Under the pieces are notes generated by a model. It was not told the origin of the DNA and made no database searches. It was given only the letters and a program-made list of their open reading frames with translations. DNA of 64,000 bases from Dulcicalothrix desertica PCC 7102 (GTDB taxonomy: Bacteria > Cyanobacteriota > Cyanobacteriia > Cyanobacteriales > Nostocaceae): positions 434,001-498,000 of the forward strand of contig NZ_RSCL01000001.1 of NCBI RefSeq assembly GCF_003991905.1, read 5' to 3'. Shown here one piece after another: positions 1-64,000 of the stretch (positions are counted from its first letter, which is position 1; each line of letters starts with the position of its first letter). A program made the position numbers and the translations under genes.

Positions 1-108
1 GGAGCGGGCATCCCTGCCCGCCCATAAAAATTTGCAGCCCATAAAAAATTTCAGATCACCAACAACCATAAGTTTTACTGGGACGGGCAAGGATGCCCAT
101 CCCACAAG
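1..108. repeat. Two copies of the GGGCA/TGCCC dispersed hairpin repeat
   Basis: Copies at 1-23 and 80-108 share the core (A/G)CGGGCA-N4-TGCCCG and the flank TCCCACAAG. The same element recurs, in either orientation, near 20501, 21965, 22912, 24144, 24189, 33096, 39950, 50585, 58085 and 63752, always between genes. It folds into a short GC-rich hairpin and may act as a transcription end or be a non-autonomous mobile repeat. The stretch 1-201 holds nothing else I can identify. Confidence 0.8.
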
Positions 109-148
109 AAGCTATTTGACAAGAAGCTATTTGACAAGAAGCTATCTT
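104..148. repeat. 15-bp tandem repeat, three copies
   Basis: Three head-to-tail copies of ACAAGAAGCTATTTG (the last ends CTT) directly follow the right edge of a GGGCA/TGCCC hairpin repeat at 80-108. The unit starts with the ACAAG that ends most copies of that hairpin family, so the tandem probably grew from the repeat's own right flank. It lies downstream of the leftward acetyltransferase gene. No function is evident. Confidence 0.85.
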
Positions 149-201
149 ACAGAGGTTTCTGTATGTATTTGGACATTTCGGCGCCTATAAGTTTAAATTG
201 C

Positions 202-744
202 TCACATGGTAAAGCTTTTCAACATCCGCACAACAGGCAAAACTAGCCCATTTTTTAATTCAATATTATATTGTTCCACAGCAACATACCCATGCGATGC
301 ATAAAAATGCTCACCTGTCAACGTAGCAACCAATTCAGCACGAGTATAACCTGAAGCAACAATAGCTTCTTCGCAAGCTCTTAAAGTAGCAGTACCAATA
401 CCTTTGCGAGCATGGTTAGGGTCTACAAAAAACGCACGAACCCTCGCTGCATCATATTTTGGGTCAAGTAAAGAATATTCATCTATAGTATGAAGTTGGT
501 CGCTACCATATAGCAATTTGCGATAACTCCATCCACCGCATCCAATTATACCAGTATTGTTTTCTACTACAAAATAAGTACTATCTTTGATAAGCTGACT
601 ATCAACACCAAAAACAGAACCCAAGGCGCCTTCTCGAAGTTCAAGAGAATAATAATCTTTTTGTAATTGGTGAACTGAATGAGGGATAAGTTCATGTAAA
701 GCAGGAATATCCTGATGCGTAGCTAGACGTAATATCCATTCCAT
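202..744 (-). CDS. GNAT-family N-acetyltransferase
   Basis: A 180-residue protein with the GNAT fold, expected to transfer an acetyl group from acetyl-CoA to an amine on a small molecule or protein; the substrate cannot be told. The acetyl-CoA binding motif is clear at residues 103-122, with VDPNHARKGIGTA carrying the R-x-x-G-x-G-type pyrophosphate loop. The C-terminal part GEHFYASHGY (about 144-153) matches motif B of the family. The length is usual for a single-domain GNAT. The ATG is only 8 bp from the ATG of the divergent ABC transporter, so both promoters must lie inside the neighbouring coding sequences, or one start is set too far upstream. Confident for family, not for substrate. Confidence 0.85.
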   Translation of the reverse strand: MEWILRLATHQDIPALHELIPHSVHQLQKDYYSLELREGALGSVFGVDSQLIKDSTYFVVENNTGIIGCGGWSYRKLLYGSDQLHTIDEYSLLDPKYDAARVRAFFVDPNHARKGIGTATLRACEEAIVASGYTRAELVATLTGEHFYASHGYVAVEQYNIELKNGLVLPVVRMLKSFTM

Positions 745-752
745 ACAGTTTT

Positions 753-2540
753 ATGATATTAAACCGCAAAAATAACGGGAAAACACTAACGTTAGACTTT
801 TACCGTAGTCAGGCGCCATTCAAAACTTTACTTCTACTATATCGCCATGATTGGCACAAGCTTTTACTATCACTACTGTTTTATGTAATCAAGCACAGTC
901 CAGAGTGGATACGTCCTGTTGTTTTTGCCAATATTGTTGATATTATCTCTCGACCCCAACAACATCAGTTAACTGAGCTTTGGCTTAACGGCGCCGTTTT
1001 AGCTGTATCTATTGTTCAAAATATACCAACTCATTACTGGCATATTATGGCAATGAGCGCGGCAACTCGCCAAATGGAAGTTAATTTACGGTATAGTTTG
1101 ACACAGCAATTACAGCAACTCAGTATTGGATTTTATAAGCAACGCAGTACTGGTGTATTGCAGTCTAAGCTTTTGCGAGATGTAGAAGAAATTCAAATAC
1201 TAACTACTTATATTTTTCAGCTTGTACCTGCGGCATTATTAACGATTTTAGTTTCTGTGGTAGTTACTGCGATGCGGGCGCCGTGGTTTTTGTTATTCTT
1301 TGTAATTACAATTCCCATTGCAGTAATTTTAGTACAAATTTTGAAGGCGCCGATAACTGAGCGTAACCATAATTTTCGGCGAAAAATTGAAGTAATGTCC
1401 GCGCACTTGATTGAGATGATAAAGCTAGTACCTGTGACGCGCGCGCATGGAGTAGAGGCAACTGAGATGGAACGTACAAGTTCGCATTTAATCTCAGTCA
1501 AAAAAGCTGCAATGCGGTTAGATGGAATTAATGCAGTTACGGGCGCCTCAAGTTGGGTAATATTGCGGTTGTTTCATGCGGTGTGTCTTGTGACATCAGG
1601 TTATTTGGCTTATACAGGTTACGGAGGAATTACCGCAGGTGATGTAGTGTTACTTGCAGGATACTTTGATACACTTACAGGCTCTGTAGTGCAAATACTC
1701 ACAGTACTACCGCAAATGGGCACGGGGTTTGAGTCAATTCGGTCGATAGGTGAAATATTAGAATGTCCAGATATAGAACTTAATCAAGGTAAGCGTATAG
1801 TTGAGCAAGTACAAGGAGAGTTTTTATTCGACGCAGTTAGCTTTGCTTATCCACACAGTTACCATAAAGCGATTGATAATCTTTCTCTTCAAGTAAATAC
1901 TAATGAGACAATTGCTATTATCGGTTCGAGCGGCGCCGGAAAGTCTACCTTGCTAAATCTTATAATTGGTTTTTTGCGACCAACCGCAGGAAGAATTTAT
2001 TTAGATGGGCAGGACATGAGCGACTTAGACTTAAGAACTTATCGTCAGTTTATCTCCATAGTCCCCCAAGAGACAATACTATTTGAAGGCACAGTACGCG
2101 AGAATATCCTTTACGGGTTACAAGGAGTTAGTGACAAGCAACTAGAACAAACCCTTATTGATGCCAACGCATTAGAATTTATTAATAAATTACCGCAACA
2201 ACTAGATACCCTTATTGGTGAAAATGGCGTTAAACTTTCGGGAGGTCAACGTCAAAGACTAGCCATCGCACGCGCGTTAATTCGTAACCCCAAAGTATTA
2301 ATATTAGACGAAGCAACAGCATCAGTAGACACCGCAACCGAAGCATTAATTCAACAAGCACTCGAACGCTTAATGAAAAACCGTACAACCTTTGTAGTAG
2401 CTCACCGACTTTCGACTATTCGTAAAGCCGACCGAATAGTAGTATTAGAAAAAGGAAAAATTGTAGAAATTGGTAATCATCATCAACTTTTACAAAACCA
2501 TAATGGTATGTACGCGCGGTTTAGAGCATTACAAGCCTAA
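753..2540 (+). CDS. ABC transporter, fused permease and ATPase (exporter half)
   Basis: A 595-residue half-transporter of the exporter type, expected to work as a dimer in the cytoplasmic membrane and expel an unknown substrate. Residues about 35-310 form the membrane domain with several hydrophobic helices. The ATPase domain (about 350-590) has Walker A GSSGAGKST (about 391-399), the signature LSGGQRQR (about 495), Walker B VLILDEATAS (about 514-523) and the H-loop VVAHRLST (about 547). All catalytic motifs are intact. It is divergent from the GNAT gene and convergent with a small unknown gene, so no operon partner indicates the cargo. GGCGCC occurs several times within the gene without breaking the frame. 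Confidence 0.93.
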   Translation: MILNRKNNGKTLTLDFYRSQAPFKTLLLLYRHDWHKLLLSLLFYVIKHSPEWIRPVVFANIVDIISRPQQHQLTELWLNGAVLAVSIVQNIPTHYWHIMAMSAATRQMEVNLRYSLTQQLQQLSIGFYKQRSTGVLQSKLLRDVEEIQILTTYIFQLVPAALLTILVSVVVTAMRAPWFLLFFVITIPIAVILVQILKAPITERNHNFRRKIEVMSAHLIEMIKLVPVTRAHGVEATEMERTSSHLISVKKAAMRLDGINAVTGASSWVILRLFHAVCLVTSGYLAYTGYGGITAGDVVLLAGYFDTLTGSVVQILTVLPQMGTGFESIRSIGEILECPDIELNQGKRIVEQVQGEFLFDAVSFAYPHSYHKAIDNLSLQVNTNETIAIIGSSGAGKSTLLNLIIGFLRPTAGRIYLDGQDMSDLDLRTYRQFISIVPQETILFEGTVRENILYGLQGVSDKQLEQTLIDANALEFINKLPQQLDTLIGENGVKLSGGQRQRLAIARALIRNPKVLILDEATASVDTATEALIQQALERLMKNRTTFVVAHRLSTIRKADRIVVLEKGKIVEIGNHHQLLQNHNGMYARFRALQA

Positions 2541-2548
2541 AATTAATA

Positions 2549-2839
2549 CTATACAGAAGCAAAGGGCGCGGCAACTTCTTCCACATAGTGAGCATCACGT
2601 GCGCGCTCTGGTTGTTCCTGTGTATCTTCTATTATCCGAATAGCCGCTTTTATAGCTATTTTCTTAATGCCTTCAGAGAAGTCACTTTGTAACACGGTTA
2701 ATAATTGTTTTTTATCAAGAAGTAAATTGGGGTCAGCTTGTGTCACCAATTTACTAACATTGATTATACCAGAGTTGTTACGCTTATGACCACTCTGTTT
2801 TTTATGAGTTTTATTGTTAGTATTCTCGTCTACAGGCAT
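2549..2839 (-). CDS. Hypothetical small protein (96 aa)
   Basis: A 96-residue open frame convergent with the ABC transporter, with 8 bp between the two stop codons. I do not recognise the family. The N-terminal third is basic and polar (HKKQSGHKRNN). The middle, LLLDKKQLLTVLQSDFSEGIKKIAIKAAIRII, reads as two amphipathic helices (split here: LLLDKKQLLTVLQSDF, then SEGIKKIAIKAAIRII). The end is acidic to hydrophobic. There is no signal peptide or membrane segment. The opposite strand also has an open frame here, but it runs into a repeat element and looks less protein-like. Moderate confidence that this one is a gene. Confidence 0.45.
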   Translation of the reverse strand: MPVDENTNNKTHKKQSGHKRNNSGIINVSKLVTQADPNLLLDKKQLLTVLQSDFSEGIKKIAIKAAIRIIEDTQEQPERARDAHYVEEVAAPFASV

Positions 2840-3529
2840 AAAGTGAAAAATAGCGTGATATTGAATTTAATTGTTAAATATAAATGCGAATTTAAATTAA
2901 AAACCTCTCCCCTAACCCCTCTCCTACGAGGAGAGGGGAACAAATATACTCAGGAATTCCCTTTTAGGGAACTCTGTTGGGGGGTTAGGTTCTACGTTGG
3001 TTTTTCCGCATGACGTGAAAAGCCAGGTTGAGAGTGATTTTACAGCGCATTGGTAACAAATTATGGAGGCGCCTCTCCAAGACAGTGTATCGTAGGGTGA
3101 TTCTATAAAGACTTGTCTACCCACCTGGGTTGTGCTTGAGCTTATTAGCTATATGGGGCAAGCATTTTGCTGTTTTATTTGAGTGTAAGCGTTCGATAAC
3201 AAACGATTTATCAATACTTTCAGCTTTTTGTCTACCTTAATTTCGAACTATATAGTATTTGTGTTTTTAAAAAATTAATTCGGTCTCTACGAGGTTGCGT
3301 GTATTATTTATGTACATCATATACTTAATTTTGCTGTATTCCCCGTGGGTTGGCGGGCGCCTGCTTATTAACGTTATCTTATGGTCAGTCTTCTGATTGC
3401 GCGCATATCATCAAGACAGGCTTTGGCTCGTGAAGTTTGGGATGTACGGTCAATTTACTGCAATCAAGGGCTATAATTATCTGTAAAAATAGTTATTATA
3501 TTTACATTCGGTTTGTGTAAATTTCCTAT
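2840..3529. other. Non-coding stretch with a CCTAACCCC hairpin repeat
   Basis: At 2898-2990 a dispersed repeat contains CCCCTAACCCCTCTCC and its inverted partner GGAGAGGGG, followed by a second inverted unit ending GGGGGGTTAGG. A related copy sits near 21890. Near 3279 is half of the GGTCTCTAC palindrome repeat seen complete at 59608. No convincing gene was seen. The last 100 bases are AT-rich and probably hold the promoter of the NACHT gene. Confidence 0.6.
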
Positions 3530-5452
3530 ATGCTAAGGGACTTAAAAAATACTCAAAACAGGCTACTTACCTGTGGTACAGCTATGATCTGTGCTGGAAT
3601 AATGACTCCAAGTTTAGGAGCAAACTCACTAGTAAGTGCTGGTATTGGTGTTATTAGCAACATTTTTTCTAACGAGTTACCTAAGTATCTTGAGGAAGTT
3701 TTACGTCACAGTTCAGAAATTTTGCAACATCGTGACTTGACAGAAGTGGTGGGTTTGGCTATTGCAGTTGTAATTGATTCTGTTGCAAAAGAGTTTTCAC
3801 AATATTCTTTGGAACTGCACAAAATTTCTTGGAATACAGGTAAAAATTGGTGGTTGTGGACTACAGAAAGCGGGGATGATATTCCAATTCCTCCTATTCG
3901 AGAAAATCAACTAATTTTGATTTTTTCAAAAAAAACCGAGGAGTTTGAGAAAGTCAGGTTATTGGAACAAAAGGACTGGCAAGATATATTTAACTGGCTT
4001 TGTGTTTTAAATAATGTAGAGATTCCTGAAGAATTAAGGAAGCACGTTGCAGAAAAACTCTATACCACATTTCCCAGAGCGGTTCGAGAAGTATTGAAGG
4101 ATGACGCTGGTAGAGGTGGTCAAGCTTATAAAGAAATGCAGTTGTTGTTGATGAGTAAAATTATCGACGCTACACAAGATTTGCAGAAAAATGACTCATA
4201 TATTCTTGAACGATTAGGAAAGACGGCAAGTAAGAAAGATGTGCAGGATGCACTTGCTCTTATTCTCGAAGCTTTAAACCGCTCGGTAACAAGTCAATCT
4301 TTTTACGAACATATCATAAAAATTGAAACTAAACTAGATGGATTAGCTGTTTTATTGAAACAAAACCAACCGTTTTATCCAGATTTTGAAGATTATATTA
4401 ATGAGAAAATTCAAGACTTTGTAGGTAGACAGTTTGTATTCAATGAAATCAAGAATTTTTTACTAAATCAAAAGAAGGGTTATTTCCTTATTGAAGCTGA
4501 CCCAGGTTTTGGTAAAAGTGCGATTATTGCCAAATTAATTCGGTTAGCAAAATGTATTGGTTACTTTAATATTATCAGACAAAACAGAGTAACCACGGAG
4601 CAGTTTATTGAAAGTGTTTGTCAACAGTTAATTTCTCGTTATCAGTTAACAAACTATTCGACTCCAATACACCCTGATAATTTACGTGATGGAACATTTT
4701 TCTCTAAGCTTTTACAGGAAGCTAGTAAAAAATTAGGCATACAAGAAAAACTAATAATAGCTATTGATGCATTAGATGAAGTTGATATTAGTAATTATCG
4801 TTCAGGTGTGAATGTTCTTTATTTACCCGAATCTTTACCAAATGGAGTCTATATTATTCTTACTAAACGACCTCAAAAGTTACCTTTAGTAGTCAATAAT
4901 GTAAAAAATTTCAATCTGCGTGGGTATGAAAGTAACTGTCGTCAGGACGTAGAGAGTTATATTAAACTTCGCATTAACCAAAAGCAAGCTTTACAGAATT
5001 GGATTCAATCTCAGCAAGTAACAAACGCGAATTTTGTAACAATTTTGGCAGATAAAAGCGAAAATAACTTTATGTACCTACACTATATTTTGCCAGAGAT
5101 AGAATCAAATAGTTATCAGAGTTTAAATATCAATAACCTACCTCAAGGCTTACAAAGTTACTATTATCAGCATTGGCAGCGTATGGGAATGATATCCCAA
5201 CCTTTACCGATGGATAAAGTAGATATTGTATATCGTCTAGCTATATCTCTTGAACCAGTTTCTGTACGTATGCTTGCACAATTATCTAAGAAACAACCTT
5301 TTATAGTACAGCGTGTACTTGACGAGTGGGGTCAGTTTTTGCACAAGGTAAAAGTTGGCAATGAAAGCCGCTACAGTATTTATCACAAAAGCTTCCAAGA
5401 TTTTCTGTTAAGCGATGAGATTGCTGGAGCTTATGAAGATGAAATTTCTTAA
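3530..5452 (+). CDS. NACHT/STAND NTPase part, 640 aa
   Basis: Upstream open frame of the broken NACHT-WD40 gene. The ATG at 3530 follows an AT-rich leader. The nucleotide-binding core spans about residues 285-520 with an intact P-loop (K329, S330) and the acidic Walker B pair (D413, D416/E417). Residues 1-200 are an unassigned region of the effector-associated type. The final residues EDEIS end at TAA 5450-5452. One +1 shift at TCT-TAA-G would continue into the KKKYGELVDYL of the next frame. If translated alone it would be an NTPase without its sensor propeller. Confidence 0.75.
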   Translation: MLRDLKNTQNRLLTCGTAMICAGIMTPSLGANSLVSAGIGVISNIFSNELPKYLEEVLRHSSEILQHRDLTEVVGLAIAVVIDSVAKEFSQYSLELHKISWNTGKNWWLWTTESGDDIPIPPIRENQLILIFSKKTEEFEKVRLLEQKDWQDIFNWLCVLNNVEIPEELRKHVAEKLYTTFPRAVREVLKDDAGRGGQAYKEMQLLLMSKIIDATQDLQKNDSYILERLGKTASKKDVQDALALILEALNRSVTSQSFYEHIIKIETKLDGLAVLLKQNQPFYPDFEDYINEKIQDFVGRQFVFNEIKNFLLNQKKGYFLIEADPGFGKSAIIAKLIRLAKCIGYFNIIRQNRVTTEQFIESVCQQLISRYQLTNYSTPIHPDNLRDGTFFSKLLQEASKKLGIQEKLIIAIDALDEVDISNYRSGVNVLYLPESLPNGVYIILTKRPQKLPLVVNNVKNFNLRGYESNCRQDVESYIKLRINQKQALQNWIQSQQVTNANFVTILADKSENNFMYLHYILPEIESNSYQSLNINNLPQGLQSYYYQHWQRMGMISQPLPMDKVDIVYRLAISLEPVSVRMLAQLSKKQPFIVQRVLDEWGQFLHKVKVGNESRYSIYHKSFQDFLLSDEIAGAYEDEIS

Positions 5453-8174
5453 GAAAAAGTATGGTGAATTGGTGGATTACCTAACAGGAGGCGTAGAAAC
5501 AAAAGATATTAAGAAACAATTAAATAGTTTAAATACTGAAGAGAGAAACCAAGCATGTCGGCACTTAACAACTTACATGAGTGAGGCTCGTCGGTATGAA
5601 CAGCTTTACCAATGGTTGACTAATTTTGATTTTATTGAAGCTAAGATTTCCGCTTTGACTCCGCAAGCGCTAATTAATGATTATGATTTGCTATTACGTA
5701 CTGAAGTTGAGATTTCTGAGGATAAAAAGTATTGTTTAAAGTTAATTCAAGGTGCGTTGCAACTGTCAGCTTCGGTATTAATTCAAGATGCTACTGAGCT
5801 AGTTGGGCAGTTAACAGGGCGCCTGCTATCGTTTGACACACCAGAAATTCAAACGTTTTTACAATCCTGTGCAGCAACTAGAAGCTTTTACTTACGCACC
5901 TTAACAGCTAGCTTAACTCCCCCTGGAGGCGCCCTTGTTCGTACCCTCAATGGTCATAGTGGTTCAGTTAATGCAATTACCGTTACTGCGGATGGTAAAA
6001 GATTAATTTCAGGTTCATCAGATAATACTTTGAAAGTCTGGAACTTAGAAACAGGAGAAGTAATATTTAACCTCTTAGGTCACACTGCCCCAGTTACAGC
6101 AGTAGCTGTTACCTTTGATGGAAGAAGAGTGATTTCTGGTTCCTATGATAAAACTCTAAAAGTTTGGGACTTAGAAACAGGAGAAGAAAAATTAACTTTT
6201 GATGGTCATCGTAGCCGTATAAGTTCCATTCGTATTAGTCGCAAGAGTCAGCAAGTAGTCTCCGCAGAAGAAGATAAAATTATCAACGTTTGGAATCTGG
6301 AAAATGGAGAAAAACAATTTAATTTAAATGGTCATCGTTCTTTAGTAAACACTTTAGCTATAACTTCAAATGATAAATTAGTTATTTCTGGTTCATCAGA
6401 CGGAATTATTAAGGTTTGGAACCTCGAAACAGGTCAAGTAGAATTTACATTCAAACGTCATAATTCGGAAATAAGAACACTATTTATTAGTTTTGATGAT
6501 AAAGAAGTAATTTCCGCTTCTTCAAATAACAATCTTCGACACTGGAGTTTAGAGACTGGAGAGCAACTGTTTAGCTCATCTAAGAATAATGATTGGGTTA
6601 GCACAGTTGCTATTACACCAAATATGTCTACAGTTATTTCCGGTTTATTAGACAATACTTTAAAAATTTGGGATATAGAAACAGGTAAAACAATTTTTAG
6701 CACATCGAGTCATGGTGGCTCAATAAATGCACTTGTTGTTACTCCTGACGGTAAACGATTTATTTCTGCTTCTTCTGACCATACTATTAAAGTTTGGAAC
6801 TTAGAGATATTTAAGCACCCAATTAGTAAAAATGCTCATAATGACTCAATAAACGCTGTTGCAATTATACCCAATAGTAAGCAAGTTATTTCTGCCTCAT
6901 CTGATACTACACTTAAAGTTTGGAATGTAGAAACAGGTAAGGAAGATTTCACTTTTTTTGAACATGCATATGCGGTAAATGCAGTCGTTGTTACCCCTGA
7001 TGGAAAACAAGCTATTTCTGCTTCATCTGATAATACTATTAAGAGATGGAACTTAGTATCAAAACCTTTTTCTAACCTCACTCGTCATAATATTAAAGTA
7101 AATGCAATTGCTATTAGTGGTAATGGTAAGAGTTTAATTTCTGCCTCTAAAGATAATACGCTAAAGCTATGGAATTTAACAACTGGAAAAGGATTATTTG
7201 CATTGTCGGCGACTCTGAAACCAGATAAAGAAATTAATTTACAAAAAAAATACTTAAATTTTTGGTATTTAAAGACAGGAGAAAAAATTGTTTTGAAAGC
7301 TTCTGATTATTCCGCTTTTACTTCTGATGATAAATTTAAGATTAATGTTGGTAAGTATACTATTATAATTTTTGACAATTTTCAAAAAATAGAAATATGT
7401 AATTATCCTCTCTCAGGTAAAAGGACTTATTTTTTATCTATTAATGGTACATTACATATTAATAGCTTATCTATTAATGATGAATCTAAAAAAATGGAAG
7501 AATCTGATTATAATACACGCTACAAAGACATTCGTTTTGACAATTTAATATATTTGGATGAAAATTATAAAAAGATAGAGTATAACTTTTTATTACCATA
7601 TATTGAACGTCAAAATTTATCAGGTTATATTATTAATATATATTATGTAGAAACAAATGAAAAATTAACTTTTAAACAATGGAATACTGTTTTAATTACA
7701 TCGAATGATAAATGGGCTATTATAGCCGCAAACAATAAATTAATAGTTGTAGAAATAGTAACAGGAAACGAAACATGCATTTTTCCTTTTAATAGCAACA
7801 TGAATACTTTATTTCTTGATGATAGTGGCAAGCTCTATCTGACAAAATATGAGAAAAATAAGGATGTAAATAAGACTACAGAATTGATAAATGCTGTAGC
7901 TTTGAGTAATGATGGACTTTGGGCTGCTTCTGGCTCATTGCATCGCGCGCTTAGAATATGGGATTTATTGAGTCACAAAAATGTTTTGACTTTTTATTGT
8001 CATAGAAAGTCAATAAACGCTGTAGCTTTCAGTAAGGATGGATTACAAATTATTACTGCGTCATCAGACAGCACTATTAAAGCTTGGGATATCAAAAATC
8101 AGGCAGAAAATTTTAGCCTTGCAGGTCATAAAGATTCAGTAAACGCTTTTGTTATCTCCTCTTGCGGGAAATAG
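5415..8174 (+). CDS. WD40-repeat part of the split STAND protein, 919 aa
   Basis: Downstream open frame, overlapping the NTPase frame by 14 to 38 bases depending on the start used, so translational coupling is possible. Residues 1-170 are a helical linker (YGELVDYLTGG and following). From about 174 come ten regular WD40 blades with the pattern GH-x-VNA-DGK-ISASSD-KVWNLETG. A degenerate stretch of about 200 residues follows, then three more blades. It ends at an in-frame TAG at 8172. Blade DNA is repetitive at about 126-bp spacing, so recombination between blades is easy. No start has a convincing ribosome site of its own. Confidence 0.7.
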   Translation: MRLLELMKMKFLKKKYGELVDYLTGGVETKDIKKQLNSLNTEERNQACRHLTTYMSEARRYEQLYQWLTNFDFIEAKISALTPQALINDYDLLLRTEVEISEDKKYCLKLIQGALQLSASVLIQDATELVGQLTGRLLSFDTPEIQTFLQSCAATRSFYLRTLTASLTPPGGALVRTLNGHSGSVNAITVTADGKRLISGSSDNTLKVWNLETGEVIFNLLGHTAPVTAVAVTFDGRRVISGSYDKTLKVWDLETGEEKLTFDGHRSRISSIRISRKSQQVVSAEEDKIINVWNLENGEKQFNLNGHRSLVNTLAITSNDKLVISGSSDGIIKVWNLETGQVEFTFKRHNSEIRTLFISFDDKEVISASSNNNLRHWSLETGEQLFSSSKNNDWVSTVAITPNMSTVISGLLDNTLKIWDIETGKTIFSTSSHGGSINALVVTPDGKRFISASSDHTIKVWNLEIFKHPISKNAHNDSINAVAIIPNSKQVISASSDTTLKVWNVETGKEDFTFFEHAYAVNAVVVTPDGKQAISASSDNTIKRWNLVSKPFSNLTRHNIKVNAIAISGNGKSLISASKDNTLKLWNLTTGKGLFALSATLKPDKEINLQKKYLNFWYLKTGEKIVLKASDYSAFTSDDKFKINVGKYTIIIFDNFQKIEICNYPLSGKRTYFLSINGTLHINSLSINDESKKMEESDYNTRYKDIRFDNLIYLDENYKKIEYNFLLPYIERQNLSGYIINIYYVETNEKLTFKQWNTVLITSNDKWAIIAANNKLIVVEIVTGNETCIFPFNSNMNTLFLDDSGKLYLTKYEKNKDVNKTTELINAVALSNDGLWAASGSLHRALRIWDLLSHKNVLTFYCHRKSINAVAFSKDGLQIITASSDSTIKAWDIKNQAENFSLAGHKDSVNAFVISSCGK

Positions 8175-8380
8175 TTAATTTCTGCTTCTTCTGATACGAC
8201 ACTAAAAGTTTGGGATTTACAATCTAAGAAAGAAATCGCCAGTTTTACTGGAGAAAGTAGTATTAATTGCTGTGCAGTTACCTCAGATGGCGCCACAATA
8301 GTTGCAGGGGAAACATCTGGGCGCCTGCACTTTCTTCGCTTAGAAGGCATATAGGTATCATCACCACCAAAGCTAACTTT

Positions 8381-8412
8381 ACTATCCCAAAAATTCCAAA
8401 ATTTGGGATAGT
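8381..8412. terminator. Perfect 11-bp stem-loop after the WD40 gene
   Basis: ACTATCCCAAA at 8381-8391 pairs with TTTGGGATAGT at 8402-8412 across a 10-base loop. It starts 27 bases after the final stop of the full-length NACHT-WD40 frame (8354), so it fits a transcription end for that gene. No long T-run follows, so a repeat remains possible. Confidence 0.5.
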
Positions 8413-8549
8413 AACTGTTTAAACGGCGCCGTTCATTTTACCGTGGCAAAGCAGAATCAAAAATCTGTTGTGCAGTAAGGTTAATATAGGGGAATCGGGG
8501 AGAGATAATTAAGTCGTTACCTCCGTACATTTTCTTTCTGTATTCCCCG

Positions 8550-8750
8550 TCAAGAGCGTTCGCACACAAAGATTGTCGGTTGTTTAGGGTCGCCTATAAA
8601 TTCCCGACTTCCCAATGCGGCATAATCTACAATCCAGTACTCAGGAATGCCCATAATTTCTAGTCCGCAAACTTTTTATGGTAATCGTCCCACCAGTTGG
8701 TGCTTACAACTTCAATTACAAACGGTACTGATGCACCATTCGTAACAAGC
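8550..8750 (-). pseudogene. Uma2 (DUF820) endonuclease fragment with frameshift
   Basis: On the minus strand, VPFVIEVVSTNWWDDYHKK is followed by KFAD and a stop at 8660. In the next frame GIPEYWIVDYAALGSREFIG and DPKQPTI continue to a TGA at 8550. Together they match the C-terminal half of Uma2 family PD-(D/E)XK nucleases, with one base missing between Asp and Tyr-Glu. The upstream half is replaced by hairpin-repeat sequence. This is a decayed gene. An intact relative is at 34656. Confidence 0.75.
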
Positions 8751-8755
8751 CCAAA

Positions 8756-8931
8756 GAAACCGGGCTTCTTGCCAAAAATCTTGCGATGAAACGTTAATTT
8801 TTCGTAAAGAAGCCCGGTTTCTGTTCTAGGTGCAAGATGTAAGTTACGATACTGCCACAACGCTCTTGTCGGTGCGTGACTGCTACGAAAATATTTCAAC
8901 GTAGTTATAAGATTTGTAGCAGTCACGCACC
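8756..8931. repeat. Two nested inverted-repeat elements in the Uma2 remnant
   Basis: At about 8756-8823, GAAACCGGGCTTCTT and AAGAAGCCCGGTTTC are inverted around a short spacer. At 8871-8931, GGTGCGTGACTGCTAC and its exact complement GTAGCAGTCACGCACC form a 16-bp perfect inverted repeat around 29 bases. Both look like small non-autonomous elements that landed in or next to the Uma2 gene. Confidence 0.7.
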
Positions 8932-8946
8932 CTACGGTTTTTATGA

Positions 8947-10554
8947 TTAATTACGTTTGTCTTTAAAAGAGGCAAGAAATTCTTTTACTTGTTCACCTGC
9001 AACTTCACGCGCACCTAAGCCAAATGCAAGAGCAATCGCAACAGCTATGGCGCCGAGTAATAACCCAAATGCTAAATTAACGATATCACTAGCAACGCCG
9101 ATTTGTTGTAATGACATCGCTGAAACCAAAGCAATAATAGCCACTCGCGCGATTTGTCCTAGAATCTGAGCTTGACGATTACCAGAAGCGGTAATAAGAC
9201 TAAAAGCTAAATTTGCAAGAAATAATCCAACGGCAAATACCGCTAACCCCGATAAAATTCTGCCAAAAACAACAGTTAGAGCAGTAACTAACGCTGTTAG
9301 TGCGGGAATTTTTAAGATATCAACAGCTGCAACCGTAGCAAATAACATGATACCTACGATTACCACAGTACCCATGACTTGGGATGGTGTGCGGGTAGTA
9401 GTTGCAGGTGACGGCGCCTTTTGTTGAGTAGATATACCCAGAACAGAAAAGATATTGTCGAAACCAATGCTCGAAAGAATATTAGTCACGAGTTCGGCAG
9501 CAAAGCGCGCTAAGAAGTAAGAAGCTACTACTATAAATGCTGCCGTGAAAATTAAGGGAATTGCATTGAGAATTTGTTGCAGCATCGCAACTGCTGGAAC
9601 AGAAATCGCATCTATTTTTAGAGCGTTCAATGCTGCAATGGCTACGGGAATCAATATCAGAACGTAAACAACCGTGCCAATAATTCCTGACAGTGATTGC
9701 CCTGTAGTTGAACGCAAACCAAACGAGGCGCCTAAACGGTCACCTCCAGCAGACGCAATTAAATTAGTAACAATTCGTTTGACAATCGTAGCAAGCAGCC
9801 AGCCCGCAGCAGCAATTAATACCGCAGCGAGAATATTTGGAACAATCGAAATTATCTCTGTAACTAAAGTCTGTACCGGAAGCAACGCTTGATTTAACTC
9901 TAACGCATTCAGAATTGGCAACAGAAATAATAAAAAGATAAACCAGTAAAGCGCATTACCAATAGTTTCACTTAAAGATAATTGCTTCTGGTTTGACGAT
10001 GCACCATCTTCTAACTGTGAATTCAAACGCTCATCAAGTCTTGAACTACGTAGTCCTTGTACTGTTATTAGCTTGACAACAGTTGCAACCGCCCAAGCAA
10101 CTGCAAGTAGAGCTGCGGCGCCTGCTAATTTAGGAACATATCCAAGTACTTGATTAAGTAAACTATTTAAAGGTTGCGAAACAACCTGCAAATTGAGTGT
10201 TTGTAAAACAGCAACAACAGTAAAGAGAAGAATAATCCAATAAACAAAAGTTGAGATTGCTTTCTCAACTTTAGGTAAATCCCTTCCGTCTGTACGACCT
10301 AGAATACCAGCAGCAATGCGATTATCGATATCAGTACGATTGAGAAGTTTTCGTACAATAGTACTTGCAACCTTAGCAACTAACAAACCAACTAATAAAA
10401 TAGCTACTGCCGCAAGCAATGTTGGTAAAAAACTAACCAATTGTGCCAACAACTGTTGCATATAGTTCACCCCATTATTTAGCGATTGTGTAGGTTGAAC
10501 AGATAAATCCGGTTGTGGTGTTTGTGCCAGTATGCCTTGCCAGGTAATATTCAT
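8947..10554 (-). CDS. MscS-like / conserved TM-helix repeat membrane protein
   Basis: A 535-residue integral membrane protein of the mechanosensitive-channel-related family with repeated conserved TM helices. About five repeats are visible, each a hydrophobic pair followed by a basic, glycine-containing segment, for example PTLLAAVAILLVGLLVAK (about residues 34-51) and PNILAAVLIAAAGWLLA. The soluble MscS beta domain is not evident, so this is the membrane-repeat type rather than a canonical MscS. It probably responds to membrane tension or osmotic change. I chose ATG 10554; a GTG 30 bases upstream is also in frame. It stands alone. Confidence 0.8.
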   Translation of the reverse strand: MNITWQGILAQTPQPDLSVQPTQSLNNGVNYMQQLLAQLVSFLPTLLAAVAILLVGLLVAKVASTIVRKLLNRTDIDNRIAAGILGRTDGRDLPKVEKAISTFVYWIILLFTVVAVLQTLNLQVVSQPLNSLLNQVLGYVPKLAGAAALLAVAWAVATVVKLITVQGLRSSRLDERLNSQLEDGASSNQKQLSLSETIGNALYWFIFLLFLLPILNALELNQALLPVQTLVTEIISIVPNILAAVLIAAAGWLLATIVKRIVTNLIASAGGDRLGASFGLRSTTGQSLSGIIGTVVYVLILIPVAIAALNALKIDAISVPAVAMLQQILNAIPLIFTAAFIVVASYFLARFAAELVTNILSSIGFDNIFSVLGISTQQKAPSPATTTRTPSQVMGTVVIVGIMLFATVAAVDILKIPALTALVTALTVVFGRILSGLAVFAVGLFLANLAFSLITASGNRQAQILGQIARVAIIALVSAMSLQQIGVASDIVNLAFGLLLGAIAVAIALAFGLGAREVAGEQVKEFLASFKDKRN

Positions 10555-11113
10555 AAATTTTGTGAGTTTCACCCTAAATACCACTGAGACTTCAAAATCT
10601 ACCAGTATTTACTCGTAAACCTGTGTCGGATACTATACTTATATTCAAAATTTTCAATAGATGTAGGTTGGGTGGAGCGCGTCTCTACAACATGCGGATT
10701 TCCTAAGACAATCTTACTCGCTGCAAAGCTAAAGGCAATATTTTGGAAAAAATCCAAAATGGCGAATACAAGCCAAAACCTGATGACGAGCGGAATATTA
10801 TAATTTATGCATGGCTACAAACAAATTCTTTAACTTACATCTTGCACCAGCCTAGATAGTTGTAACAATCAAAACTTGTGTATTTGTAGATTACTAGCTT
10901 CGTTCTTACCCGCATAGGGTTGAAAACCCCTATGCTAATAGCGCAAGTCCTCTAAAAGAGGACTAAGAAATCATTGTTATTTTAGCTACTATATATTATT
11001 AATATTGTAGTTTACACTTAGAGGTGCAAGATGTAAGCTATGACGTTCTTGAATTAGTTCCTGCTATCAACCCCAGCAAGACTGATTCCTAGAGCGATGT
11101 CTTTGTAAATTCC
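10555..11113. other. Non-coding stretch with repeats and a possible gene remnant
   Basis: It holds a GTAGGTTGGGTGGAGCGC repeat near 10667 and a stem-loop at 10946-10964 (AGTCCTCT / AGAGGACT). A 50-codon open frame without a start codon lies at 10707-10859 on the plus strand, and its product (NILEKIQNGEYKPKPDDER, IIIYAWLQTN) looks protein-like. I read this last item as a possible fragment of a lost gene. Nothing else was recognised. Confidence 0.35.
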
Positions 11114-11296
11114 TTACAAATTTTGGATTTGAATCCGCAAACTAGTCAAACGTAGGCTATTATCCGGTTCCAGGGTGAGAATAAGTTTCTCACCGGGTTG
11201 CAGTGAGAGATGATGACAGATAGATTCAGGAAGAACAATGTTTCCCTGCTCCCCAAGTTCAATGGTTTGTTGGTAAGGTGTTGACATAGGCGCCAT
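11114..11296 (-). CDS. AbrB/MazE-type DNA-binding protein (60 aa)
   Basis: A 60-residue protein with the SpoVT-AbrB swapped-hairpin pattern: IELGEQGNIVLPESICHHL, then LQPGEKLILTLEPDNSLRL. Members bind DNA as dimers and are often antitoxins; the usual toxin partner would be a PIN or MazF protein. No toxin gene follows directly. The neighbour upstream is an unknown 102-aa protein on the same strand, 79 bases away. A second in-frame ATG three codons downstream (11287) may be the true start. GGCGCC sits at the start codon. Confidence 0.75.
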   Translation of the reverse strand: MAPMSTPYQQTIELGEQGNIVLPESICHHLSLQPGEKLILTLEPDNSLRLTSLRIQIQNL

Positions 11297-11375
11297 TACT
11301 GTTATTAATTAACTAGCATAAGACGATAATGGCGAAACCAAGGGTCAAATAATCGCCCTTGACTTCGATTCGCTC

Positions 11376-11684
11376 TTATGACGTGACGGAACTTGTGCGC
11401 GTTTGTGTAATTAACTTAATAATTTCTTGCGGGGATTTTGCTTGAAGTACTGCCAGTAGGTTTATTGCTTTGGCTATTAATCTTCGACTATCTTCATAAG
11501 TATTTTGGATAGGTAAAACCAGTTGAATGGGGTTGCCGATGTCGTCAGTCCCACCTTGAAACACTAACAGATACGGGTTTGGATGTGGAACAGCCTGCCA
11601 CCCATTGTGATTGAGGTATGATACAATGTCGGCAATTTGAAGAGAATTTATTTGAAATTCATCTTGGAGGATTTGCTCTATCAT
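11376..11684 (-). CDS. Hypothetical protein (102 aa)
   Basis: A 102-residue soluble protein of no family I can name. It has a mixed alpha/beta look: HNGWQAVPHPNPYLLVFQGG, then NPIQLVLPIQNTYEDSRRL and a helix with LLAVLQAKSPQEIIKLI. The start is well supported by GGAGAG eight bases before the ATG. The stop of the upstream remnant (TAA 11685-11687) abuts this ATG, so the two were once translationally coupled. Together with the AbrB-type gene downstream this resembles a small conflict or regulation cassette, but that is inference. Confidence 0.6.
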   Translation of the reverse strand: MIEQILQDEFQINSLQIADIVSYLNHNGWQAVPHPNPYLLVFQGGTDDIGNPIQLVLPIQNTYEDSRRLIAKAINLLAVLQAKSPQEIIKLITQTRTSSVTS

Positions 11685-12106
11685 TTACCACTCTCCTGTT
11701 TTGAGTTTCTGTATTAAAGCTTGTAGTGATTCTGGGGTTAACCGTTGCTGCCGAGGGATGCGAAACTAGTTATCAAATAAAAACCCAATTAGGGAAGCTG
11801 CTGCTGCCAAGCTATTAGATGCTGCATACAAAGTTCTTAACCGCAACGCTCTCTTCATGATTACAACTATTCATTATCAGTTTCGTAAATCCCTGTCAGC
11901 TTATAATTTTGATTGAAGGCGCCGTTTATCATCAGGTACAAACTTGGCAAGATAGAAGAAAACATTTATTAGAACAGATGCTCTTTTAAGTATCAAAATA
12001 TGTATAGGACATATGTAAAGCTATTCCTTCAAAAATCTATTAATATGAAGTCATTACGACTATGTTTAATCTAAGCGAGTTATCTTGACTTTGGGGGTAG
12101 AAGTTT
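11685..12106. other. Gene remnants upstream of the 102-aa gene and AraC leader
   Basis: On the minus strand 11685-11765 encodes a C-terminal tail RIPRQQRLTPESLQALIQKL ending TGEW and a stop directly abutting the next ATG. Just beyond 11766 the plus strand has an open frame, 11769-11915, with NPIREAAAAKLLDAAYKVL, which looks like an unrelated fragment. The two are joined back to back, suggesting a rearrangement point near 11766. The remaining 190 bases contain no gene and lead to the AraC regulator. Confidence 0.4.
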
Positions 12107-13003
12107 ATGATGTCAAAAAGTCCTTTGATGGTTGATTTTACTACAAAAGACGGGGATTCAATGATTTACCCGCGTGCTGCGTTGCTATCAAGTTATGCAT
12201 CTAACTGGGATATTCACTTTCGGTATCATTCTCAACCGCAGTATGAAATGCCTGAACACTCCTCTAACCAAAATTGCATCATCATGCACCATTGTACTTT
12301 GCAATCACCAATAATTGAAACGATTGAAGGGGTGTCTCAAGCAAGTCGTATAAATTGGGGAAAGATTACTGTTTTGCCAGCGAATGTAAGAAATAAGGCA
12401 TTTTGGGAAACGGAGTATGAATTTATTACACTAGCTTTTGAACCAAATATATTTATACAATACATTACAGAAGCGATTGATGTGGATAATGTTGAGTTAT
12501 TGCCAACCTTAAGTCATCCCGACCCACTAATTCATGGTATTGCGTTAGCTCTTAAATCTGAATTGGAATCAAACCAATTAGGTGGTCGTGTATATGTTGA
12601 TTCATTGGTAACAGCGTTAATGGCTCATCTGTTACGTAATTATTCTGTTAAAAACCCTACACAATCTTTCTGTAAAAATGCTTTACCAAAGCGCAAGTTG
12701 CAGCAAGTACTGGACTATATTCACGCTCATCTAGATCAAGATTTAACGCTCTTTAAGTTAGCGGCAATTGTGTACATGAGTCCAAGTTATTTTTCTACTT
12801 TATTTAAACAGTCTACTGGATTGGCGCCGCATCAGTACATAATTCGGTATCGTGTCGAACGTGCCAAGCAACTACTGCTTGAGGGAAAATTGAGTATTGC
12901 AGAAATTTCTACTTTAGTTGGCTTTACTCATCAAAGCCATTTGAGTTACCACTTCCGGCGCCGTTTTGGTAGCAGTCCTAAAGTTTTTATTTCAAGTCAG
13001 TAA
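12107..13003 (+). CDS. AraC-family transcriptional regulator
   Basis: A 298-residue activator. Residues 1-190 form a ligand or cofactor-binding half without a recognisable motif. Residues about 195-296 are the double helix-turn-helix: DQDLTLFKLAAIVYMSPSYF, then FKQSTGLAPHQYIIRYRVER, and in the second HTH LSIAEISTLVGFTHQSHLSY and HFRRRFGSSPKVF. The length is typical. The start ATG-ATG is preceded by GGGGGTAG. Cyanobacterial AraC proteins of this size often control iron or siderophore uptake genes. The porin fragment directly downstream is of the iron-uptake-porin type, which fits but is not proof. The GGCGCC at 12958 falls in the recognition-helix coding region. Confidence 0.9.
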   Translation: MMSKSPLMVDFTTKDGDSMIYPRAALLSSYASNWDIHFRYHSQPQYEMPEHSSNQNCIIMHHCTLQSPIIETIEGVSQASRINWGKITVLPANVRNKAFWETEYEFITLAFEPNIFIQYITEAIDVDNVELLPTLSHPDPLIHGIALALKSELESNQLGGRVYVDSLVTALMAHLLRNYSVKNPTQSFCKNALPKRKLQQVLDYIHAHLDQDLTLFKLAAIVYMSPSYFSTLFKQSTGLAPHQYIIRYRVERAKQLLLEGKLSIAEISTLVGFTHQSHLSYHFRRRFGSSPKVFISSQ

Positions 13004-13393
13004 GAATTTGCTCAACTTGCAAGACGGTTCAACGTATTCGGCGCCAACGTTGAGCTAGCAATTTCACCTTCGTTTGCAGTCTTTGGTCGTTATGGTTTTG
13101 GTAGTTATAATGACACTGCTTTTGGTGACATTGAACCCAGCTACTGGATGGCAGGTATTGCGTTTCCAGACCTTTTTAAAGAAGGCGCCTTAGCAGGTAT
13201 TGCTATAGGTCAACCATTTATTGAAAATGCAGTAGGTAATGCAACTCAGACAAACTTTGAAGCATTCTATAATCTTCCCGTTTCCGATAACATTAGAATC
13301 ACACCGTTAATACAAGTAATTACCAATCCTGCGAACCAAGAAGATAACGGTACAATTTTTACAGGTACATTGCGAACTGTATTCTCTTTTTAG
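13004..13393 (+). pseudogene. 3' fragment of an OprB/SLH iron-uptake-type porin
   Basis: The frame directly continues that of the AraC gene past its TAA. It encodes FGANVELAISPSFAVFGRYG, then IEPSYWMAGIAFPDLFKEGA, and ends NGTIFTGTLRTVFSF with a stop. This is the C-terminal beta-barrel end of cyanobacterial outer-membrane OprB-family porins. The N-terminal SLH domain, coiled coil and most strands are missing, as is a proper start (the first ATG is at 13148). It is a truncated copy joined to the regulator gene, probably inactive. Confidence 0.85.
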
Positions 13394-13443
13394 ACCGCAT
13401 CACCGAGCAAGTGATAAGAGATGTAATGGTACTTTACTACAAC

Positions 13444-13740
13444 TTATTCGTTGCCAAATTGACTTTCAAAATCTCTTGATTGATGCAAAATTCGTAGTAT
13501 TTCAATGCCATCTTCAATTTTGACGTAAAAAACAATATATGGCTTAACTGGAAAGCTTCTGAGTCCATTAAGTAAAGCATCTTGCTTTTTACCCATGTCA
13601 GGAAATTGAGCTAACATGGGCAAACGATTAAGAATTTGAGCGATTTGTTTGTCAGAAGCAAGTGGATTTTGCTCAGTAATAAAAACCCAAATATCCTCCA
13701 AATCTTGTTCAGCAAGCTCCGAAAGTCTATAGGTATTCAT
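13444..13740 (-). CDS. RelE/ParE-family toxin
   Basis: A 98-residue toxin of the RelE/ParE fold: YRLSELAEQDLEDIWVFI at the N-terminus, LPMLAQFPDMGKKQDALL in the middle and the closing strand EDGIEILRILHQSRDF. ParE members poison gyrase and RelE members cut mRNA; the pattern resembles ParE more. It directly follows the antitoxin gene, whose TAA abuts this ATG, so the pair is one operon with coupled translation. The length is full. Confidence 0.88.
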   Translation of the reverse strand: MNTYRLSELAEQDLEDIWVFITEQNPLASDKQIAQILNRLPMLAQFPDMGKKQDALLNGLRSFPVKPYIVFYVKIEDGIEILRILHQSRDFESQFGNE

Positions 13741-14088
13741 TTAATCTTCCTGAGAATGCAACCTGCGTTCTCCTCGCTCTTTAATTTTTTGTAGCAAACC
13801 AGGCAGAGTTTCATCATTATATTCCGTGTACTGCCCATTACGTAATTGTTCGGCTCCTAGGTTAATGTCACGCTGCAAAGCTTCTAGCTTCAGCTTTCGC
13901 ACTTCTGCTTCTGCTTGCTCCAGTCGCTTCTGAGTTTCCTGAAAGCTTATTGCATCCTGAATAACAATTTCTGCTTTGCCGTTAACAGTGAGGACAAGAG
14001 GAGATTTTGTCGCTTTAGTACGCTCTATAAACTGCTTGACATTACGCTTAAAATCTGTTAGAGGATGAATATTTTCTAAATTAATCAT
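13741..14088 (-). CDS. Phd/YefM-type antitoxin
   Basis: A 115-residue antitoxin. Residues 1-55 carry the Phd/YefM DNA-binding fold (HPLTDFKRNVKQFIERTKAT, then LVLTVNGKAEIVIQD). The rest is a long charged coiled coil that should wrap the toxin. It precedes and abuts the ParE-type gene and is expected to repress their shared promoter, upstream in 14089-14180. Longer than the usual 80-90 residues because of the extended coiled coil. Confidence 0.88.
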   Translation of the reverse strand: MINLENIHPLTDFKRNVKQFIERTKATKSPLVLTVNGKAEIVIQDAISFQETQKRLEQAEAEVRKLKLEALQRDINLGAEQLRNGQYTEYNDETLPGLLQKIKERGERRLHSQED

Positions 14089-14185
14089 AAAAAGTATTAA
14101 ATTCAGTACGAAATTAAGCCATAATTAAATACTATAGTAATTATATGCGTTCTGTGCGCTGCTCATCAATTATAATTACTGTTAG

Positions 14186-14536
14186 TACAAAACCAGGCAA
14201 GCCTCAAGACTCCTAAATGGAATAAGATTAAGTCATATTCGTGATTTTAGGAACAAAGGCTATTGTTTTGGGAACCTTAACGAATCTATCACTAAACAAT
14301 TGAAACTGACGACCGGAGCAACAACAGGAAAAAATCCTACGCCTGAGACTATTCGTGAGGGTAGCGTCCGAATGGAACAACACCCCCAATACGAGGAAAC
14401 AATAAAACAAATAAAGGCAGCAGGATTTGAAATTAGAATAAGTAATGACGCTTGTGCAGAAGTAAAAGAGGTTGTGGACTTAAATGGAAACGTACTTCGA
14501 GTTGAAAAAGTACTTTATAGTCCCAGCGACATTTAA
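14186..14536 (+). pseudogene. Unidentified C-terminal fragment (about 116 aa)
   Basis: An open frame running from a stop at 14183 to a stop at 14536 without a good start; TTG 14300 is the only likely one. The product includes GNLNESITKQLKLTTGATTG, then RMEQHPQYEETIKQIKAAGF and ISNDACAEVKEVVDLNG. It looks like the end of a larger secreted or polymorphic toxin-like protein, but I cannot name the family. Its last codons overlap the sigma-J fragment. Probably a remnant. Confidence 0.4.
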
Positions 14537-14819
14537 GCCACTGTATGGTTCTAGCAAAGTAGCTCGTGTTCTAATTGCAATTCGGCGCCATAAACAGTTT
14601 CCTGATTTAATTTCTAATATTGCCTTAGTTAATGGAGAACCAGGAATAGTAAATTATGTAAATGAATCTTTATATAGTACTATTAGTTTGGAAGTAGTTG
14701 AAAGTCGAATTCAATCTATTTTTGTGGTTGTGAATCCTGAGAAATTGGGTGGGTCATCTGGGACAGATACCTACGGGCGTTTTCGGGCAATATTAAAACC
14801 TGATAAGAATCAAAGCTGA
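14531..14819 (+). pseudogene. 3' fragment of a SigJ-type ECF sigma factor
   Basis: It encodes FKPLYGSSKVARVLIAI, then IALVNGEPGIVNYVNE and RIQSIFVVVNPEKLGG. This is the C-terminal SnoaL-like domain of ECF41/SigJ sigma factors, where the NGEPG and NP-KL motifs are hallmarks. The sigma-2 and sigma-4 DNA-binding regions are missing. An ATG at 14484 is in frame but lies in unrelated sequence. In ECF41 systems the sigma gene is commonly next to an AhpD-like carboxymuconolactone decarboxylase gene, and such a gene is present at 16021, so the fragment may be the relic of its original regulator. Confidence 0.75.
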
Positions 14820-14824
14820 ATACT

Positions 14825-14941
14825 GGCGCCAGTTTAATGGCAACAATTGAGCAATCACCTGATGGTGCAACCGAAGCTCAAAGTGTACTTTCTGTATTAA
14901 TTGATGCGAGTATAAAGTACACAAGCATAAATGGAGTTTAA
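14825..14941 (+). pseudogene. 3' fragment of a TetR regulator, paralogue of the one at 16687
   Basis: Beginning exactly at GGCGCC, the sequence encodes GASLMATIEQSPDGATEAQS and VLSVLIDASI, almost identical to the C-terminus of the intact TetR gene (residues about 160-192). Only the last 38 codons exist. The TAA at 14939 abuts the ATG of the amidase. It records a partial duplication of the TetR region. Confidence 0.85.
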
Positions 14942-15628
14942 ATGAAACTTGTATCGTTATTACTATGCTCTGTTAGCTTATTGCTATTTAACTCATTCAC
15001 TTTGGCGCAACAGCAACACGAAGCAAATATCGTTCCAGCAACCGTTAGAAAAACCAAAAACCAAAAACCTTTATCTGATATAAAAATACTAATAAATCCA
15101 GGACATGGGGGTCAAGAAACAGGCGCCGTAGGTGTAAATGGATATTTTGCCAAAAACATAAATTTGAAAGTGTCAAAGCTATTAGCTGTAGAGTTACAAA
15201 AGCGTGGGGCAATAGTAGTGATGACAAGGGATGATGATAGAGATTTATCTTTGAGTGAGCGCCAAGCAATTATAAATCAAGAAGAACCCACTATTGCTGT
15301 TACCATACATTATACTTTTGCAGAAGATGATGAGGATGCAGAAAAAGTTAAAGGAATAAGAGCTTTTTGGTATCATCCGCAATCACAAAGTTTAGCCGTC
15401 TTTATTCATAACTACCTGACTCGCAAACTCGGACGTTCTTCTGGTGGTGTTTTTTGGAATAACTTAGCGCTTACACGTCCAGAAGTAGCGCCATCAGTAG
15501 TTCTAGAATTGGGTTTTTTTAGCAACCCTGAAGAATTCGAGTGGATAACAAACACTGATGAACAAAAAAAATTAGCCTTGACTCTGGCTCTTGCTATTAC
15601 ACAGTGGTTTAACAAAGCTCAGGAATAA
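14942..15628 (+). CDS. N-acetylmuramoyl-L-alanine amidase (Amidase_3), one zinc ligand replaced
   Basis: A 228-residue exported protein with a signal peptide (MKLVSLLLCSVSLLLF to LAQ, about residues 1-22) and an Amidase_3 domain, which cuts the bond between MurNAc and the stem peptide. NPGHGG (H55), the second histidine in VTIHYTF (H123) and the catalytic Glu in VLELGFFSN (E189) are present. The zinc-binding Glu of the usual x-E-K-x-x-N-L motif is Ala here (YFAKNINL, A70). The gene sits inside a repeat-bounded block with fragments, and the missing ligand suggests loss of activity or a binding-only role. Confidence 0.85.
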   Translation: MKLVSLLLCSVSLLLFNSFTLAQQQHEANIVPATVRKTKNQKPLSDIKILINPGHGGQETGAVGVNGYFAKNINLKVSKLLAVELQKRGAIVVMTRDDDRDLSLSERQAIINQEEPTIAVTIHYTFAEDDEDAEKVKGIRAFWYHPQSQSLAVFIHNYLTRKLGRSSGGVFWNNLALTRPEVAPSVVLELGFFSNPEEFEWITNTDEQKKLALTLALAITQWFNKAQE

Positions 15629-15718
15629 ACTTTGTTTTAATGCGCTCGGTAGCTTTCGAGCAATATTAAAACCCGATAAGAACGAAAGCTGAATACTGGC
15701 GCCGCGCGTTGAGAAAAT

Positions 15719-16012
15719 TTATTTATTTTGCCAATGCTGCATTTCTTCTTCGATAAAATAATTAACCAGGTCACTATACATTTTCTCAATTACATCTGGA
15801 TTTAAACCTTCTTCTTGTGCCCAAACACGACGCTGTTGTAACATTGCTTGAAAACGCTCAGGCGCCTTAACACTTGTTTCGCTTGTTTTAAACTTAGATG
15901 CAGCCTTAACATAACCAAAACGTTGACTAAGCAAGGCAATAACTTGATGGTCGATATTGTCTATTTCTGTGCGAATATCTGTCATATTCTCGCATTCATC
16001 AGGTGTTTTCAT
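15719..16012 (-). CDS. PchB-like isochorismate-pyruvate lyase / chorismate mutase
   Basis: A 97-residue AroQ-fold protein that aligns without gaps, from memory, to Pseudomonas PchB. The start MKTP is followed by DIRTEIDNID, YVKAASKFKTSE and APERFQAML. The three active-site residues known for PchB fall at the same numbers here: R14, R31 and K42. PchB splits isochorismate to salicylate and pyruvate and has weak chorismate mutase activity. It lies 8 bases after the AhpD-like gene on the same strand, so the two form an operon. No isochorismate synthase is in the window. Confidence 0.85.
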   Translation of the reverse strand: MKTPDECENMTDIRTEIDNIDHQVIALLSQRFGYVKAASKFKTSETSVKAPERFQAMLQQRRVWAQEEGLNPDVIEKMYSDLVNYFIEEEMQHWQNK

Positions 16013-16020
16013 CGTGCTAT

Positions 16021-16578
16021 TTAAATTGCATTGCTTTCATTGTCCCATGAATAGGGTTTAAATTCTTTATCCACAGGTGTTTTAGCAAGATGGTTTGTAT
16101 AGTTATGGATAACTTTGATAGCTATTCCTAAAATTACTTCTAAAACCTGTTCTTTCGTATAACCAGCATTGATAAATTCTTCAACCTCATTATCTTCCAC
16201 CCAACCTCGTGCTTCAACTAGGCGCCGAGTAAATTTCTGCAATGCTTGTAATTTCGCATTTTCTAGAACTTCCCCATTACGCAATAAATCTATATCGCTC
16301 GGCAACATACAGCTAGTAGCAAGCGCAGAATGTGCTGCCATACAGTAATGACATTCATGTGCGTAATTAATAGTCAAATATATAACTTGCCGTTCAGTAG
16401 GCGTAAAGCTAGTTGTCTCAAATAAATCCCACAATATCATTCCACCTTTCAATACTGGAGGCGCCGAAGCTAAAACTCCTTCAAGATTTGGAATTATGCC
16501 AAACGTATCTTTTGCATGAGCCAGCATTTCTTTGGAAGCAGAAGGCGCCGTTTCTATGGTGTGAACTGTAAATTCCAT
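16021..16578 (-). CDS. AhpD-like carboxymuconolactone decarboxylase family protein
   Basis: A 185-residue all-helical protein with the CMD/AhpD signature HECHYCMAAH (C76, C79, H83), the redox pair and proton relay of alkylhydroperoxidases. Members reduce peroxides or decarboxylate lactones. It is the first gene of a two-gene operon with the PchB-like gene. Its start lies 109 bases from the divergent TetR start, and both TetR-type operators lie between. The family is commonly regulated by SigJ/ECF41 sigma factors; a fragment of one lies nearby. Confidence 0.9.
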   Translation of the reverse strand: MEFTVHTIETAPSASKEMLAHAKDTFGIIPNLEGVLASAPPVLKGGMILWDLFETTSFTPTERQVIYLTINYAHECHYCMAAHSALATSCMLPSDIDLLRNGEVLENAKLQALQKFTRRLVEARGWVEDNEVEEFINAGYTKEQVLEVILGIAIKVIHNYTNHLAKTPVDKEFKPYSWDNESNAI

Positions 16579-16607
16579 GCGTTTTTCCTCGGTGATTAAC
16601 TTGAGGG

Positions 16608-16621
16608 AGACAAACTTGTCT
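16608..16621. promoter_or_regulatory. Probable TetR operator 1
   Basis: AGACAAACTTGTCT is an inverted repeat AGACAA-N2-TTGTCT, 30 bases upstream of the AhpD-like start. An identical copy lies 45 bp further on, in the gap between divergent tetR and AhpD genes. The symmetry, duplication and position are those of a TetR-family operator. Confidence 0.8.
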
Positions 16622-16652
16622 ACATTTAATGAATGCTAGTATATACGCATGG

Positions 16653-16666
16653 AGACAAACTTGTCT
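16653..16666. promoter_or_regulatory. Probable TetR operator 2
   Basis: Second exact copy of AGACAAACTTGTCT with the same flanks (GG before, AC after), 21 bases before the chosen TetR start at 16687. It probably gives autorepression, while operator 1 covers the AhpD/PchB promoter. The longer TetR start at 16633 would put this site inside the coding sequence, one reason for choosing 16687. Confidence 0.8.
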
Positions 16667-16686
16667 ACCTTAATTTATTTAAAAAT

Positions 16687-17271
16687 ATGACCATTGATAC
16701 GAGTGCTGCTAGGCTAAAAATTTTAGAAACAGCATCTGAACTCTTTTATCAAAAGGGAATTCAGCATGTTGGTATAAACGAAGTGATTGCGGAGTCAGGT
16801 GTAGCCAAACGAACTTTATATCGTTGGTTTCCCTCTAAAGATAAGTTGATTGAATCTGTGATGGAACACCGCGCGCAGCAGTGGATTCAATGGTTTGAAA
16901 ATGCTGTTACTGAACGTGGTAACACACCGAAAGAGCGACTATTAGCAACGTTTGATGTCTTGCGAGACTGGTATGCATCACCGGGATTTCGCGGATGTCC
17001 GTTTATTAATGCGGTGTTAGAAATCGCCGATGCATCGCACAAAGCACACCATATTTCAATTGATTTACGTGAATCTATTCGTCAAATTATCATGCGTTTG
17101 GCAGCAGAAACAGGAGTGCAAAACCCAGATGCTTTTTCTAGACAGTATCTATTATTGATTGGTGGCGCCAGTTTGATGGCAACAATTGAACAGTCACCCG
17201 ATGGAGCAACATTTGCTCAAAGCGCGCTTTCAGTTTTAATTGATGCAAGTTTAAATAAAAGTCTTATATAA
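16687..17271 (+). CDS. TetR-family transcriptional repressor
   Basis: A 194-residue repressor. The N-terminal HTH is plain: ILETASELFYQKGIQHVGIN, then VIAESGVAKRTLYRWFPSK. The C-terminal ligand domain includes WYASPGFRGCPFINAVLE, a motif common in cyanobacterial and proteobacterial TetR proteins of the TetR_C_33-like kind. The longer frame from 16633 would add 18 residues and overlap an operator, so ATG 16687 is preferred. It is divergent from the AhpD/PchB operon and very likely controls it. Its 3' end is duplicated at 14825. Confidence 0.9.
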   Translation: MTIDTSAARLKILETASELFYQKGIQHVGINEVIAESGVAKRTLYRWFPSKDKLIESVMEHRAQQWIQWFENAVTERGNTPKERLLATFDVLRDWYASPGFRGCPFINAVLEIADASHKAHHISIDLRESIRQIIMRLAAETGVQNPDAFSRQYLLLIGGASLMATIEQSPDGATFAQSALSVLIDASLNKSLI

Positions 17272-17367
17272 GAGGATTACAAGTCTGCCATTCACATCCC
17301 TTAAAGTCCCTATATATTGAACTCAAATGTTGTTTTGACCGCTATTTCAACGCTATACTTCATAGCG

Positions 17368-17604
17368 ATGAAGCAATTAAGGGGGCACTACCATCGAAGA
17401 GTAGACGATATTTATCAAAAATTGAAAAAAGCAGGTGCAAATGTAGGCGATTTCCAATTTCTTGTGCGAAGAAGCGATGGTGCAGTTTTTGTAAACGACC
17501 CAACTAATTTTGGCTTGCGTAGACAAGGCCCGCAAGGAGATATCCAAAATATTATCGAGCGATTTAAGAAAATATTAAGAGATAAGAATAAAGGAGCAGA
17601 ATAA
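17368..17604 (+). CDS. Hypothetical protein (78 aa), possible toxin-tail
   Basis: A 78-residue basic protein from ATG 17368 (a longer frame starts at 17317): GHYHRRVDDIYQKLKKAG, then DFQFLVRRSDGAVFVNDP and DIQNIIERFKKIL. I do not recognise the family. The short basic domain followed one base later by an acidic small gene resembles the toxin-domain plus immunity layout of polymorphic toxin cassettes, but without a delivery domain this is only inference. Confidence 0.5.
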   Translation: MKQLRGHYHRRVDDIYQKLKKAGANVGDFQFLVRRSDGAVFVNDPTNFGLRRQGPQGDIQNIIERFKKILRDKNKGAE

Positions 17605-17605
17605 T

Positions 17606-17905
17606 ATGTTAACGGACACTGAATTATTAGATTTGCTACCATTGAAACAAAAAGATTTTCTTGCCAAATGTATTGGTCGTAAACTGGTGGAAATTGACCG
17701 TTTTTTTGGTATCGACCTTCCATCGTTTCTTGAAGGTGGGCATTTTACTGAAGCAGAGTACTTCTCTTATAACTCAGGCGCAGTAAAGTTTCATTTTGAA
17801 GGTAATTTAATTTATGTGCTTGATGTTTATGGTGAACAGCTATCAATTGTAGTATTGCCCATGAATATCGAAAGTAACGAGTTTATAAAAATATATCAAC
17901 TTTAA
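17606..17905 (+). CDS. Hypothetical protein (99 aa), possible immunity protein
   Basis: A 99-residue acidic protein starting two bases after the stop of the upstream gene, so the two are coupled. It contains LPLKQKDFLAKCIGRKLVEI and AVKFHFEGNLIYVLDVYGEQ. Past its TAA the same frame continues open to 18205 and encodes a sequence of similar pattern (CIGR, then a beta strand ending IYLVDDF). This suggests a tandem, diverged second copy. Function unknown. Confidence 0.5.
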   Translation: MLTDTELLDLLPLKQKDFLAKCIGRKLVEIDRFFGIDLPSFLEGGHFTEAEYFSYNSGAVKFHFEGNLIYVLDVYGEQLSIVVLPMNIESNEFIKIYQL

Positions 17906-18205
17906 AAATTATCCTTTGCTCCACCTTCACTTAAAGGTTGTATTGGTAGAATATGCCGTGATGTTCGCATCTGGACTCTAAAAGAAGATTTTGAATCTCT
18001 TGAAGCTAAACAAGTAGCTGTTTCTTATCTTTTTGATGAGAGTGAGCTATTTTATTGCATTTACCTAGTAGATGATTTTGATAGTGACTATTTACTTTTA
18101 GGACAAGATGTTCCGCTCGACAAAATAGACAGTTGTTTTTCAGTTGCACTTGGAGAATACATTGACCCAAGAAAATTATCAGAACCAGTTTACAGTCTCG
18201 CTTAG
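17906..18205 (+). pseudogene. Start-less open frame, diverged copy of the preceding gene
   Basis: One hundred codons in the same frame as the preceding gene, without an ATG. The product includes SLKGCIGRICRDVRIWTL, then QVAVSYLFDESELFYCIYLV and QDVPLDKIDSCFSVALGEYI. The shared CIGR and strand pattern with the 99-aa protein suggest paralogy. It ends by overlapping the receiver-like gene. Probably a fragment whose 5' end was lost. Confidence 0.4.
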
Positions 18206-18548
18206 GGTTTTAATAATAGAAGATACAGAAGAACGTCAAAGTATTTTAACTTCTCTTTACCGCTCTCATGCGTGGATGCTAGTCAATACTGATATTATTT
18301 CTCTCGACTACAATCTGCGTGGAGAATTAAACGGCGCCGATGTAGCAAAGGAAATAAAGTTATCTCGAAACACAAACACCAAAATAATTGTACATTCGCT
18401 CAATCCTAAAGGGGTAAAGCAAATATTAAAAATTATCCTTGATGCTATTACATACCCTATATCTAGAATGGTTCGCTCTAATAAGCATTTCAAGTACCTT
18501 AGAGGTTGTTTGAAAAGTGCCCGTGAATGTCATGCTGAGGAACGTTAA
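18144..18548 (+). pseudogene. cREC-type receiver-like protein, internally deleted and cut by a MITE
   Basis: RVLIIEDTEERQSILTSLY and DIISLDYNLRGELNGADVA match small stand-alone receiver-like domains of the cyclic-phosphate-processing (cREC) kind. Compared with the usual family layout about 13 residues seem missing between HAWMLVNT and DIISLDYN. There is no ATG at the expected position (only TTG 18144). From residue 119 the frame runs into a MITE and ends in it. All this points to a decayed gene. Confidence 0.6.
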
Positions 18549-18690
18549 CGCAGTTTTCCCGCAGGGTAGCATCTCAGTATGTGTCCAAAACCCTAGATTC
18601 TACCCTTCGGGAAAGCTTCGCTTACGTTCCGTAAGACTCCACTCAGAATGACAATTTATACCTTATCTGACTTTTCAAACATCCTCTTAG
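18498..18690. mobile_element. MITE-like element, 193 bp
   Basis: Inverted ends of 21 bp: CTTAGAGGTTGTTTGAAAAGT at the left pairs with ACTTTTCAAACATCCTCTTAG at the right, with two or three mismatches (the strings are given in 21-base arms). The interior has GTCATGCTGAGGAACGTTAA and AGACTCCACTCAGAATGACA, short inverted motifs common to such elements. No open frame for a transposase. It has inserted into the 3' end of the receiver-like gene. Pieces related to its interior occur near 30720 and 33725. Confidence 0.8.
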
Positions 18691-18751
18691 AGCTAAAATT
18701 GACGAATTGGGTGTAAACTACGATTGGTCAAAATAACATTATTTTTGAGCA

Positions 18752-19429
18752 ATGAAACTAAATGAAGTTGTGCCTTGGGGCAGGACGCTAGAAGAATATA
18801 AGTTAATGTTCAACCTGTCAGAGACAGATTTGAGAGCTACAATTCTTGGTTGTGGCGATGGACCCGCTAGCTTTAATGCCGAAATCACAGAACTCGGATA
18901 CTCCGTTAAGTCCATTGACCCAATATATCAATTTTCGGCGCCACAAATTAGACAGCGTGTGCAAGAAACTTACGAACAAGTCATTTCACAATTAAACCTA
19001 AACCCAAATCGTTATGTTTGGAAACACTTTAATGGCGCCGAAGAACTAGGTCAAGTCCGTCTCGCCACAATGGAAAGATTCTTATTAGATTACGAAGCTG
19101 GTAAAATTACAGGACGCTACTTGCCGCAATCTTTACCAAAATTAGAATTTGCAGATAATCAATTTGAATTATGCCTATGTTCTCATTTACTCTTTCTATA
19201 CTCAGACAAGTTATCTCTTGATTTTCATGTTGCTTCAATTAATGAACTTCTACGAATTTCTAAAGAAGTTAGGATTTTTCCTTTACTCAATCTTGACTGT
19301 GAATTATCACCTTATTTAGAACCAGTTATTCAAGACTTATTGAGCAAAGGTTTCAGCGCTTCTGTTCAACCCGTTGCCTACGAATTTCAAAAAGGTGGTA
19401 ATCAAATGTTGAAAATCAATGTGTTGTAG
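18752..19429 (+). CDS. SAM-dependent methyltransferase-like protein (225 aa)
   Basis: A 225-residue protein with a Rossmann-like SAM site: ATILGCGDGPASFNAEI (residues about 29-45) is motif I and SIDPIYQFS an acidic motif II with D56. The later part LPKLEFADNQFELCLCSHLL resembles motif IV to V of class I methyltransferases. Close homologues are common in cyanobacteria with no known substrate. Its TAG stop is supplied by the first bases of a palindromic repeat (19425-19453). Confidence 0.8.
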   Translation: MKLNEVVPWGRTLEEYKLMFNLSETDLRATILGCGDGPASFNAEITELGYSVKSIDPIYQFSAPQIRQRVQETYEQVISQLNLNPNRYVWKHFNGAEELGQVRLATMERFLLDYEAGKITGRYLPQSLPKLEFADNQFELCLCSHLLFLYSDKLSLDFHVASINELLRISKEVRIFPLLNLDCELSPYLEPVIQDLLSKGFSASVQPVAYEFQKGGNQMLKINVL

Positions 19430-19453
19430 AGACGCGATTAATCGCGTCTCTAC
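19425..19453. repeat. GAGACGCG palindrome repeat, copy 1
   Basis: Arms GTAGAGACGCGATT and AATCGCGTCTCTAC form a 14-bp perfect palindrome with no loop bases. Identical copies lie at 38709-38736 and 40678-40705, a variant at 48682-48712, and a variant with ACCGAATT arms at 59608-59635. Here it includes the stop codon of the methyltransferase gene. It is probably a mobile hairpin that also ends transcription in both directions. Confidence 0.9.
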
Positions 19454-19572
19454 GTAAATAAATATTTTAAATTGTATTGAATTTTGCAGGCGTGTTACCG
19501 TATTATGTTTAATTTTACAATATAAAAGCCTGGACTAACTTAGCGCAATTTGAACCAAACTGGCATACATAA

Positions 19573-19687
19573 TTTACGAAAAATTACGGTGGTAAAAAAT
19601 GTAAGGCTTCGTAAGAATTATACAGACACAACAAGTGCTTCACTACAGGTGCTGAGACTCAAACAACACCTCAAATAGGGGAAAAAT
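19573..19687 (+). promoter_or_regulatory. Conserved leader of RTX-like gene 1
   Basis: About 115 bases before the ATG are conserved in sequence and order with 22060-22176 before the paralogue. Shared blocks are CGAAAAATTACGGTGG, TTCGTAAGAATTA, AACAAGTGCTT, GTGAGACT-AAAC and ACCTCAAA, ending in a purine-rich ribosome site (AGGGGAAAAAT here). The leader evolves more slowly than the N-terminal coding region, which suggests a shared promoter or structured 5' UTR. Confidence 0.7.
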
Positions 19688-20467
19688 ATGGAATTATTTA
19701 CTTACAATTCCAGCAACGGCAACTACAGCTTTTCCACTAACCCAGCAAATGTATCTCTGAATGGCAATTCACTTAACTCGTCCCTTCAGGGCTTATTTAA
19801 CCTGACTGGAACTGATTCAGGTCTGTTTAATCAAATCAGGTCGTGGCGCGCTCCGGCTTCCCAAAGTTTGGATATCTTGTCCACCAACCTTAACAGTATG
19901 GTTAGTAAAGTGGCAGACAATACTACCGCGAGCGGAAACATGATTAGCGTGGTTGGAACTGGCAACATTCTAAATGCAACAGGAGAAAATGCCACTTTGA
20001 GTGTAGTAGGCGATAACAATGCCTTAAATGGAGGGTCAAGCAACAATACTTTCAGCGTAGTGGGAGACGGCAATACTGTGACTGGAGGTTCAGGAAACGA
20101 TACTTTTAGCGCTGTTGGCATTAACACCCTTATTGGTGGCGAAGGTAATAATACTTTTGTTCTGCCTTCGGACTACTCGTCGTCTTCTAGTAATGCGGCG
20201 CCGGGGCAAAGCTTAATTGTGGACTTTAAACAAGGAACTGACAAATTGCAGTTGCCTACAGTAACAAATGTCACAGGCGCCACACCTTCTTTCAGAGTAG
20301 TCAACTACAATGAATTGACTTTCACACAGAAAGAACAAAATACTGATATCAGCTATCAGGGCAACCCGTTGGCAGAGCTTCAAAACATTTCTACCAGTCA
20401 ACTTCAAGAAACAGACTTTGTACAACCCAAGAACATTAATTTGCAAGGAGTAACAATTTCTTCCTAA
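19688..20467 (+). CDS. RTX-like glycine/asparagine-repeat protein 1 (259 aa)
   Basis: A 259-residue protein with a polar N-terminus and a central run of repeats (residues about 85-160) of the form VVGDGN-x-x-x-GGSGNDTF, close to the Ca-binding nonapeptide GGxGxDxxx of RTX proteins. A conserved C-terminal block follows (LIVDFKQGTDKLQLPTVTN and NYNELTFTQ). There is no N-terminal signal peptide, as expected for type I secretion, but no secretion genes are in the window. The paralogue at 22177 is similar throughout. Likely an extracellular Ca-binding or sheath-like protein. Confidence 0.8.
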   Translation: MELFTYNSSNGNYSFSTNPANVSLNGNSLNSSLQGLFNLTGTDSGLFNQIRSWRAPASQSLDILSTNLNSMVSKVADNTTASGNMISVVGTGNILNATGENATLSVVGDNNALNGGSSNNTFSVVGDGNTVTGGSGNDTFSAVGINTLIGGEGNNTFVLPSDYSSSSSNAAPGQSLIVDFKQGTDKLQLPTVTNVTGATPSFRVVNYNELTFTQKEQNTDISYQGNPLAELQNISTSQLQETDFVQPKNINLQGVTISS

Positions 20468-20939
20468 AGGACTTCCACATCAAAAAATCTTCAAAACTTT
20501 CTTGTGGAGCGGGCATCCTTGCCCGCCTACGTTTAAAACAGGCAAAAGCTTGCGCTTGAGCGGAGCGATGCCCGTTCCACATTCCGGAAGAATTTAATTT
20601 TTGGTAGTCCCTTAAGTTAACACAGTTAATATCTTGTAATATATTGGTTTTCGCTACGCGTAAACCCAAGCTATAATTATTCTTATAGAATTTGACTTAC
20701 ATGAATATTTAGAAGGTTTGCAAAACTTAATTATTCAATTAAAAAGAAAATATTAAAATTTAGAATATTAATTCTTAGTTAAGTTTAGCTATAATTAGCA
20801 TCATAACTAGTAAATTTACTTAGAAAGCAGCAAAGCAGTAGCATTACGGAAATTTTAATGATTTTCAGAACTGTATTAATTTTATTGTTTTGAAGGGAAT
20901 CATGTAAGTAAAGCATAAGTTTTTACTTCGTGATTAACA
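20468..20939. other. Non-coding stretch with two hairpin repeats
   Basis: The GGGCA/TGCCC repeat lies at 20501-20527 and a degenerate inverted partner near 20545-20582 (GCCCGTTCCAC). From 20690 on the DNA is AT-rich and probably contains the promoter of the repeat membrane protein. No gene is seen on either strand. Confidence 0.6.
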
Positions 20940-21800
20940 ATGGATTTTTTCAAATTAACTCAAGGCACCTTTGAATCTGTTACAAAAACTGCATCACAAG
21001 CAGGGGAAGCAGTAGGTAATGCTGCATCACAAGCTACTCAAGCAGTAGTTGGAACCGCAGTTGGAGTTGGAGAAGCAGTTGGTGGCGCAGCCGTATGTGC
21101 TGGGCAAGCAGTAGTTGGAACCGCAGTTGGAGTTGGAGAAGCAGTTGGTGGTGCAGCAGTATATACAGGGCAAGCTGTAGCGCACACTGCTGTGAAGACA
21201 GGAGAAATGATAGGTGGCGCCGTTGCACATGGTGGTTCGGTAGTAGTTGGTACAGCAGCAGGTATTGGAGGGGGAGTTATAAATACTGCTTCACAAGCTG
21301 CTTCTTCTGTTGCCACAACCGCAGTTAAAGCAGGAGAAACTATTGGTGGCGCCGTTGCACATGGAGGTTCGGTAATAGTTGGTACAGCAGCTGGTATTGG
21401 AGGAGGAGTTATAAATACTGCTTCACAAGCTGCTTCTTCTGTTGCTACAACCGCAGTTAAGGCAGGAGAAACTATTGGTGGCGCCGTTGCACATGGTGGT
21501 ACGGTAGTAGTTGGTACAGTTATGGGAGCCAAAGATGCAGTTGTCAATACAGCTTCGCAAGCAACCAATGCTGTAGCAGGAAATGTAGCCAAAGCCGGAG
21601 AAACGGTTAAAAATAGTTTATTTTCGTTTATTTATGGTGTAGCAGTTTTGGTTATTGCTTTATTAGGTGTCATTAATGGTTTTGTAATGGCTTATGTTTA
21701 TGGCAAACAAGAAATTTCTTTAATTGCTGCGGGTCTTTCAGCTATATTTTTCTTTTTCGCAATTGTATATAAAAACCAGTTTTTAAAATGGTTTAGCTGA
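20940..21800 (+). CDS. Glycine/alanine-rich 22-residue repeat protein with C-terminal membrane hairpin
   Basis: A 286-residue protein. Residues 15-225 are built of a 22-residue amphipathic unit: AVVGTAVGVGEAVGGAA then CAGQ or YTGQ, and a doubled 44-residue version VGTAAGIGGGVINTASQAAS then SVATTAVKAGETIGGAVAHG. Two copies of the 44-residue unit are nearly identical in DNA (132-bp period near 21220-21480). Residues about 232-286 form two hydrophobic helices with a short turn. The repeats resemble LEA-type or glycine-zipper helices that coat membranes. It lies between two RTX-like paralogues. The function is not known. The opposite strand is open only because of repeat composition. Confidence 0.8.
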   Translation: MDFFKLTQGTFESVTKTASQAGEAVGNAASQATQAVVGTAVGVGEAVGGAAVCAGQAVVGTAVGVGEAVGGAAVYTGQAVAHTAVKTGEMIGGAVAHGGSVVVGTAAGIGGGVINTASQAASSVATTAVKAGETIGGAVAHGGSVIVGTAAGIGGGVINTASQAASSVATTAVKAGETIGGAVAHGGTVVVGTVMGAKDAVVNTASQATNAVAGNVAKAGETVKNSLFSFIYGVAVLVIALLGVINGFVMAYVYGKQEISLIAAGLSAIFFFFAIVYKNQFLKWFS

Positions 21801-22176
21801 AATCCTGTCCCAATGTCAGTAAATAGTTCAGATAATAATCTCTTTATTTTATAAGAGGCGTGATAGTTTTTAATATTTTATCTAATTGTTCCCCAACCCG
21901 AAGTAGGGAAGGGGTTAGGGGTTAGGTTTTTTATATTTTTGTTGCAGTGAATTTTAATATTATGACACGGGCAGGGACGCCCGTTCCACAATCTATAATC
22001 CTATAATCCACAAATTACAATTTACTACTTAGCACTTTTTGAACTAAGCTGTTCTGAATATTTGCGAAAAATTACGGTGGCAAACAAATGGAAGGTTTCG
22101 TAAGAATTACACTGACTTAACAAGTGCTTGCTCATAGGTGGTGAGACTTAAACGATACCTCAAACCAGGGATTAAT
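21801..22176. other. Non-coding stretch with two repeat types and conserved leader of RTX-like gene 2
   Basis: At 21888-21933 lies a copy of the CCCCTAACCCC repeat (AGGGAAGGGGTTAGGGG), followed at 21965-21991 by the GGGCA/TGCCC hairpin. From 22060 to 22176 is the leader shared with RTX-like gene 1. No gene is seen. Confidence 0.7.
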
Positions 22177-22884
22177 ATGGAATTAACCGTTTACAATTCT
22201 GGCAATAGCAGTCAGAGCCTTTCATATCAGCCAACGAATACATCTTTAAATACTAATTTACTAAATTCTGGTGTTGACCCAGGTTTGGTTACTCAGACAA
22301 GTTTATCGCGTGCGAGTTCTCCTCAACAGCGTACAGACAATACTGCCCAAAGCAGAAACGTCATTAATGTGGTTGGAAGTGGTAATACTTTAAATGCGGC
22401 AGCAGGAGGCGCCACCCTAAATGTGACGGGTAATAATAATGTATTAAATGGGGGGTCAGGTAACGATGTCTTCAATGTAGTGGGAGATGGCAACACTTTA
22501 ATTGGAGGTAATGGTAACGATGTTCTTAGCGCTGAGGGCAATAATACGCTTATTGGTGGCGAAGGTAATGATACTTTTGTTATACCTTCTATCTATTTTT
22601 CGTCCCCTAGTACTCGTAACCCAGTGCAGGGGCAAAGCTTTATTCAGGACTTTCAAATTGGAACTGATAAACTACAGTTGCCTTCGCTAACAACTGTTGT
22701 AATAAATGCCAGAAGTGCTACATCTTCGTTTAGAGTGGTCGATTATAACGAACTAACTCTCACACAGAATGGACTAAATACTTTTGTTAACTATCAGGGT
22801 AATTCTTTGGCGGAACTTCAAAATGTTTCAGTCAATCAACTGAAAGAAGTGGACTTTGTGCAACCTAAGAGTTTTATTGCGTGA
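22177..22884 (+). CDS. RTX-like glycine/asparagine-repeat protein 2 (235 aa)
   Basis: Paralogue of the 259-aa protein, with the same start MEL-T-YNS, central repeats (VVGSGNTLN, VTGNNNVLNGGSGNDVFN, GGNGNDVLS, GGEGNDTFV) and the same C-terminal block (FQIGTDKLQLPSLT, DYNELTLTQ). ATG 22177 is preferred over GTG 22138 because it aligns with the paralogue and follows the conserved leader. Its nonapeptides are closer to the GGxGND Ca-binding consensus than those of copy 1. Likely secreted by a type I system elsewhere. Confidence 0.8.
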   Translation: MELTVYNSGNSSQSLSYQPTNTSLNTNLLNSGVDPGLVTQTSLSRASSPQQRTDNTAQSRNVINVVGSGNTLNAAAGGATLNVTGNNNVLNGGSGNDVFNVVGDGNTLIGGNGNDVLSAEGNNTLIGGEGNDTFVIPSIYFSSPSTRNPVQGQSFIQDFQIGTDKLQLPSLTTVVINARSATSSFRVVDYNELTLTQNGLNTFVNYQGNSLAELQNVSVNQLKEVDFVQPKSFIA

Positions 22885-23003
22885 GGGTTGATTATTACTC
22901 CTTAACTTTTGTAGGATGGGCATCCCTGCCCGTCCTTGAAAATTTATGAGTTATTTTCTCGCATTTTTGTGAGATAGTCATCAAAATTTAAGTATTGAGG
23001 TAT

Positions 23004-23993
23004 CTACCAATTCGCACGAGTTGAAATACCAAGCAAATCGCCTTCGATTGTACGACCAATACTATAAATATCACATACTATACCTAGCCCTATTGTGTAT
23101 TCTCGCATATCTATTAATTTTGACTTAAGAAATTCATCTAAAGGTCGGAACTTCTCCTTATCAGCTTCTTCAAGGTCAAGAGAACTATAATCATCAAAAG
23201 TAGATATATTTAAGAGTTGTAAAGAGGAAAGTAATCTAGTTAATAAGTTATCTTTTGTATGTGACATTTCTACAATAGCACTTTTTTTGGTATACCTAGC
23301 TGTAAAATGTATTACGGGGAAATCTATATTTTTAACAAATTTTTCAATATAGTTGTTCAAATTTATTGTATTTAAAAATGTGGATTTTTCAGGAAGTGGC
23401 AAAATTTTTCCCCCTTTCCTCTTCGTAGAACCAGACATATCCATATCAGGTGCAATGCCAACCCAATCATGTTCAAATGTCTCTCCTAAGATAATGTGAA
23501 AAGCTTCCTGTTCACAACAAATAATCCCTCTTTTATAAAATTCGCTTTGGTTCTTTTTATTTATTGATAACTGATATAATAAATCAGGATTCCCGATTAG
23601 AGATTTTGTTAGTGATTCTTTGCGTGTATTAGGATTTCTTCTAGAGCCTATGAGTAAGTTCCTTACTAAGTAAATCTCTGTGGTTTTAAAATTAGAGTTA
23701 CAGAAGTTAATAAGCTCTTTATATCTCAAACTCATTTCTGCGGCAGTTTCAGCAGGATTAGGTGTATCATAACCACACCAACTAGCTTCTGAAGAAACAT
23801 ATTTTAATAAATCATCACATTTTACAGGATATAAAAATCCTTCTGATTTAAGAAATTTCTCTATAGTAAAGTCTCCCTTTTCAGCTAATTCCCATACAAA
23901 TGGTTCAAACCCATCATCACTCTGACTACGATAGTGAATGTTTTGAGTTAGTTTAACAACTTGCTGTATAAATTCTATATTGCTAGATTTCAT
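23004..23993 (-). CDS. NuiA-like (nuclease A inhibitor) protein, apparently two domains
   Basis: A 329-residue soluble protein. The C-terminus FLKSKLIDMREYTIG, then CDIYSIGRTIEGDLLGISTR matches the end of nuclease A inhibitor NuiA, where it is an IDVYIVGKT-x-SG-x-LAGISTK motif. The N-terminus (GFEPFVWELAEKGDFTIEKF, then AAEMSLRYKELINFCNSNF and TTEIYLVRN) fits the first part of the same fold. A similar strand pair, AFHIILGETFEHDWVGIA, near residue 165 could close a first copy. I read it as two NuiA-like units with an insertion, inferred from pattern only. NuiA blocks the secreted nuclease NucA; the target here is unknown. The stop is next to a hairpin repeat. Confidence 0.6.
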   Translation of the reverse strand: MKSSNIEFIQQVVKLTQNIHYRSQSDDGFEPFVWELAEKGDFTIEKFLKSEGFLYPVKCDDLLKYVSSEASWCGYDTPNPAETAAEMSLRYKELINFCNSNFKTTEIYLVRNLLIGSRRNPNTRKESLTKSLIGNPDLLYQLSINKKNQSEFYKRGIICCEQEAFHIILGETFEHDWVGIAPDMDMSGSTKRKGGKILPLPEKSTFLNTINLNNYIEKFVKNIDFPVIHFTARYTKKSAIVEMSHTKDNLLTRLLSSLQLLNISTFDDYSSLDLEEADKEKFRPLDEFLKSKLIDMREYTIGLGIVCDIYSIGRTIEGDLLGISTRANW

Positions 23994-24039
23994 AGTAAAA
24001 AGATATATTGCTTAATAACATAATTTAGATAGAATTGTT

Positions 24040-24221
24040 AAATAAGGCGCCATACCTATTCTAATGGTGCTGTTTTTTGTTCAAATTATACAGATGTTAT
24101 GTTGGGTTACGCTGACGCTTTACCCAACCTACAATTTAATAATTCTTGTGGGATGTACATCCTTGCCCGTCTCTTTATATTTATTTTGAACAGGCAGGGA
24201 TGCCTGTTCCACAAGATACAA
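24040..24221. repeat. Cluster of three inverted repeats between the NuiA-like gene and proS
   Basis: TTGGGTTACGCTGACGC and TTTACCCAACCTAC form an inverted repeat at 24101-24132. Two copies of the GGGCA/TGCCC repeat follow in opposite orientation at 24144-24172 and 24189-24216, ending 10 bases before the proS stop. The array probably ends proS transcription. Confidence 0.75.
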
Positions 24222-24225
24222 GATA

Positions 24226-26031
24226 TTATTTAATTGCTTCTTGAATCCATTGTTTTAAAGTTGGTACAACATCTTCAATTGCAATTTCTTGTGTTTCTTT
24301 GGTTTTGCGCTGAACTAGTTCAACTTTGCCGTTTGCTAAGGCTTTACCTGTGACTATTCTAAAGGGTATCCCGATTAAGTCGGCGTCTTTGAATTTAACA
24401 CCTGCGCGCTCGTTTCTATCGTCTAGCAATGTTTCTATACCTGCTTTATTAAGTTCTGTGTAGAGTTGTTCTGCTGCTTCGACTTGTTTGGCATCGCTGA
24501 TGTTGGGTATACAAATAATCGCGTGATAGGGTGCGATAGCTACGGGGAAAATTATTCCGTCTTTATCGTAAGATTGTTCGACTGCTGATTGTGCCAGTCT
24601 CGAAACTCCCACACCGTAACAACCCATAACAAGGGGTTTTTCTTCTCCTTGTTCGTTGGTAAATGTGGCGCCCATTGCTTGTGAGTACTTAGTTCCTAGT
24701 TGGAATATATGACCTACTTCGATACCCCGCGCGCTTTGAATTGTTTGCTGTGGGTTATGTACTGCCCTGTCTCCGGGTCTAGCTTTACGCACATCTACGG
24801 TGATGTCTGGTAATTTAATTTGCTCGTTCCAATTGGCGCCTACAACATGATACCCAGCAGTATCGGCGCCTGTAGCAAAGTTTTTTAAGTCAACAGCAGT
24901 TTTATCGACTAAGCGTAAAAACTTTGGCGCAATATCTTTAGCTGATTTAATATGGTCGTCTGTTAAATCAGGTGCAATATAACCCAATGGTAAAGCTTTT
25001 GCTGCCCATTTTGATTGTGCATCGGCATCGGGAACGACTAGCTTTAATAATGCACTGGCGCCATACTGTGAAGCTACCTTGGTTAATTCGTTTTGTAATT
25101 TGACTTCGTTAACTTCTTGGTCGCCACGGATATTTACTAATACCAGTACCGTCATGCCGTTGTCGTAAGAAGCTTGATATAAAACGTTTTTGACGACGTT
25201 GGTAGGGGAACACTTGAGGAACGTACACATTTTTTCTATTGTCTCGGTTCCTGGTGTTTCGACTTTTTCGTAATTTGTAAAAGGTGAAGGTTCTGCATCG
25301 GCAGGTAATGAAACTGCTTTCTCTACGTTTGCAGCATATTGCCCATCTTCAGTGTAAAGTACTTCGTCCTCTCCTGCTTCGGCAAGTACCATAAATTCGG
25401 TTGAACCACTTCCACCAATGGCGCCTGAGTCTGCTTCAACTGGACGAAACGCTAAACCTGAACGACGCAGCATGTTACTGTACGCTTGGTACATATCTTG
25501 ATAGGTTTTCTTTAAACTTTCCTCGTCAGCGTGGAACGAGTAGCCATCCTTCATAATAAACTCGCGTCCCCGCATCAAACCAAAGCGAGGGCGAATTTCA
25601 TCGCGGAACTTGGTTTGTATTTGATAAAGGTGTTGAGGTAACTGACGGTACGAACGAATCATATCGCGCGCTACATACGTAATTACTTCTTCGTGCGTAG
25701 GACCCAAAGCTACCTGACTATCGCGTCTATCGGTAAGGGCAAACATGATACCCTCAGCTTTAGTGTATGTATCCCAACGTCCCGACTCTTTCCATAATTC
25801 CGCAGGCTGCAATTGTGGTAAAAGACACTCTTGGGCGCCAGTAGCATTCATTTCTTCGCGCACTATCTGAGAAACCTTTTGCAATACCCGCCACATTAGC
25901 GGCATGTACGCATAAAGACCAGCACCGATGCGACGAATATAACCTGCGCGAAGTAACAATTTATGACTAGGAATCTCAGCATCCGCTGGGTCATCTCTAA
26001 GCGTGACGAATAACATTTGTGACAGTCGCAT
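24226..26031 (-). CDS. proS: Prolyl-tRNA synthetase
   Basis: A 601-residue bacterial-type class II synthetase that charges tRNA-Pro. The class II motif 2 region [20 protein letters not shown] (residues about 136-155) and motif 3 [10 protein letters not shown] are intact. Between them residues about 230-410 form the INS editing domain that removes Ala-tRNA-Pro ([19 protein letters not shown]). The anticodon-binding domain is C-terminal ([20 protein letters not shown]). Full length for the cyanobacterial type. The start [19 protein letters not shown] is family-typical. Confidence 0.97.
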
Positions 26032-26108
26032 CGTTGTCCCCTTTTAGCTATAGTTGATTTCGTTCTCGGTTAAGTTTAAAGCAAATATTTTAAATTTTAG
26101 ATTTCCCA

Positions 26109-27524
26109 ATGTTTATGTACCAAGCACAACCACCTCTCGAATTTATCGCTCCCAAGTACAACCCTCAATTTCTGCGTCTTACTCATTTGCTGCTACCACT
26201 GTGGATGCGCGCGCAAACCTCACTTACCAAGGTAGAAGCAGAAAATGTTGAAACATTAGTAGATTTGTACAGTCAGTTTCAAGCGGGTAAAATCCGTTTT
26301 ATGTTAGCATTTCGCCACCCCAAAACCGATGACCCAATCGCATTAGGGTACTTGTTTTCTCGAATCGTACCAGAAGTTGCACGTCATAAAGGCATTAAAT
26401 TCACGGCGCCTGTTCACGCTCATTGTATCTATGACCGAGGCATTCCACTTTGGGCAGGCGCCCACATGGGGTGGATATTGCAGTATTTAGGAGGAACACC
26501 AATACAACGTGGCAAAGCAGATTGGACGGGACTTAGAAGCGCACGCGATTTGTTCGCAAACGGAGCTTTTCCAATGGCAGCGGCGCCGGAAGGTGCTACA
26601 AATGGTTTGTCAGAAATAGTTAGTCCACTTGAACCAGGTATCTCGCAAATGGCATTTTGGTGCGCTGAAGATTTACAGAAAGCAGGACGCACCGAACAAG
26701 TTGTAATATTACCAGTTGGAATTAAATATAGTTATGTAACCGAACCGTGGGACGCCATTAATGATTTACTCACCGAACTCGAAGTAAAAAGCGGGTTAAA
26801 AAGTGAGGAGTTAGGAGTTAGGAGTGAGGAGTTAACTTCTTCTACTCAGCACTCAGCACTCAGCACTCAGCACTCTTTATACTCTCGTTTGCTGCGTTTA
26901 GCAGAACATTTACTGTCAATAATGGAAAACTTTTACACTAAGTTCTACCACTGCAAATTATCAACAAACGGTGGCGCCGAATTACCAAGTGATAAAAATG
27001 AAGCTATAGCCGCGCGGTTACGTGCATTATTAGATGTAATATTACAAGTAGCAGAAGACTTTTTTAAATTACAACCCAAAGGTAGTTTAAACGATAGATG
27101 TCGAAGAGTCGAGCAAGCTGGTTGGAACTGTATTTTTAGAGAAGACTTTAAAGATATTAAGACATTATCTGTTGTAGAAAAAGGTTTAGGCAATCGTGCT
27201 GCTCTTGAAGCTAATATGCGAATGTGGCACATGCGCGTAGTTGAAAGCTTCGTTGCTGTTACAGGCAGTTATGTACGAGAAAATCCCACACCCGAACGCT
27301 TCGCTGAAACTCTTCTAATTTTATGGGAGATGGTAACACGAATCACTGAAGGAAATACCTCTCGGCGCCCAAATTTAGGTAAGCAAAAAGCTAATATTAT
27401 TATAGGTACACCAATATCTGTTTCTGATAGATATTCAGAATATAAAGAAAGTCGTAGTGGCGCCAGACTTGCAGTAGCTGATTTAACCAAAGAATTACAA
27501 GTAAGCTTAGAAAAATTAATTTAA
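26109..27524 (+). CDS. PlsC-type glycerol acyltransferase family protein with an internal STRR
   Basis: A 471-residue cytoplasmic or peripheral membrane protein with the acyltransferase motifs H-x4-D (FRHPKTDD, H70-D75) and PEG (AAAPEGATN, 160-162), as in 1-acyl-sn-glycerol-3-phosphate acyltransferases. The C-terminal half (about 260-471) is a cyanobacterial extension of unknown role. Residues about 232-256 are encoded by a heptamer repeat (26802-26875) that keeps the frame and looks inserted. ATG 26109 is chosen; there is no ribosome site of note. Divergent from proS with 77 bases between. Confidence 0.85.
   Translation: MFMYQAQPPLEFIAPKYNPQFLRLTHLLLPLWMRAQTSLTKVEAENVETLVDLYSQFQAGKIRFMLAFRHPKTDDPIALGYLFSRIVPEVARHKGIKFTAPVHAHCIYDRGIPLWAGAHMGWILQYLGGTPIQRGKADWTGLRSARDLFANGAFPMAAAPEGATNGLSEIVSPLEPGISQMAFWCAEDLQKAGRTEQVVILPVGIKYSYVTEPWDAINDLLTELEVKSGLKSEELGVRSEELTSSTQHSALSTQHSLYSRLLRLAEHLLSIMENFYTKFYHCKLSTNGGAELPSDKNEAIAARLRALLDVILQVAEDFFKLQPKGSLNDRCRRVEQAGWNCIFREDFKDIKTLSVVEKGLGNRAALEANMRMWHMRVVESFVAVTGSYVRENPTPERFAETLLILWEMVTRITEGNTSRRPNLGKQKANIIIGTPISVSDRYSEYKESRSGARLAVADLTKELQVSLEKLI
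26802..26875. repeat. Heptamer repeat (STRR) inside the acyltransferase gene
   Basis: GAGTTAG/GAGTGAG heptamers are followed by four and a half TCAGCAC heptamers, so the two halves are partly inverted complements. The same element lies between genes at 36055-36200. STRR heptamer repeats are a known feature of heterocystous cyanobacteria. Here it is in frame and adds about 25 residues (SEELGVRSEELTSSTQHS and on). Confidence 0.9.
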
Positions 27525-27534
27525 AATTGAACAT

Positions 27535-27610
27535 ACACAAACGTAGGGTGTGGCGCCTTGATAAAACTTGAGCGTAGTGATAAAACTTGTGGCGCCACGC
27601 ACCGACTTTG
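27535..27610. repeat. Inverted repeat with two GGCGCC sites
   Basis: GTGTGGCGCC near 27550 and GTGGCGCCACGCACC near 27588 flank a duplicated TTGATAAAACTTGAGCG / TGATAAAACTTG. The sequence resembles the CGTAGGGTG...CACGCACC element at 8871-8940. It lies 10 bases after the acyltransferase stop and may end its transcript. Confidence 0.6.
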
Positions 27611-27778
27611 AATTGTGACTAAACATATTTTTCGCTTTTGTTATACTTACGTTGTTGTGATTGATTAGGATAAGATTAAACAGCACGGTAATTATGTCTT
27701 TGGATGGTAATTTATAATTGACCTACTTTGCTGCATCATATAAAATAGTAATTAATGTTAAACAGGCGCCATAAGAAT

Positions 27779-27964
27779 ATGACTACTCATAAACTACCTC
27801 AGAAAAAGAAGAAAGCTCAGAAGAATGAACACCCGCTTGCAGACCTTGAAGGCAAGTTTGGGGGTGAACTCTGGGAAGCGACTCTTGAAGAAATAAAACG
27901 CTTTAGAGAAGCAGAAAAAGAAGAGATTAATAAAATTTTAGATAGTAGTTTAGATGACAAGTAA
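27779..27964 (+). CDS. Probable VapB-type antitoxin (61 aa)
   Basis: A 61-residue charged protein: a lysine-rich start (HKLPQKKKKAQKNEHPLADL), then GGELWEATLEEIKRFREAEK and NKILDSS. It lies five bases before a PIN-domain gene, the normal antitoxin position. The C-terminal helix should bind the toxin. ATG 27779 is preferred over an upstream non-ATG start at 27755. The DNA-binding fold is not obvious, so the call rests mainly on context. Confidence 0.7.
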   Translation: MTTHKLPQKKKKAQKNEHPLADLEGKFGGELWEATLEEIKRFREAEKEEINKILDSSLDDK

Positions 27965-27969
27965 CACCA

Positions 27970-28392
27970 GTGTATATACTTGATACAATCATTGTTAGTA
28001 ATTATCTAGATAAACGTCGTAATTTTCCGCTTATTGGAAAAAAGATTCGGAGTAAGCCGCCTGAATCAATATTTGTTAGCATTATTACCGTTGAGGAAAT
28101 AATCCAGGGTCTTTTAGCTATAATTCAAAAATCAAGGCAGAAATCCTCTGTAATAAATGCGTATCAGGAATTTGAAGAATTATTTGAAGCGCTGCATCGC
28201 TTTCAAATCTTGCCTTATACTTCGGAGGCAGAACAAATTTATCAATCATTATCTCCGAAAGTAAAGCGCGTAGGAACCCAAGATTGTAGAATTGCTGCAA
28301 CTGCTTGCTCAAAGGGATATATTGTGGTTACGGCAAATGTAGGTGATTTTGAGAGAATTGGAATTGTTTCAATTGAAGACTGGACGCAGTAG
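27970..28392 (+). CDS. VapC-type PIN-domain toxin
   Basis: A 140-residue PIN-domain ribonuclease, start GTG 27970. The four acidic residues of the active site are present: D5 in YILDT, E in TVEEIIQG (about 44), D in GTQDCRIAATA (about 105) and D in TANVGDFERI (about 124). Such toxins cleave tRNA or rRNA when the antitoxin is lost. Forms an operon with the preceding antitoxin gene. Confidence 0.88.
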   Translation: MYILDTIIVSNYLDKRRNFPLIGKKIRSKPPESIFVSIITVEEIIQGLLAIIQKSRQKSSVINAYQEFEELFEALHRFQILPYTSEAEQIYQSLSPKVKRVGTQDCRIAATACSKGYIVVTANVGDFERIGIVSIEDWTQ

Positions 28393-28451
28393 TATTAAAT
28401 CAATTTTCAATTATCGCTATATTTGTCAAAAATTTCGTATAACTCGATGTT

Positions 28452-28652
28452 TTACAAGTGGGTAAAACCTCTTTTTATTAAATGTTGTAATGCTTTTTTA
28501 GCTAGTCTATCTAATTTCCCCGCAGCGACATCTGCCTCAAATTGCTTATCCCATATAGCAGCGTCGAAGGAAGCAAACCATAAACGGAAACTTGTAAGCT
28601 CTTCTTCTGAAAGCTGACTGATGGCAAGCTTAATTTCTTCAAGGGTTTTCAT
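28452..28652 (-). CDS. Orphan antitoxin-like protein (66 aa)
   Basis: MKTLEEIKLAISQLSEEELT, then RLWFASFDAAIWDKQFEADV and AAGKLDRLAKKAL match a widespread small antitoxin family normally followed by a RelE-type toxin gene. Downstream, at about 28410-28450, only a short relic can be read (HRVIRNF, then a stop where Trp is expected, then QI). The toxin therefore seems lost. Full length for the antitoxin. Confidence 0.75.
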   Translation of the reverse strand: MKTLEEIKLAISQLSEEELTSFRLWFASFDAAIWDKQFEADVAAGKLDRLAKKALQHLIKRGFTHL

Positions 28653-29131
28653 ACATTAGCTTTCTTTCGCAATAACTCTACTTACTCAAGTATATATAAT
28701 AAATGAATCCATTCCGATGGTGGAATGGTACAAACTTTGCGAATTGTAGGTTGGGTGGAGCGCGAGTGCGTAACCCAATATAGATAATAAAAATTGTTGG
28801 GTTCCGTTCCTCCACGCAACCTACGATTAAGTTTTGCGCGCTCTTTGTAAGCGACATTCATTCCTATGGTGCCTTAATCATTATTGGTAATTTCCATTAC
28901 ACAAGCCCTTCAATCTTAGGCGCCATCCAGTAATTAGATGTTGAAGAAAGCCTTGTACGTAATAATACTAGATTTAATGTATTTCCTCGCTAGTTTTTAA
29001 TTTTAACTTGCTGCTTAAAACTTAACTTTAGTTGAGGAAAGCATATCTAACTTTTCTAGTATAATATCGTTAATTTAAGATTTTACAGCGCAATAAAATT
29101 TTCTCGCTAGCAATTGCTAAAACTATTTCTT
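28653..29131. other. Non-coding stretch with a large TTGGG inverted repeat
   Basis: At 28746-28830, TGTAGGTTGGGTGGAGCGCG pairs imperfectly with GGAACCCAA / CCACGCAACCTACGA, an 85-base foldback. A GGCGCC lies at 28920. The last 150 bases are AT-rich and probably contain the promoter of the flavoprotein gene. No gene is seen. Confidence 0.6.
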
Positions 29132-30604
29132 ATGAAAAATAGTCTATCACGTCGCGATATCTTGCAAGGTTTGATTACGAGTACTGTTGTCATTGGGTTT
29201 GATACAGTTTGTCGTTCATGGGTGACACATGCGAATGCAGCAGAATTATTTGTCAATTTACCAGATTTAGATGGAGTACTTTACACTGATGATGCTACGC
29301 GCGAAAAGGCTGCTGATGATTTTGGACATTTAGTACGTCATTATCCGAAAGCTGTACTTAAACCAGGTTCGATTAATGATATTGTCAAGATAATCAGATT
29401 TGCTCGTAATTACAATCTCAAAGTTGCCGCGCGCGGTCAGGGTCATACTTGCTACGGTCAGGCACAAGTAGAAAATGGTGTGGTCATTGATACAAGTACG
29501 CTGAATAAAATTCATAATATTAATACTCTTCAAGTGGTTGTTGATGCTGGGGTGCGGTGGAGTGAGCTATTGCAAGCAACATTGCCACAACAATTGACAC
29601 CACCTGTTCTTACCGATTACTTAGAACTGTCGATTGGAGGCACATTATCAAATGGTGGTATAGGTGGTGCAGCTCACCGCTATGGTGTGCAAGTTGATAA
29701 TGTTTTAGAACTTCAGGTTGTGACTGGTGAGGGTGAGCTTTTAACTTGTTCGTTTTATAAAAATCGAGATTTATTTGAAGCGGTGTTAGCAGGTTTGGGG
29801 CAGTGTGCAATTATAGTCAGGGCAACTGTCCGATTAATCAAAGCCTTTGCTAATGCCCGTGTATTTCTCCTAGATTATGACGATTTAGCTACTTTTACTC
29901 GTGACCAACGCTTACTTATTGATTCGGAACGATTTAATTATGTAGAAGGTCAAATTGTAAGCAAACAAGACGGTGGATGGCGCTATCTGTTAGAGGCAGC
30001 TAGCTTTTATACACCACCACTAGAGCCAGACAATACCAGGCTGCTCGCCTCCTTAAGCTATACTAAAGGTTCCGAAAAAATTGAAGATAAAAGTTATTTC
30101 GACTTTCTCAATCGTTTAGCTCCGACTGTTGCTTTCCTTAAATCGATTGATGTTTGGTCTAACCCTCATCCTTGGATTAACTTGTTTGTACCAGCAACTG
30201 CTGTAGACCAATATATTAGTGAGGTTGTTTCCACTTTGACTTTAGCTGACACAGGAAATAGTCCAGTTCTGCTATATCCTGTGAAAACAAACCGTTTCAC
30301 ACTGCCATTGTTTAGAGTACCCAACGAGCAAATCGCGTTTCTCTTTACGATTTTACGAACTGCACCGCCAAATGATGATACTACGAAAGTACGTATGCTC
30401 AATGACAACCGAAAATTGTTTGAGCGTAACCGCGATTTGAATGGTACTCGTTATCCCGTTGATGCCATCGCGTTCTCTCAAGAAGATTGGCAACAACATT
30501 TTGGTCGAACCTGGAGCAAATTAGTCAATGCCAAGCGACGTTATGACCCTGCTCGCATTCTTACTCCCGGTCAAAGTATTTTCAGTCTTCTTAAAAAGTC
30601 ATGA
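29132..30604 (+). CDS. FAD-linked oxidoreductase, cytokinin-dehydrogenase-like
   Basis: A 490-residue flavoprotein of the VAO/PCMH family. The N-terminus has a Tat-like signal (SRRDILQGLITSTVV). The FAD domain (about 60-240) contains PGSINDIVKIIRFARNYNLK, then ARGQGHTCYGQAQ, where the His is the expected site of covalent FAD attachment. LSIGGTLSNGGIGGAAHRYG completes the binding site. The C-terminal half with WINLFVPA and YDPARILTPGQSIF resembles cytokinin dehydrogenases, which cleave the side chain of isopentenyl-adenine. Substrate assignment is tentative. ATG 29132 is chosen over TTG 29114 because it starts the Tat signal. Confidence 0.85.
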   Translation: MKNSLSRRDILQGLITSTVVIGFDTVCRSWVTHANAAELFVNLPDLDGVLYTDDATREKAADDFGHLVRHYPKAVLKPGSINDIVKIIRFARNYNLKVAARGQGHTCYGQAQVENGVVIDTSTLNKIHNINTLQVVVDAGVRWSELLQATLPQQLTPPVLTDYLELSIGGTLSNGGIGGAAHRYGVQVDNVLELQVVTGEGELLTCSFYKNRDLFEAVLAGLGQCAIIVRATVRLIKAFANARVFLLDYDDLATFTRDQRLLIDSERFNYVEGQIVSKQDGGWRYLLEAASFYTPPLEPDNTRLLASLSYTKGSEKIEDKSYFDFLNRLAPTVAFLKSIDVWSNPHPWINLFVPATAVDQYISEVVSTLTLADTGNSPVLLYPVKTNRFTLPLFRVPNEQIAFLFTILRTAPPNDDTTKVRMLNDNRKLFERNRDLNGTRYPVDAIAFSQEDWQQHFGRTWSKLVNAKRRYDPARILTPGQSIFSLLKKS

Positions 30605-30971
30605 TTATTACTAATTTTTAGTAATCTGACCGGAATGCACCTTCGATTGGGATAGTAAGGTGGCTTTTGCCACCCTACGCTTGGGATAAGCTTTTCGCCT
30701 ACCATAAGTGAATATCCTACCCTGCGGGAAAACTGCGTTTACGGATAACAGTAAATCTATCCAAAGTGATATCTTCTGGCATTAGTTTCATTTAAAGTTA
30801 TAATGAGAAATATAGAGTTTCTAGCATTTAATAAAACTTAATCTATATCTGATTTGGAAGCGAGTTACTTTCAGATTTTTTAAATTCTGTTGCTTTCTGT
30901 CTATATAAATTTATCAATTCAAATATTCAGTTAACAGTTATCAGCCTACTGTTAACTAAAGGCAAGTATAT
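30605..30971. other. Non-coding stretch with small hairpins
   Basis: A hairpin AAGGTGGC-TTTT-GCCACCCT at about 30657-30677 may end the flavoprotein transcript. CCTACCCTGCGGGAAAACTG near 30717 resembles the interior of the MITE at 18498. The rest is AT-rich upstream sequence of the amidohydrolase gene. Confidence 0.5.
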
Positions 30972-32201
30972 ATGGATACTAACTTAACTTATTACGATTT
31001 AGTTATTAAAGATGGTTGGGTAATTGACCCTAGTCAATCGCTGAACGGATATTTTGATGTTGCAGTGTCTAATGGTAAAATTGTTGCAGTTGCCAAGCAA
31101 TTAACGAACTACAAAGCCAAGCAAACTGTTGTAGCGTCTGATTATATAGTGTGTCCTGGCTTAATTGATTTACATACTCATGTGTATGAGTGGGTAACTA
31201 ATTTTGGTCTGCCTGCTGATGATGCGGGTATTAATTCAGGTTCTACCACAGTTGTAGATCAGGGTAGCAGCAGTCATTTTAATTTTCCAGGCTTTAAGTC
31301 TAATGTTGTAGACAAAGTTAAAACAGATGTACGTTGCTTTCTTTCAGTTAATGTAGGCGCCAATAAAGCACTAGATATTACAGGTGCTTGTTTTGATAGT
31401 CCTAAAAACATCAATATAGATGCAATTGTGCATTTAGCTGAAGAATATCCTGACATTATACGTGGCTTTAAGGTTTTTGCTGATTCAGGCTCTATATCTC
31501 GATGGGGTATGGGTGTAATGGAATTAGCGCGTGAAATAGGTTTAAGGACTGGTTTGCCGTTGTATGTTCACACAGGAGAATTATTCCCTGTAGTTGAAAC
31601 CTCACGACCATCACCAGAACAGGTAGTAGAAAAAGTGGTGTCCTACATGAAAGCAGGTGATATATTAGGTCATTGCTACAGTTGCCAACCAGATGGAGTG
31701 ATGGGAAGGCGTACTAAAGTTCCAGATTGGCTGCTTCAAGCTATCGAGCGTGGGGTCTTATTAGATTTAGGGCACGGATTGAAATTTAGCTTTGACATCG
31801 CTCGACTAATGATAGAGCAAGGAGTCTTACCTTACACCATAAGTAGTGATGTCCACGGTGACTTTTTTACTCTTCACGATGATTCTCATTTGAACTATAG
31901 TTTGTGCGGTACTATATCGAAATTAATGGCTTTAGGCTTGGATTTAGTAAGTGCGATTGCTTCTGTCACCATTAACCCAGCTTGCATTTTAAAAGCAGAA
32001 TCTGAGATTGGTACGTTAAAGATTGGTTCGCGCGCGGATATTAGCGTATTAAATTTAATAGAAGGGTGTTGGTTGCTTTTTGACTCGATGGGCAAACAAG
32101 TGATAGCAAAACAAAAACTGGTGCCTGTTTGGGTTGTACGTTCAGGAGAGTTAATTCAACCACATCTCCGTCTTCTACGAGATGAACGAATATCGGTGTA
32201 A
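30972..32201 (+). CDS. Amidohydrolase/deacetylase-family metallohydrolase
   Basis: A 409-residue metal-dependent hydrolase of the dihydroorotase-like branch. Metal ligands are visible: H68 and H70 in LIDLHTHVYE, a carboxylated Lys K167 in RGFKVFADSG, H200 in YVHTGE, H234 in ILGHCYS and the catalytic D293 in ISSDVHGD. The N- and C-terminal strands form the small beta sandwich (LVIKDGWVIDPSQSLNGYFD). The family deacetylates or hydrolyses N-acyl amino acids or cyclic amides; the substrate here is unknown. It is monocistronic as far as can be seen. Confidence 0.9.
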   Translation: MDTNLTYYDLVIKDGWVIDPSQSLNGYFDVAVSNGKIVAVAKQLTNYKAKQTVVASDYIVCPGLIDLHTHVYEWVTNFGLPADDAGINSGSTTVVDQGSSSHFNFPGFKSNVVDKVKTDVRCFLSVNVGANKALDITGACFDSPKNINIDAIVHLAEEYPDIIRGFKVFADSGSISRWGMGVMELAREIGLRTGLPLYVHTGELFPVVETSRPSPEQVVEKVVSYMKAGDILGHCYSCQPDGVMGRRTKVPDWLLQAIERGVLLDLGHGLKFSFDIARLMIEQGVLPYTISSDVHGDFFTLHDDSHLNYSLCGTISKLMALGLDLVSAIASVTINPACILKAESEIGTLKIGSRADISVLNLIEGCWLLFDSMGKQVIAKQKLVPVWVVRSGELIQPHLRLLRDERISV

Positions 32202-32318
32202 TGAGATAGATGTTAGTAATCAAAACCTTTGTATAGCTTAAACATCATACTTTACAGGAATTGTTCACTCGTGAGGCACCTTCAGTTTAAAATAAGCACG
32301 GCGCCACCATTTAAACTC

Positions 32319-33095
32319 ATGCAAGACAATCTAAATGCAGCTACACCGTTGTATACTTTAAATCCACGTGAACGATTTACAGAACGTGCGGATGATTATG
32401 TAAAGCATCGTCCCAGTTATCCACCACAGGCAATTGATTTTATTCTTGAAGGACTGGCGCCTGCTTCTCAAATTTTAGCAGCAGATATTGGTGCAGGTAC
32501 AGGAATTGCATCACGGTTATTAGCTCTTCGTGGAGTTAAGGTAATTGCAGTTGAACCAAATGCAGCAATGCGAGAAGCTGCACAAACACACAAGAATGTC
32601 GAATATCGCTCAGGGGGTGCGGAAGCGACTAATTTACCAGATGCATCGGTTGATTTGGTAACGGCATTTCAAGCTTTTCACTGGTTTAACCCTGAGCCAA
32701 CTTTATTGGAATTTCGTCGTATTTTAAAACCGGATGGACGTTTGGCTGTTGTGTGGAATAATCGTGATAAAAATGATGCTTTTACTGAAGAATATAATAG
32801 TTTTGTGCGTGCGCTATCTAATAATCATCCAAGTAAGTCAAGGTTAGAGTTAGTAGAACCATTACGGCAAACTCAACATTTTACGAGTTATTACGAACAC
32901 GAACCAATTCCATATCGTCAAGAGTTAGATTTTGATGGTTTGATAGGACGTGCGATGAGTACTTCTTATGTTCCACGTGAAGGGAAGGGTTATCAGCTAC
33001 TTGTTTCTGGGTTGCGAGATTTGTATGAAAGGTTTTGTGATAGGGAGGGGTTGGTGTATATAGTTTATCAGACTAATGTTTATGTGTTGAGTTAG
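32319..33095 (+). CDS. Class I SAM methyltransferase, copy A (258 aa)
   Basis: Motif I ILAADIGAGTGIASRLLALR (residues about 45-64), an acidic end of strand 2 in VIAVEPNAAMR, motif IV VDLVTAFQAFHWF and the post-motif LEFRRILKPDGRLAVVW define a Methyltransf_11-type enzyme. A longer frame starts at 32229, but ATG 32319 aligns with the paralogue at 33851, and the bases before both (AAATAAGCA-GGCGCCAC) are conserved. Substrate unknown. A GGGCA/TGCCC repeat starts at its stop codon. Confidence 0.9.
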   Translation: MQDNLNAATPLYTLNPRERFTERADDYVKHRPSYPPQAIDFILEGLAPASQILAADIGAGTGIASRLLALRGVKVIAVEPNAAMREAAQTHKNVEYRSGGAEATNLPDASVDLVTAFQAFHWFNPEPTLLEFRRILKPDGRLAVVWNNRDKNDAFTEEYNSFVRALSNNHPSKSRLELVEPLRQTQHFTSYYEHEPIPYRQELDFDGLIGRAMSTSYVPREGKGYQLLVSGLRDLYERFCDREGLVYIVYQTNVYVLS

Positions 33096-33130
33096 AGACG
33101 GGCAGGGATGCCCGTTCCACAAGAGATGCT

Positions 33131-33634
33131 ATGAATAATAAACTTGTAACAATCGCAACTTTTGGGAACTCTGTCGAAGCTTCGCTAGCACAGCAGGTAC
33201 TCGAAGCTGAAGGAATTCCTGCGTTTTTGATGGATGATAATACTGCTGGTGTGGCTTGGCATTTAACTATTGCTTTAGGTTGGATTAAACTTAAGGTTAT
33301 GCAAGCTGATGTTGATAATGCTATTGATATTTTGACTGCTGTTGATTTACATGAAAATTTACAAAGACCTGAGAATGAGGAAGCTTCAAGGCGCCATTCC
33401 AGTTCTACTAGTAAAAATGATAAGATTTTAAACGATGCATTTAATGCTGCAATCATTGGGTTGTTTGTTTTCCCACTTTGCGTATTGCAGCTTTATTCGC
33501 TTTCGTTACTAATTTATCTATTATTTACTGGTTGGGTTAGTTCAAATCAACAACTAAAAGCTGTACTGACGTTTTTATTGAATGTATTAATCCTTGGCAT
33601 CACATGGATGATATTTACTGCATTGGTCAGTTAG
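33131..33634 (+). CDS. DUF2007-domain membrane protein (167 aa)
   Basis: Residues 1-75 match the small DUF2007 signal-transducing-type domain: LVTIATFGNSVEASLAQQVL, then EGIPAFLMDDNTAGVAWHL and VMQADVDNAIDIL. A charged linker and two or three hydrophobic helices follow (about 108-165), which anchor it in the membrane. It separates two duplicated methyltransferase genes on the same strand and may have been carried with them. Role unknown. Confidence 0.8.
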   Translation: MNNKLVTIATFGNSVEASLAQQVLEAEGIPAFLMDDNTAGVAWHLTIALGWIKLKVMQADVDNAIDILTAVDLHENLQRPENEEASRRHSSSTSKNDKILNDAFNAAIIGLFVFPLCVLQLYSLSLLIYLLFTGWVSSNQQLKAVLTFLLNVLILGITWMIFTALVS

Positions 33635-33850
33635 CTATTTCAGATTCACGACTGAGTTGGCGCTGTGATTTAAAAATGTTAATATTGTTACTTAAATTTT
33701 ATTTTTTTACGTATTATTCTCCTCCGGGCAAACTGCGTTAACGCAAAAAAGGCGCTATTTTACAGGATGATTTGTGTGATTAGCGATATTTTTATACAAG
33801 TCCTTTCCCTTTAGCTATAAAATAAGCAAGGCGCCACTAAACCCAAACCC

Positions 33851-34630
33851 ATGCAAAACAATCAAAGTGCAGCTACAGATTTACACACACTAGACCCGCT
33901 AAATCGATTTACACAACGCGCGGATGATTACGTAAAATATCGTCCCAGTTATCCAGCAGAAGCGATTGATTTTGTCTTGGAAGGACTGGCGCCTGCTTCT
34001 CAAATTTTAGCAGCAGACATTGGTGCAGGTACAGGAATAGCGTCACGGTTATTAGCTCTTCGTGGAGTAAAGGTTATTGCAGTTGAACCAAATGCAGCAA
34101 TGCGGAAAGTTGCACAAACTCACCCTAATGTCGAATATCGTCATGGTAGTGCAGAAGCGACTAATTTACCAGATGCATCAATTGATTTAGTAACAGCATT
34201 TCAAGCATTTCACTGGTTTGACCCAGAACCAACTTTAATGGAATTTCGCCGTATTTTAAAACCGAATGGTCGTTTAGCTCTCGTATGGAATAACCGTGAT
34301 CAAAGTGATGGTTTTACTGGGGAGTACAGCAGTTTTATTCGTGCAGTATCTAATGACCATCCCTGTGAACAACCAGATACCTATGCAGAAATATTAGAGC
34401 AAACTCAATATTTCGCGAATTATTGTGAACATCAATGTACAACAAAATATTGCCAAGAATTAGATTTAGATGCTTTGATAGGACGCACTCAGAGTATTTC
34501 TTATCTTCCGACTGAAGGGGAAAGTCATAAAAATCTTATTTCTGGTTTACAAGACTTATACCAAAAGTTTCGTTCAGAAAGGGGTTTTGTTGAAATGGTG
34601 TATCAAACAAGCATTCATATATTAGTTTAA
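33851..34630 (+). CDS. Class I SAM methyltransferase, copy B (259 aa)
   Basis: Near-duplicate of copy A over the whole length, with the same motifs (ILAADIGAGTGIASRLLALR, EPNAAMR, FRRILKPNGRLALVW). Differences concentrate in the C-terminal third, which usually holds the acceptor site, so the two copies may have different substrates. ATG 33851 follows the conserved GGCGCCACTAAA leader. TTTGATG is repeated three times directly after its stop (34631-34650). Confidence 0.9.
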   Translation: MQNNQSAATDLHTLDPLNRFTQRADDYVKYRPSYPAEAIDFVLEGLAPASQILAADIGAGTGIASRLLALRGVKVIAVEPNAAMRKVAQTHPNVEYRHGSAEATNLPDASIDLVTAFQAFHWFDPEPTLMEFRRILKPNGRLALVWNNRDQSDGFTGEYSSFIRAVSNDHPCEQPDTYAEILEQTQYFANYCEHQCTTKYCQELDLDALIGRTQSISYLPTEGESHKNLISGLQDLYQKFRSERGFVEMVYQTSIHILV

Positions 34631-34655
34631 TGTTTGATGTTTGATGTTTGATATT

Positions 34656-35240
34656 TTATATATTTGGAAATACTTTAGATAAATCGAGCGTCAAATCTGG
34701 AAAACAAGGAATAATTACTGTTTCATTCGGTAATAAAATCTCTTTACGGCGATATGTAAATTTACCTTGAAGGTGTTGTATTGCGTCGCTATACATTTCT
34801 AAATGATTGTCGGCTAAATTAAATACCCAGTAATATTTAATACCAGCTTCTGCATAAAGAGGTAATTTTACATCTTGGTCAAATTTTAAAGTTGAATCAG
34901 AAATTTCAATTAATAATAGTATATCTTCTGAAGTTGGATGAGAATTAAGATAATCATCATTTCTATTTTTGGCGATGACTCTATCAGGTTCGGGTTCGCT
35001 AGAGTCGGGAATAATGATTGGTAGTTGACTGCGTAAGGTTGCACGTTCTCCAATAAGTTTATTTAATTCTCGTTCTAACCGTGTTTCACAAACTGCATGA
35101 GGTGTACCTTTTGCTGCCATTGAAATTATTTCTCCCTTAATTAGCTCAACTCGGTCATTTTCTTGAAAAAATCCGAGTTGAGCTAAACGCTCGTATTCTT
35201 CTATCGTAAAACGTTTAGCAGTAATAGTACTTATGGTCAT
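34656..35240 (-). CDS. Uma2-family PD-(D/E)XK endonuclease (DUF820)
   Basis: A 194-residue protein: FTIEEYERLAQLGFFQENDR, then VELIKGEIISMAAKGTPHA at the front, EPEPDRV as the catalytic Asp region and LLIEISDSTLKFD with the Glu, then KYYWVFNLADNHLEMY. This is the Uma2 restriction-endonuclease-like fold, very common in cyanobacteria in many copies. Biological role not known; a link to transposition or DNA repair has been suggested for the family. Complete. Confidence 0.9.
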   Translation of the reverse strand: MTISTITAKRFTIEEYERLAQLGFFQENDRVELIKGEIISMAAKGTPHAVCETRLERELNKLIGERATLRSQLPIIIPDSSEPEPDRVIAKNRNDDYLNSHPTSEDILLLIEISDSTLKFDQDVKLPLYAEAGIKYYWVFNLADNHLEMYSDAIQHLQGKFTYRRKEILLPNETVIIPCFPDLTLDLSKVFPNI

Positions 35241-35289
35241 TTTAGATTATGTGGGGATGTTGGGTATATATATATATTAGGACAGACGG

Positions 35290-36048
35290 TTAAATATCCC
35301 ACGGTTGTTCTTTGGTGCCCAACATATGTAAAATGCGTTCGGCGTTATCTAAATCACCTATAACACGTCGAATTGGTTGTGGGTAAACTTTTAATAATGT
35401 GGGTGTGGCTGATATTTGATTTGCTTCTGCTAGTTCAGGATGACTCAAAACATCAATTACCTTGAGTGTATAAGGATGCACAAGGTGTTTTTCTAATAAT
35501 TCGTAGAGTAATTTCAATATACGTTCGGTATTTGGGCTTCGACCTGCTACAAATAATCTGAGTACGTAAGCTTGTGTATTATCTTCCTGTACAGGTATTG
35601 TTAAATTCGGCACCTTAAATTCTTTTTCTGCTAAGTCTGTACGAACTATTAAATCATGGTCTTCCCATAGTTGAGGAAATGTTGAACGATATGTAGATAA
35701 TACTACGCTATCACATAACCCCTCTTTCCACGGCGCCTTTTGCCAAACTAAACCATGAGTATCAAAAAGTACATTTAATAAAGCTTGATATCGAATTACT
35801 GCTGGATGTGCTTCTGCGAATGTTCGTATTTGCTGAGTTTTTGGGTCTAACCAATGGTCAATTGTAGCTGTATAACAAGGAACTAAGAAATGTGGCGGTT
35901 CTGATAAATCTAAGATTCTCTGTAAAGTACTACACAAATGCGAATGCCATCTACCCTGTTTGCTGGGGTCAATACAATAAAGCATATCTCCTCCAGGTGT
36001 AAACAAGGCAATGCCTTTAAACAATTTTGGTAACGGTGGTTGTGTCAA
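35290..36048 (-). CDS. KaiB-domain protein with N-terminal extension (252 aa)
   Basis: Residues about 155-245 carry the thioredoxin-like KaiB domain: AYVLRLFVAGRSPNTERILK, then LKVIDVLSHPELAEANQISA and TPTLLKVYPQPIRRVIGDL. Residues 1-150 are an extension of unknown fold (LFTPGGDMLYCIDPSKQGRW) that canonical KaiB (about 100 residues) lacks. KaiB proper binds KaiC in the circadian clock, and related domains occur in SasA. This protein is probably a clock-related or unrelated signalling adapter. It lies downstream of the pilT-type gene on the same strand with an STRR between them. Confidence 0.8.
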   Translation of the reverse strand: MTQPPLPKLFKGIALFTPGGDMLYCIDPSKQGRWHSHLCSTLQRILDLSEPPHFLVPCYTATIDHWLDPKTQQIRTFAEAHPAVIRYQALLNVLFDTHGLVWQKAPWKEGLCDSVVLSTYRSTFPQLWEDHDLIVRTDLAEKEFKVPNLTIPVQEDNTQAYVLRLFVAGRSPNTERILKLLYELLEKHLVHPYTLKVIDVLSHPELAEANQISATPTLLKVYPQPIRRVIGDLDNAERILHMLGTKEQPWDI

Positions 36049-36054
36049 TTTAGT

Positions 36055-36200
36055 GATGAGTGATGAGTGCTGAGTGCTGAGTGAGGAAACAGGAGTTAGG
36101 AGTGAAGAGTGAGGAGTTAGGAGTGAGGAGTTAGAAATTAACTCTTAACTCAGCACTCAGCACTCAGCACTTTTAACTTATCTCAGCACTCAGCACTTTT
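36055..36200. repeat. Heptamer STRR between the KaiB-domain gene and pilT
   Basis: GAGTGCT, GAGTTAG and GAGTGAG heptamers on the left are followed by CAGCACT heptamers on the right, with a second short CAGCACT block at 36183-36198 after a TTTTAACTTA duplication. Left and right halves are partly complementary, so the RNA can fold. Same family as 26802-26875. Confidence 0.9.
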
Positions 36201-36207
36201 AACTTAT

Positions 36208-37524
36208 TTAAACTCTGCCTCTGAGGAATTGTGCCATTTCGTTAGGTGTTGGCGACATTTCTAAGGCGGTTTCTTCGGTGATTCGTCCTTCTTGATAGAG
36301 ATTGAGCAGTGCTTGGTTCATGGTTATCATACCGTCAAAGCTGGCTTGCTTCATCAATTCGCTGATTTCATCGTATTTACCATCTTTTATCCATTCTTTA
36401 ACAGCATCTGTGTTAATTAGGATATCGTGGAATGCGGCACGTTTACCATCGGTTGTTCTACACAATCCTTGGGCAATTACTGCAACTAATGATTCTGCAA
36501 CCGCAACACGCATTGCATCTTGCTCTTCTGCTGAGTAAAGGTTCAAAATACGTTCAATTGTTTTGACTGCACTGTTGGTGTGCAGGGTTCCCATTACTAA
36601 GTGACCTGTTTGAGCAGCTTTGAGTGCTGTGTTTACGGTTTCTTTATCGCGCATTTCACCCACGAGTATTACATCTGGGTCTTCCCGTAATGCTGCTTTT
36701 AAGGCATTATCGAATTTGCGGGTGTGCATTCCCACTTCGCGCTGCTTAATTAAAGCTTTTTTACTTTGGTGAACAAATTCAATTGGGTCTTCGATGGTGA
36801 TAATGTGACGAGGCATTTCATGATTCATATAGTCCATCATTGCCGCCATTGTCGTCGATTTACCTGAACCTGTGGGGCCTGTCACCAATATCAAACCTTT
36901 ATGATAATGACAAACATCGCGGAATATGGGGGGAAGACGCAATTGTTCCATTGTTAAGATTTTTAATGGAATCAATCGAAGCACCATCGCGTTGCCAAGC
37001 ATTGAATCAAAAACGTTAATCCGCACGCGGGCAAAATCATATTGTGTGGCGCCATCAAATTCGAGGTGTTCTTTAAAGCGACGAATTTCTTCTTCGGTCA
37101 TTATTTCGCGTAACCAACACATGAAGGTTTCATTATCGGTTACAGGATAATCGGTTTTCTCAATTTCGCCTCGGTTACGGAAACGCGGTACTTCCCCTAC
37201 ACCTAAATGGACATCCGAAAATCCTTTATCGTATGCTTCTTTAATTATTTGCGCCATCGTCAATCTGCTGGGATTACTTTGTGCGCGTGCATTACCCTGT
37301 GCTGCTGCTGGTGTACCCGGTCTAGCTGCAACCGCCGAAACTGGTGGTGGCGCCGTTGGTACTGGAGGCGCCCCAGGAGGAGCAACCCTTGTGCTTCTCT
37401 CAGCTGACATATCTAATGTTTGTGTTGCCTGCCGTTGTGTACTCATTGGTGGTGGTGGTGGCGCCGGAGGAACACCACGAGGTACAGATGGAGCTGGGCT
37501 GGATGCACGAATTGTGTCTGTCAT
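36208..37524 (-). CDS. pilT: PilT-family type IV pilus retraction ATPase (PilT2/PilU-like)
   Basis: A 438-residue hexameric secretion ATPase that drives pilus disassembly. Residues 1-90 are proline-rich and low complexity (PPAPPPPPMS), a cyanobacterial feature. The core has Walker A GPTGSGKST (about 215-223), the Asp box ITIEDPIEFVH, Walker B DVILVGEMRD and the His box GTLHTNSAVKT. The C-terminal AIRNLIRE motif of canonical PilT is not seen (DAVKEWIKDGKYDEISELM), and the end DGMITMNQALLNLYQEGRI is closer to PilU. It should act in twitching motility or phototaxis. A KaiB-domain gene follows. Confidence 0.92.
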   Translation of the reverse strand: MTDTIRASSPAPSVPRGVPPAPPPPPMSTQRQATQTLDMSAERSTRVAPPGAPPVPTAPPPVSAVAARPGTPAAAQGNARAQSNPSRLTMAQIIKEAYDKGFSDVHLGVGEVPRFRNRGEIEKTDYPVTDNETFMCWLREIMTEEEIRRFKEHLEFDGATQYDFARVRINVFDSMLGNAMVLRLIPLKILTMEQLRLPPIFRDVCHYHKGLILVTGPTGSGKSTTMAAMMDYMNHEMPRHIITIEDPIEFVHQSKKALIKQREVGMHTRKFDNALKAALREDPDVILVGEMRDKETVNTALKAAQTGHLVMGTLHTNSAVKTIERILNLYSAEEQDAMRVAVAESLVAVIAQGLCRTTDGKRAAFHDILINTDAVKEWIKDGKYDEISELMKQASFDGMITMNQALLNLYQEGRITEETALEMSPTPNEMAQFLRGRV

Positions 37525-38255
37525 ATATCTTTACTTTTTAAACAATATTCAATCTTGAGATTTACCTCTAAAACGAAGGAGCGGAAAAAGCGCCCCCACC
37601 TCAAGCAGAAAGTAACAACACATGTTTGAACAAATGTTGAGAAGATGTAATTGAACATCTTCTCTACCAGTATCAAATATTGCACTTGTAACTTCTGCCG
37701 TGAGCCGATATAATTCTCACTTGCTTCTGATTACTTGTTTAACATATCTACCTGAATAACCATTCTCAGTACATACACTAGAGTTTACATGTATTAAATA
37801 TTGTGATTTTGACTGTATAATCCTCATTAAGTTAAATTAGAAGGTTTTTGAAATTTTCAGCTACGACTGTTTACTAAAGTGAGTCCAAACCGTTTACTAG
37901 ATAATTGCTTCAGACAATTTGGAAATTATGAGAATGGGTAGGAGTTTTGATAAGAAATGTTAAGGCTCTCAGTAATCAAATTTGGAGCCTGAACTATAAA
38001 ATCAACGTTGTTTAAGGTTTTGTTGACCATATAAGATATCCCCAAGGAAAGATTGACGGCGCCGAATTTGGGGTTTATTTTCATAATTACGAAAGATTAA
38101 ATGTAAAGTTTATTAAACAAATGCTCATCTTTTAAGGCGGGTTTTATATACTTAATTTCTATCGGAGAGCGATCCCCGACGAAATTGCTATCAGTTAATT
38201 GTTTGATTTCTGCGCTCACTTTTGATTTATCGCTGTGTATTTGGGAGGAAAGGTC
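37525..38255. other. Long non-coding stretch between divergent pilT and a membrane-protein gene
   Basis: About 730 AT-rich bases without a convincing gene on either strand. One GGCGCC (38059) and a GGAGCGGAAAAAGCGCCCCC stretch near 37578 are the only marked sequences. It probably holds two promoters and untranslated leaders. GGAGGAAAGG just before ATG 38256 is a strong ribosome site. Confidence 0.5.
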
Positions 38256-38630
38256 ATGACTTTAGCTACTGCATCTGATTTAAGACAAACCGACTCATTG
38301 CAAATGATTAAAAGCTTCCTAATTTGGACTTTTACATTGGCTGTATGCTTGTTGGTAGTTGGTTTTCCGTTGGTTGTTTTGATGGCAACGGTTGGATGTC
38401 TGTTGTCGATTGTTTTGCAATCAGTAATGCCAGTTAGTGCTGTTTTACTAGTTGCGGGTGGATTAATTCTGTTTAATGTAATGGCGGTTATGATTGCGGC
38501 AGGTGTATTGACAGCTAAAGGCGTTCATCCTAGCGATATGAAATGGTTAAGCTGGTTACATGGTGAAGCTGAACAAATGCAGACCACTGTTTATGCTGCT
38601 TGTCCTTTGACTTGCGAACTCAACAAATAG
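38256..38630 (+). CDS. Small two-helix membrane protein (124 aa)
   Basis: A 124-residue protein with two or three hydrophobic segments: LIWTFTLAVCLLVVGFPLVV (about 24-43), LVAGGLILFNVMAVMIAAGV (about 69-88), and the region between them. The C-terminus is polar with three cysteines. I do not recognise the family, though similar cyanobacterial proteins exist. The start is fixed by GGAGGAAAGG five bases before ATG 38256, rather than the TTG-type start at 38235. A rho-independent terminator follows. Confidence 0.75.
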   Translation: MTLATASDLRQTDSLQMIKSFLIWTFTLAVCLLVVGFPLVVLMATVGCLLSIVLQSVMPVSAVLLVAGGLILFNVMAVMIAAGVLTAKGVHPSDMKWLSWLHGEAEQMQTTVYAACPLTCELNK

Positions 38631-38670
38631 TTGTATAATTACTGCTTTTTACTCGATAAACAGTGTATCT

Positions 38671-38692
38671 GCCCGGTTCACCCGGGTTTTTT
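38671..38692 (+). terminator. Rho-independent terminator
   Basis: CCCGG-TTCAC-CCGGG followed by six T. It lies 41 bases after the stop of the small membrane protein gene, the right place and orientation for its transcript end. Confidence 0.85.
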
Positions 38693-38708
38693 CATGCGTA
38701 TATATATT

Positions 38709-38736
38709 GTAGAGACGCGATTAATCGCGTCTCTAC
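38709..38736. repeat. GAGACGCG palindrome repeat, copy 2
   Basis: Perfect palindrome with arms GTAGAGACGCGATT / AATCGCGTCTCTAC, immediately followed by GGGCGCCC (a GGCGCC site). It lies between the terminator and wecB. Confidence 0.9.
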
Positions 38737-38835
38737 GGGCGCCCAAATATTAATGTGATGGATGACTGTTGACTATTTAGAATTAAGCATTAACTATTTA
38801 TCTGTTAACGATAATTAAAACTATTGACTATTGAC

Positions 38836-39948
38836 ATGACTATTGATAAATGTGTTTACATTGTATTAGGTACTCGTCCAGAAGCGATAAAGCTGGCGCC
38901 TGTGATTAAAATGTTTCAAAATGTTGCAGGTATTAAGTTAAAGGTGATATTGACAGGACAGCATCGGGAAATGGTAGAGCAAGTGATGCAGTTGTTTGAT
39001 ATCAAAGCAGATAATGACTTAGAGATTATGCAGCCTAAGCAATCTTTGAGTGATATTACAATTCGGAGTTTGCAAGGGTTAGAGACATTATTTCAACAAG
39101 AAAAGCCTGATTTAGTGATTGTTCAGGGAGATACAACTACCGCGTTTGCCGCTTCTTTAGCAGCTTTTTATCAAAAAATTCCAGTTGGACATGTTGAAGC
39201 TGGTTTAAGGACTGATGAATTATATGACCCTTATCCAGAAGAAGCAAATCGGCGCCTGATATCGCAAATTACGCAGTTACACTTTGCACCAACAAGTTTA
39301 GCAGTAGAAAACTTACAGCGTTCAGGTGTATTAGGTGAAATACATTTAACTGGGAATACAGTAATTGATGCCTTATTAGACGTGGCAGCCAAACAACCCC
39401 CATGTAACATACCAGGTTTAGAGTGGGATAAATACCGGGTACTCTTATCAACAGTTCATCGTCGCGAAAATTGGGGAGAACCATTACAACATATAGCCCA
39501 AGGATTTTTACAATTATTAGATAAATTCCCTGATACTGTATTGTTACTTCCATTACATCGTAACCCTACAGTTCGCGAGCCATTACAAGCTATACTCGGC
39601 AATCATCCACGTATATTTTTAACCGAACCACTCGACTACGCCGAACTTGTCGGAGCAATAATGCGCTCGTATCTATTATTAACAGACTCAGGTGGGTTAC
39701 AAGAAGAGGCGCCAAGTCTTGGGAAGCCAGTATTAGTATTACGCGAAACAACCGAACGTCCGGAAGCAGTTACAGCAGGAACAGCCAAGCTTATAGGTAC
39801 AAACGTAAATTCTATTGTTACTAATGGCGCCGAGCTATTGGCAAATGCAACTGCGTATGAAACAATGGCAAATGCAATTAACCCATTTGGTGATGGACAA
39901 GCATCCGCCAGAATCTTAGACATAGCACAAAAATTTTTAGAGCAATAA
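38836..39948 (+). CDS. wecB: UDP-N-acetylglucosamine 2-epimerase (non-hydrolysing)
   Basis: A 370-residue GT-B-fold epimerase that interconverts UDP-GlcNAc and UDP-ManNAc for surface polysaccharides. Diagnostic segments are VLGTRPEAIKLAPVIK at the start, VQGDTTTAFAASLAA, GHVEAGLRTDELYDPYPEE, NRRLISQITQLHFAPT and DSGGLQEEAPSLGKPVLVLR. ATG 38836 is chosen over TTG 38824. Single gene; a GGGCA/TGCCC repeat follows the stop at 39950. Confidence 0.95.
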   Translation: MTIDKCVYIVLGTRPEAIKLAPVIKMFQNVAGIKLKVILTGQHREMVEQVMQLFDIKADNDLEIMQPKQSLSDITIRSLQGLETLFQQEKPDLVIVQGDTTTAFAASLAAFYQKIPVGHVEAGLRTDELYDPYPEEANRRLISQITQLHFAPTSLAVENLQRSGVLGEIHLTGNTVIDALLDVAAKQPPCNIPGLEWDKYRVLLSTVHRRENWGEPLQHIAQGFLQLLDKFPDTVLLLPLHRNPTVREPLQAILGNHPRIFLTEPLDYAELVGAIMRSYLLLTDSGGLQEEAPSLGKPVLVLRETTERPEAVTAGTAKLIGTNVNSIVTNGAELLANATAYETMANAINPFGDGQASARILDIAQKFLEQ

Positions 39949-40062
39949 TCTTGTGGAGCAGGCATCCCTGCCTGCCCTAATATTAGAGCTATATTACACA
40001 TCTATCTGTCAAATCAGTACATCAAGTGGGAAAATTGAAAAACTGTTAATCTTGATAAAGTT

Positions 40063-40410
40063 GTGGCTAACGGGAAAGAACCGAAACCGAGCGAACTTGG
40101 GCGTATACTTGAGCCAATCATAAAAGCTGCGGAGCAAAACTATTTGAATAAATTACAGAGTAACGCATCAATCGCAGCAAGATTGGGAGAAGCTCAACAA
40201 AAAATTACTCTTTACGAGGAAGTAGGGTTTTTACCTAATGACGAACAACGCCTACTGTTTGGCTCTGCTGAAAGTTGGGCTAGACAAAAGCAAGGTGTTC
40301 GTTTGAACGAAGGAAATTGGGTTCAGATTGGTAATCCTTCAAACCCTGCTGAGATTAAAGTACACATGAATCAAAACACAACCTATCCACGTCTTCTAAA
40401 AAGTTTCTAG
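40063..40410 (+). CDS. Hypothetical protein (115 aa), possibly a fragment
   Basis: An open frame from GTG 40063 with SELGRILEPIIKAAEQNYLN, then IAARLGEAQQKITLYEEVGF and GVRLNEGNWVQIGNPSNPA. I do not recognise it. The N-terminus has no good start and the TAG stop overlaps a GGCGCC where an unrelated HEAT-repeat fragment begins, so the 3' end may be cut as well. Confidence 0.45.
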   Translation: MANGKEPKPSELGRILEPIIKAAEQNYLNKLQSNASIAARLGEAQQKITLYEEVGFLPNDEQRLLFGSAESWARQKQGVRLNEGNWVQIGNPSNPAEIKVHMNQNTTYPRLLKSF

Positions 40411-40411
40411 G

Positions 40412-40650
40412 CGCCCAAGGCAAGAAGTTGCAAAACAGCTTCAAAATTATAATGATGAAGTAGCTGTTGATGCTTTAATTATTTTGCTTGAAGATGAAGA
40501 CGTTTTTGTAAGGGATGAAGCTGCGGAGTCGCTACTTGAACTAAATCGTGCTAGATTGCTAGAAGTTTGGAAAAAAGCATTAACGATTCGAGTGAAGATG
40601 TGCGAGACATCGCTAAACAAGCAATTGCCGATTTGGAAGTGCGTATTTGA
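40412..40650 (+). pseudogene. HEAT-repeat protein fragment with frameshift
   Basis: Starting at the GGCGCC (40410-40415), the frame encodes EVAKQLQNYNDEVAVDALII, then LLEDEDVFVRDEAAESLLEL, a typical PBS-lyase-like HEAT repeat. After WKKAL a one-base shift in the run AAAAAAGCATTAACG is needed to continue with DSSEDVRDIAKQAIADLEV and a TGA at 40648. The 5' part of the gene is absent. A relic. Confidence 0.75.
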
Positions 40651-40677
40651 ACGTATTGCATTGCGATATTACGCATT

Positions 40678-40705
40678 GTAGAGACGCGATTAATCGCGTC
40701 TCTAC
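40678..40705. repeat. GAGACGCG palindrome repeat, copy 3
   Basis: Same perfect palindrome as at 19425 and 38709. ATTG before and AATGCG after are partly repeated further out (GCATTGTAG / CTACAATGC), so the total inverted repeat is about 18 bp per arm. Confidence 0.9.
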
Positions 40706-40882
40706 AATGCGTCACGGGCAATATTACGGAATATTAAGCATTATTTTTCTAAATTCATAGAAAATTACCAGAAAACTCGGAAGTGAAATAAGTAACAGTC
40801 TAGTTATAGTAGTGTAACGATTCTCTGACTCGGTAACTATAAGTTAGCTAGTTATGTACCTACTGGACTCTACCGCAACGCT

Positions 40883-43800
40883 ATGTATACGCAAAACATC
40901 CCAGAACTGACACAAATTTTACTGGAATACACACCTGTCGCCGTTGCGATGTTCGACCGGGAGATGCGTTACATTGCAGTTAGTCGCAAATGGTTAATAG
41001 ACCATAACTGTAGTGAGCATAGTTTAATTGGTCTCTGTAATTGCCAAGTTTTGCCAAGCATTGCCCAAAGGTGGAGAGAAATTCATGACCGTTGTTTAAC
41101 GGGTGAGTCACATCAGTGTGAAGCAGAAAAAATTACTCAGGCAGATGGTTCATGCGAATGGTTAAAGTGGGAGTGTCGTCCTTGGTATGACACAAACGCT
41201 GAAATTGGCGGTACTATTTTTTGTACTGAATTAATTACCGAACTTCTTCAAACACAACAAGCGCTCAAAAAAAGTCAAGCGCGCGTGACTAAGCTAGCTG
41301 CTAACGTTCCAGGAATGATATATCAATATCTGTTACATTCCTCCGGGAGTATCGAATTACCGTATGTTAGTCATGGTTGTAGGCACCTGCTGGAAGTAGA
41401 GCCAGAAATACTTCAGCAAAACAGTGCAAAATTTTCTGAGCGAATTTATCCAGAAGATTATTCAGCATTTATTGAGTCAATGTCAATTTCGGCAGATACG
41501 CTTTTGCCTTGGTTATGGGAAGGTAGAATTATTACATCTACAGGTAAATTAAAGTGGGTGCGTCAAAGCGGGCGCCCAGAAAAGCAACCAAACGGTGATA
41601 TCATTTGGGATGGGTTAATAATTGACGTTAGCGATAAAAAGCTAGCAGAAGCACAGCTATATCAATATAAAGAGCTACTAGAAAGCTTAGTAGAAAAGCG
41701 TACTAGTCAATTAAATATAACAAACACACAGCTACAAGCAGAAATTGTAGAAAGACAAAAAGCCGAAGCAGCACTACGAAAAAGCGAAACCCGCTTTCAT
41801 AAATTATCAGCGAATATACCAGGTGTGTTGTATCAATATGTTCTATGTCCTGATGGCGCCAATTACTTCTCATATATCAACGCTGCGTGCCGTCAAATCT
41901 ATGAACTAGAACCCGAACAAATTCTCGATGACAGCGAAGTCTTGTTTAAATTAATACACCCAGAAGATTTAGCTAATTTTTATAAATCAATACAAACTTC
42001 AGTCGAAACTCTCAAATCTTGGAACCATGAATGGAGGATTGTAACGCCGTCAGGGCGCCTGAAATGGTTGCAAGGTTCATCACGCCCCGAATTGCAACCC
42101 AACGGTGACATTGTTTGGGATGGCTTAATAATGGATATTACTGAACGAAGGTTTACCGAAGAAGAACGGCAAAAATTGGTGGCATTGATTGAAAATAGCC
42201 CGGATTTTATTGCTATGGCAACACTTGAAGGCCGTGGGTTATTTGTTAACAAAGCAGGTCAAAAGCTTGTAGGAATTGAAAACATAGATCAAGTTCGACA
42301 AAGCTCTCTGATGGATTATCACACACCTGAAGATTCAGAGTTTTTTACGAAAGAAGTCTTGCCTCAAGTTATTAAACAAGGGAGTTGGCAAGGAGAATTT
42401 AACTTTAAACACTTTCAAACGGGCACCCTCATCCCTATTGAGTATAATATTTTTACAATTAAAGACCATAAAAATGGTCAACCGATAGCTTTAGCTACAA
42501 TCACGCGCGATATTACAGACCGAAAACTTGCTGAGGAAGAAAGGCAAAAGTTTGTTTCTTTAGTTGAAAATAGCACTGATTTTATTGGTATAGCAACTCT
42601 TGATGCCCAAGCATGGTACTTGAATGAAGCTGGATTAAACCTTGTTGGTCTTGACAACCTCGAACAATTTAGACAGACACATGTTTCGGATTATCACACG
42701 CCTGAAGACTGGGCTTACTTTCAAGATCATATAGCACCAGCAGTCACAGAACATGGACGTTGGCAAGGAGAATTTCAATTTCGTCATTTCAAAAGTGGTA
42801 AATTAATACCAATTGAGTATAATGTTTTCTTGATAAACGACCAGAAGACAGGTAAACCTATAGCTTTAGCTAACGTTACAAGAGATATATCTGAGCGCAA
42901 ACAAGCAGAAGAAGCTCTACGTCAATCTGAAACAAAATATCGTGAGTTAGGACTTAGAGAACAGCTTATCAACAGATTAGCAAGCCAAATTCGCCAATCT
43001 TTAAATCTTGACCAAGTTTTAGAAACTGCAATACAAGAAATTCGGGATTTATTGCAGATTGACCGATGTAGCTTTTCCTGGTTTAAACCTGACACTACTC
43101 CTCCTTCCTGGGAAACTCTTAAAGAAGCAAAACATAAAGATTTTCCTAGTTTACTGGGTTGTCATCCTGCAAACAAGATTGGACCAGCTACTGAGATGTT
43201 CTTGAAGCAAAAAATCCTTCAAATAGATGATGTAGAACAGTTTCATGAACCGATACACAGACAATTCTTAGAATCACTGGGAATTAAATCAGAAATAGTT
43301 CTGCCAATAAAAACTCGTTCAGGTCAAATTGGTGTTATTGTTTGCGGTCATTGGACTGAAACTCGTCCTTGGACAGATAGTGAAGTTGAACTTTTGCAAG
43401 CGGTTGTAGACCAGTTAGCTATAGCTATTAACCAAGCAGAACTTTATGCCCACAGTAAGGAAGTGGCGCAAACAGCTACGCAACAAGCGCAAAAAATAGA
43501 AAATACCCTTAAAGAACTCAAGCGTACTCAAACCCAACTTGTACAAAGTGAAAAAATGTCAAGTTTGGGACAGCTAGTCGCTGGTGTTGCACATGAAATT
43601 AATAACCCAGTTAATTTCATCTATGGTAATTTAGCCCATGCGAGTAATTACACTGAAGATTTACTAAAATTAATTAAATTATATCAGCAAGAATACCCTC
43701 AAGCTACAGACGCAATAAGTGAGAAAATAGATGCCATTGATTTAAATTTTCTTGTTTCAGACCTACCAAAAATTATGTCATCAATGAAGGTTGGTTCCGA

Positions 43801-44359
43801 ACGAATTCGAGAAATTGTCCAATCATTAAGAACTTTTTCTCGTCTTGACGAAGCAGAAATGAAAAAGGTTGACATTCATGAGGGAATTGAAAGTACCTTG
43901 ATGATTTTGCAACACCGACTCAAACCAAAACAATTTCACCAAGCCATTGAAGTGATTAAAGTTTATGCACCCTTACCAAAGGTTGTGTGCTATGCCGGAC
44001 AGTTGAACCAAGTTTTTATGAATCTACTTGCGAACGCAATTGATGCCTTAGAGGAAGGGATGGATAAGGGTTTGCTTACAACTCCAACTATACGTATTAC
44101 CACTGAAATGCAAGAGAATCAGAATATTGCTATTCACATAGCTGATAATGGCATTGGAATTAAACCTGAGATTCAACAGCGGCTATTTGATCCATTTTTT
44201 ACTACTAAGCCTGTTGGAGTTGGTACAGGATTAGGACTATCAATAAGCTATCAAATAGTTGTTGACAGACATAATGGTCAATTGCACTGTATTAGTGAAT
44301 TAGGTAGAGGTACGAAATTCATAGTTGAAATTCCTACTACTCAAGCCGGCGATACTTAA
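40883..44359 (+). CDS. Multi-PAS, GAF sensor histidine kinase (1158 aa)
   Basis: A soluble sensor kinase. The domain order by eye is PAS (about 8-125), PAS (135-260), coiled coil (265-300), PAS (303-415), PAS (425-545), PAS (550-670) and GAF (690-850). A second coiled coil leads to the H-box GQLVAGVAHEINNPVNF with H904, then the ATPase with N-box NQVFMNLLANAIDALEE, G1 IADNGIGIKPE and G2 GVGTGLGLSIS. PAS 4 and 5 are clear duplicates (SLMDYHTPEDSEFF vs VSDYHTPEDWAYF). There is no receiver domain, so a separate response regulator is needed; none is adjacent. Confidence 0.93.
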   Translation: MYTQNIPELTQILLEYTPVAVAMFDREMRYIAVSRKWLIDHNCSEHSLIGLCNCQVLPSIAQRWREIHDRCLTGESHQCEAEKITQADGSCEWLKWECRPWYDTNAEIGGTIFCTELITELLQTQQALKKSQARVTKLAANVPGMIYQYLLHSSGSIELPYVSHGCRHLLEVEPEILQQNSAKFSERIYPEDYSAFIESMSISADTLLPWLWEGRIITSTGKLKWVRQSGRPEKQPNGDIIWDGLIIDVSDKKLAEAQLYQYKELLESLVEKRTSQLNITNTQLQAEIVERQKAEAALRKSETRFHKLSANIPGVLYQYVLCPDGANYFSYINAACRQIYELEPEQILDDSEVLFKLIHPEDLANFYKSIQTSVETLKSWNHEWRIVTPSGRLKWLQGSSRPELQPNGDIVWDGLIMDITERRFTEEERQKLVALIENSPDFIAMATLEGRGLFVNKAGQKLVGIENIDQVRQSSLMDYHTPEDSEFFTKEVLPQVIKQGSWQGEFNFKHFQTGTLIPIEYNIFTIKDHKNGQPIALATITRDITDRKLAEEERQKFVSLVENSTDFIGIATLDAQAWYLNEAGLNLVGLDNLEQFRQTHVSDYHTPEDWAYFQDHIAPAVTEHGRWQGEFQFRHFKSGKLIPIEYNVFLINDQKTGKPIALANVTRDISERKQAEEALRQSETKYRELGLREQLINRLASQIRQSLNLDQVLETAIQEIRDLLQIDRCSFSWFKPDTTPPSWETLKEAKHKDFPSLLGCHPANKIGPATEMFLKQKILQIDDVEQFHEPIHRQFLESLGIKSEIVLPIKTRSGQIGVIVCGHWTETRPWTDSEVELLQAVVDQLAIAINQAELYAHSKEVAQTATQQAQKIENTLKELKRTQTQLVQSEKMSSLGQLVAGVAHEINNPVNFIYGNLAHASNYTEDLLKLIKLYQQEYPQATDAISEKIDAIDLNFLVSDLPKIMSSMKVGSERIREIVQSLRTFSRLDEAEMKKVDIHEGIESTLMILQHRLKPKQFHQAIEVIKVYAPLPKVVCYAGQLNQVFMNLLANAIDALEEGMDKGLLTTPTIRITTEMQENQNIAIHIADNGIGIKPEIQQRLFDPFFTTKPVGVGTGLGLSISYQIVVDRHNGQLHCISELGRGTKFIVEIPTTQAGDT

Positions 44360-45090
44360 TAGCTTAAAAATTGTTAGCAATGAATAAGCATACTTCTTAA
44401 AATGCTTAAGCTATAGCTAATGTATTATAAGTACACAGTAGGTGTGTTATGTAAATTTCGTAAAATTAATTTGTTCCAGTTGAACTTTCTATAAGTCTAG
44501 TTTTTCAGTTAGCCATTAATTTTGACTTATAACTATTAATAACTCACTTGTGGAAAAATCCATGTTGTTTCGTCAACGTAAAATTTAGGTTTAAATCATA
44601 GCCAATTATATCTTTATATACCTCTGTCTCTTTGAGAAACTATTAGTTTATTCTTCACATAATAATAAAATTGCTTGATGAAAGGTTAAATTTTTAATAT
44701 TTTTTTTATGAAGCTAGTTTAAAATAAATATAAATACTGTTGTGCTAAAATTCAATTAAGGCAATTTAACTATCGGAGTTAATAATAGATTTCCGAATAT
44801 TTACGAGTGACAAAAAAAGCAAAATGAATTAAATTTAATTTATAAGCAGTAGTCTAAGGACGACTCTTAAAAATAAATGGTTGTGTAAATTTCAATTTAC
44901 AATGAAGACTTAACTCTGATTATAAGCGTTTTGATAAAGTTAGAGCTTTAATCTCATTGTGTATGAAATATGTTGTGGCTTTATCAGGTTGCTCTACCAT
45001 TTGAAGTACATTTTACCCAAATGCAAATAATCATGGTTGCTTTGTAAAGTGTACTTGGGCTTGATAATAGTAAACACATAGGGAAATACA
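44360..45090. other. Long AT-rich non-coding stretch with an inverted repeat before the HDO-type gene
   Basis: No gene is seen over 730 bases. At 45004-45056, AAGTACATTTTAC and GTAAAGTGTACTT are inverted with one mismatch around a 27-base loop, 35 bases before the next ATG. This could be an operator or leader hairpin. The rest is AT-rich without a recognised repeat and without GGCGCC. Confidence 0.5.
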
Positions 45091-45831
45091 ATGGAAAGAA
45101 TATTAACTATAATTGAAGCAAAAAAGCAACAGTTTGCACAATTAGATTTATTTTATTTTATGCAAGATAGAAGTCTAAAACCTGAGCATAGATTAAGTTT
45201 TGCACCATGCATGACTCACTTTGTAATGAGTTTTAGTGACTTAAATAAATATGTTTTACGTCAAGAAAACTCAAATAATAAAATCCAGGAAATTGTTAAT
45301 AAGTATACTTATGAAGATGACGAGCATTGGCCCTGGTTTCTAACTGATATAGACAGTTTAGGATTTAATAATTCCTTACTCTTTAGTGACATGTTAAGAT
45401 TTATATGGGGTGAAGAAACCAAGATTACACGACAAATAGCTTATCAAGTTGCTGGATATTGCCTAAAAGCAGATGCGCCAATTAAGATAGCGATGATTCA
45501 GTCTCTTGAAGCAATGGCAGATGTATTCTTTTCTATATCATCTAAAATCACATCTGAACTTCAGGCAACTACTAAAAAAGAATACTTTTATTTTGGCAAT
45601 TTGCACTTAGGTGTAGAAAGTGAACATTCAATGAATGCAAAAAAAGCAAAGGAGCAATTAAACAGTATTGATTTGACAGAAATACAGTATCGGGAAGCTC
45701 TAGAAGCTGTCGAGCAAATTTTTAATATTTTCTCAAAATGGACGTATGAACTACTTGCTTATGCTCATAATCATCCTATAGAGTTGGCATTGGAAGAAAA
45801 ACTCAACACCACACTAGTTATGTGTAGGTAA
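45091..45831 (+). CDS. Heme-oxygenase-like fold protein (HDO/CADD/DUF3865-type)
   Basis: A 246-residue all-helical protein. CMTHFVMSFSDLNKYVL, EDDEHWPWFLTDIDSLG (E75-H79) and HLGVESEHSMNAKKAKE (H172, E176, H179) match the helix motifs that bind two metals in heme-oxygenase-like diiron oxidases and oxygenases. E140 in a further helix is another candidate ligand. Relatives carry out oxidative C-C or C-N bond chemistry in natural-product and p-aminobenzoate synthesis. The substrate is unknown. It lies convergent to a nitrilase and near a flavin monooxygenase, which suggests a small-molecule pathway. Good confidence for the fold, low for the reaction. Confidence 0.7.
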   Translation: MERILTIIEAKKQQFAQLDLFYFMQDRSLKPEHRLSFAPCMTHFVMSFSDLNKYVLRQENSNNKIQEIVNKYTYEDDEHWPWFLTDIDSLGFNNSLLFSDMLRFIWGEETKITRQIAYQVAGYCLKADAPIKIAMIQSLEAMADVFFSISSKITSELQATTKKEYFYFGNLHLGVESEHSMNAKKAKEQLNSIDLTEIQYREALEAVEQIFNIFSKWTYELLAYAHNHPIELALEEKLNTTLVMCR

Positions 45832-45991
45832 AGTACTTCATTATCCTACAACAATAATAATATTTATTGTTGAGTCAATGACATCATCAATTAATGCATC
45901 CCTGTAGAACTGAGAGAATTTGCTGGAACAGTATTCCTATTCCAGCAAAGTTAGGGGTGTCTTTGTCCATCCTAAAACTATAGATTAAACT

Positions 45992-46990
45992 TTATTCCAC
46001 TACTTCAACTAATGAATCTCCTACTATCATTGGTGTAGAGAAAGTTTCAACACAACTGGCGCCATTTTTATTAAGCATTAAGCGTGTGACATCAGGACGC
46101 GCGTAATGTCCAACTGGGTCTGCAACAGATTTAGCAATGGAAATAAGGCTTAAATCAATATCAGCGTAAAGTATTCCTTCCTCATGTTCAGGTAAATGCT
46201 TACAGAGTGGTGAACCATCAGGTGCAAAAATCATTGAGTAACCACCACCAGTACGAAAAAGTTGAGCCTTTTCAGGTGTATCAACAAGTAAATCAACCAT
46301 TTCCTGAGATACTACTCCACAAGCTGCTAATACAAAGCATTGCCCTTCCGCAGCATATATCTGACTGGCTGCCATGTTTAATTCTGAGCCAAGAGCGTAG
46401 GCGATATTATTGTACAGGCTAAAACTGGGCCATGAAGCGATATGGATTTGTTCGTGCATCGAATACATAGCGTATTTAGTTAATGGTTGCAAATGCTCCC
46501 AACAACACAATGCTCCAATACTCCCTATGTCTGTATTCTGAACTAAAAGGTCACTTCCATCACCATCACCAAACATTGCACGCTCAACATGAGTTGGTTT
46601 AAGTTTACGGCGCCGAGTAATCACTTCACCTTCAGGACTAATAAGCCATTGAGCCATGTAGAGACTGCCGCCTATTTTCTCACTATGTCCCATCAATATA
46701 TAAATACTATTACGTTTGGCGGCAGAACATAATTGCTGTTCTTGGAAACTGCCGCTTTGCAATGAATTCTCATGATATCGCCGAACAAATTGCATACCCC
46801 AAGCAGGTGAACCAAGCCAAATCCAGAAAGGATAGCCAGGTATCCAAGTTTCGGGAAATGCAATTAGCTTGGCGCCACTTGCTCCAGCTTCGTCTATTAA
46901 TGCAACAGCTTTATCTACTGTCCCTTGAAGGTCAAAAAACACTGGTGCAGCTTGTACAACTGCTGCTTTAAAAGCATGATGTTTGGACAT
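45992..46990 (-). CDS. Nitrilase (aliphatic, Nit6803-like)
   Basis: A 332-residue carbon-nitrogen hydrolase that converts a nitrile to a carboxylic acid and ammonia. The catalytic triad is visible: E47 in [14 protein letters not shown]131 in [11 protein letters not shown] and C163 in [10 protein letters not shown]. These flanks are those of true nitrilases rather than amidases. In Synechocystis the related gene belongs to the conserved Nit1C cluster; only the nitrilase and a divergent FMO-like gene are present here, without the radical-SAM and AIR-synthase-like members. The 154-base gap to the divergent monooxygenase holds both promoters. Confidence 0.93.
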
Positions 46991-47144
46991 GTATATTTTA
47001 CGACTCTATCTACACATTTATAACTGCTGGGCTGTCCTTCTGCATATACACTGTATCTAATATTGCATACTAATCGCAGCAATGTTACGGTTGAAGTAAG
47101 CAAAATTAAATAAGCCAACGGCTATCAAATTTGAATATTAGTAT

Positions 47145-48650
47145 ATGTTGATAGAAAAAATTTGCGTGATAGGGGCAGGAATTAGCGGTTTAGCAGCAGC
47201 TAAGACTTTCATAGAAGAAGGTTACGAAGTACAAGTTTATGAAAAGCAAGCTTCCATTGGAGGAGTTTGGGAAAAATCACGACGTTATCCTGGTGTTACA
47301 ACTCAAACACAAGGCAGAATATATTCATACCCTGATTATCCGATGCCAAATTCTTACCCAGAATGGCCTAGCGGTGAACAAGTAAATGCTTACCTTGAAT
47401 CATATGCCAATCACTTCGGTGTGTCAGAACGAATTCAATTTAACACGGAAGTCATAGGACTAAATGCAATAGATGATGGGTATAAAGGATGGGTGGTAAC
47501 GCTTCGTACATCCGAGGGTAATACAATAACACAAAATTTTAATTTCGTAGTCATTTGTAACGGTATTTATCACATTCCCAATATTCCACAAGTACCAGGG
47601 ATTGATACCTTTAAAGAAAGTGGTGGTACAGTATTACATACTACACAAGTCAACTCAATTGCTCAACTAAAAGATAAACCTGTTGTAGTCGTAGGTTTTG
47701 GAAAGTCGGCGTGTGATATCGCGATGCTAGCAGCAGAACATGCCTCCAAGTGCCATATGGTTTTCCGCAAAACCAACTGGAAAATACCAATCTTTTTCTT
47801 TGGACTAATTAACTTTAAATTTTTGCTATTTACACGCTTTACAGAAGCGATGACTCCGAAATACAAGGCAAATTCTATACAAACATGGCTACATTCCAAG
47901 GGAAAACCACTAGTAAAATTATTCTGGCGCCTCAATGAAGCTATTCTACGCAACAGTTTTAAGTTAGATGCTTTGGGACTGGTGCCAGAAAAACCCCTAA
48001 TCAACTCTATTAACGCGACTGTTAACCTGGCGCCTAAAAATTTTTACAACCATATCCGTAGTCAAAAAATACATAAGCACAAAACATCAATTACACGATT
48101 TGTAGAAAATGGTGTTAAATTAGCGTCGGGTGAGAAATTAAACGCTGATGTTGTAGTGTTTGGTACTGGGTTTCGGCAAGCTCTACCCTTCCTTGAAGAT
48201 AAATATCGGCGCCAGTGTCTTGATGAAGAGGGATATTTTCATTTATACCGCAATTTAATTAACCCAAACGTTCCAAATCTTGGCTTTGTGGGTTACACTG
48301 TTGGATATTCTACAAGCTTAACTAGCGATATCAGCGCCCGTTGGTTAGTAGAATTTGTAAAAGGAAATCTCTGTTTACCATCAAAAGAGAAATTGGTTGC
48401 TGAAATTAAAGCAGATTTAGAATGGCGTAAAATCCACGGATATGATGGGTATGGGGGCACTTGTATCTTTGGCTCAAATTTTTACTATTTAGACACTTTG
48501 TTGCATGATATGGGACTTCCCGCTCGTCAAATTGGTTCTATTGGAGCAGTTATGCAGCCATTAAACCCACAAGCATATAGTAATGTACGAACACAATTAC
48601 AAGATTTGCAGTGTTCCAGAAATTTTTCCTCTAACTTGCTCGAAGTTTAA
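47145..48650 (+). CDS. Flavin-containing monooxygenase (FMO/BVMO type)
   Basis: A 501-residue FAD and NADPH enzyme. The FAD site VIGAGISGLAAAKTF is at residues 8-22, then VYEKQASIGGVWEKS. The NADPH site VVVGFGKSACDIAMLA is near 185-200. VVFGTGFRQALPFL and NVPNLGFVGYT are usual near the C-terminus. It adds one oxygen to an N, S or carbonyl-adjacent carbon. It is divergent from the nitrilase; together they could make and remove a nitrile or aldoxime-like group, which is inference. Complete length. A palindrome repeat follows the stop. Confidence 0.92.
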   Translation: MLIEKICVIGAGISGLAAAKTFIEEGYEVQVYEKQASIGGVWEKSRRYPGVTTQTQGRIYSYPDYPMPNSYPEWPSGEQVNAYLESYANHFGVSERIQFNTEVIGLNAIDDGYKGWVVTLRTSEGNTITQNFNFVVICNGIYHIPNIPQVPGIDTFKESGGTVLHTTQVNSIAQLKDKPVVVVGFGKSACDIAMLAAEHASKCHMVFRKTNWKIPIFFFGLINFKFLLFTRFTEAMTPKYKANSIQTWLHSKGKPLVKLFWRLNEAILRNSFKLDALGLVPEKPLINSINATVNLAPKNFYNHIRSQKIHKHKTSITRFVENGVKLASGEKLNADVVVFGTGFRQALPFLEDKYRRQCLDEEGYFHLYRNLINPNVPNLGFVGYTVGYSTSLTSDISARWLVEFVKGNLCLPSKEKLVAEIKADLEWRKIHGYDGYGGTCIFGSNFYYLDTLLHDMGLPARQIGSIGAVMQPLNPQAYSNVRTQLQDLQCSRNFSSNLLEV

Positions 48651-48681
48651 TCAGCTAAACCACTTATAAAAAATTGTGCGT

Positions 48682-48843
48682 TGTAGAGACGCCATTTAAT
48701 CGCGTCTCTACATGGATGTATATTTTAACAACGGATGTGAAACGGATGTAACGGATAGTTGATTCGTTTAAAGGAGGCGCCGAAAGTTTGAAAATCTTGT
48801 TAGTAACAAATAAATCATCCGTTACATCCGTTACATCTGTTGC
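48682..48843. repeat. Palindrome repeat copy 4 plus a CATCCGTTA inverted-repeat element
   Basis: A variant GAGACGC palindrome lies at 48682-48712. Next to it, 48728-48756 has ACGGATGT units and 48815-48843 the inverse ATCCGTTACATCCGTTAC, giving a foldback with arms of about 28 bp made of tandem 9-mers around GGCGCC. Probably a second small element type. No gene. Confidence 0.75.
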
Positions 48844-48903
48844 AAACCAACCAGCCAAAACTTATGACATGGACTAGTAGGGTTGCCAATGGCGACCTTA
48901 CAA

Positions 48904-49494
48904 CTACAGTCCCATTGCAATTCTGGTTTGTGGTCCAACTCGACCATCAGCGAGTAAGCCGTTATTAATTTGGAAGTTACGCACTGCGCGTTGTGTTATT
49001 GTACCGTAATATCCAGTTTGTGCTATTCCGAGACGACGCTGAACTTGTGAAACTGGGGCGCCTGCTGAACCTACACCCAGAGTAACTGGTCCACCAACAC
49101 CAGGTCCAGCAACGTTTCCTCCTCCTGCACGAGCATTTATAAATCGAGTTGCTACGTAGTAACCTGAACTTAGTCGAGTAAAACCGTTTTCGGTATCTAC
49201 AATAGCTGATACTCGCAAACCGTTTGGTAAACATCCAACGACTCGTGAATTCAAACTTGGTTGAGTACGCACTCGTAAACAACTGCCACTCGTGCGAACA
49301 AATCCTGTAACTGCTGCTTGTGCTTCAGAGAATGTTGCAAACACAAGACCAAGACTTGCTAGTGCCAAGCTTGTTGATTTAAATAGGTTTTGGTTAAAAA
49401 GTGTTTTGAAATTAAATTGTATTTCGGGGAGTCCTAATTCTGGTTCTACTGTCTCGTTCGCATCAAACATTGAAGAATAAGCTAGATATTCCAT
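48904..49494 (-). CDS. Exported SH3-like and peptidoglycan-binding domain protein (196 aa)
   Basis: The N-terminus MEYLAYSSMFDANE is followed by a hydrophobic signal-like segment (SLALASLGLVFATFSEAQA, about 42-60), typical of a cyanobacterial family with a long pre-signal. Then comes a bacterial SH3 domain (SCLRVRTQPSLNSRVVGCL) with two Cys that may pair, a glycine linker and a PG_binding_1 domain (VSQVQRRLGIAQTGYYGTIT, then QRAVRNFQINNGLL). It should bind the cell wall from the periplasm. A ribosome site GGAG precedes the ATG. Confidence 0.88.
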   Translation of the reverse strand: MEYLAYSSMFDANETVEPELGLPEIQFNFKTLFNQNLFKSTSLALASLGLVFATFSEAQAAVTGFVRTSGSCLRVRTQPSLNSRVVGCLPNGLRVSAIVDTENGFTRLSSGYYVATRFINARAGGGNVAGPGVGGPVTLGVGSAGAPVSQVQRRLGIAQTGYYGTITQRAVRNFQINNGLLADGRVGPQTRIAMGL

Positions 49495-49735
49495 GTTGAA
49501 TCTCCTAATATTAATAGTTATTTGAAGTCACAAATAGGGTTTCTAAGACATGAGAAATCTAGAAATGCTTTAGCTTTCTCCTGATTTCTCATTCAGAAAG
49601 CCGATTTGCTTGAATGTATCTTTGGTTACTGTTTATCTTAAAACGTTCTTACTGAGAGTGAAATTAAGAAAATATAAAATTTGTTACATTCTTCCGGATG
49701 GGAAATCCCCCATAAATTCGGGGGACTAGTTCTGA

Positions 49736-50503
49736 TCAACTTTGATTGGTGTAAAATATATCGTTACGGAAGCGGCGCCCGTTTCGCCAAATTTCAACTC
49801 CCTCTGGGGTGACAAAGTAAGAAAAGGTACCGTTTTCTGCGCGGTATTTGGAATTGCTAATGCTCCAAGCGGGTAATTTAACTGGTTGATTAGGGTTTTG
49901 TTTTAGTTCGCCAATATAGAACAATTGACCTTTCTCTTGGCAGACTTTGACGCGCGCGTTTTTGGTTTCACCTGCAATTAATGTTGTACCTTTGCATGTC
50001 GCAATTTGTGTTGTATTTACAGTCGCTGTGTTTTGTGATGGTAGAAAAGCAATAGGATCAACTGCTGTACGCTTGTTAGTATGGATTTCAAAATGAAGAT
50101 GGGGTCCAGAACTGTTACCTGTAGACCCCATCTCTGCTATTATTTGACCTTGGTTAATTTGTTGCCCAAGCTTTACTAACAGGCGCCGATTATGACCATA
50201 CACAGTGACTCGACCATCTGGATGTTGAATTGTGATTGCGTTACCTAATCCCCAATCATCCCAACCTGATTTTATTACTTTACCTGCTGCTGCTGCATAA
50301 ATTGGTGTGCCACTGGCGCCTGCTATATCAATTCCTTCGTGCTGATATTTACGAAAACCACGCGATAATATTCCTTGTGCAGGATAAATAAAACTTGAAG
50401 TAGAATTAACGGTTTGCGTTTTTGCAGGAGTACTAATACTTAGCATAACTGCCAAAATTAATCCAACCAAGCCATAAATAGGGAGTAAGGCGCCTTTTTT
50501 CAT
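49736..50503 (-). CDS. M23-family peptidase, LytM-type
   Basis: A 255-residue exported zinc endopeptidase acting on peptidoglycan cross-links. The signal segment LLPIYGLVGLILAVMLSI comes first. The LytM domain has H-x3-D in HEGIDIAG and the HLHFEIH motif after TGNSSGPHLHFE, so all zinc ligands are present. A C-terminal beta-rich domain of about 80 residues is unassigned. The start is ATG 50503; a longer open frame reaches 50650 only by reading through a hairpin repeat and should be ignored. Confidence 0.9.
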   Translation of the reverse strand: MKKGALLPIYGLVGLILAVMLSISTPAKTQTVNSTSSFIYPAQGILSRGFRKYQHEGIDIAGASGTPIYAAAAGKVIKSGWDDWGLGNAITIQHPDGRVTVYGHNRRLLVKLGQQINQGQIIAEMGSTGNSSGPHLHFEIHTNKRTAVDPIAFLPSQNTATVNTTQIATCKGTTLIAGETKNARVKVCQEKGQLFYIGELKQNPNQPVKLPAWSISNSKYRAENGTFSYFVTPEGVEIWRNGRRFRNDIFYTNQS

Positions 50504-50584
50504 GAATCCAATGTAAGAGTTTAAAGGTGATACTAGATTGACTATATATAGATACTTACTGTTTCTTGTAGGCCCTCTATATTT

Positions 50585-50660
50585 GGAACGGGCAAGGATG
50601 CCCATTCCACAAGACAATGCCCATTCCACAAGACAATGCCCATTCCACAAGATAATTAAT
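50585..50660. repeat. GGGCA/TGCCC hairpin with right arm in three tandem copies
   Basis: After one hairpin copy (GGAACGGGCAAGGATGCCCA), the right part ATGCCCATTCCACAAGACA is repeated head to tail three times at a 19-bp period (50598-50652). A similar tandem growth of the same flank is seen at 104-148, so the ACAAG end of this repeat family tends to amplify. Confidence 0.85.
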
Positions 50661-50674
50661 TTAATTTTTATAAA

Positions 50675-51955
50675 TTATATGGGCAAGCTGATTATAAATT
50701 CTGTACCACGTCCAAGCTGTGAAGAACAAGTAAGGCGCCCGTTATGTTTGTCTTCGATAATTTGACGCGCTATGGATAGTCCTAACCCTGTTCCTTTATC
50801 TGCTGGTTTGGTTGTAAATAGTGGTTCAAATAGTCGTTGTTTGATTTGTTCACTCATTCCAATTCCGTTATCGGCAATTTGGATGGTTATGCAGGGAGTA
50901 GAAGTATTACTTACTTGAGTGTGAATATTAATTTGAGGAATAAATTCTTGTTGATTTTCCATTCCCTCTTCTAATGCTTCAATCGCATTTGCTAATAAGT
51001 TCATAAGTACTTGGTTAAGTAACCCTGGATAGCATTTTATTTGTGGCAAGTCACCATATTGTTTAATTACTTGAATTGCTGGACGTTTACCGGATGCTTT
51101 TAGACGGTGTTGCAATATTAACAATGTGCTGTCGATTCCTTCATGTATATCAGCAAGTACTTTGGTTGTAGAATCATTTCTAGAAAATGAGCGTAGTGTG
51201 ACTGATATATCTTTAATTCGCAAAGCACTAACCTGTACTGACTCAATAAGTTTGGCTAAATCTTTAAGCACAAAGTCTATATCTTCGTTTATTAGTGCTT
51301 GTTCAATTTCAGGTGCTGGGTCTGGATAATGTTTTTGATAAAGATGAAAAATGTTTATAAGTGAGTTTAAATACTCATGTGCAGGCGCCACATTATTAAC
51401 GATACAGCCAACAGGGTTATTGATTTCATGGGCAACCCCTGCTATTAATTGTCCAATTGTGGCAAATTTTTCTTGTTGGACTAACTGTACTTGTGCTGAT
51501 TGTAGCGCTGATGTTCGCTCTGTTACTCTTTGTTCAAGTAGTGTACTTGATTTTTGAAGTTGTTTTGTTAACTCTCGCATTTGTAAGTGAATGCGGATGC
51601 GTGCCAGTACTTCTTCTCCTTCAAAGGGTTTTGTTATATAGTCTACGGCGCCTAATGATAATCCTTTGACTTTACTTTCGGTATCTGCAAGCGCAGTCAT
51701 AAAAATTACTGGTATATCATGGGTTTGCGGATTTGCTTTAAGGCGCCGACAAGTTTCAAAACCATCGATTCCTGGCATTTGAACATCAAGCAAGATTAAT
51801 GCCACACTGCTATAAACTTCTTCGAGTTGCTGTAGTGCGCTGACTCCATCGGGTGCTATACGAATTGCAAAACCTTCACTTCTCAGCGTTTGCGCTAGTA
51901 CTGAGAGGTTAGTGGGGTTATCATCGACAATTAAAATAAAGCTTGTATGTGACAT
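50675..51955 (-). CDS. Hybrid response regulator-histidine kinase (426 aa)
   Basis: An N-terminal receiver domain with the phosphorylation site D57 in ILLDVQMPGIDGF and K109 in DYITKPF. A coiled coil (about 125-160) follows, then the H-box GQLIAGVAHEINNPVG with H176 and an ATPase with NQVLMNLLANAIEALEE, IADNGIGMSE and GTGLGLSIARQI. The kinase core is closely similar to that of the PAS/GAF kinase at 40883. The receiver-first layout means it takes a phosphate from an upstream kinase; the Cache kinase gene directly upstream (same strand) is the obvious candidate. Confidence 0.93.
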   Translation of the reverse strand: MSHTSFILIVDDNPTNLSVLAQTLRSEGFAIRIAPDGVSALQQLEEVYSSVALILLDVQMPGIDGFETCRRLKANPQTHDIPVIFMTALADTESKVKGLSLGAVDYITKPFEGEEVLARIRIHLQMRELTKQLQKSSTLLEQRVTERTSALQSAQVQLVQQEKFATIGQLIAGVAHEINNPVGCIVNNVAPAHEYLNSLINIFHLYQKHYPDPAPEIEQALINEDIDFVLKDLAKLIESVQVSALRIKDISVTLRSFSRNDSTTKVLADIHEGIDSTLLILQHRLKASGKRPAIQVIKQYGDLPQIKCYPGLLNQVLMNLLANAIEALEEGMENQQEFIPQINIHTQVSNTSTPCITIQIADNGIGMSEQIKQRLFEPLFTTKPADKGTGLGLSIARQIIEDKHNGRLTCSSQLGRGTEFIISLPI

Positions 51956-51980
51956 AGTTTTTTATTAATTATTTGTATAA

Positions 51981-52047
51981 AGAAACCTGGTTTCTATGTA
52001 AAATCTTTGCTTTTATTACAATTTATTGACAAAGAAACCAGGTTTCT
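51981..52047. repeat. Two AGAAACC(T/A)GGTTTCT palindromes
   Basis: AGAAACCTGGTTTCT at 51981-51995 and AGAAACCAGGTTTCT at 52033-52047 are near-palindromes and inverted to each other, separated by 37 bases. The second overlaps the stop codon TAG of the Cache kinase gene. Related to the GAAACCGGG repeats at 8756-8823. Confidence 0.8.
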
Positions 52048-54799
52048 ATTGATTTATAAATCCGCCAATATATTCCCACAAAGGTTTTATTTGGAAGTTT
52101 TCTGCTAAGACTATTATTTTTTGGGCAAAAGGCGCCAAATTCACATCAGTTTCTTTTAATTGATTTGCTTCGTCTATTATTTTATATACATCACCTTGTT
52201 TGGCAATATTGTATAAGTTTGTTAATATCTCCTCTGATGGTAAAATGATGGTGTCAGATTGAATTGGCTGATTTAGAGACTTTTTATTATCGTTAGTGTC
52301 TTGATATACCCACTCAATTAATAAATATTTACCAATGAGTTCAAGCAAAGTCTCTATTTGTACTGGTTTGGGTAAAAACGCATTAGCACCAGCATCTAAA
52401 CTCTTATATTGATCGATTTCAAAAACACTTGCAGAAGAAGCTATAATTATTACGTTGGCAAAATCTTCTGATTGACGTATATTTTGTATTAAGTCAAAGC
52501 CATGCATTACGGGCATTACCAAATCGGTAATAATTAAGTCAGGCGCCAATGAGAAAGCTTTTTCTAATCCTTCTTTACCGTTATCTGCTTCTGCTACTTC
52601 AAAACCAATTGGTTGCAGCAAATTTACAATTACCGAACGATTTTCCCACTTGTCATCAACAACGAGAATTTTTTGCTTTTCTCCTTTATATCCAATAATT
52701 CTACCTTGCGGCGCCACTCTATTACTTTCTGCCCAATTAGGTGCTTCTGGTAATTCCACTTCAAACCAAAAAGTACTTCCTTGCGAGGGTGTACTCTCAA
52801 CTTCAATTTTACTATTCATCAACGAGATAATTTTTAAGCTAATCGCTAACCCTAAACCTGTACCTTCAGATTGTTTTTTAGTATCACCGACTTGCTCAAA
52901 CGGTAAAAATATCTTTTCCAACTGTTCGGGAGTCATCCCTACACCTGTATCTTTAATTTCAAAACGAAATTTAGTTAGTCCTTTACTTGCAGGTGATTGG
53001 TTGATAACATCTATTTTAAAAGTAACTCCTCCAGTGTCGGTAAATTTAATTGCATTGCCAAGCAGGTTAATTAATACTTGACGTAATCGTTTTTCATCTG
53101 CACGCAAACCACTTGGCAATTGTGCATCTGGTTGATAAATAAAAGCAATACCTTTTTGTTCTGCCCGAACACGACAAATTTCAGAAACTCCTTCCAAAAA
53201 AGAAAGAAAGTGAAAATCTACTGGGTGCAATTCCATTTTGCGCGCTTCAATTTTGGAAAGGTCGAGAATATCATTAATTAAAGTCAATAAATGTGAAGCA
53301 CATTGATGGATAATTTCAACACCTTTACTTCCACTGTCTGTTAAAGGTTCTGAACGTCGCAGAATTTGAGAATAACCAAGAATACCATTGAGAGGAGTTC
53401 GCAACTCATGACTCATATTCGCTAGGAACTCACTTTTAGCTTTATTAGCATTGTCTGCAACTTCTTTGGCTGCTTGTAGTTGTTGTGTACGTTCTTCTAC
53501 CCTTGTTTCTAGGACTGCAAAAGAATCGCGTAACTGCTGTGCCATGCGGTTAAATGATTGTCCCAACATGCCAAGTTCATTTACATTTGACTCTAAAACT
53601 TGTTGGTCAAGTTTTCCTGACGCTATAGCTTCTGATGCTTGATTCAAAACTAATATGGGACGGGCAATCCAACGTGATGTATAAATACCTAAAATTGTTG
53701 CTAGAACTAAGGCGCCAAGACACAGCATAATTGTAGTGCGAGTATTGGCGTTGATTTGTGCCATAAAATCAGATTCCGGAACGGCAACCACTACAAGCCA
53801 ATCTAACCCCCACTCATCACGCCAAGGGGTCACTTGAACGAACTGCCGCTGACCATTTTGCATAAACTCAAGATTTTGTGCATCTTTGATTTTATTAAAA
53901 TTACCAAAATTCTGTTGTAAATATTTAGCTGTAGATTGAATTAATTTATCACTACTATCTGTCGCTAAAAGTCTTTTTGGTTTGCCTTCAATAATCTTAA
54001 ACGGTTCTTCTTGACTCGATGATGCTATAAGTAAACCACTACTTTCCAAAATAAAACTTTTTCCTGATAAGCTGACTTTGACTTGACGTAGAAAATCTCT
54101 TATTTGTGTCAAGCGTTGGTCAACATTCATTACTCCAATTAGGTTGTTATTTTTATCGTAGACAGGACGGTTAGCAGAAACTGCTAGAGGAAAGGGAGTT
54201 GTTTCCCACTGATAAACTGGACTCCACATTGGTTTACCAGCTTGCACTGTCTGTGCGAACCAAGCTTCTTTATCAAACTCATAATTCTTATAAATGTCAA
54301 AAACCTTAATCCGATTCCCATTAGAGTTAGTCTCGTAAACATTCAGATCTCTGTTACCCTGTTCCTTTGGAGATATAGAGCTAATTACTGGTTTAGTTGG
54401 GTCTAGATAATATCCGGCGCCTGTAAATTCATATGTTGGAGTTCCAAAACTAACATAGCCAACATTATACAAATTTACTTGCTTCCAGAAGTAATGCCCC
54501 ATCTTTTCCTGATTCTGTGGTTCCAACAACCCCAAGTCCATTGCATCTCCATTGATCTTGGCTAGATGACGAGCAGTATCTAAATAATTATCTAAATGTT
54601 GGTTAATACGTGAACTAACTTCTCCACTTAGTCTTGTCGCAAGCTCATTTACTGCTTTCTGCCCGTTACGCAACGATAAATACCCCGTTAATCCTACTGC
54701 TGCAAAGATTTGTAGGATGAAAGGAACTACAAGTATAAGGCGTAAAGGTAATTTTTTTGATTTACTGCGGTTATTCGCTCGGTTGGGTAGGGATTCCAT
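52046..54799 (-). CDS. Cache-HAMP hybrid sensor histidine kinase with receiver (917 aa)
   Basis: A membrane sensor kinase. TM1 is about residues 20-42 and is followed by a periplasmic dCache domain of about 300 residues ([20 protein letters not shown] is a Cache motif). TM2 is about 355-375. HAMP is about 378-430 with [20 protein letters not shown]. The H-box [15 protein letters not shown] contains H464. The ATPase has N-box [19 protein letters not shown] and [13 protein letters not shown]. The C-terminal receiver has D759 in [13 protein letters not shown] and a short helical tail. It senses an external small ligand. It lies upstream of the receiver-kinase gene by 90 bases, so they may form one phosphorelay. 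Confidence 0.94.
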
Positions 54800-54933
54800 A
54801 ACTCAGGAGAATGTTTTTTGCTACTAGACTATTCAAAACCAAATATATAAATTTGAGGTGATGTAACACCTGTTCTATAGTTAAAAGAGGCGCCACACCA
54901 CCATCAAATTTGATAGAGGTCTATAAAGAATTT

Positions 54934-55389
54934 TTACTCTTCTTCTTCGTCTTCTCCGAACAATTCGTCTAAAATCTCAGATGAGCGTGAGTCAGAGATT
55001 TTTAAGGCTTTTTGAAGGTCGTTGATATATTCTTCTTCATTTGAAGGAACTTCACCATCAACTGCAACAACACAAACTGCGGTGATATAAGCAACTTCTC
55101 TATCTTCTTTGCTATCTAACGATGCAATTGCTAGTTCTATTGCACCTGCTACACCTGAGTGCTCGTAAACTTCCATTGCTGAGTCTACTAAGCTTTGTAA
55201 TTCTTCTTCTGAGTATTCTTCAAATTCTGATGTGCTACAAAGCATTTCGCATAGAGCTTCGCTTTCTTCTGCGCTCAAACCTTCTTCATCTGCAAACGCT
55301 GAAAAAATACCAATTATTGCTATAGCTACATCTGTCTCAAGTGCAACTTGGTTTACGCTGCGACCACCGGAAAAACTTGGCTTAGGCAT
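54934..55389 (-). CDS. TerB-like acidic helical protein (151 aa)
   Basis: A 151-residue, strongly acidic all-helical protein: DVAIAIIGIFSAFADEEGL, then SAEESEALCEMLCSTSEF and ITAVCVVAVDGEVPSNEEEY. The repeated A-x-D-G/E-x-(V/L)-S/P-x-E-E motif is that of TerB/tellurite-resistance-like domains. The C-terminus is DELFGEDEEEE. Role unknown; TerB proteins take part in stress and metal responses. Stands alone; ATG 55389. Confidence 0.8.
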   Translation of the reverse strand: MPKPSFSGGRSVNQVALETDVAIAIIGIFSAFADEEGLSAEESEALCEMLCSTSEFEEYSEEELQSLVDSAMEVYEHSGVAGAIELAIASLDSKEDREVAYITAVCVVAVDGEVPSNEEEYINDLQKALKISDSRSSEILDELFGEDEEEE

Positions 55390-55616
55390 GATTTTCTTCT
55401 CGATATGTGTTTACTGTGGTTGGCAATTAGTTTTGTTAAAACCTCTTGCTGGACTTAGGATTCCCAAAAAACACACCAAAATCACACTCATCTTAAACTT
55501 TTTTGCGACTGGCGCCGCCGAGAAGTGATGCTAAAGCAATATCTAAAATAATTTGTAAATTTTTATATCTTTTATGGGAAATATATAGTTAAACATATGT
55601 ACTTAAAATCAGATTG

Positions 55617-58070
55617 ATGTATAAAATAACACATTTAATTCCCACTTTCCTTGTTTTGCTTTTTCCTGCAATGTCAATCGCGCAAGTTATTCCTGATGCT
55701 AGTGTCGGTAGTATCGTAACGCCAAATCAGCTAATTAATGGGATTTTAAGTGAACGGATAGATGGTGGAGCAAAGAGTAGTAGTAATTTATTCCACAGTT
55801 TTAGCGAGTTTAATACGGGAGCAGGAAGAAGCGTTTACTTTTCTAATCCAATAGATGTAACAAACATCTTTACACGAGTTACAGGAAATAACGCTTCTAG
55901 TATTAACGGTACTCTTGGTGTTCTGGGTGATGCGAATTTGTTTTTGATGAATCCTAATGGCATTGTATTTGGTGCGAGTGGAAAGTTAGATGTGAAGGGG
56001 TCGTTTTTAGGCACAACGGCAACTAGTATTAATTTTGCTGATGGCACACAGTATAGCGCTACTAGCAGCCAACTGAACCCTGTGTTAACCGTAAGTGTAC
56101 CTGTGGGATTAGGGTTTGGCAGTAATCCTGTGGCAATTAGAGTTAATGGTGCAGGTCATAATCTCACTTATCAACAGTTACCTGGCCAAGCTTTTCCACC
56201 TTTTCAACGAGAAACTAATGCAAATGGGTTAGCTGTAAAACCTGGAAAAACATTGGCGTTAGTTGGAGGGGATATTTCTTTAGAAGGTGGTCAACTCCTT
56301 GCTGAAATGGGACGTGTAGAGTTGGGAAGTGTTGCTGGGGGAAATGTAGATTTAGGTTCGACTTCGACAGGGTTTGGGCTTAGTTATGCTGGAGTTTCTG
56401 AGTTTCGGGATATTGCATTATCGCAAAAATCATTGATAGATGCCAGCGAATCTAGTGGTGATGGTGGTATTTATATTTCTGGAAGGCAAATAAGTTTGAC
56501 TGATGGGTCTTTAGGTTTGATTCAAACAGGAACTTCACAGGCGTCGGCAGGTATCATTGCTGTGAATGCCTCAGAATTAATCAAGCTTACAGGTGCAACT
56601 ACAGATGGAAGAATTCGTACTCAACTAACCTCGGAAACAACAACATCAGCAGCTAGTGGGAAGATTCAAGTTTCTACTAAGGATTTGATATTTCAAGGAG
56701 GTGGGCAAGTTTCCACAAGAACTTTTGCAACTGGGAAAGGTGGCGATGCGGTTATTAATGCCTCAAATTCTATAATCGCTGATGGTTCTGCAGTTTCCAA
56801 TCCTCGTTTCTTTAGTGGCGCCTTTTTGACTGTGAATGGTAGAACTGCTACAGGTGGTGCTGGAGATTTGACTATATCAACCAAACAATTTACCGCTTCA
56901 AATGGCACCCTTTTCTCGACAGCATCTTTTGGTGGTGGCGCCGGGGGAAATTTCGTACTCAATGCAGAGGATATAAAACTTTCTGGTAAAGACCCTGTTT
57001 TTGATGGGCCAACTGATTTAAGGGTTGGTAGTTCTGGTGTAGGTGATGGTGGCAGTTTAATTGTCAATACTCAGCAATTAACTTTACAGGAAGGAGCAAG
57101 AATTAATGCTGCTACAACAGGAAGTGGAAATGCTGGAAGTGTAACAATTAATGCATCTAAACTTGTTGATGTCCGTGGAGGCACTATCACCTCATCAGCA
57201 GTTTTTGGTGATGTTCGTACAGTTATAAATGGTTATGAATCAATTCCCACTGGAAAAGCTGGAGGAATAAAAATTAATTCTGACCGTTTATTGGTTCGAG
57301 ATGGGGGAATAGTCACTGTTACTAATAATGGACCAACTAATGCTGGCGTCTTGGAAATAAATGCTAGATCGGTGCTGCTTGATAATAAAGGAAGCTTGTC
57401 TGCTACGACTAGATTGGGTGAGGGTGGCAATATATTTTTAGATGCAAATACTTTGATTATGCGTCGCAATAGTACTATGACCACTAGTGCTGGGGGTACG
57501 GGTGATGGTGGAAACATCTATTTGAATGTTAAAGCGATAACGCAACTTGAAAACAGTGATATTACTGCAAATGCTATTCAAGGTCGAGGTGGCAATATTA
57601 ATATTAATACCCAAGGCATTTTCCGTTCCAACGATAGTGATATTAATGCTACTAGTGAACTTGGAATTAATGGGGAAATCAATATCACCACCTTAGATGT
57701 TAAACAAGATAGTTCGCTTCGAGAGCAAGCATCAAATTTTGTAAATACAGACAATATTGTTTCGTCTAGTTGCTTGGCGAATCGTAATCAACAACAGGGA
57801 CGTTTTGTTGTTTCAGGTAATGGTGGTATTGCCGAAAATCCCAACGATTCTGATTTACCTTATCAATTAATACAAGTTGAGTCTACAATACCTTTTGCAA
57901 ATAGTTCATCAGTTGTACCAACAATATCAACTAATTCAAAATGGAAAGTTGGCGACCCTATCACAGAAGCAACGTTATTAGTTCGTACAACTTCTGGTAA
58001 GGTGTTATTACAATCGGCAAGTGTGGCGCCTGATATTGGTTTGCAGCAGAATTTGATTTGCCAGATGTAA
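55617..58070 (+). CDS. Two-partner-secretion adhesin, filamentous hemagglutinin N-terminal domain (TpsA)
   Basis: An 817-residue exported protein with a signal peptide (THLIPTFLVLLFPAMSIAQ). The TPS domain (about 25-290) has GRSVYFSNPIDVTNIFTRVT, then ANLFLMNPNGIVFGASGKLD with the NPNG motif. A right-handed beta-helix of imperfect repeats follows (G-DGG-I-x-G-x-I-x-L pattern) to about 720, then a C-terminal region with a Cys pair. It is secreted by a TpsB outer-membrane porin, which is not in this window. It may function in adhesion, biofilm or competition. ATG 55617 is chosen over TTG 55614. Confidence 0.93.
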   Translation: MYKITHLIPTFLVLLFPAMSIAQVIPDASVGSIVTPNQLINGILSERIDGGAKSSSNLFHSFSEFNTGAGRSVYFSNPIDVTNIFTRVTGNNASSINGTLGVLGDANLFLMNPNGIVFGASGKLDVKGSFLGTTATSINFADGTQYSATSSQLNPVLTVSVPVGLGFGSNPVAIRVNGAGHNLTYQQLPGQAFPPFQRETNANGLAVKPGKTLALVGGDISLEGGQLLAEMGRVELGSVAGGNVDLGSTSTGFGLSYAGVSEFRDIALSQKSLIDASESSGDGGIYISGRQISLTDGSLGLIQTGTSQASAGIIAVNASELIKLTGATTDGRIRTQLTSETTTSAASGKIQVSTKDLIFQGGGQVSTRTFATGKGGDAVINASNSIIADGSAVSNPRFFSGAFLTVNGRTATGGAGDLTISTKQFTASNGTLFSTASFGGGAGGNFVLNAEDIKLSGKDPVFDGPTDLRVGSSGVGDGGSLIVNTQQLTLQEGARINAATTGSGNAGSVTINASKLVDVRGGTITSSAVFGDVRTVINGYESIPTGKAGGIKINSDRLLVRDGGIVTVTNNGPTNAGVLEINARSVLLDNKGSLSATTRLGEGGNIFLDANTLIMRRNSTMTTSAGGTGDGGNIYLNVKAITQLENSDITANAIQGRGGNININTQGIFRSNDSDINATSELGINGEINITTLDVKQDSSLREQASNFVNTDNIVSSSCLANRNQQQGRFVVSGNGGIAENPNDSDLPYQLIQVESTIPFANSSSVVPTISTNSKWKVGDPITEATLLVRTTSGKVLLQSASVAPDIGLQQNLICQM

Positions 58071-58084
58071 GGGTAAATTGTGTA

Positions 58085-58114
58085 GGGGCAGGCAGGGATG
58101 CCTGCTCCACAAGA
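58085..58114. repeat. GGGCA/TGCCC hairpin repeat between tpsA and glgA
   Basis: GGGGCAGGCAGGGATGCCTG followed by CTCCACAAG. It lies between two convergent genes and could end both transcripts. Confidence 0.8.
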
Positions 58115-58137
58115 TGATTGTAATATATTTGTATTTA

Positions 58138-59589
58138 TTAGCTGGGGCTGGCAACTGCTTCTTGTACCTCGGTTACTTCTTGTTGCTGTGTTTGCTCCTC
58201 TATAATTTCTTCTTCGGGTAAACCTAGTATGGAGCGGTACAATTTTATGTATTGCTTTGCTGATTGATACCAACTAAAGTCTTGCTGCATTGCACGTTGC
58301 TGTAATGCTTGCCATTGGGGTTTGTAGCGGAAACCTTCCCACGCACGTATTAAACAAGTATATAAGTCTAATGGTTCGTAGCGGTCGAAACAGTAACCTG
58401 TACCAGTTTGATTCATTGGCTCATGATGTTTTACTGTGTCTACTAGTCCTCCTGTACGACGCACAATAGGAATCGAACCGTAGCGTAATGCCATCATTTG
58501 ACTAATACCGCAGGGTTCAAAACGACTTGGCATCAAAAATCCATCACTACCTGCATAAATGCGTCGTGCTAATGCATCGTTGTAAAGTAAGTAGGTGGCT
58601 ACCCTTCCTGGAAAACGCGATGCCATTTGCCACATTTGGCTTTCATAATTTCTATCGCCTGTGCCTAATAGTACTATTTGAGAATCGGTATAAGATAATA
58701 GTTTTTCAAGGATTTGTAATACTATATCTATTCCTTTTTGCTCGACTAGGCGTGTTACCATACCAATTAAAAAGGCATTTTTGTTAACTTCTAAGCCAAC
58801 TTCTTCTTGCAATGCGACTTTATTTTTGTTGCGCTTCTTTAAAGTTTCGGGAGTGAAGTTTTCAGGTATATATTTATCTGTTTTGGGGTCAAATACTTCA
58901 GTATCTATACCGTTTAAAATACCAGATAATCTGCCGCTTATGAATGATAACAATCCTTCTATCTTTTCGCCGTAAGCTGCTGTTTTTATTTGCTCGGCAT
59001 AAGTTGGAGATACAGTATTTACTCTATCTGCAAATTGCACTGCTGCTGCCATGACGTTATGTCCTTGCATATACCACGGACACCAAGTTACTTTTTCTAA
59101 GTAACCACGCCACGGCCCTTGATAAGCTAGGTTATGAATTGTAAATACAGTACTAATATCTGGTGATTGGTGCATCCACACGGGTATCATGCCTGTATGC
59201 CAATCGTGACAGTGGACAATTTCAGGTTTCCAATAGTTCCAACAAAATTCTGCGGCGCCGTTAGAAAAGAAAGTAAACCGCCAAGCTTCATCTTCACCCC
59301 CATAAACACGACGAGGGTCAAAAGCTGGATGTCCAAATAAATATAACGGAACATCAGTACCAGGTAACACACTTTCGTAAACATGAAAGTCTTGAAACAT
59401 GGCGTTACCTTGCCAAACTGGTTCAGAGGGAATTTCCATTTTGTCAGCTAAAAAGCCGTAATAAGGCAAAAATATCCTGACATCATGCCCCATCTTTCTC
59501 AAAATTTTTGGTAATGCCCCGACGACATCGCCCATTCCGCCGATTTTGGCTACTGGCGCCGCTTCTGCTGCTACAAATAAAATCCGCAT
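58138..59589 (-). CDS. glgA: Glycogen synthase (ADP-glucose)
   Basis: A 483-residue GT5 glucosyltransferase that extends glycogen from ADP-glucose. The ADP-glucose motif K-x-GG is at K15 ([18 protein letters not shown]). The acceptor part [30 protein letters not shown] and [20 protein letters not shown] with the RTGGLVDTV end are all standard. The C-terminus has a Glu/Gln-rich tail ([16 protein letters not shown]), often seen in filamentous cyanobacteria. Full length. Confidence 0.97.
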
Positions 59590-59607
59590 GTTTATTTCGC
59601 CATGAAT

Positions 59608-59635
59608 GTAGAGACCGAATTAATTCGGTCTCTAC
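59608..59635. repeat. GAGACCGAATT palindrome repeat between glgA and hemC
   Basis: Arms GTAGAGACCGAATT / AATTCGGTCTCTAC form a perfect 14-bp palindrome, a sequence variant of the GAGACGCG family with compensating changes in both arms. That pattern suggests selection or copying for a paired structure. A half copy lies near 3279. Confidence 0.85.
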
Positions 59636-59652
59636 GTGAACAAATTTGGTGA

Positions 59653-60624
59653 TTATGATCCACGTTGAACGGTTTGGAAGATTTCTTCGAGAATTGGTTG
59701 GGCGCCTTGACTACGTAAAAGGTCTGCCAATTGTGTTCCTAATTTTTCGGCATCTTCACAAGCACCGGAGACGCTATCTTTTACAAATCTTTGACCATCA
59801 ACGCTGGCGACAATTCCAGAAAGGGTAAGTGTGTTACCAGTTATTTCAGTGTTTACACCGATAGGAACTTGACAACCACCTTCTAAATCACGTAAAAACG
59901 CACGTTCGGCAAGACAACGGTCTCTTGTTTTCGGATGTTCGATTGCTTTGAGCATCGATATTAAATCAGTATCCGAAGCTCGACACTCGATACCTAATGC
60001 ACCTTGACCTACTGCGTGAAGTGATATTTCTTTGGGTAATACTTGGTGTACACGGTCACCCATCCCTAAGCGCTCTAAACCCGCTACAGCTAAAATTAGC
60101 GCGTCGTACTCACCTGCGTCTAATTTTGCTAAACGAGTATTCAAATTACCACGCACGTCTTTAAATTCTAAATGCGGGAAATGATGACGCAATTGTGCTA
60201 ACCGTCGCAGCGATGAAGAACCAATTATGGCGCCTTCTGGTAGTGTATCAATTTGTTTATCTTTATATTTTTCGTGAACAACCAAAGCATCAGCAGGATT
60301 TTCTCGCTCGGTTATTGCTGCTAGTGCCAAACCTTCGGGTAAACGAGTTGGCAAATCTTTGAGCGAGTGAACCGCAAAGTCAATCTCCTGATTTATCATC
60401 CCCAGTTCGAGTTCTTTCGTAAAAAGTCCTTTGTCACCAATTTTTGCTAAAGCTACATCAAGAATTTTGTCTCCTTGAGTTGCCATTGTGTGAACTTCAA
60501 ACTTTATTTCTGGAAAGCTCTTCTGGAGTTGTTCTTGTACCCAGTACGTTTGCACCAGGGCTAGTTGACTTTTACGAGAACCAATGCGAATTGTACGTTG
60601 GGGACTGGAAACAACAGATGTCAT
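59653..60624 (-). CDS. hemC: Porphobilinogen deaminase (hydroxymethylbilane synthase)
   Basis: A 323-residue enzyme that joins four porphobilinogens to hydroxymethylbilane for heme, chlorophyll and phycobilins. [19 protein letters not shown] is at the start, and [17 protein letters not shown] and [11 protein letters not shown] line the active site. The dipyrromethane cofactor is bound by Cys 246-251 in [11 protein letters not shown] (C251 by my count). ATG 60624 is preferred over TTG 60639. Complete. Confidence 0.96.
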
Positions 60625-61117
60625 AAAGCAGTTTATCAAAACAGGAGACTAGTTACTGATCTAGACTACCGCAGTGAATGCCCCATTTGAGCTATGCCTT
60701 GTGGATTTGAGACAAGTTTGTTTTTGACGTTTTAATATATCTTTACGAAGTAACGTTAAATAACCGCACTTAGTGCTTCAAAAATGTATACATTGTAAAG
60801 TAATATGTCTGGCATAATTTGGCTGAAAACCAAGTTAGGTAATGAATTCTGGCTATAAAAGCTAGAGATAAGGCTTTCGCTGCTACACTTAACCAATGTT
60901 TATAAAAGTTAACTCATGATGATCCCCCCTAGCCCCCCTTGATAAGGGGGGAATAAGAGATAATTCTTAGCCCCCCTTAATAAGGGGGTTGGGGGGATCA
61001 ATTAGTTCAGCAATAAGGATGAACATCAAACCTATCGGTAGAAGGAAGACTAAGCGCTCTATATAGGTAAATAATGTTTTTATATTTAATTAAGTAATTA
61101 TATTCTTAAAATATCCT
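60625..61117. other. Non-coding stretch with a large CCCCCC inverted repeat
   Basis: At 60921-60999, GATCCCCCCTAGCCCCCC and TTGATAAGGGGGG are mirrored by TTAATAAGGGGG and TTGGGGGGATC, giving nested hairpins with an outer 10-bp arm. It is typical of the dispersed GC-rich repeats of filamentous cyanobacteria. The flanks are AT-rich, with the hemC promoter on the left and that of the lipid kinase on the right. No gene. Confidence 0.7.
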
Positions 61118-62074
61118 ATGAGCCGTTCAGCTTGTCTTATATTTAACCCGGTTGCGGGTCAAGGAAACCCAGAGTCTGAACTAGCACAGATTCGTTCGAT
61201 TTTAGAACCTGAAATAAATCTTGATATTCAATTAACTACAAAAGAAGTTGGTGCCGATGAACTTGCAGCAGAAGCAGTAAAGCGTGGAGTTGAAGCAATT
61301 ATTGCGTCTGGAGGAGATGGGACGCTTAGTGCTGCTGCTGAAGCTGTTATTGGTACTGATATTAAATTTGGGATAATATCGCGCGGTACTGCAAATGCTT
61401 TTGCCAATGCATTGGGAATTCCTGACACAATTCCAGGCGCCTGCGAAGTTATTTTACAAGGATTAACTCGGACAATTGATGCAGCTAATTGTAATGGGCG
61501 CCCAATGGTGTTGCTAGCAGGTATTGGGTTTGAAGCTGACGCAGTTGAAGCTGCTGACCGGGAATCTAAAAATCGTTTGGGTGTAATGGCGTATATACTC
61601 GCAGGGTTAAAGGAGTTGCGACAGTTAGAAAGTTTTGACGTTGAAATTGAGACTGACGATAAGATAGTTAAGACAACTGCATCAGCAGTTACCGTTGCTA
61701 ATGCCGCACCCCCAACGTCTATACTTGCTCAAGGTTCAGCTGGTATTATTGTAGATGATGGCTTGCTTGATATGACAATTGTGGCGCCTGCAACAAAAAC
61801 CGCCGCCATCGCAACAGCCATTCATCTGTTTCAAACTGCATCTTCTGGTAATGGCGCCGAACGCGATGATGTAGGTTACATGCGTGCGAAGCAATTTAAA
61901 ATTACAACTAATCCTCCTCAAAAAGTAGTTATTGATGGGGAAGTCATGGAAGCAGGACCAGCTGAGATTAGGTGTCTTCCTAAAGCTATACAAATCTTTG
62001 TTCCTACCGTCGATGAGCCAGAACCAATGGAAAAACTGGAAGGATTACCTAATTTGGTAATTGAAGAAAAGTAG
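61118..62074 (+). CDS. Diacylglycerol/lipid kinase family protein (DagK/YegS type)
   Basis: A 318-residue soluble kinase. FNPVAGQGNPESELAQI near the start, IIASGGDGTLSAAAEAVI with the GGDGT nucleotide motif (about 66-74) and ISRGTANAFANALGIP define the DAGK catalytic fold. The C-terminal domain has LLAGIGFEADAVEAADRES and an end like QKVVIDGEVMEAGPAEI. The substrate may be a lipid alcohol such as diacylglycerol or a sphingoid. Followed 73 bases later by the metallophosphoesterase gene on the same strand, possibly co-transcribed. Confidence 0.93.
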   Translation: MSRSACLIFNPVAGQGNPESELAQIRSILEPEINLDIQLTTKEVGADELAAEAVKRGVEAIIASGGDGTLSAAAEAVIGTDIKFGIISRGTANAFANALGIPDTIPGACEVILQGLTRTIDAANCNGRPMVLLAGIGFEADAVEAADRESKNRLGVMAYILAGLKELRQLESFDVEIETDDKIVKTTASAVTVANAAPPTSILAQGSAGIIVDDGLLDMTIVAPATKTAAIATAIHLFQTASSGNGAERDDVGYMRAKQFKITTNPPQKVVIDGEVMEAGPAEIRCLPKAIQIFVPTVDEPEPMEKLEGLPNLVIEEK

Positions 62075-62147
62075 GAAAATAATAATGGGGAATTTTTGCT
62101 GGTTCGCTCATAACCCCATTTTATTCTTAAAGTAGCTACTTGTAATT

Positions 62148-63713
62148 ATGAAACTAGCCTCTGAAGTCGGAATTGCCGAAAAAATTCGTAGAATGAATCA
62201 ACGGGTACGCTGGCAAGACCCGTTATTGGTTAATAAAAATATTGACCAAACAAAGTTTGTATTCGATGATGGAAAGGCTTCGGAACAAGAATTCTCGTTT
62301 CTTGTAGTCGGTGATAGCGGTTCGGGTTCGCACACTTCGCACAACCCGCAGCGTCAAGTCGCTGAATTAATGCTTCCTCACCATGACGAATGTCGGTTTA
62401 TGCTTCACACAGGGGATGTTATATATTTGGTCGGGTCAAGCGAATACTACCCACAAAACTTTATTCAACCTTATCGTGAGTTTCTTGTCTCTTGCGAACG
62501 TTATAAAAATATTGCTTACGACAAAATGACCTTCAAGCTACCAATACTCCCTGTACCTGGAAACCACGATTATTATGATTTGCCTATATTTTGGAGTATT
62601 GTATCTTTAGGGACAATGCCAATTCGGCGTTTACTTAAATCAAAGCTTGACTTAGATGTTGGTTGGCATGGTTCGAGGGCAGGTGACGCATATGCAAAAG
62701 CATTTATAGATTATCTCAAAGCTTTTAACTCTGAAGAACAATTGATACAGCACCTTGATAACCACTACGACGCGAAAACGGATAGTGGTTATTGTTTAAG
62801 GTATGAACCAGGTAAATTTACTCGTTTGCCTAATCGGTATTATACGTTTCGCTACGGCAATATAGATTTTTTTGCTCTTGATTCTAATACATTCAACGAC
62901 CCGTTACCAATACCAAAAACAAGTGAAGGTGTGATACAACGTCAAGACCTTGAACAGCATCTTCAAGAGTTGGAACAGCAAAAAGAGCAAATTGTCGCTA
63001 GAATATCTCAGCTTGACCCGTCGAATGCAAACGAAGCTGAAGAACTTGATGATTTGCATGGACGACTTACACAAATAGATGAAATGGCTTTTGATATTGA
63101 AAAGCAACTGGCGCCAAAACATCGAAGTGCCACCGACACCGAACAACTCGAATGGTTTGCTTCTAAGTTAGTTGAGTCTTGGCAAAATAAAGAAGTTAGG
63201 GGCAGAGTAGTATTTTTTCACCATCCACCTTATGTAACCGAGGCAACAAAGTGGCAGCAAGCACAAACTTTAGCTGTTCGTAAGCGGTTACGTGAAGTAT
63301 TTAATAAAGTAGGAGTTCAAGTAAATTCATTAAGGAAAGACCGTCCCATCGTTGATTTAGTATTAAACGGTCACGCCCATTGTTTAGAATATTTACAAAC
63401 CCAAGATACTGGATACGGTGATTCGGGTATTAATTGGATTGTTTGTGGAGGTAGTGGTTTTAGCTTGCGTCGTCAGCGTCCAGAAGGTAATGATTTGATG
63501 GAAAAATTTGACGGTCAACAGCGCTTAGTTGCTAGTTCCCGCTTGTTTGTTGGTCGCAACGGGCAAGCTTCGCAAAAACGGCGCCCATATTCTTGTTTAC
63601 GTATAGATGTTTTAGCAGGAGAAACGCCTAAATTTGTAGTGCGTCCGATGATTACAGAATGGCACCAGCGACAGTGGAATAAGTATGAGATGGCGCCGTT
63701 TGTTGTGGGGTAG
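62148..63713 (+). CDS. Calcineurin-like metallophosphoesterase (521 aa)
   Basis: The five metal-binding blocks are in order: FLVVGDSGSGSH (about 46-57), LHTGDVIYLVG, PVPGNHDYYDLP, FFHHPPYV and VLNGHAHCLEYL. An insert of about 110 residues with a coiled coil (QHLQELEQQKEQIVARISQL) separates blocks three and four. There is no signal peptide, so it is cytoplasmic. The substrate is a phosphate ester of unknown kind. Downstream of the lipid kinase gene on the same strand. Confidence 0.92.
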   Translation: MKLASEVGIAEKIRRMNQRVRWQDPLLVNKNIDQTKFVFDDGKASEQEFSFLVVGDSGSGSHTSHNPQRQVAELMLPHHDECRFMLHTGDVIYLVGSSEYYPQNFIQPYREFLVSCERYKNIAYDKMTFKLPILPVPGNHDYYDLPIFWSIVSLGTMPIRRLLKSKLDLDVGWHGSRAGDAYAKAFIDYLKAFNSEEQLIQHLDNHYDAKTDSGYCLRYEPGKFTRLPNRYYTFRYGNIDFFALDSNTFNDPLPIPKTSEGVIQRQDLEQHLQELEQQKEQIVARISQLDPSNANEAEELDDLHGRLTQIDEMAFDIEKQLAPKHRSATDTEQLEWFASKLVESWQNKEVRGRVVFFHHPPYVTEATKWQQAQTLAVRKRLREVFNKVGVQVNSLRKDRPIVDLVLNGHAHCLEYLQTQDTGYGDSGINWIVCGGSGFSLRRQRPEGNDLMEKFDGQQRLVASSRLFVGRNGQASQKRRPYSCLRIDVLAGETPKFVVRPMITEWHQRQWNKYEMAPFVVG

Positions 63714-63751
63714 GCATCTAGATATTTTTACCTGCTCTAGATATGAGTATA

Positions 63752-63782
63752 TGGGACAGGCAGGGATGCCTGTTCCACAAGA
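63752..63782. repeat. GGGCA/TGCCC hairpin repeat after the metallophosphoesterase gene
   Basis: GGGACAGGCAGGGATGCCTG, then TTCCACAAGAG. It lies between convergent genes, as do the copies at 24189 and 58085, a position that fits transcript ends. Confidence 0.8.
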
Positions 63783-63805
63783 GAGTCTAATTTATACTAC
63801 TGTAA

Positions 63806-64000
63806 TTAGACGGCGCCAGTACCTCTACCGCGCTTATCATCATCCATAGTTAGTTCGCCTTCGCTATGGTCTTTAATTGCCGCCAATTCTTCAAGACGTG
63901 CCTGTTTATCTTCTTCAATTACTTGACGGGCATCACCAGGTGTTTCGTAGTACATTTCTGGTTCAACTGCGTAGTTATTTAATAAACCTTCATTGTCTAC
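63806..64000 (-). CDS. Conserved small cyanobacterial protein, partial (C-terminal 64 aa)
   Basis: The frame runs from TAA 63806-63808 off the window edge. It encodes VDNEGLLNNYAVEPEMYYET, then ARLEELAAIKDHSEGELTMD and a basic end KRGRGTGAV. The acidic, helical sequence resembles short photosynthesis-associated proteins of cyanobacteria, but I cannot name it with certainty. The 5' end is outside. Confidence 0.75.
   Translation of the reverse strand, partial: VDNEGLLNNYAVEPEMYYETPGDARQVIEEDKQARLEELAAIKDHSEGELTMDDDKRGRGTGAV

Follow-up and report, generated by a model that had tools for sequence, protein, structure and literature searches.

GGCGCC as an alternative highly iterated palindrome of a cyanobacterial genus, with a candidate methyltransferase for its maintenance

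The palindrome GGCGCC is over-represented in all seven genomes of one cyanobacterial genus, where it stands as an alternative highly iterated palindrome (HIP). The genus includes Calothrix PCC 7103, and inheritance from its common ancestor is the simplest origin of the word. The sites are probably held in place with the help of a candidate DNA-marking enzyme that lost its cutting partner. The kind of element and the word itself are already published, Elhai 2015 (PMC4390886) having described GGCGCC as the "alternative HIP" of Calothrix PCC 7103. The spread through the genus, the missing HindVP partner and the dynamics of the sites are additions made here. In the literature searched, which was thin on subscription papers, no title besides Elhai 2015 was found on GGCGCC as a cyanobacterial or Calothrix HIP.

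Abundance of GGCGCC in the genome and in the genus

A direct count gave 119 copies of GGCGCC in the window, the 64-kb stretch of DNA analysed here (G000:C1:434001-498000, 38.4% GC; Table 1). The sequence-only reading of the window had estimated about 120 copies for an expectation of about 4. Both figures held: base composition predicts 3.2 copies per 64 kb and dinucleotide frequencies 5.0, values scaled down from a sample of 464 kb that comprised the window and 20 other stretches of the same genome, 20 kb each. In this sample 815 copies were observed, versus 23.0 expected from composition, 36.4 from an order 1 and 32.8 from an order 2 Markov model, so that the observed to expected ratio (O/E) over dinucleotides was 22. 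The maximal-order expectation was higher, 67.8 for the window and 453 for the sample. It is inflated, because the model includes GGCGC and GCGCC, which are themselves made of the sites, and the observed counts exceed both values. A comparison with Markov models, which the same reading had proposed for the complete genome, left the count in the sample unexplained at order 1, order 2 and maximal order. Over the whole 11.42-Mb genome GGCGCC was present 19,393 times (1,698 per Mb, about one per 590 bases), and CCGCGG, a control made of the same letters reversed, only once. All of the 15 most enriched 8-mers (at least 40 copies in 464 kb) contained GGCGCC, and other GRCGYC words were depleted in the sample (GACGTC, 4 versus 38.8 expected; GGCGTC, 11 versus 37.6).

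Table 1. Positions of the GGCGCC copies (first base of each, in window coordinates) and of the candidate methyltransferase gene.
Feature	Position	Strand	Remark
GGCGCC palindrome, 6 bp each	180..63817	none	119 copies; last copy 63812-63817
GGCGCC, 180-9727	180, 625, 812, 990, 1277, 1346, 1542, 1932, 3068, 3356, 5818, 5928, 8289, 8320, 8425, 9049, 9413, 9727
GGCGCC, 10117-19034	10117, 11289, 11918, 12823, 12957, 13040, 13184, 14584, 14825, 15122, 15698, 15861, 16221, 16460, 16544, 17164, 18333, 18937, 19034
GGCGCC, 20197-28919	20197, 20276, 21216, 21348, 21480, 22408, 24046, 24667, 24835, 24865, 25057, 25420, 25834, 26405, 26457, 26582, 26973, 27364, 27459, 27552, 27591, 27765, 28919
GGCGCC, 31356-39826	31356, 32300, 32456, 33390, 33830, 33988, 35732, 37048, 37349, 37367, 37460, 38058, 38738, 38895, 39251, 39708, 39826
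GGCGCC, 40410-49774	40410, 41571, 41855, 42054, 46058, 46609, 46871, 47926, 48029, 48208, 48776, 49057, 49774
GGCGCC, 50182-59701	50182, 50315, 50489, 50734, 51384, 51647, 51742, 52131, 52542, 52710, 53711, 54416, 54889, 55511, 56817, 56937, 58025, 59254, 59555, 59701
GGCGCC, 60229-63812	60229, 61436, 61497, 61783, 61853, 63110, 63580, 63692, 63812
L012 candidate methyltransferase gene	G000:C4:441736-442671 (= L012:1477-2412)	minus	outside the window

Within a 324-kb stretch, GGCGCC was found in all three codon phases (265, 89 and 135), phase 0, GGC GCC, being the commonest with 265 of the 489 placements. Its density was 1,908 per Mb in coding DNA, defined as open reading frames of at least 100 aa, versus 1,056 per Mb in the remainder. 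The sites had been described as lying in coding and non-coding DNA alike, which is correct for their presence but not for their density. Gap lengths between sites were near exponential and close to random (CV 1.03, KS p 0.025), and local saturation, judged by these gaps, was therefore rejected. Counts per bin were nevertheless more even than for all 22 control hexamers (variance to mean ratio 0.93-0.96, the lowest control being at 1.03).

HIP1 (GCGATCGC), whose absence the first reading had reported, and CGATCG both have no copy in the window. HIP1 occurs 58 times in the 11.42-Mb genome, about as often as its reversed control (62), so a normal HIP1 density is not present elsewhere in the chromosome either. 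The seven genomes of the genus contain 31-163 copies, and the other 210 genomes of the family at least 535, except for one (30 copies, in a 3.2-Mb assembly that is 88% complete). GGCGCC resembles HIP1 in being a dense, GC-rich palindrome spread over the whole genome; it differs from it in sequence, and HIP1 is near background in the genus. Alternating CG hexamers, estimated earlier at about 30 in the window, are indeed enriched, with 24 CGCGCG and 20 GCGCGC (44 in all), and the O/E of CGCGCG in sampled DNA of the genus was 3.8-9.3. As a second HIP, however, CGCGCG was rejected: its retention between species (0.65-0.75) was in most comparisons no better than that of other hexamers, and thus unlike that of GGCGCC.

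Counts in 217 genomes of the family separated the genus from its relatives. The seven genomes of the genus contained 7,475-20,380 copies of GGCGCC (1,150-1,711 per Mb; 17,704 in Calothrix PCC 7103), and the 210 others 0-1,053 (at most 111 per Mb). In sampled DNA from all seven the O/E was 15-22. The proposal that a different highly iterated palindrome has replaced HIP1 is thus supported for the whole genome and, by the comparison with relatives, for the genus. Among its members are Calothrix PCC 7103 (G060), HK-06 (G061), C42_A2020_038 (G063), FI2-JRJ7 (G064) and PCC 7716 (G065). In aligned DNA, about 6-7% of bases differ from the window's genome in four congeners and 13% in a fifth.

Among 388 genomes of the class, in which the genus was represented by the window's genome alone, no other had GGCGCC above 1,000 per Mb together with a reversed control below one tenth of that density. 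The genome with the highest density outside the genus in this set (G435, 9,489 copies) was rejected as an independent case, since 132 kb of its DNA had 53.5% GC, a GGCGCC O/E of 4.0 and a stronger enrichment of AGCGCC (5.8). No excess was found in three further genomes, G561, G448 and G194, of which 14, 34 and 77 kb were examined, respectively.

The genus thus combines extreme over-representation of a GC-rich palindrome, a density within the range of about 500-2,500 per Mb given for HIPs (Elhai 2015, section 2.3), low HIP1 and a predicted methyltransferase; the word does not have the HIP1 sequence. The case of PCC 7103 in Elhai 2015 is alike in the word, the lack of HIP1, the density range and the presence of methyltransferases of GRCGYC type. 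It concerned one strain, whereas here all seven species examined in the genus carry the word, a nuclease partner is named and not found in the genus, and gain and loss of sites as well as silent-site conservation are measured.

Conservation, loss and age of the sites

For the 324-kb stretch of the window's genome and the methyltransferase loci, alignments with five congeners (G063 was left out) covered 189, 148, 124, 65 and 53 kb. GGCGCC was retained at 0.84-0.92 in four congeners, versus 0.66-0.78 for other hexamers grouped by GC class, and at 0.75 versus 0.43-0.54 in the remaining one, G062. Its conservation ranked 74 among 2,947 hexamers, 208 among 2,452, 9 among 2,022, 40 among 781 and 4 among 497, which places it in the top group without its always being first.

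Because codon phase might mimic conservation, third codon positions within the sites were compared with like positions outside. Silent changes at position 6 of phase 0 sites occurred at 0.18 of the control rate (20/488 versus 282/1,229, p 2e-24), and at position 1 of phase 2 sites at 0.21 of it (8/268 versus 675/4,790, p 3e-9). The ratios were 0.31 and 0.32 at positions 2 and 5 of phase 1 and 0.31 at position 4 of phase 2. The inner C, position 3 of phase 0, changed at 0.58 of control (44/488 versus 30/192, p 0.02). This slow change at silent positions indicates that the DNA word GGCGCC itself is protected, and least so at its inner C. Strictly non-coding sites were kept in 46 of 57 cases, although numbers per congener were small (20/22, 7/12, 11/14, 6/6 and 2/3), and the 7/12 of PCC 7103 lies below the 0.675 of other hexamers. 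In conserved DNA, GGCGCC was present 167 times versus 5.0 expected, and its one-base neighbours 22 times versus 101.7 (O/E 0.22, the lowest among 64 palindromes).

Inspection of 285 sites found in only one genome of a pair revealed 216 one-base and 69 multi-base differences, and 146 of the 216 were C/T differences at the inner C. Changes were polarised with four or more genomes. Of the 51 losses observed over 801 site-genomes, 27 turned the inner C into T, 15 were single changes of another kind and 9 were multiple. The four gains were all multi-step, and no single-step gain occurred among 116 site-genomes of one-base neighbours. There may be a net loss of GGCGCC. The rate of inner C to T was 0.0169, slightly higher than at other GCG sites (0.0135). 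Outer G to A changes were slower, the two rates being 0.0044 and 0.0019 versus backgrounds of 0.0085-0.0183 and 0.0066, respectively. In phase 0, where the inner C is the wobble base, its change to T was not above control (39/488 versus 20/192), so that codon phase explains part of the C/T excess. Codon phase as the whole cause of the pattern was rejected, since it leaves the slow change of the outer positions unexplained.

The middle base of GG_GCC was then classified in 4-6 genomes on both strands. It was C in all genomes in 232 cases, T in one genome in 27, mixed in 8, C in one genome in none, and T in all genomes in one. For control G_G flanks the same classes contained 491, 61, 49, 65 and 627 cases. 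Change of the inner C to T is therefore about as frequent at GGCGCC as elsewhere, but old T states are nearly absent, those observed being young. Similarly, GGTGCC in the window's genome stood opposite GGCGCC of the five congeners in 23/42, 13/38, 12/26, 7/11 and 6/10 cases (34-64%), compared with 1.5-2.8% in the control. An assembly artefact at a methylated base was rejected, as inner C to T losses were found in all six assemblies, 3-6 in each; PCC 7716 was sequenced by Illumina.

A candidate methyltransferase and its nuclease partner

The first reading had suggested a search for a methyltransferase recognising GGCGCC. A candidate of GRCGYC type, which covers GGCGCC, is present, and no strict GGCGCC enzyme was identified. 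The window's genome has 13 matches to the C5-cytosine methyltransferase domain PF00145, and genomes of the genus have 9-17, fragments counted. Sequence comparison and clustering of these proteins gave three widely shared families, L017, L019/L021 and L012.

L012 has the domain at residues 13-304 of 312 (E 8e-66). Its family is present in 7/7 genomes of the genus, two members being found in PCC 7103 and, in HK-06, an intact copy with two end-of-contig pieces of another. It is also present, fragments counted, in 55 of the 210 other genomes of the family, without GGCGCC enrichment, and the enzyme is therefore not sufficient for the motif. A protein of 366-381 aa adjoins the gene at 7 of 13 loci fetched from outside the genus (in pieces at two), and 3/3 of these neighbours scanned were RE_HindVP nucleases (PF09519, E 1e-156 to 2e-151). 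Within the genus the conserved neighbour is a RuBisCO-like gene (6/7 loci, one of the six domain-scanned). One cyanobacterial RE_HindVP, used as query in a search without positive control, matched in none of the seven genomes, and on this search a complete HindVP restriction-modification system, with its cognate nuclease, was not found in the genus.

In an alignment, the target domain was nearly invariant across eight enzymes of the genus and three linked to RE_HindVP. It has Gly or Ala where, by our reading of the spacing, the degenerate base is specified, and these residues have been linked to a degenerate base (Neely and Roberts 2008, PMC2413257). The same paper placed HindVP, itself found to be inactive, in one group with the GRCGYC-recognising BsaHI and HgiDI. 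In genomes outside the genus that contain an L012 relative, GACGTC was less dense (median 1.0 versus 5.8 per Mb, p 3e-7), as was GGCGCC (1.1 versus 5.0 per Mb, p 9e-4); CCGCGG differed as well (p 6e-4), and these statistics ignore kinship. CTGCAG (p 0.27) and HIP1 (p 0.79) were not lower in these genomes. Together, the RE_HindVP partner, the target domain and the site avoidance point to L012 as a putative GRCGYC-type m5C methyltransferase. The genus thus has the methyltransferase family of the BsaHI, HgiDI and HindVP systems, with a nearly identical target domain, but their nuclease is unmatched there and GGCGCC is enriched, not avoided.

Two GrCGyC enzymes were assigned to PCC 7103 by Elhai 2015, who linked HIP1 to solitary methyltransferases and stated that for no enzyme of GRCGYC specificity was the methylated base known. 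In the case of M.BsaHI this base is the central C of GRCGYC (Neely and Roberts 2008). The decay of sites at the inner C accords with the base methylated by this homologue, and the target of L012 would by analogy be the inner C, giving GGmCGCC.

L019/L021, intact in 6/7 genomes of the genus, a fragment in HK-06 and present in 24 of the 210 others, was rejected as a GRCGYC enzyme because one copy lies next to RE_Eco29kI (PF09517, E 7e-61), which marks the system as Eco29kI-type by the neighbour scanned. RE_Eco29kI is a CCGCGG-type nuclease, which agrees with the scarcity of CCGCGG in the genus (1-8 per genome). Open reading frames of similar start adjoin four further copies, and the G062 copy has a neighbour that matched no Pfam family.

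Maintenance of the sites by repair or by selection

The explanation that we favour, at about even chances, is that biased repair linked to methylation maintains GGCGCC, the mark being set by L012 of a system without its nuclease. L012 would recognise GRCGYC and methylate the inner C, which would then be prone to deaminate, making inner C to T the main route of decay. Mismatch repair guided by the methyl mark, as in the GmC-directed ratchet of Elhai 2015, would restore damaged sites and convert near misses to GGCGCC. The word would in this way be self-maintaining, a side effect of a restriction-modification system whose nuclease was lost. As single-step gains are absent, restoration is deduced from the age of the T states, and it is favoured by the combination of an unreduced C to T change with missing old T. 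Against this explanation stand the depletion of the other GRCGYC words and the 55 genomes outside the genus that have the L012 family but not the motif. A more specific form holds that the nuclease was lost in the ancestor of the genus, that the methyltransferase then drove a heritable, self-maintaining word, and that near misses, GGTGCC among them, are returned to GGCGCC by methyl-directed biased repair at a rate far above background; this we advance tentatively, at somewhat below even chances.

A possible but less probable alternative is that the sites serve as a signal in repair, recombination, the nucleoid or replication and are kept by weak purifying selection on this function. Methylation would make the inner C mutable and so mask the selection at that base, with no bias of repair required. 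Combined with a hypermutable methyl-C, such selection would look the same as restoration: it would equally produce slow silent outer positions in all phases, depleted neighbours and missing old T states. Of the three predictions of the ratchet, site protection, near-miss conversion and a density limit, weak selection shares the first two, and Elhai 2015 argues that HIP1 itself is under selection. Selection alone would, however, lower inner C to T, whereas GGCGCC sites lose this base about as often as other CpG-type sites do (27 losses for 232 all-C cases versus 61 for 491), so that selection needs a raised mutation rate at just this base. It would also have some 19,000 sites to keep. Selection for HIP1 is reportedly the subject of a later paper by Xu and colleagues.

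Biased repair may also rely on another marking enzyme, either an m5C methyltransferase of the L017 family (370 aa) or an N4-cytosine methyltransferase. L017 is likewise present in 7/7 genomes of the genus; but 170 of the 217 family genomes have it, almost all of them lacking the GGCGCC motif, and the GRCGYC link belongs to the L012 family, which makes this alternative unlikely. Base composition, Gly-Ala codon pairs or a repeat family might be suspected from the predominance of phase 0, but are contradicted by the O/E of 22, the presence in three phases and in non-coding DNA, the silent-site conservation and the single CCGCGG, and can practically be dismissed.

The genus bears on the question of the role and origin of HIP1 and its substitutes. 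It exchanged its word, retained the new one as its species diverged and has a methyltransferase without a matched nuclease, which amounts to a natural experiment: gain, decay and restoration of sites can be read from the congeners, with a single gene as candidate driver. In the view of Elhai 2015, exceptional HIPs turn up sporadically and are not maintained in clades, and HIP1 must therefore be selected; a genus-wide GGCGCC bears on this argument. If the methyltransferase did drive the word after the nuclease was lost, HIPs would be by-products of repair and not functional signals, switched by the loss of a gene and kept through speciation.

Alternating CG hexamers and avoided words

In the window, CGCGCG occurred 24 times and GCGCGC 20 times. 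When palindromic hexamers were ranked by enrichment, CGCGCG came second in all seven congeners sampled (for G060-G065, in the loci fetched), with observed/expected ratios of 3.8 to 9.3, and its enrichment peaked in two of these seven, those with the lowest ratios for GGCGCC. No special conservation of CGCGCG between congeners was found.

Other words were strongly avoided in the 464-kb sample of the genome, among them GATC (113 observed versus 1,089 expected) and GGCC (69 versus 806). Equally avoided were several 6-bp palindromes, e.g. TGCGCA, GTGCAC, GCATGC and CCATGG, which had 0 copies (window, 1-64000; 464-kb sample).

In G194, a relative of 10.7 Mb, HIP1 was present in only 535 copies, and no palindrome evidently substituted for it in the 77 kb examined (L285-L288).

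Methyltransferases and their neighbours

An Eco29kI-type restriction-modification pair is present twice in the window's genome, and CCGCGG occurs once in the 11.4 Mb of that genome. In HK-06 (G061; L083 / L197), the Eco29kI-type methyltransferase is a fragment, comprising only the C-terminal part in two frames. Three other m5C methyltransferases adjoin nucleases.

A RuBisCO-like gene is kept next to the candidate GRCGYC-type methyltransferase L012 in six of the seven genus loci fetched. At L123, its top NCBIfam matches were MtnW-type enolases, with scores under the family cut-offs.

Coordinates of methyltransferase-associated features
Feature	Position	Strand	Genome	Remark
Eco29kI-type restriction-modification pair, copy 1	L101:3149-4983		window's	nuclease scanned
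Eco29kI-type restriction-modification pair, copy 2	L102:4885-6744		window's	scan covered copy 1 nuclease
RuBisCO-like gene adjoining L012 methyltransferase	L123:2535-3758	minus		
m5C methyltransferase adjoining BsuBI/PstI-type nuclease	L015:398-2433		window's	
m5C methyltransferase adjoining TdeIII-type nuclease	L029:1462-3459		G060 (Calothrix PCC 7103)	
m5C methyltransferase adjoining Bpu10I-type nuclease	L010:512-2700		window's
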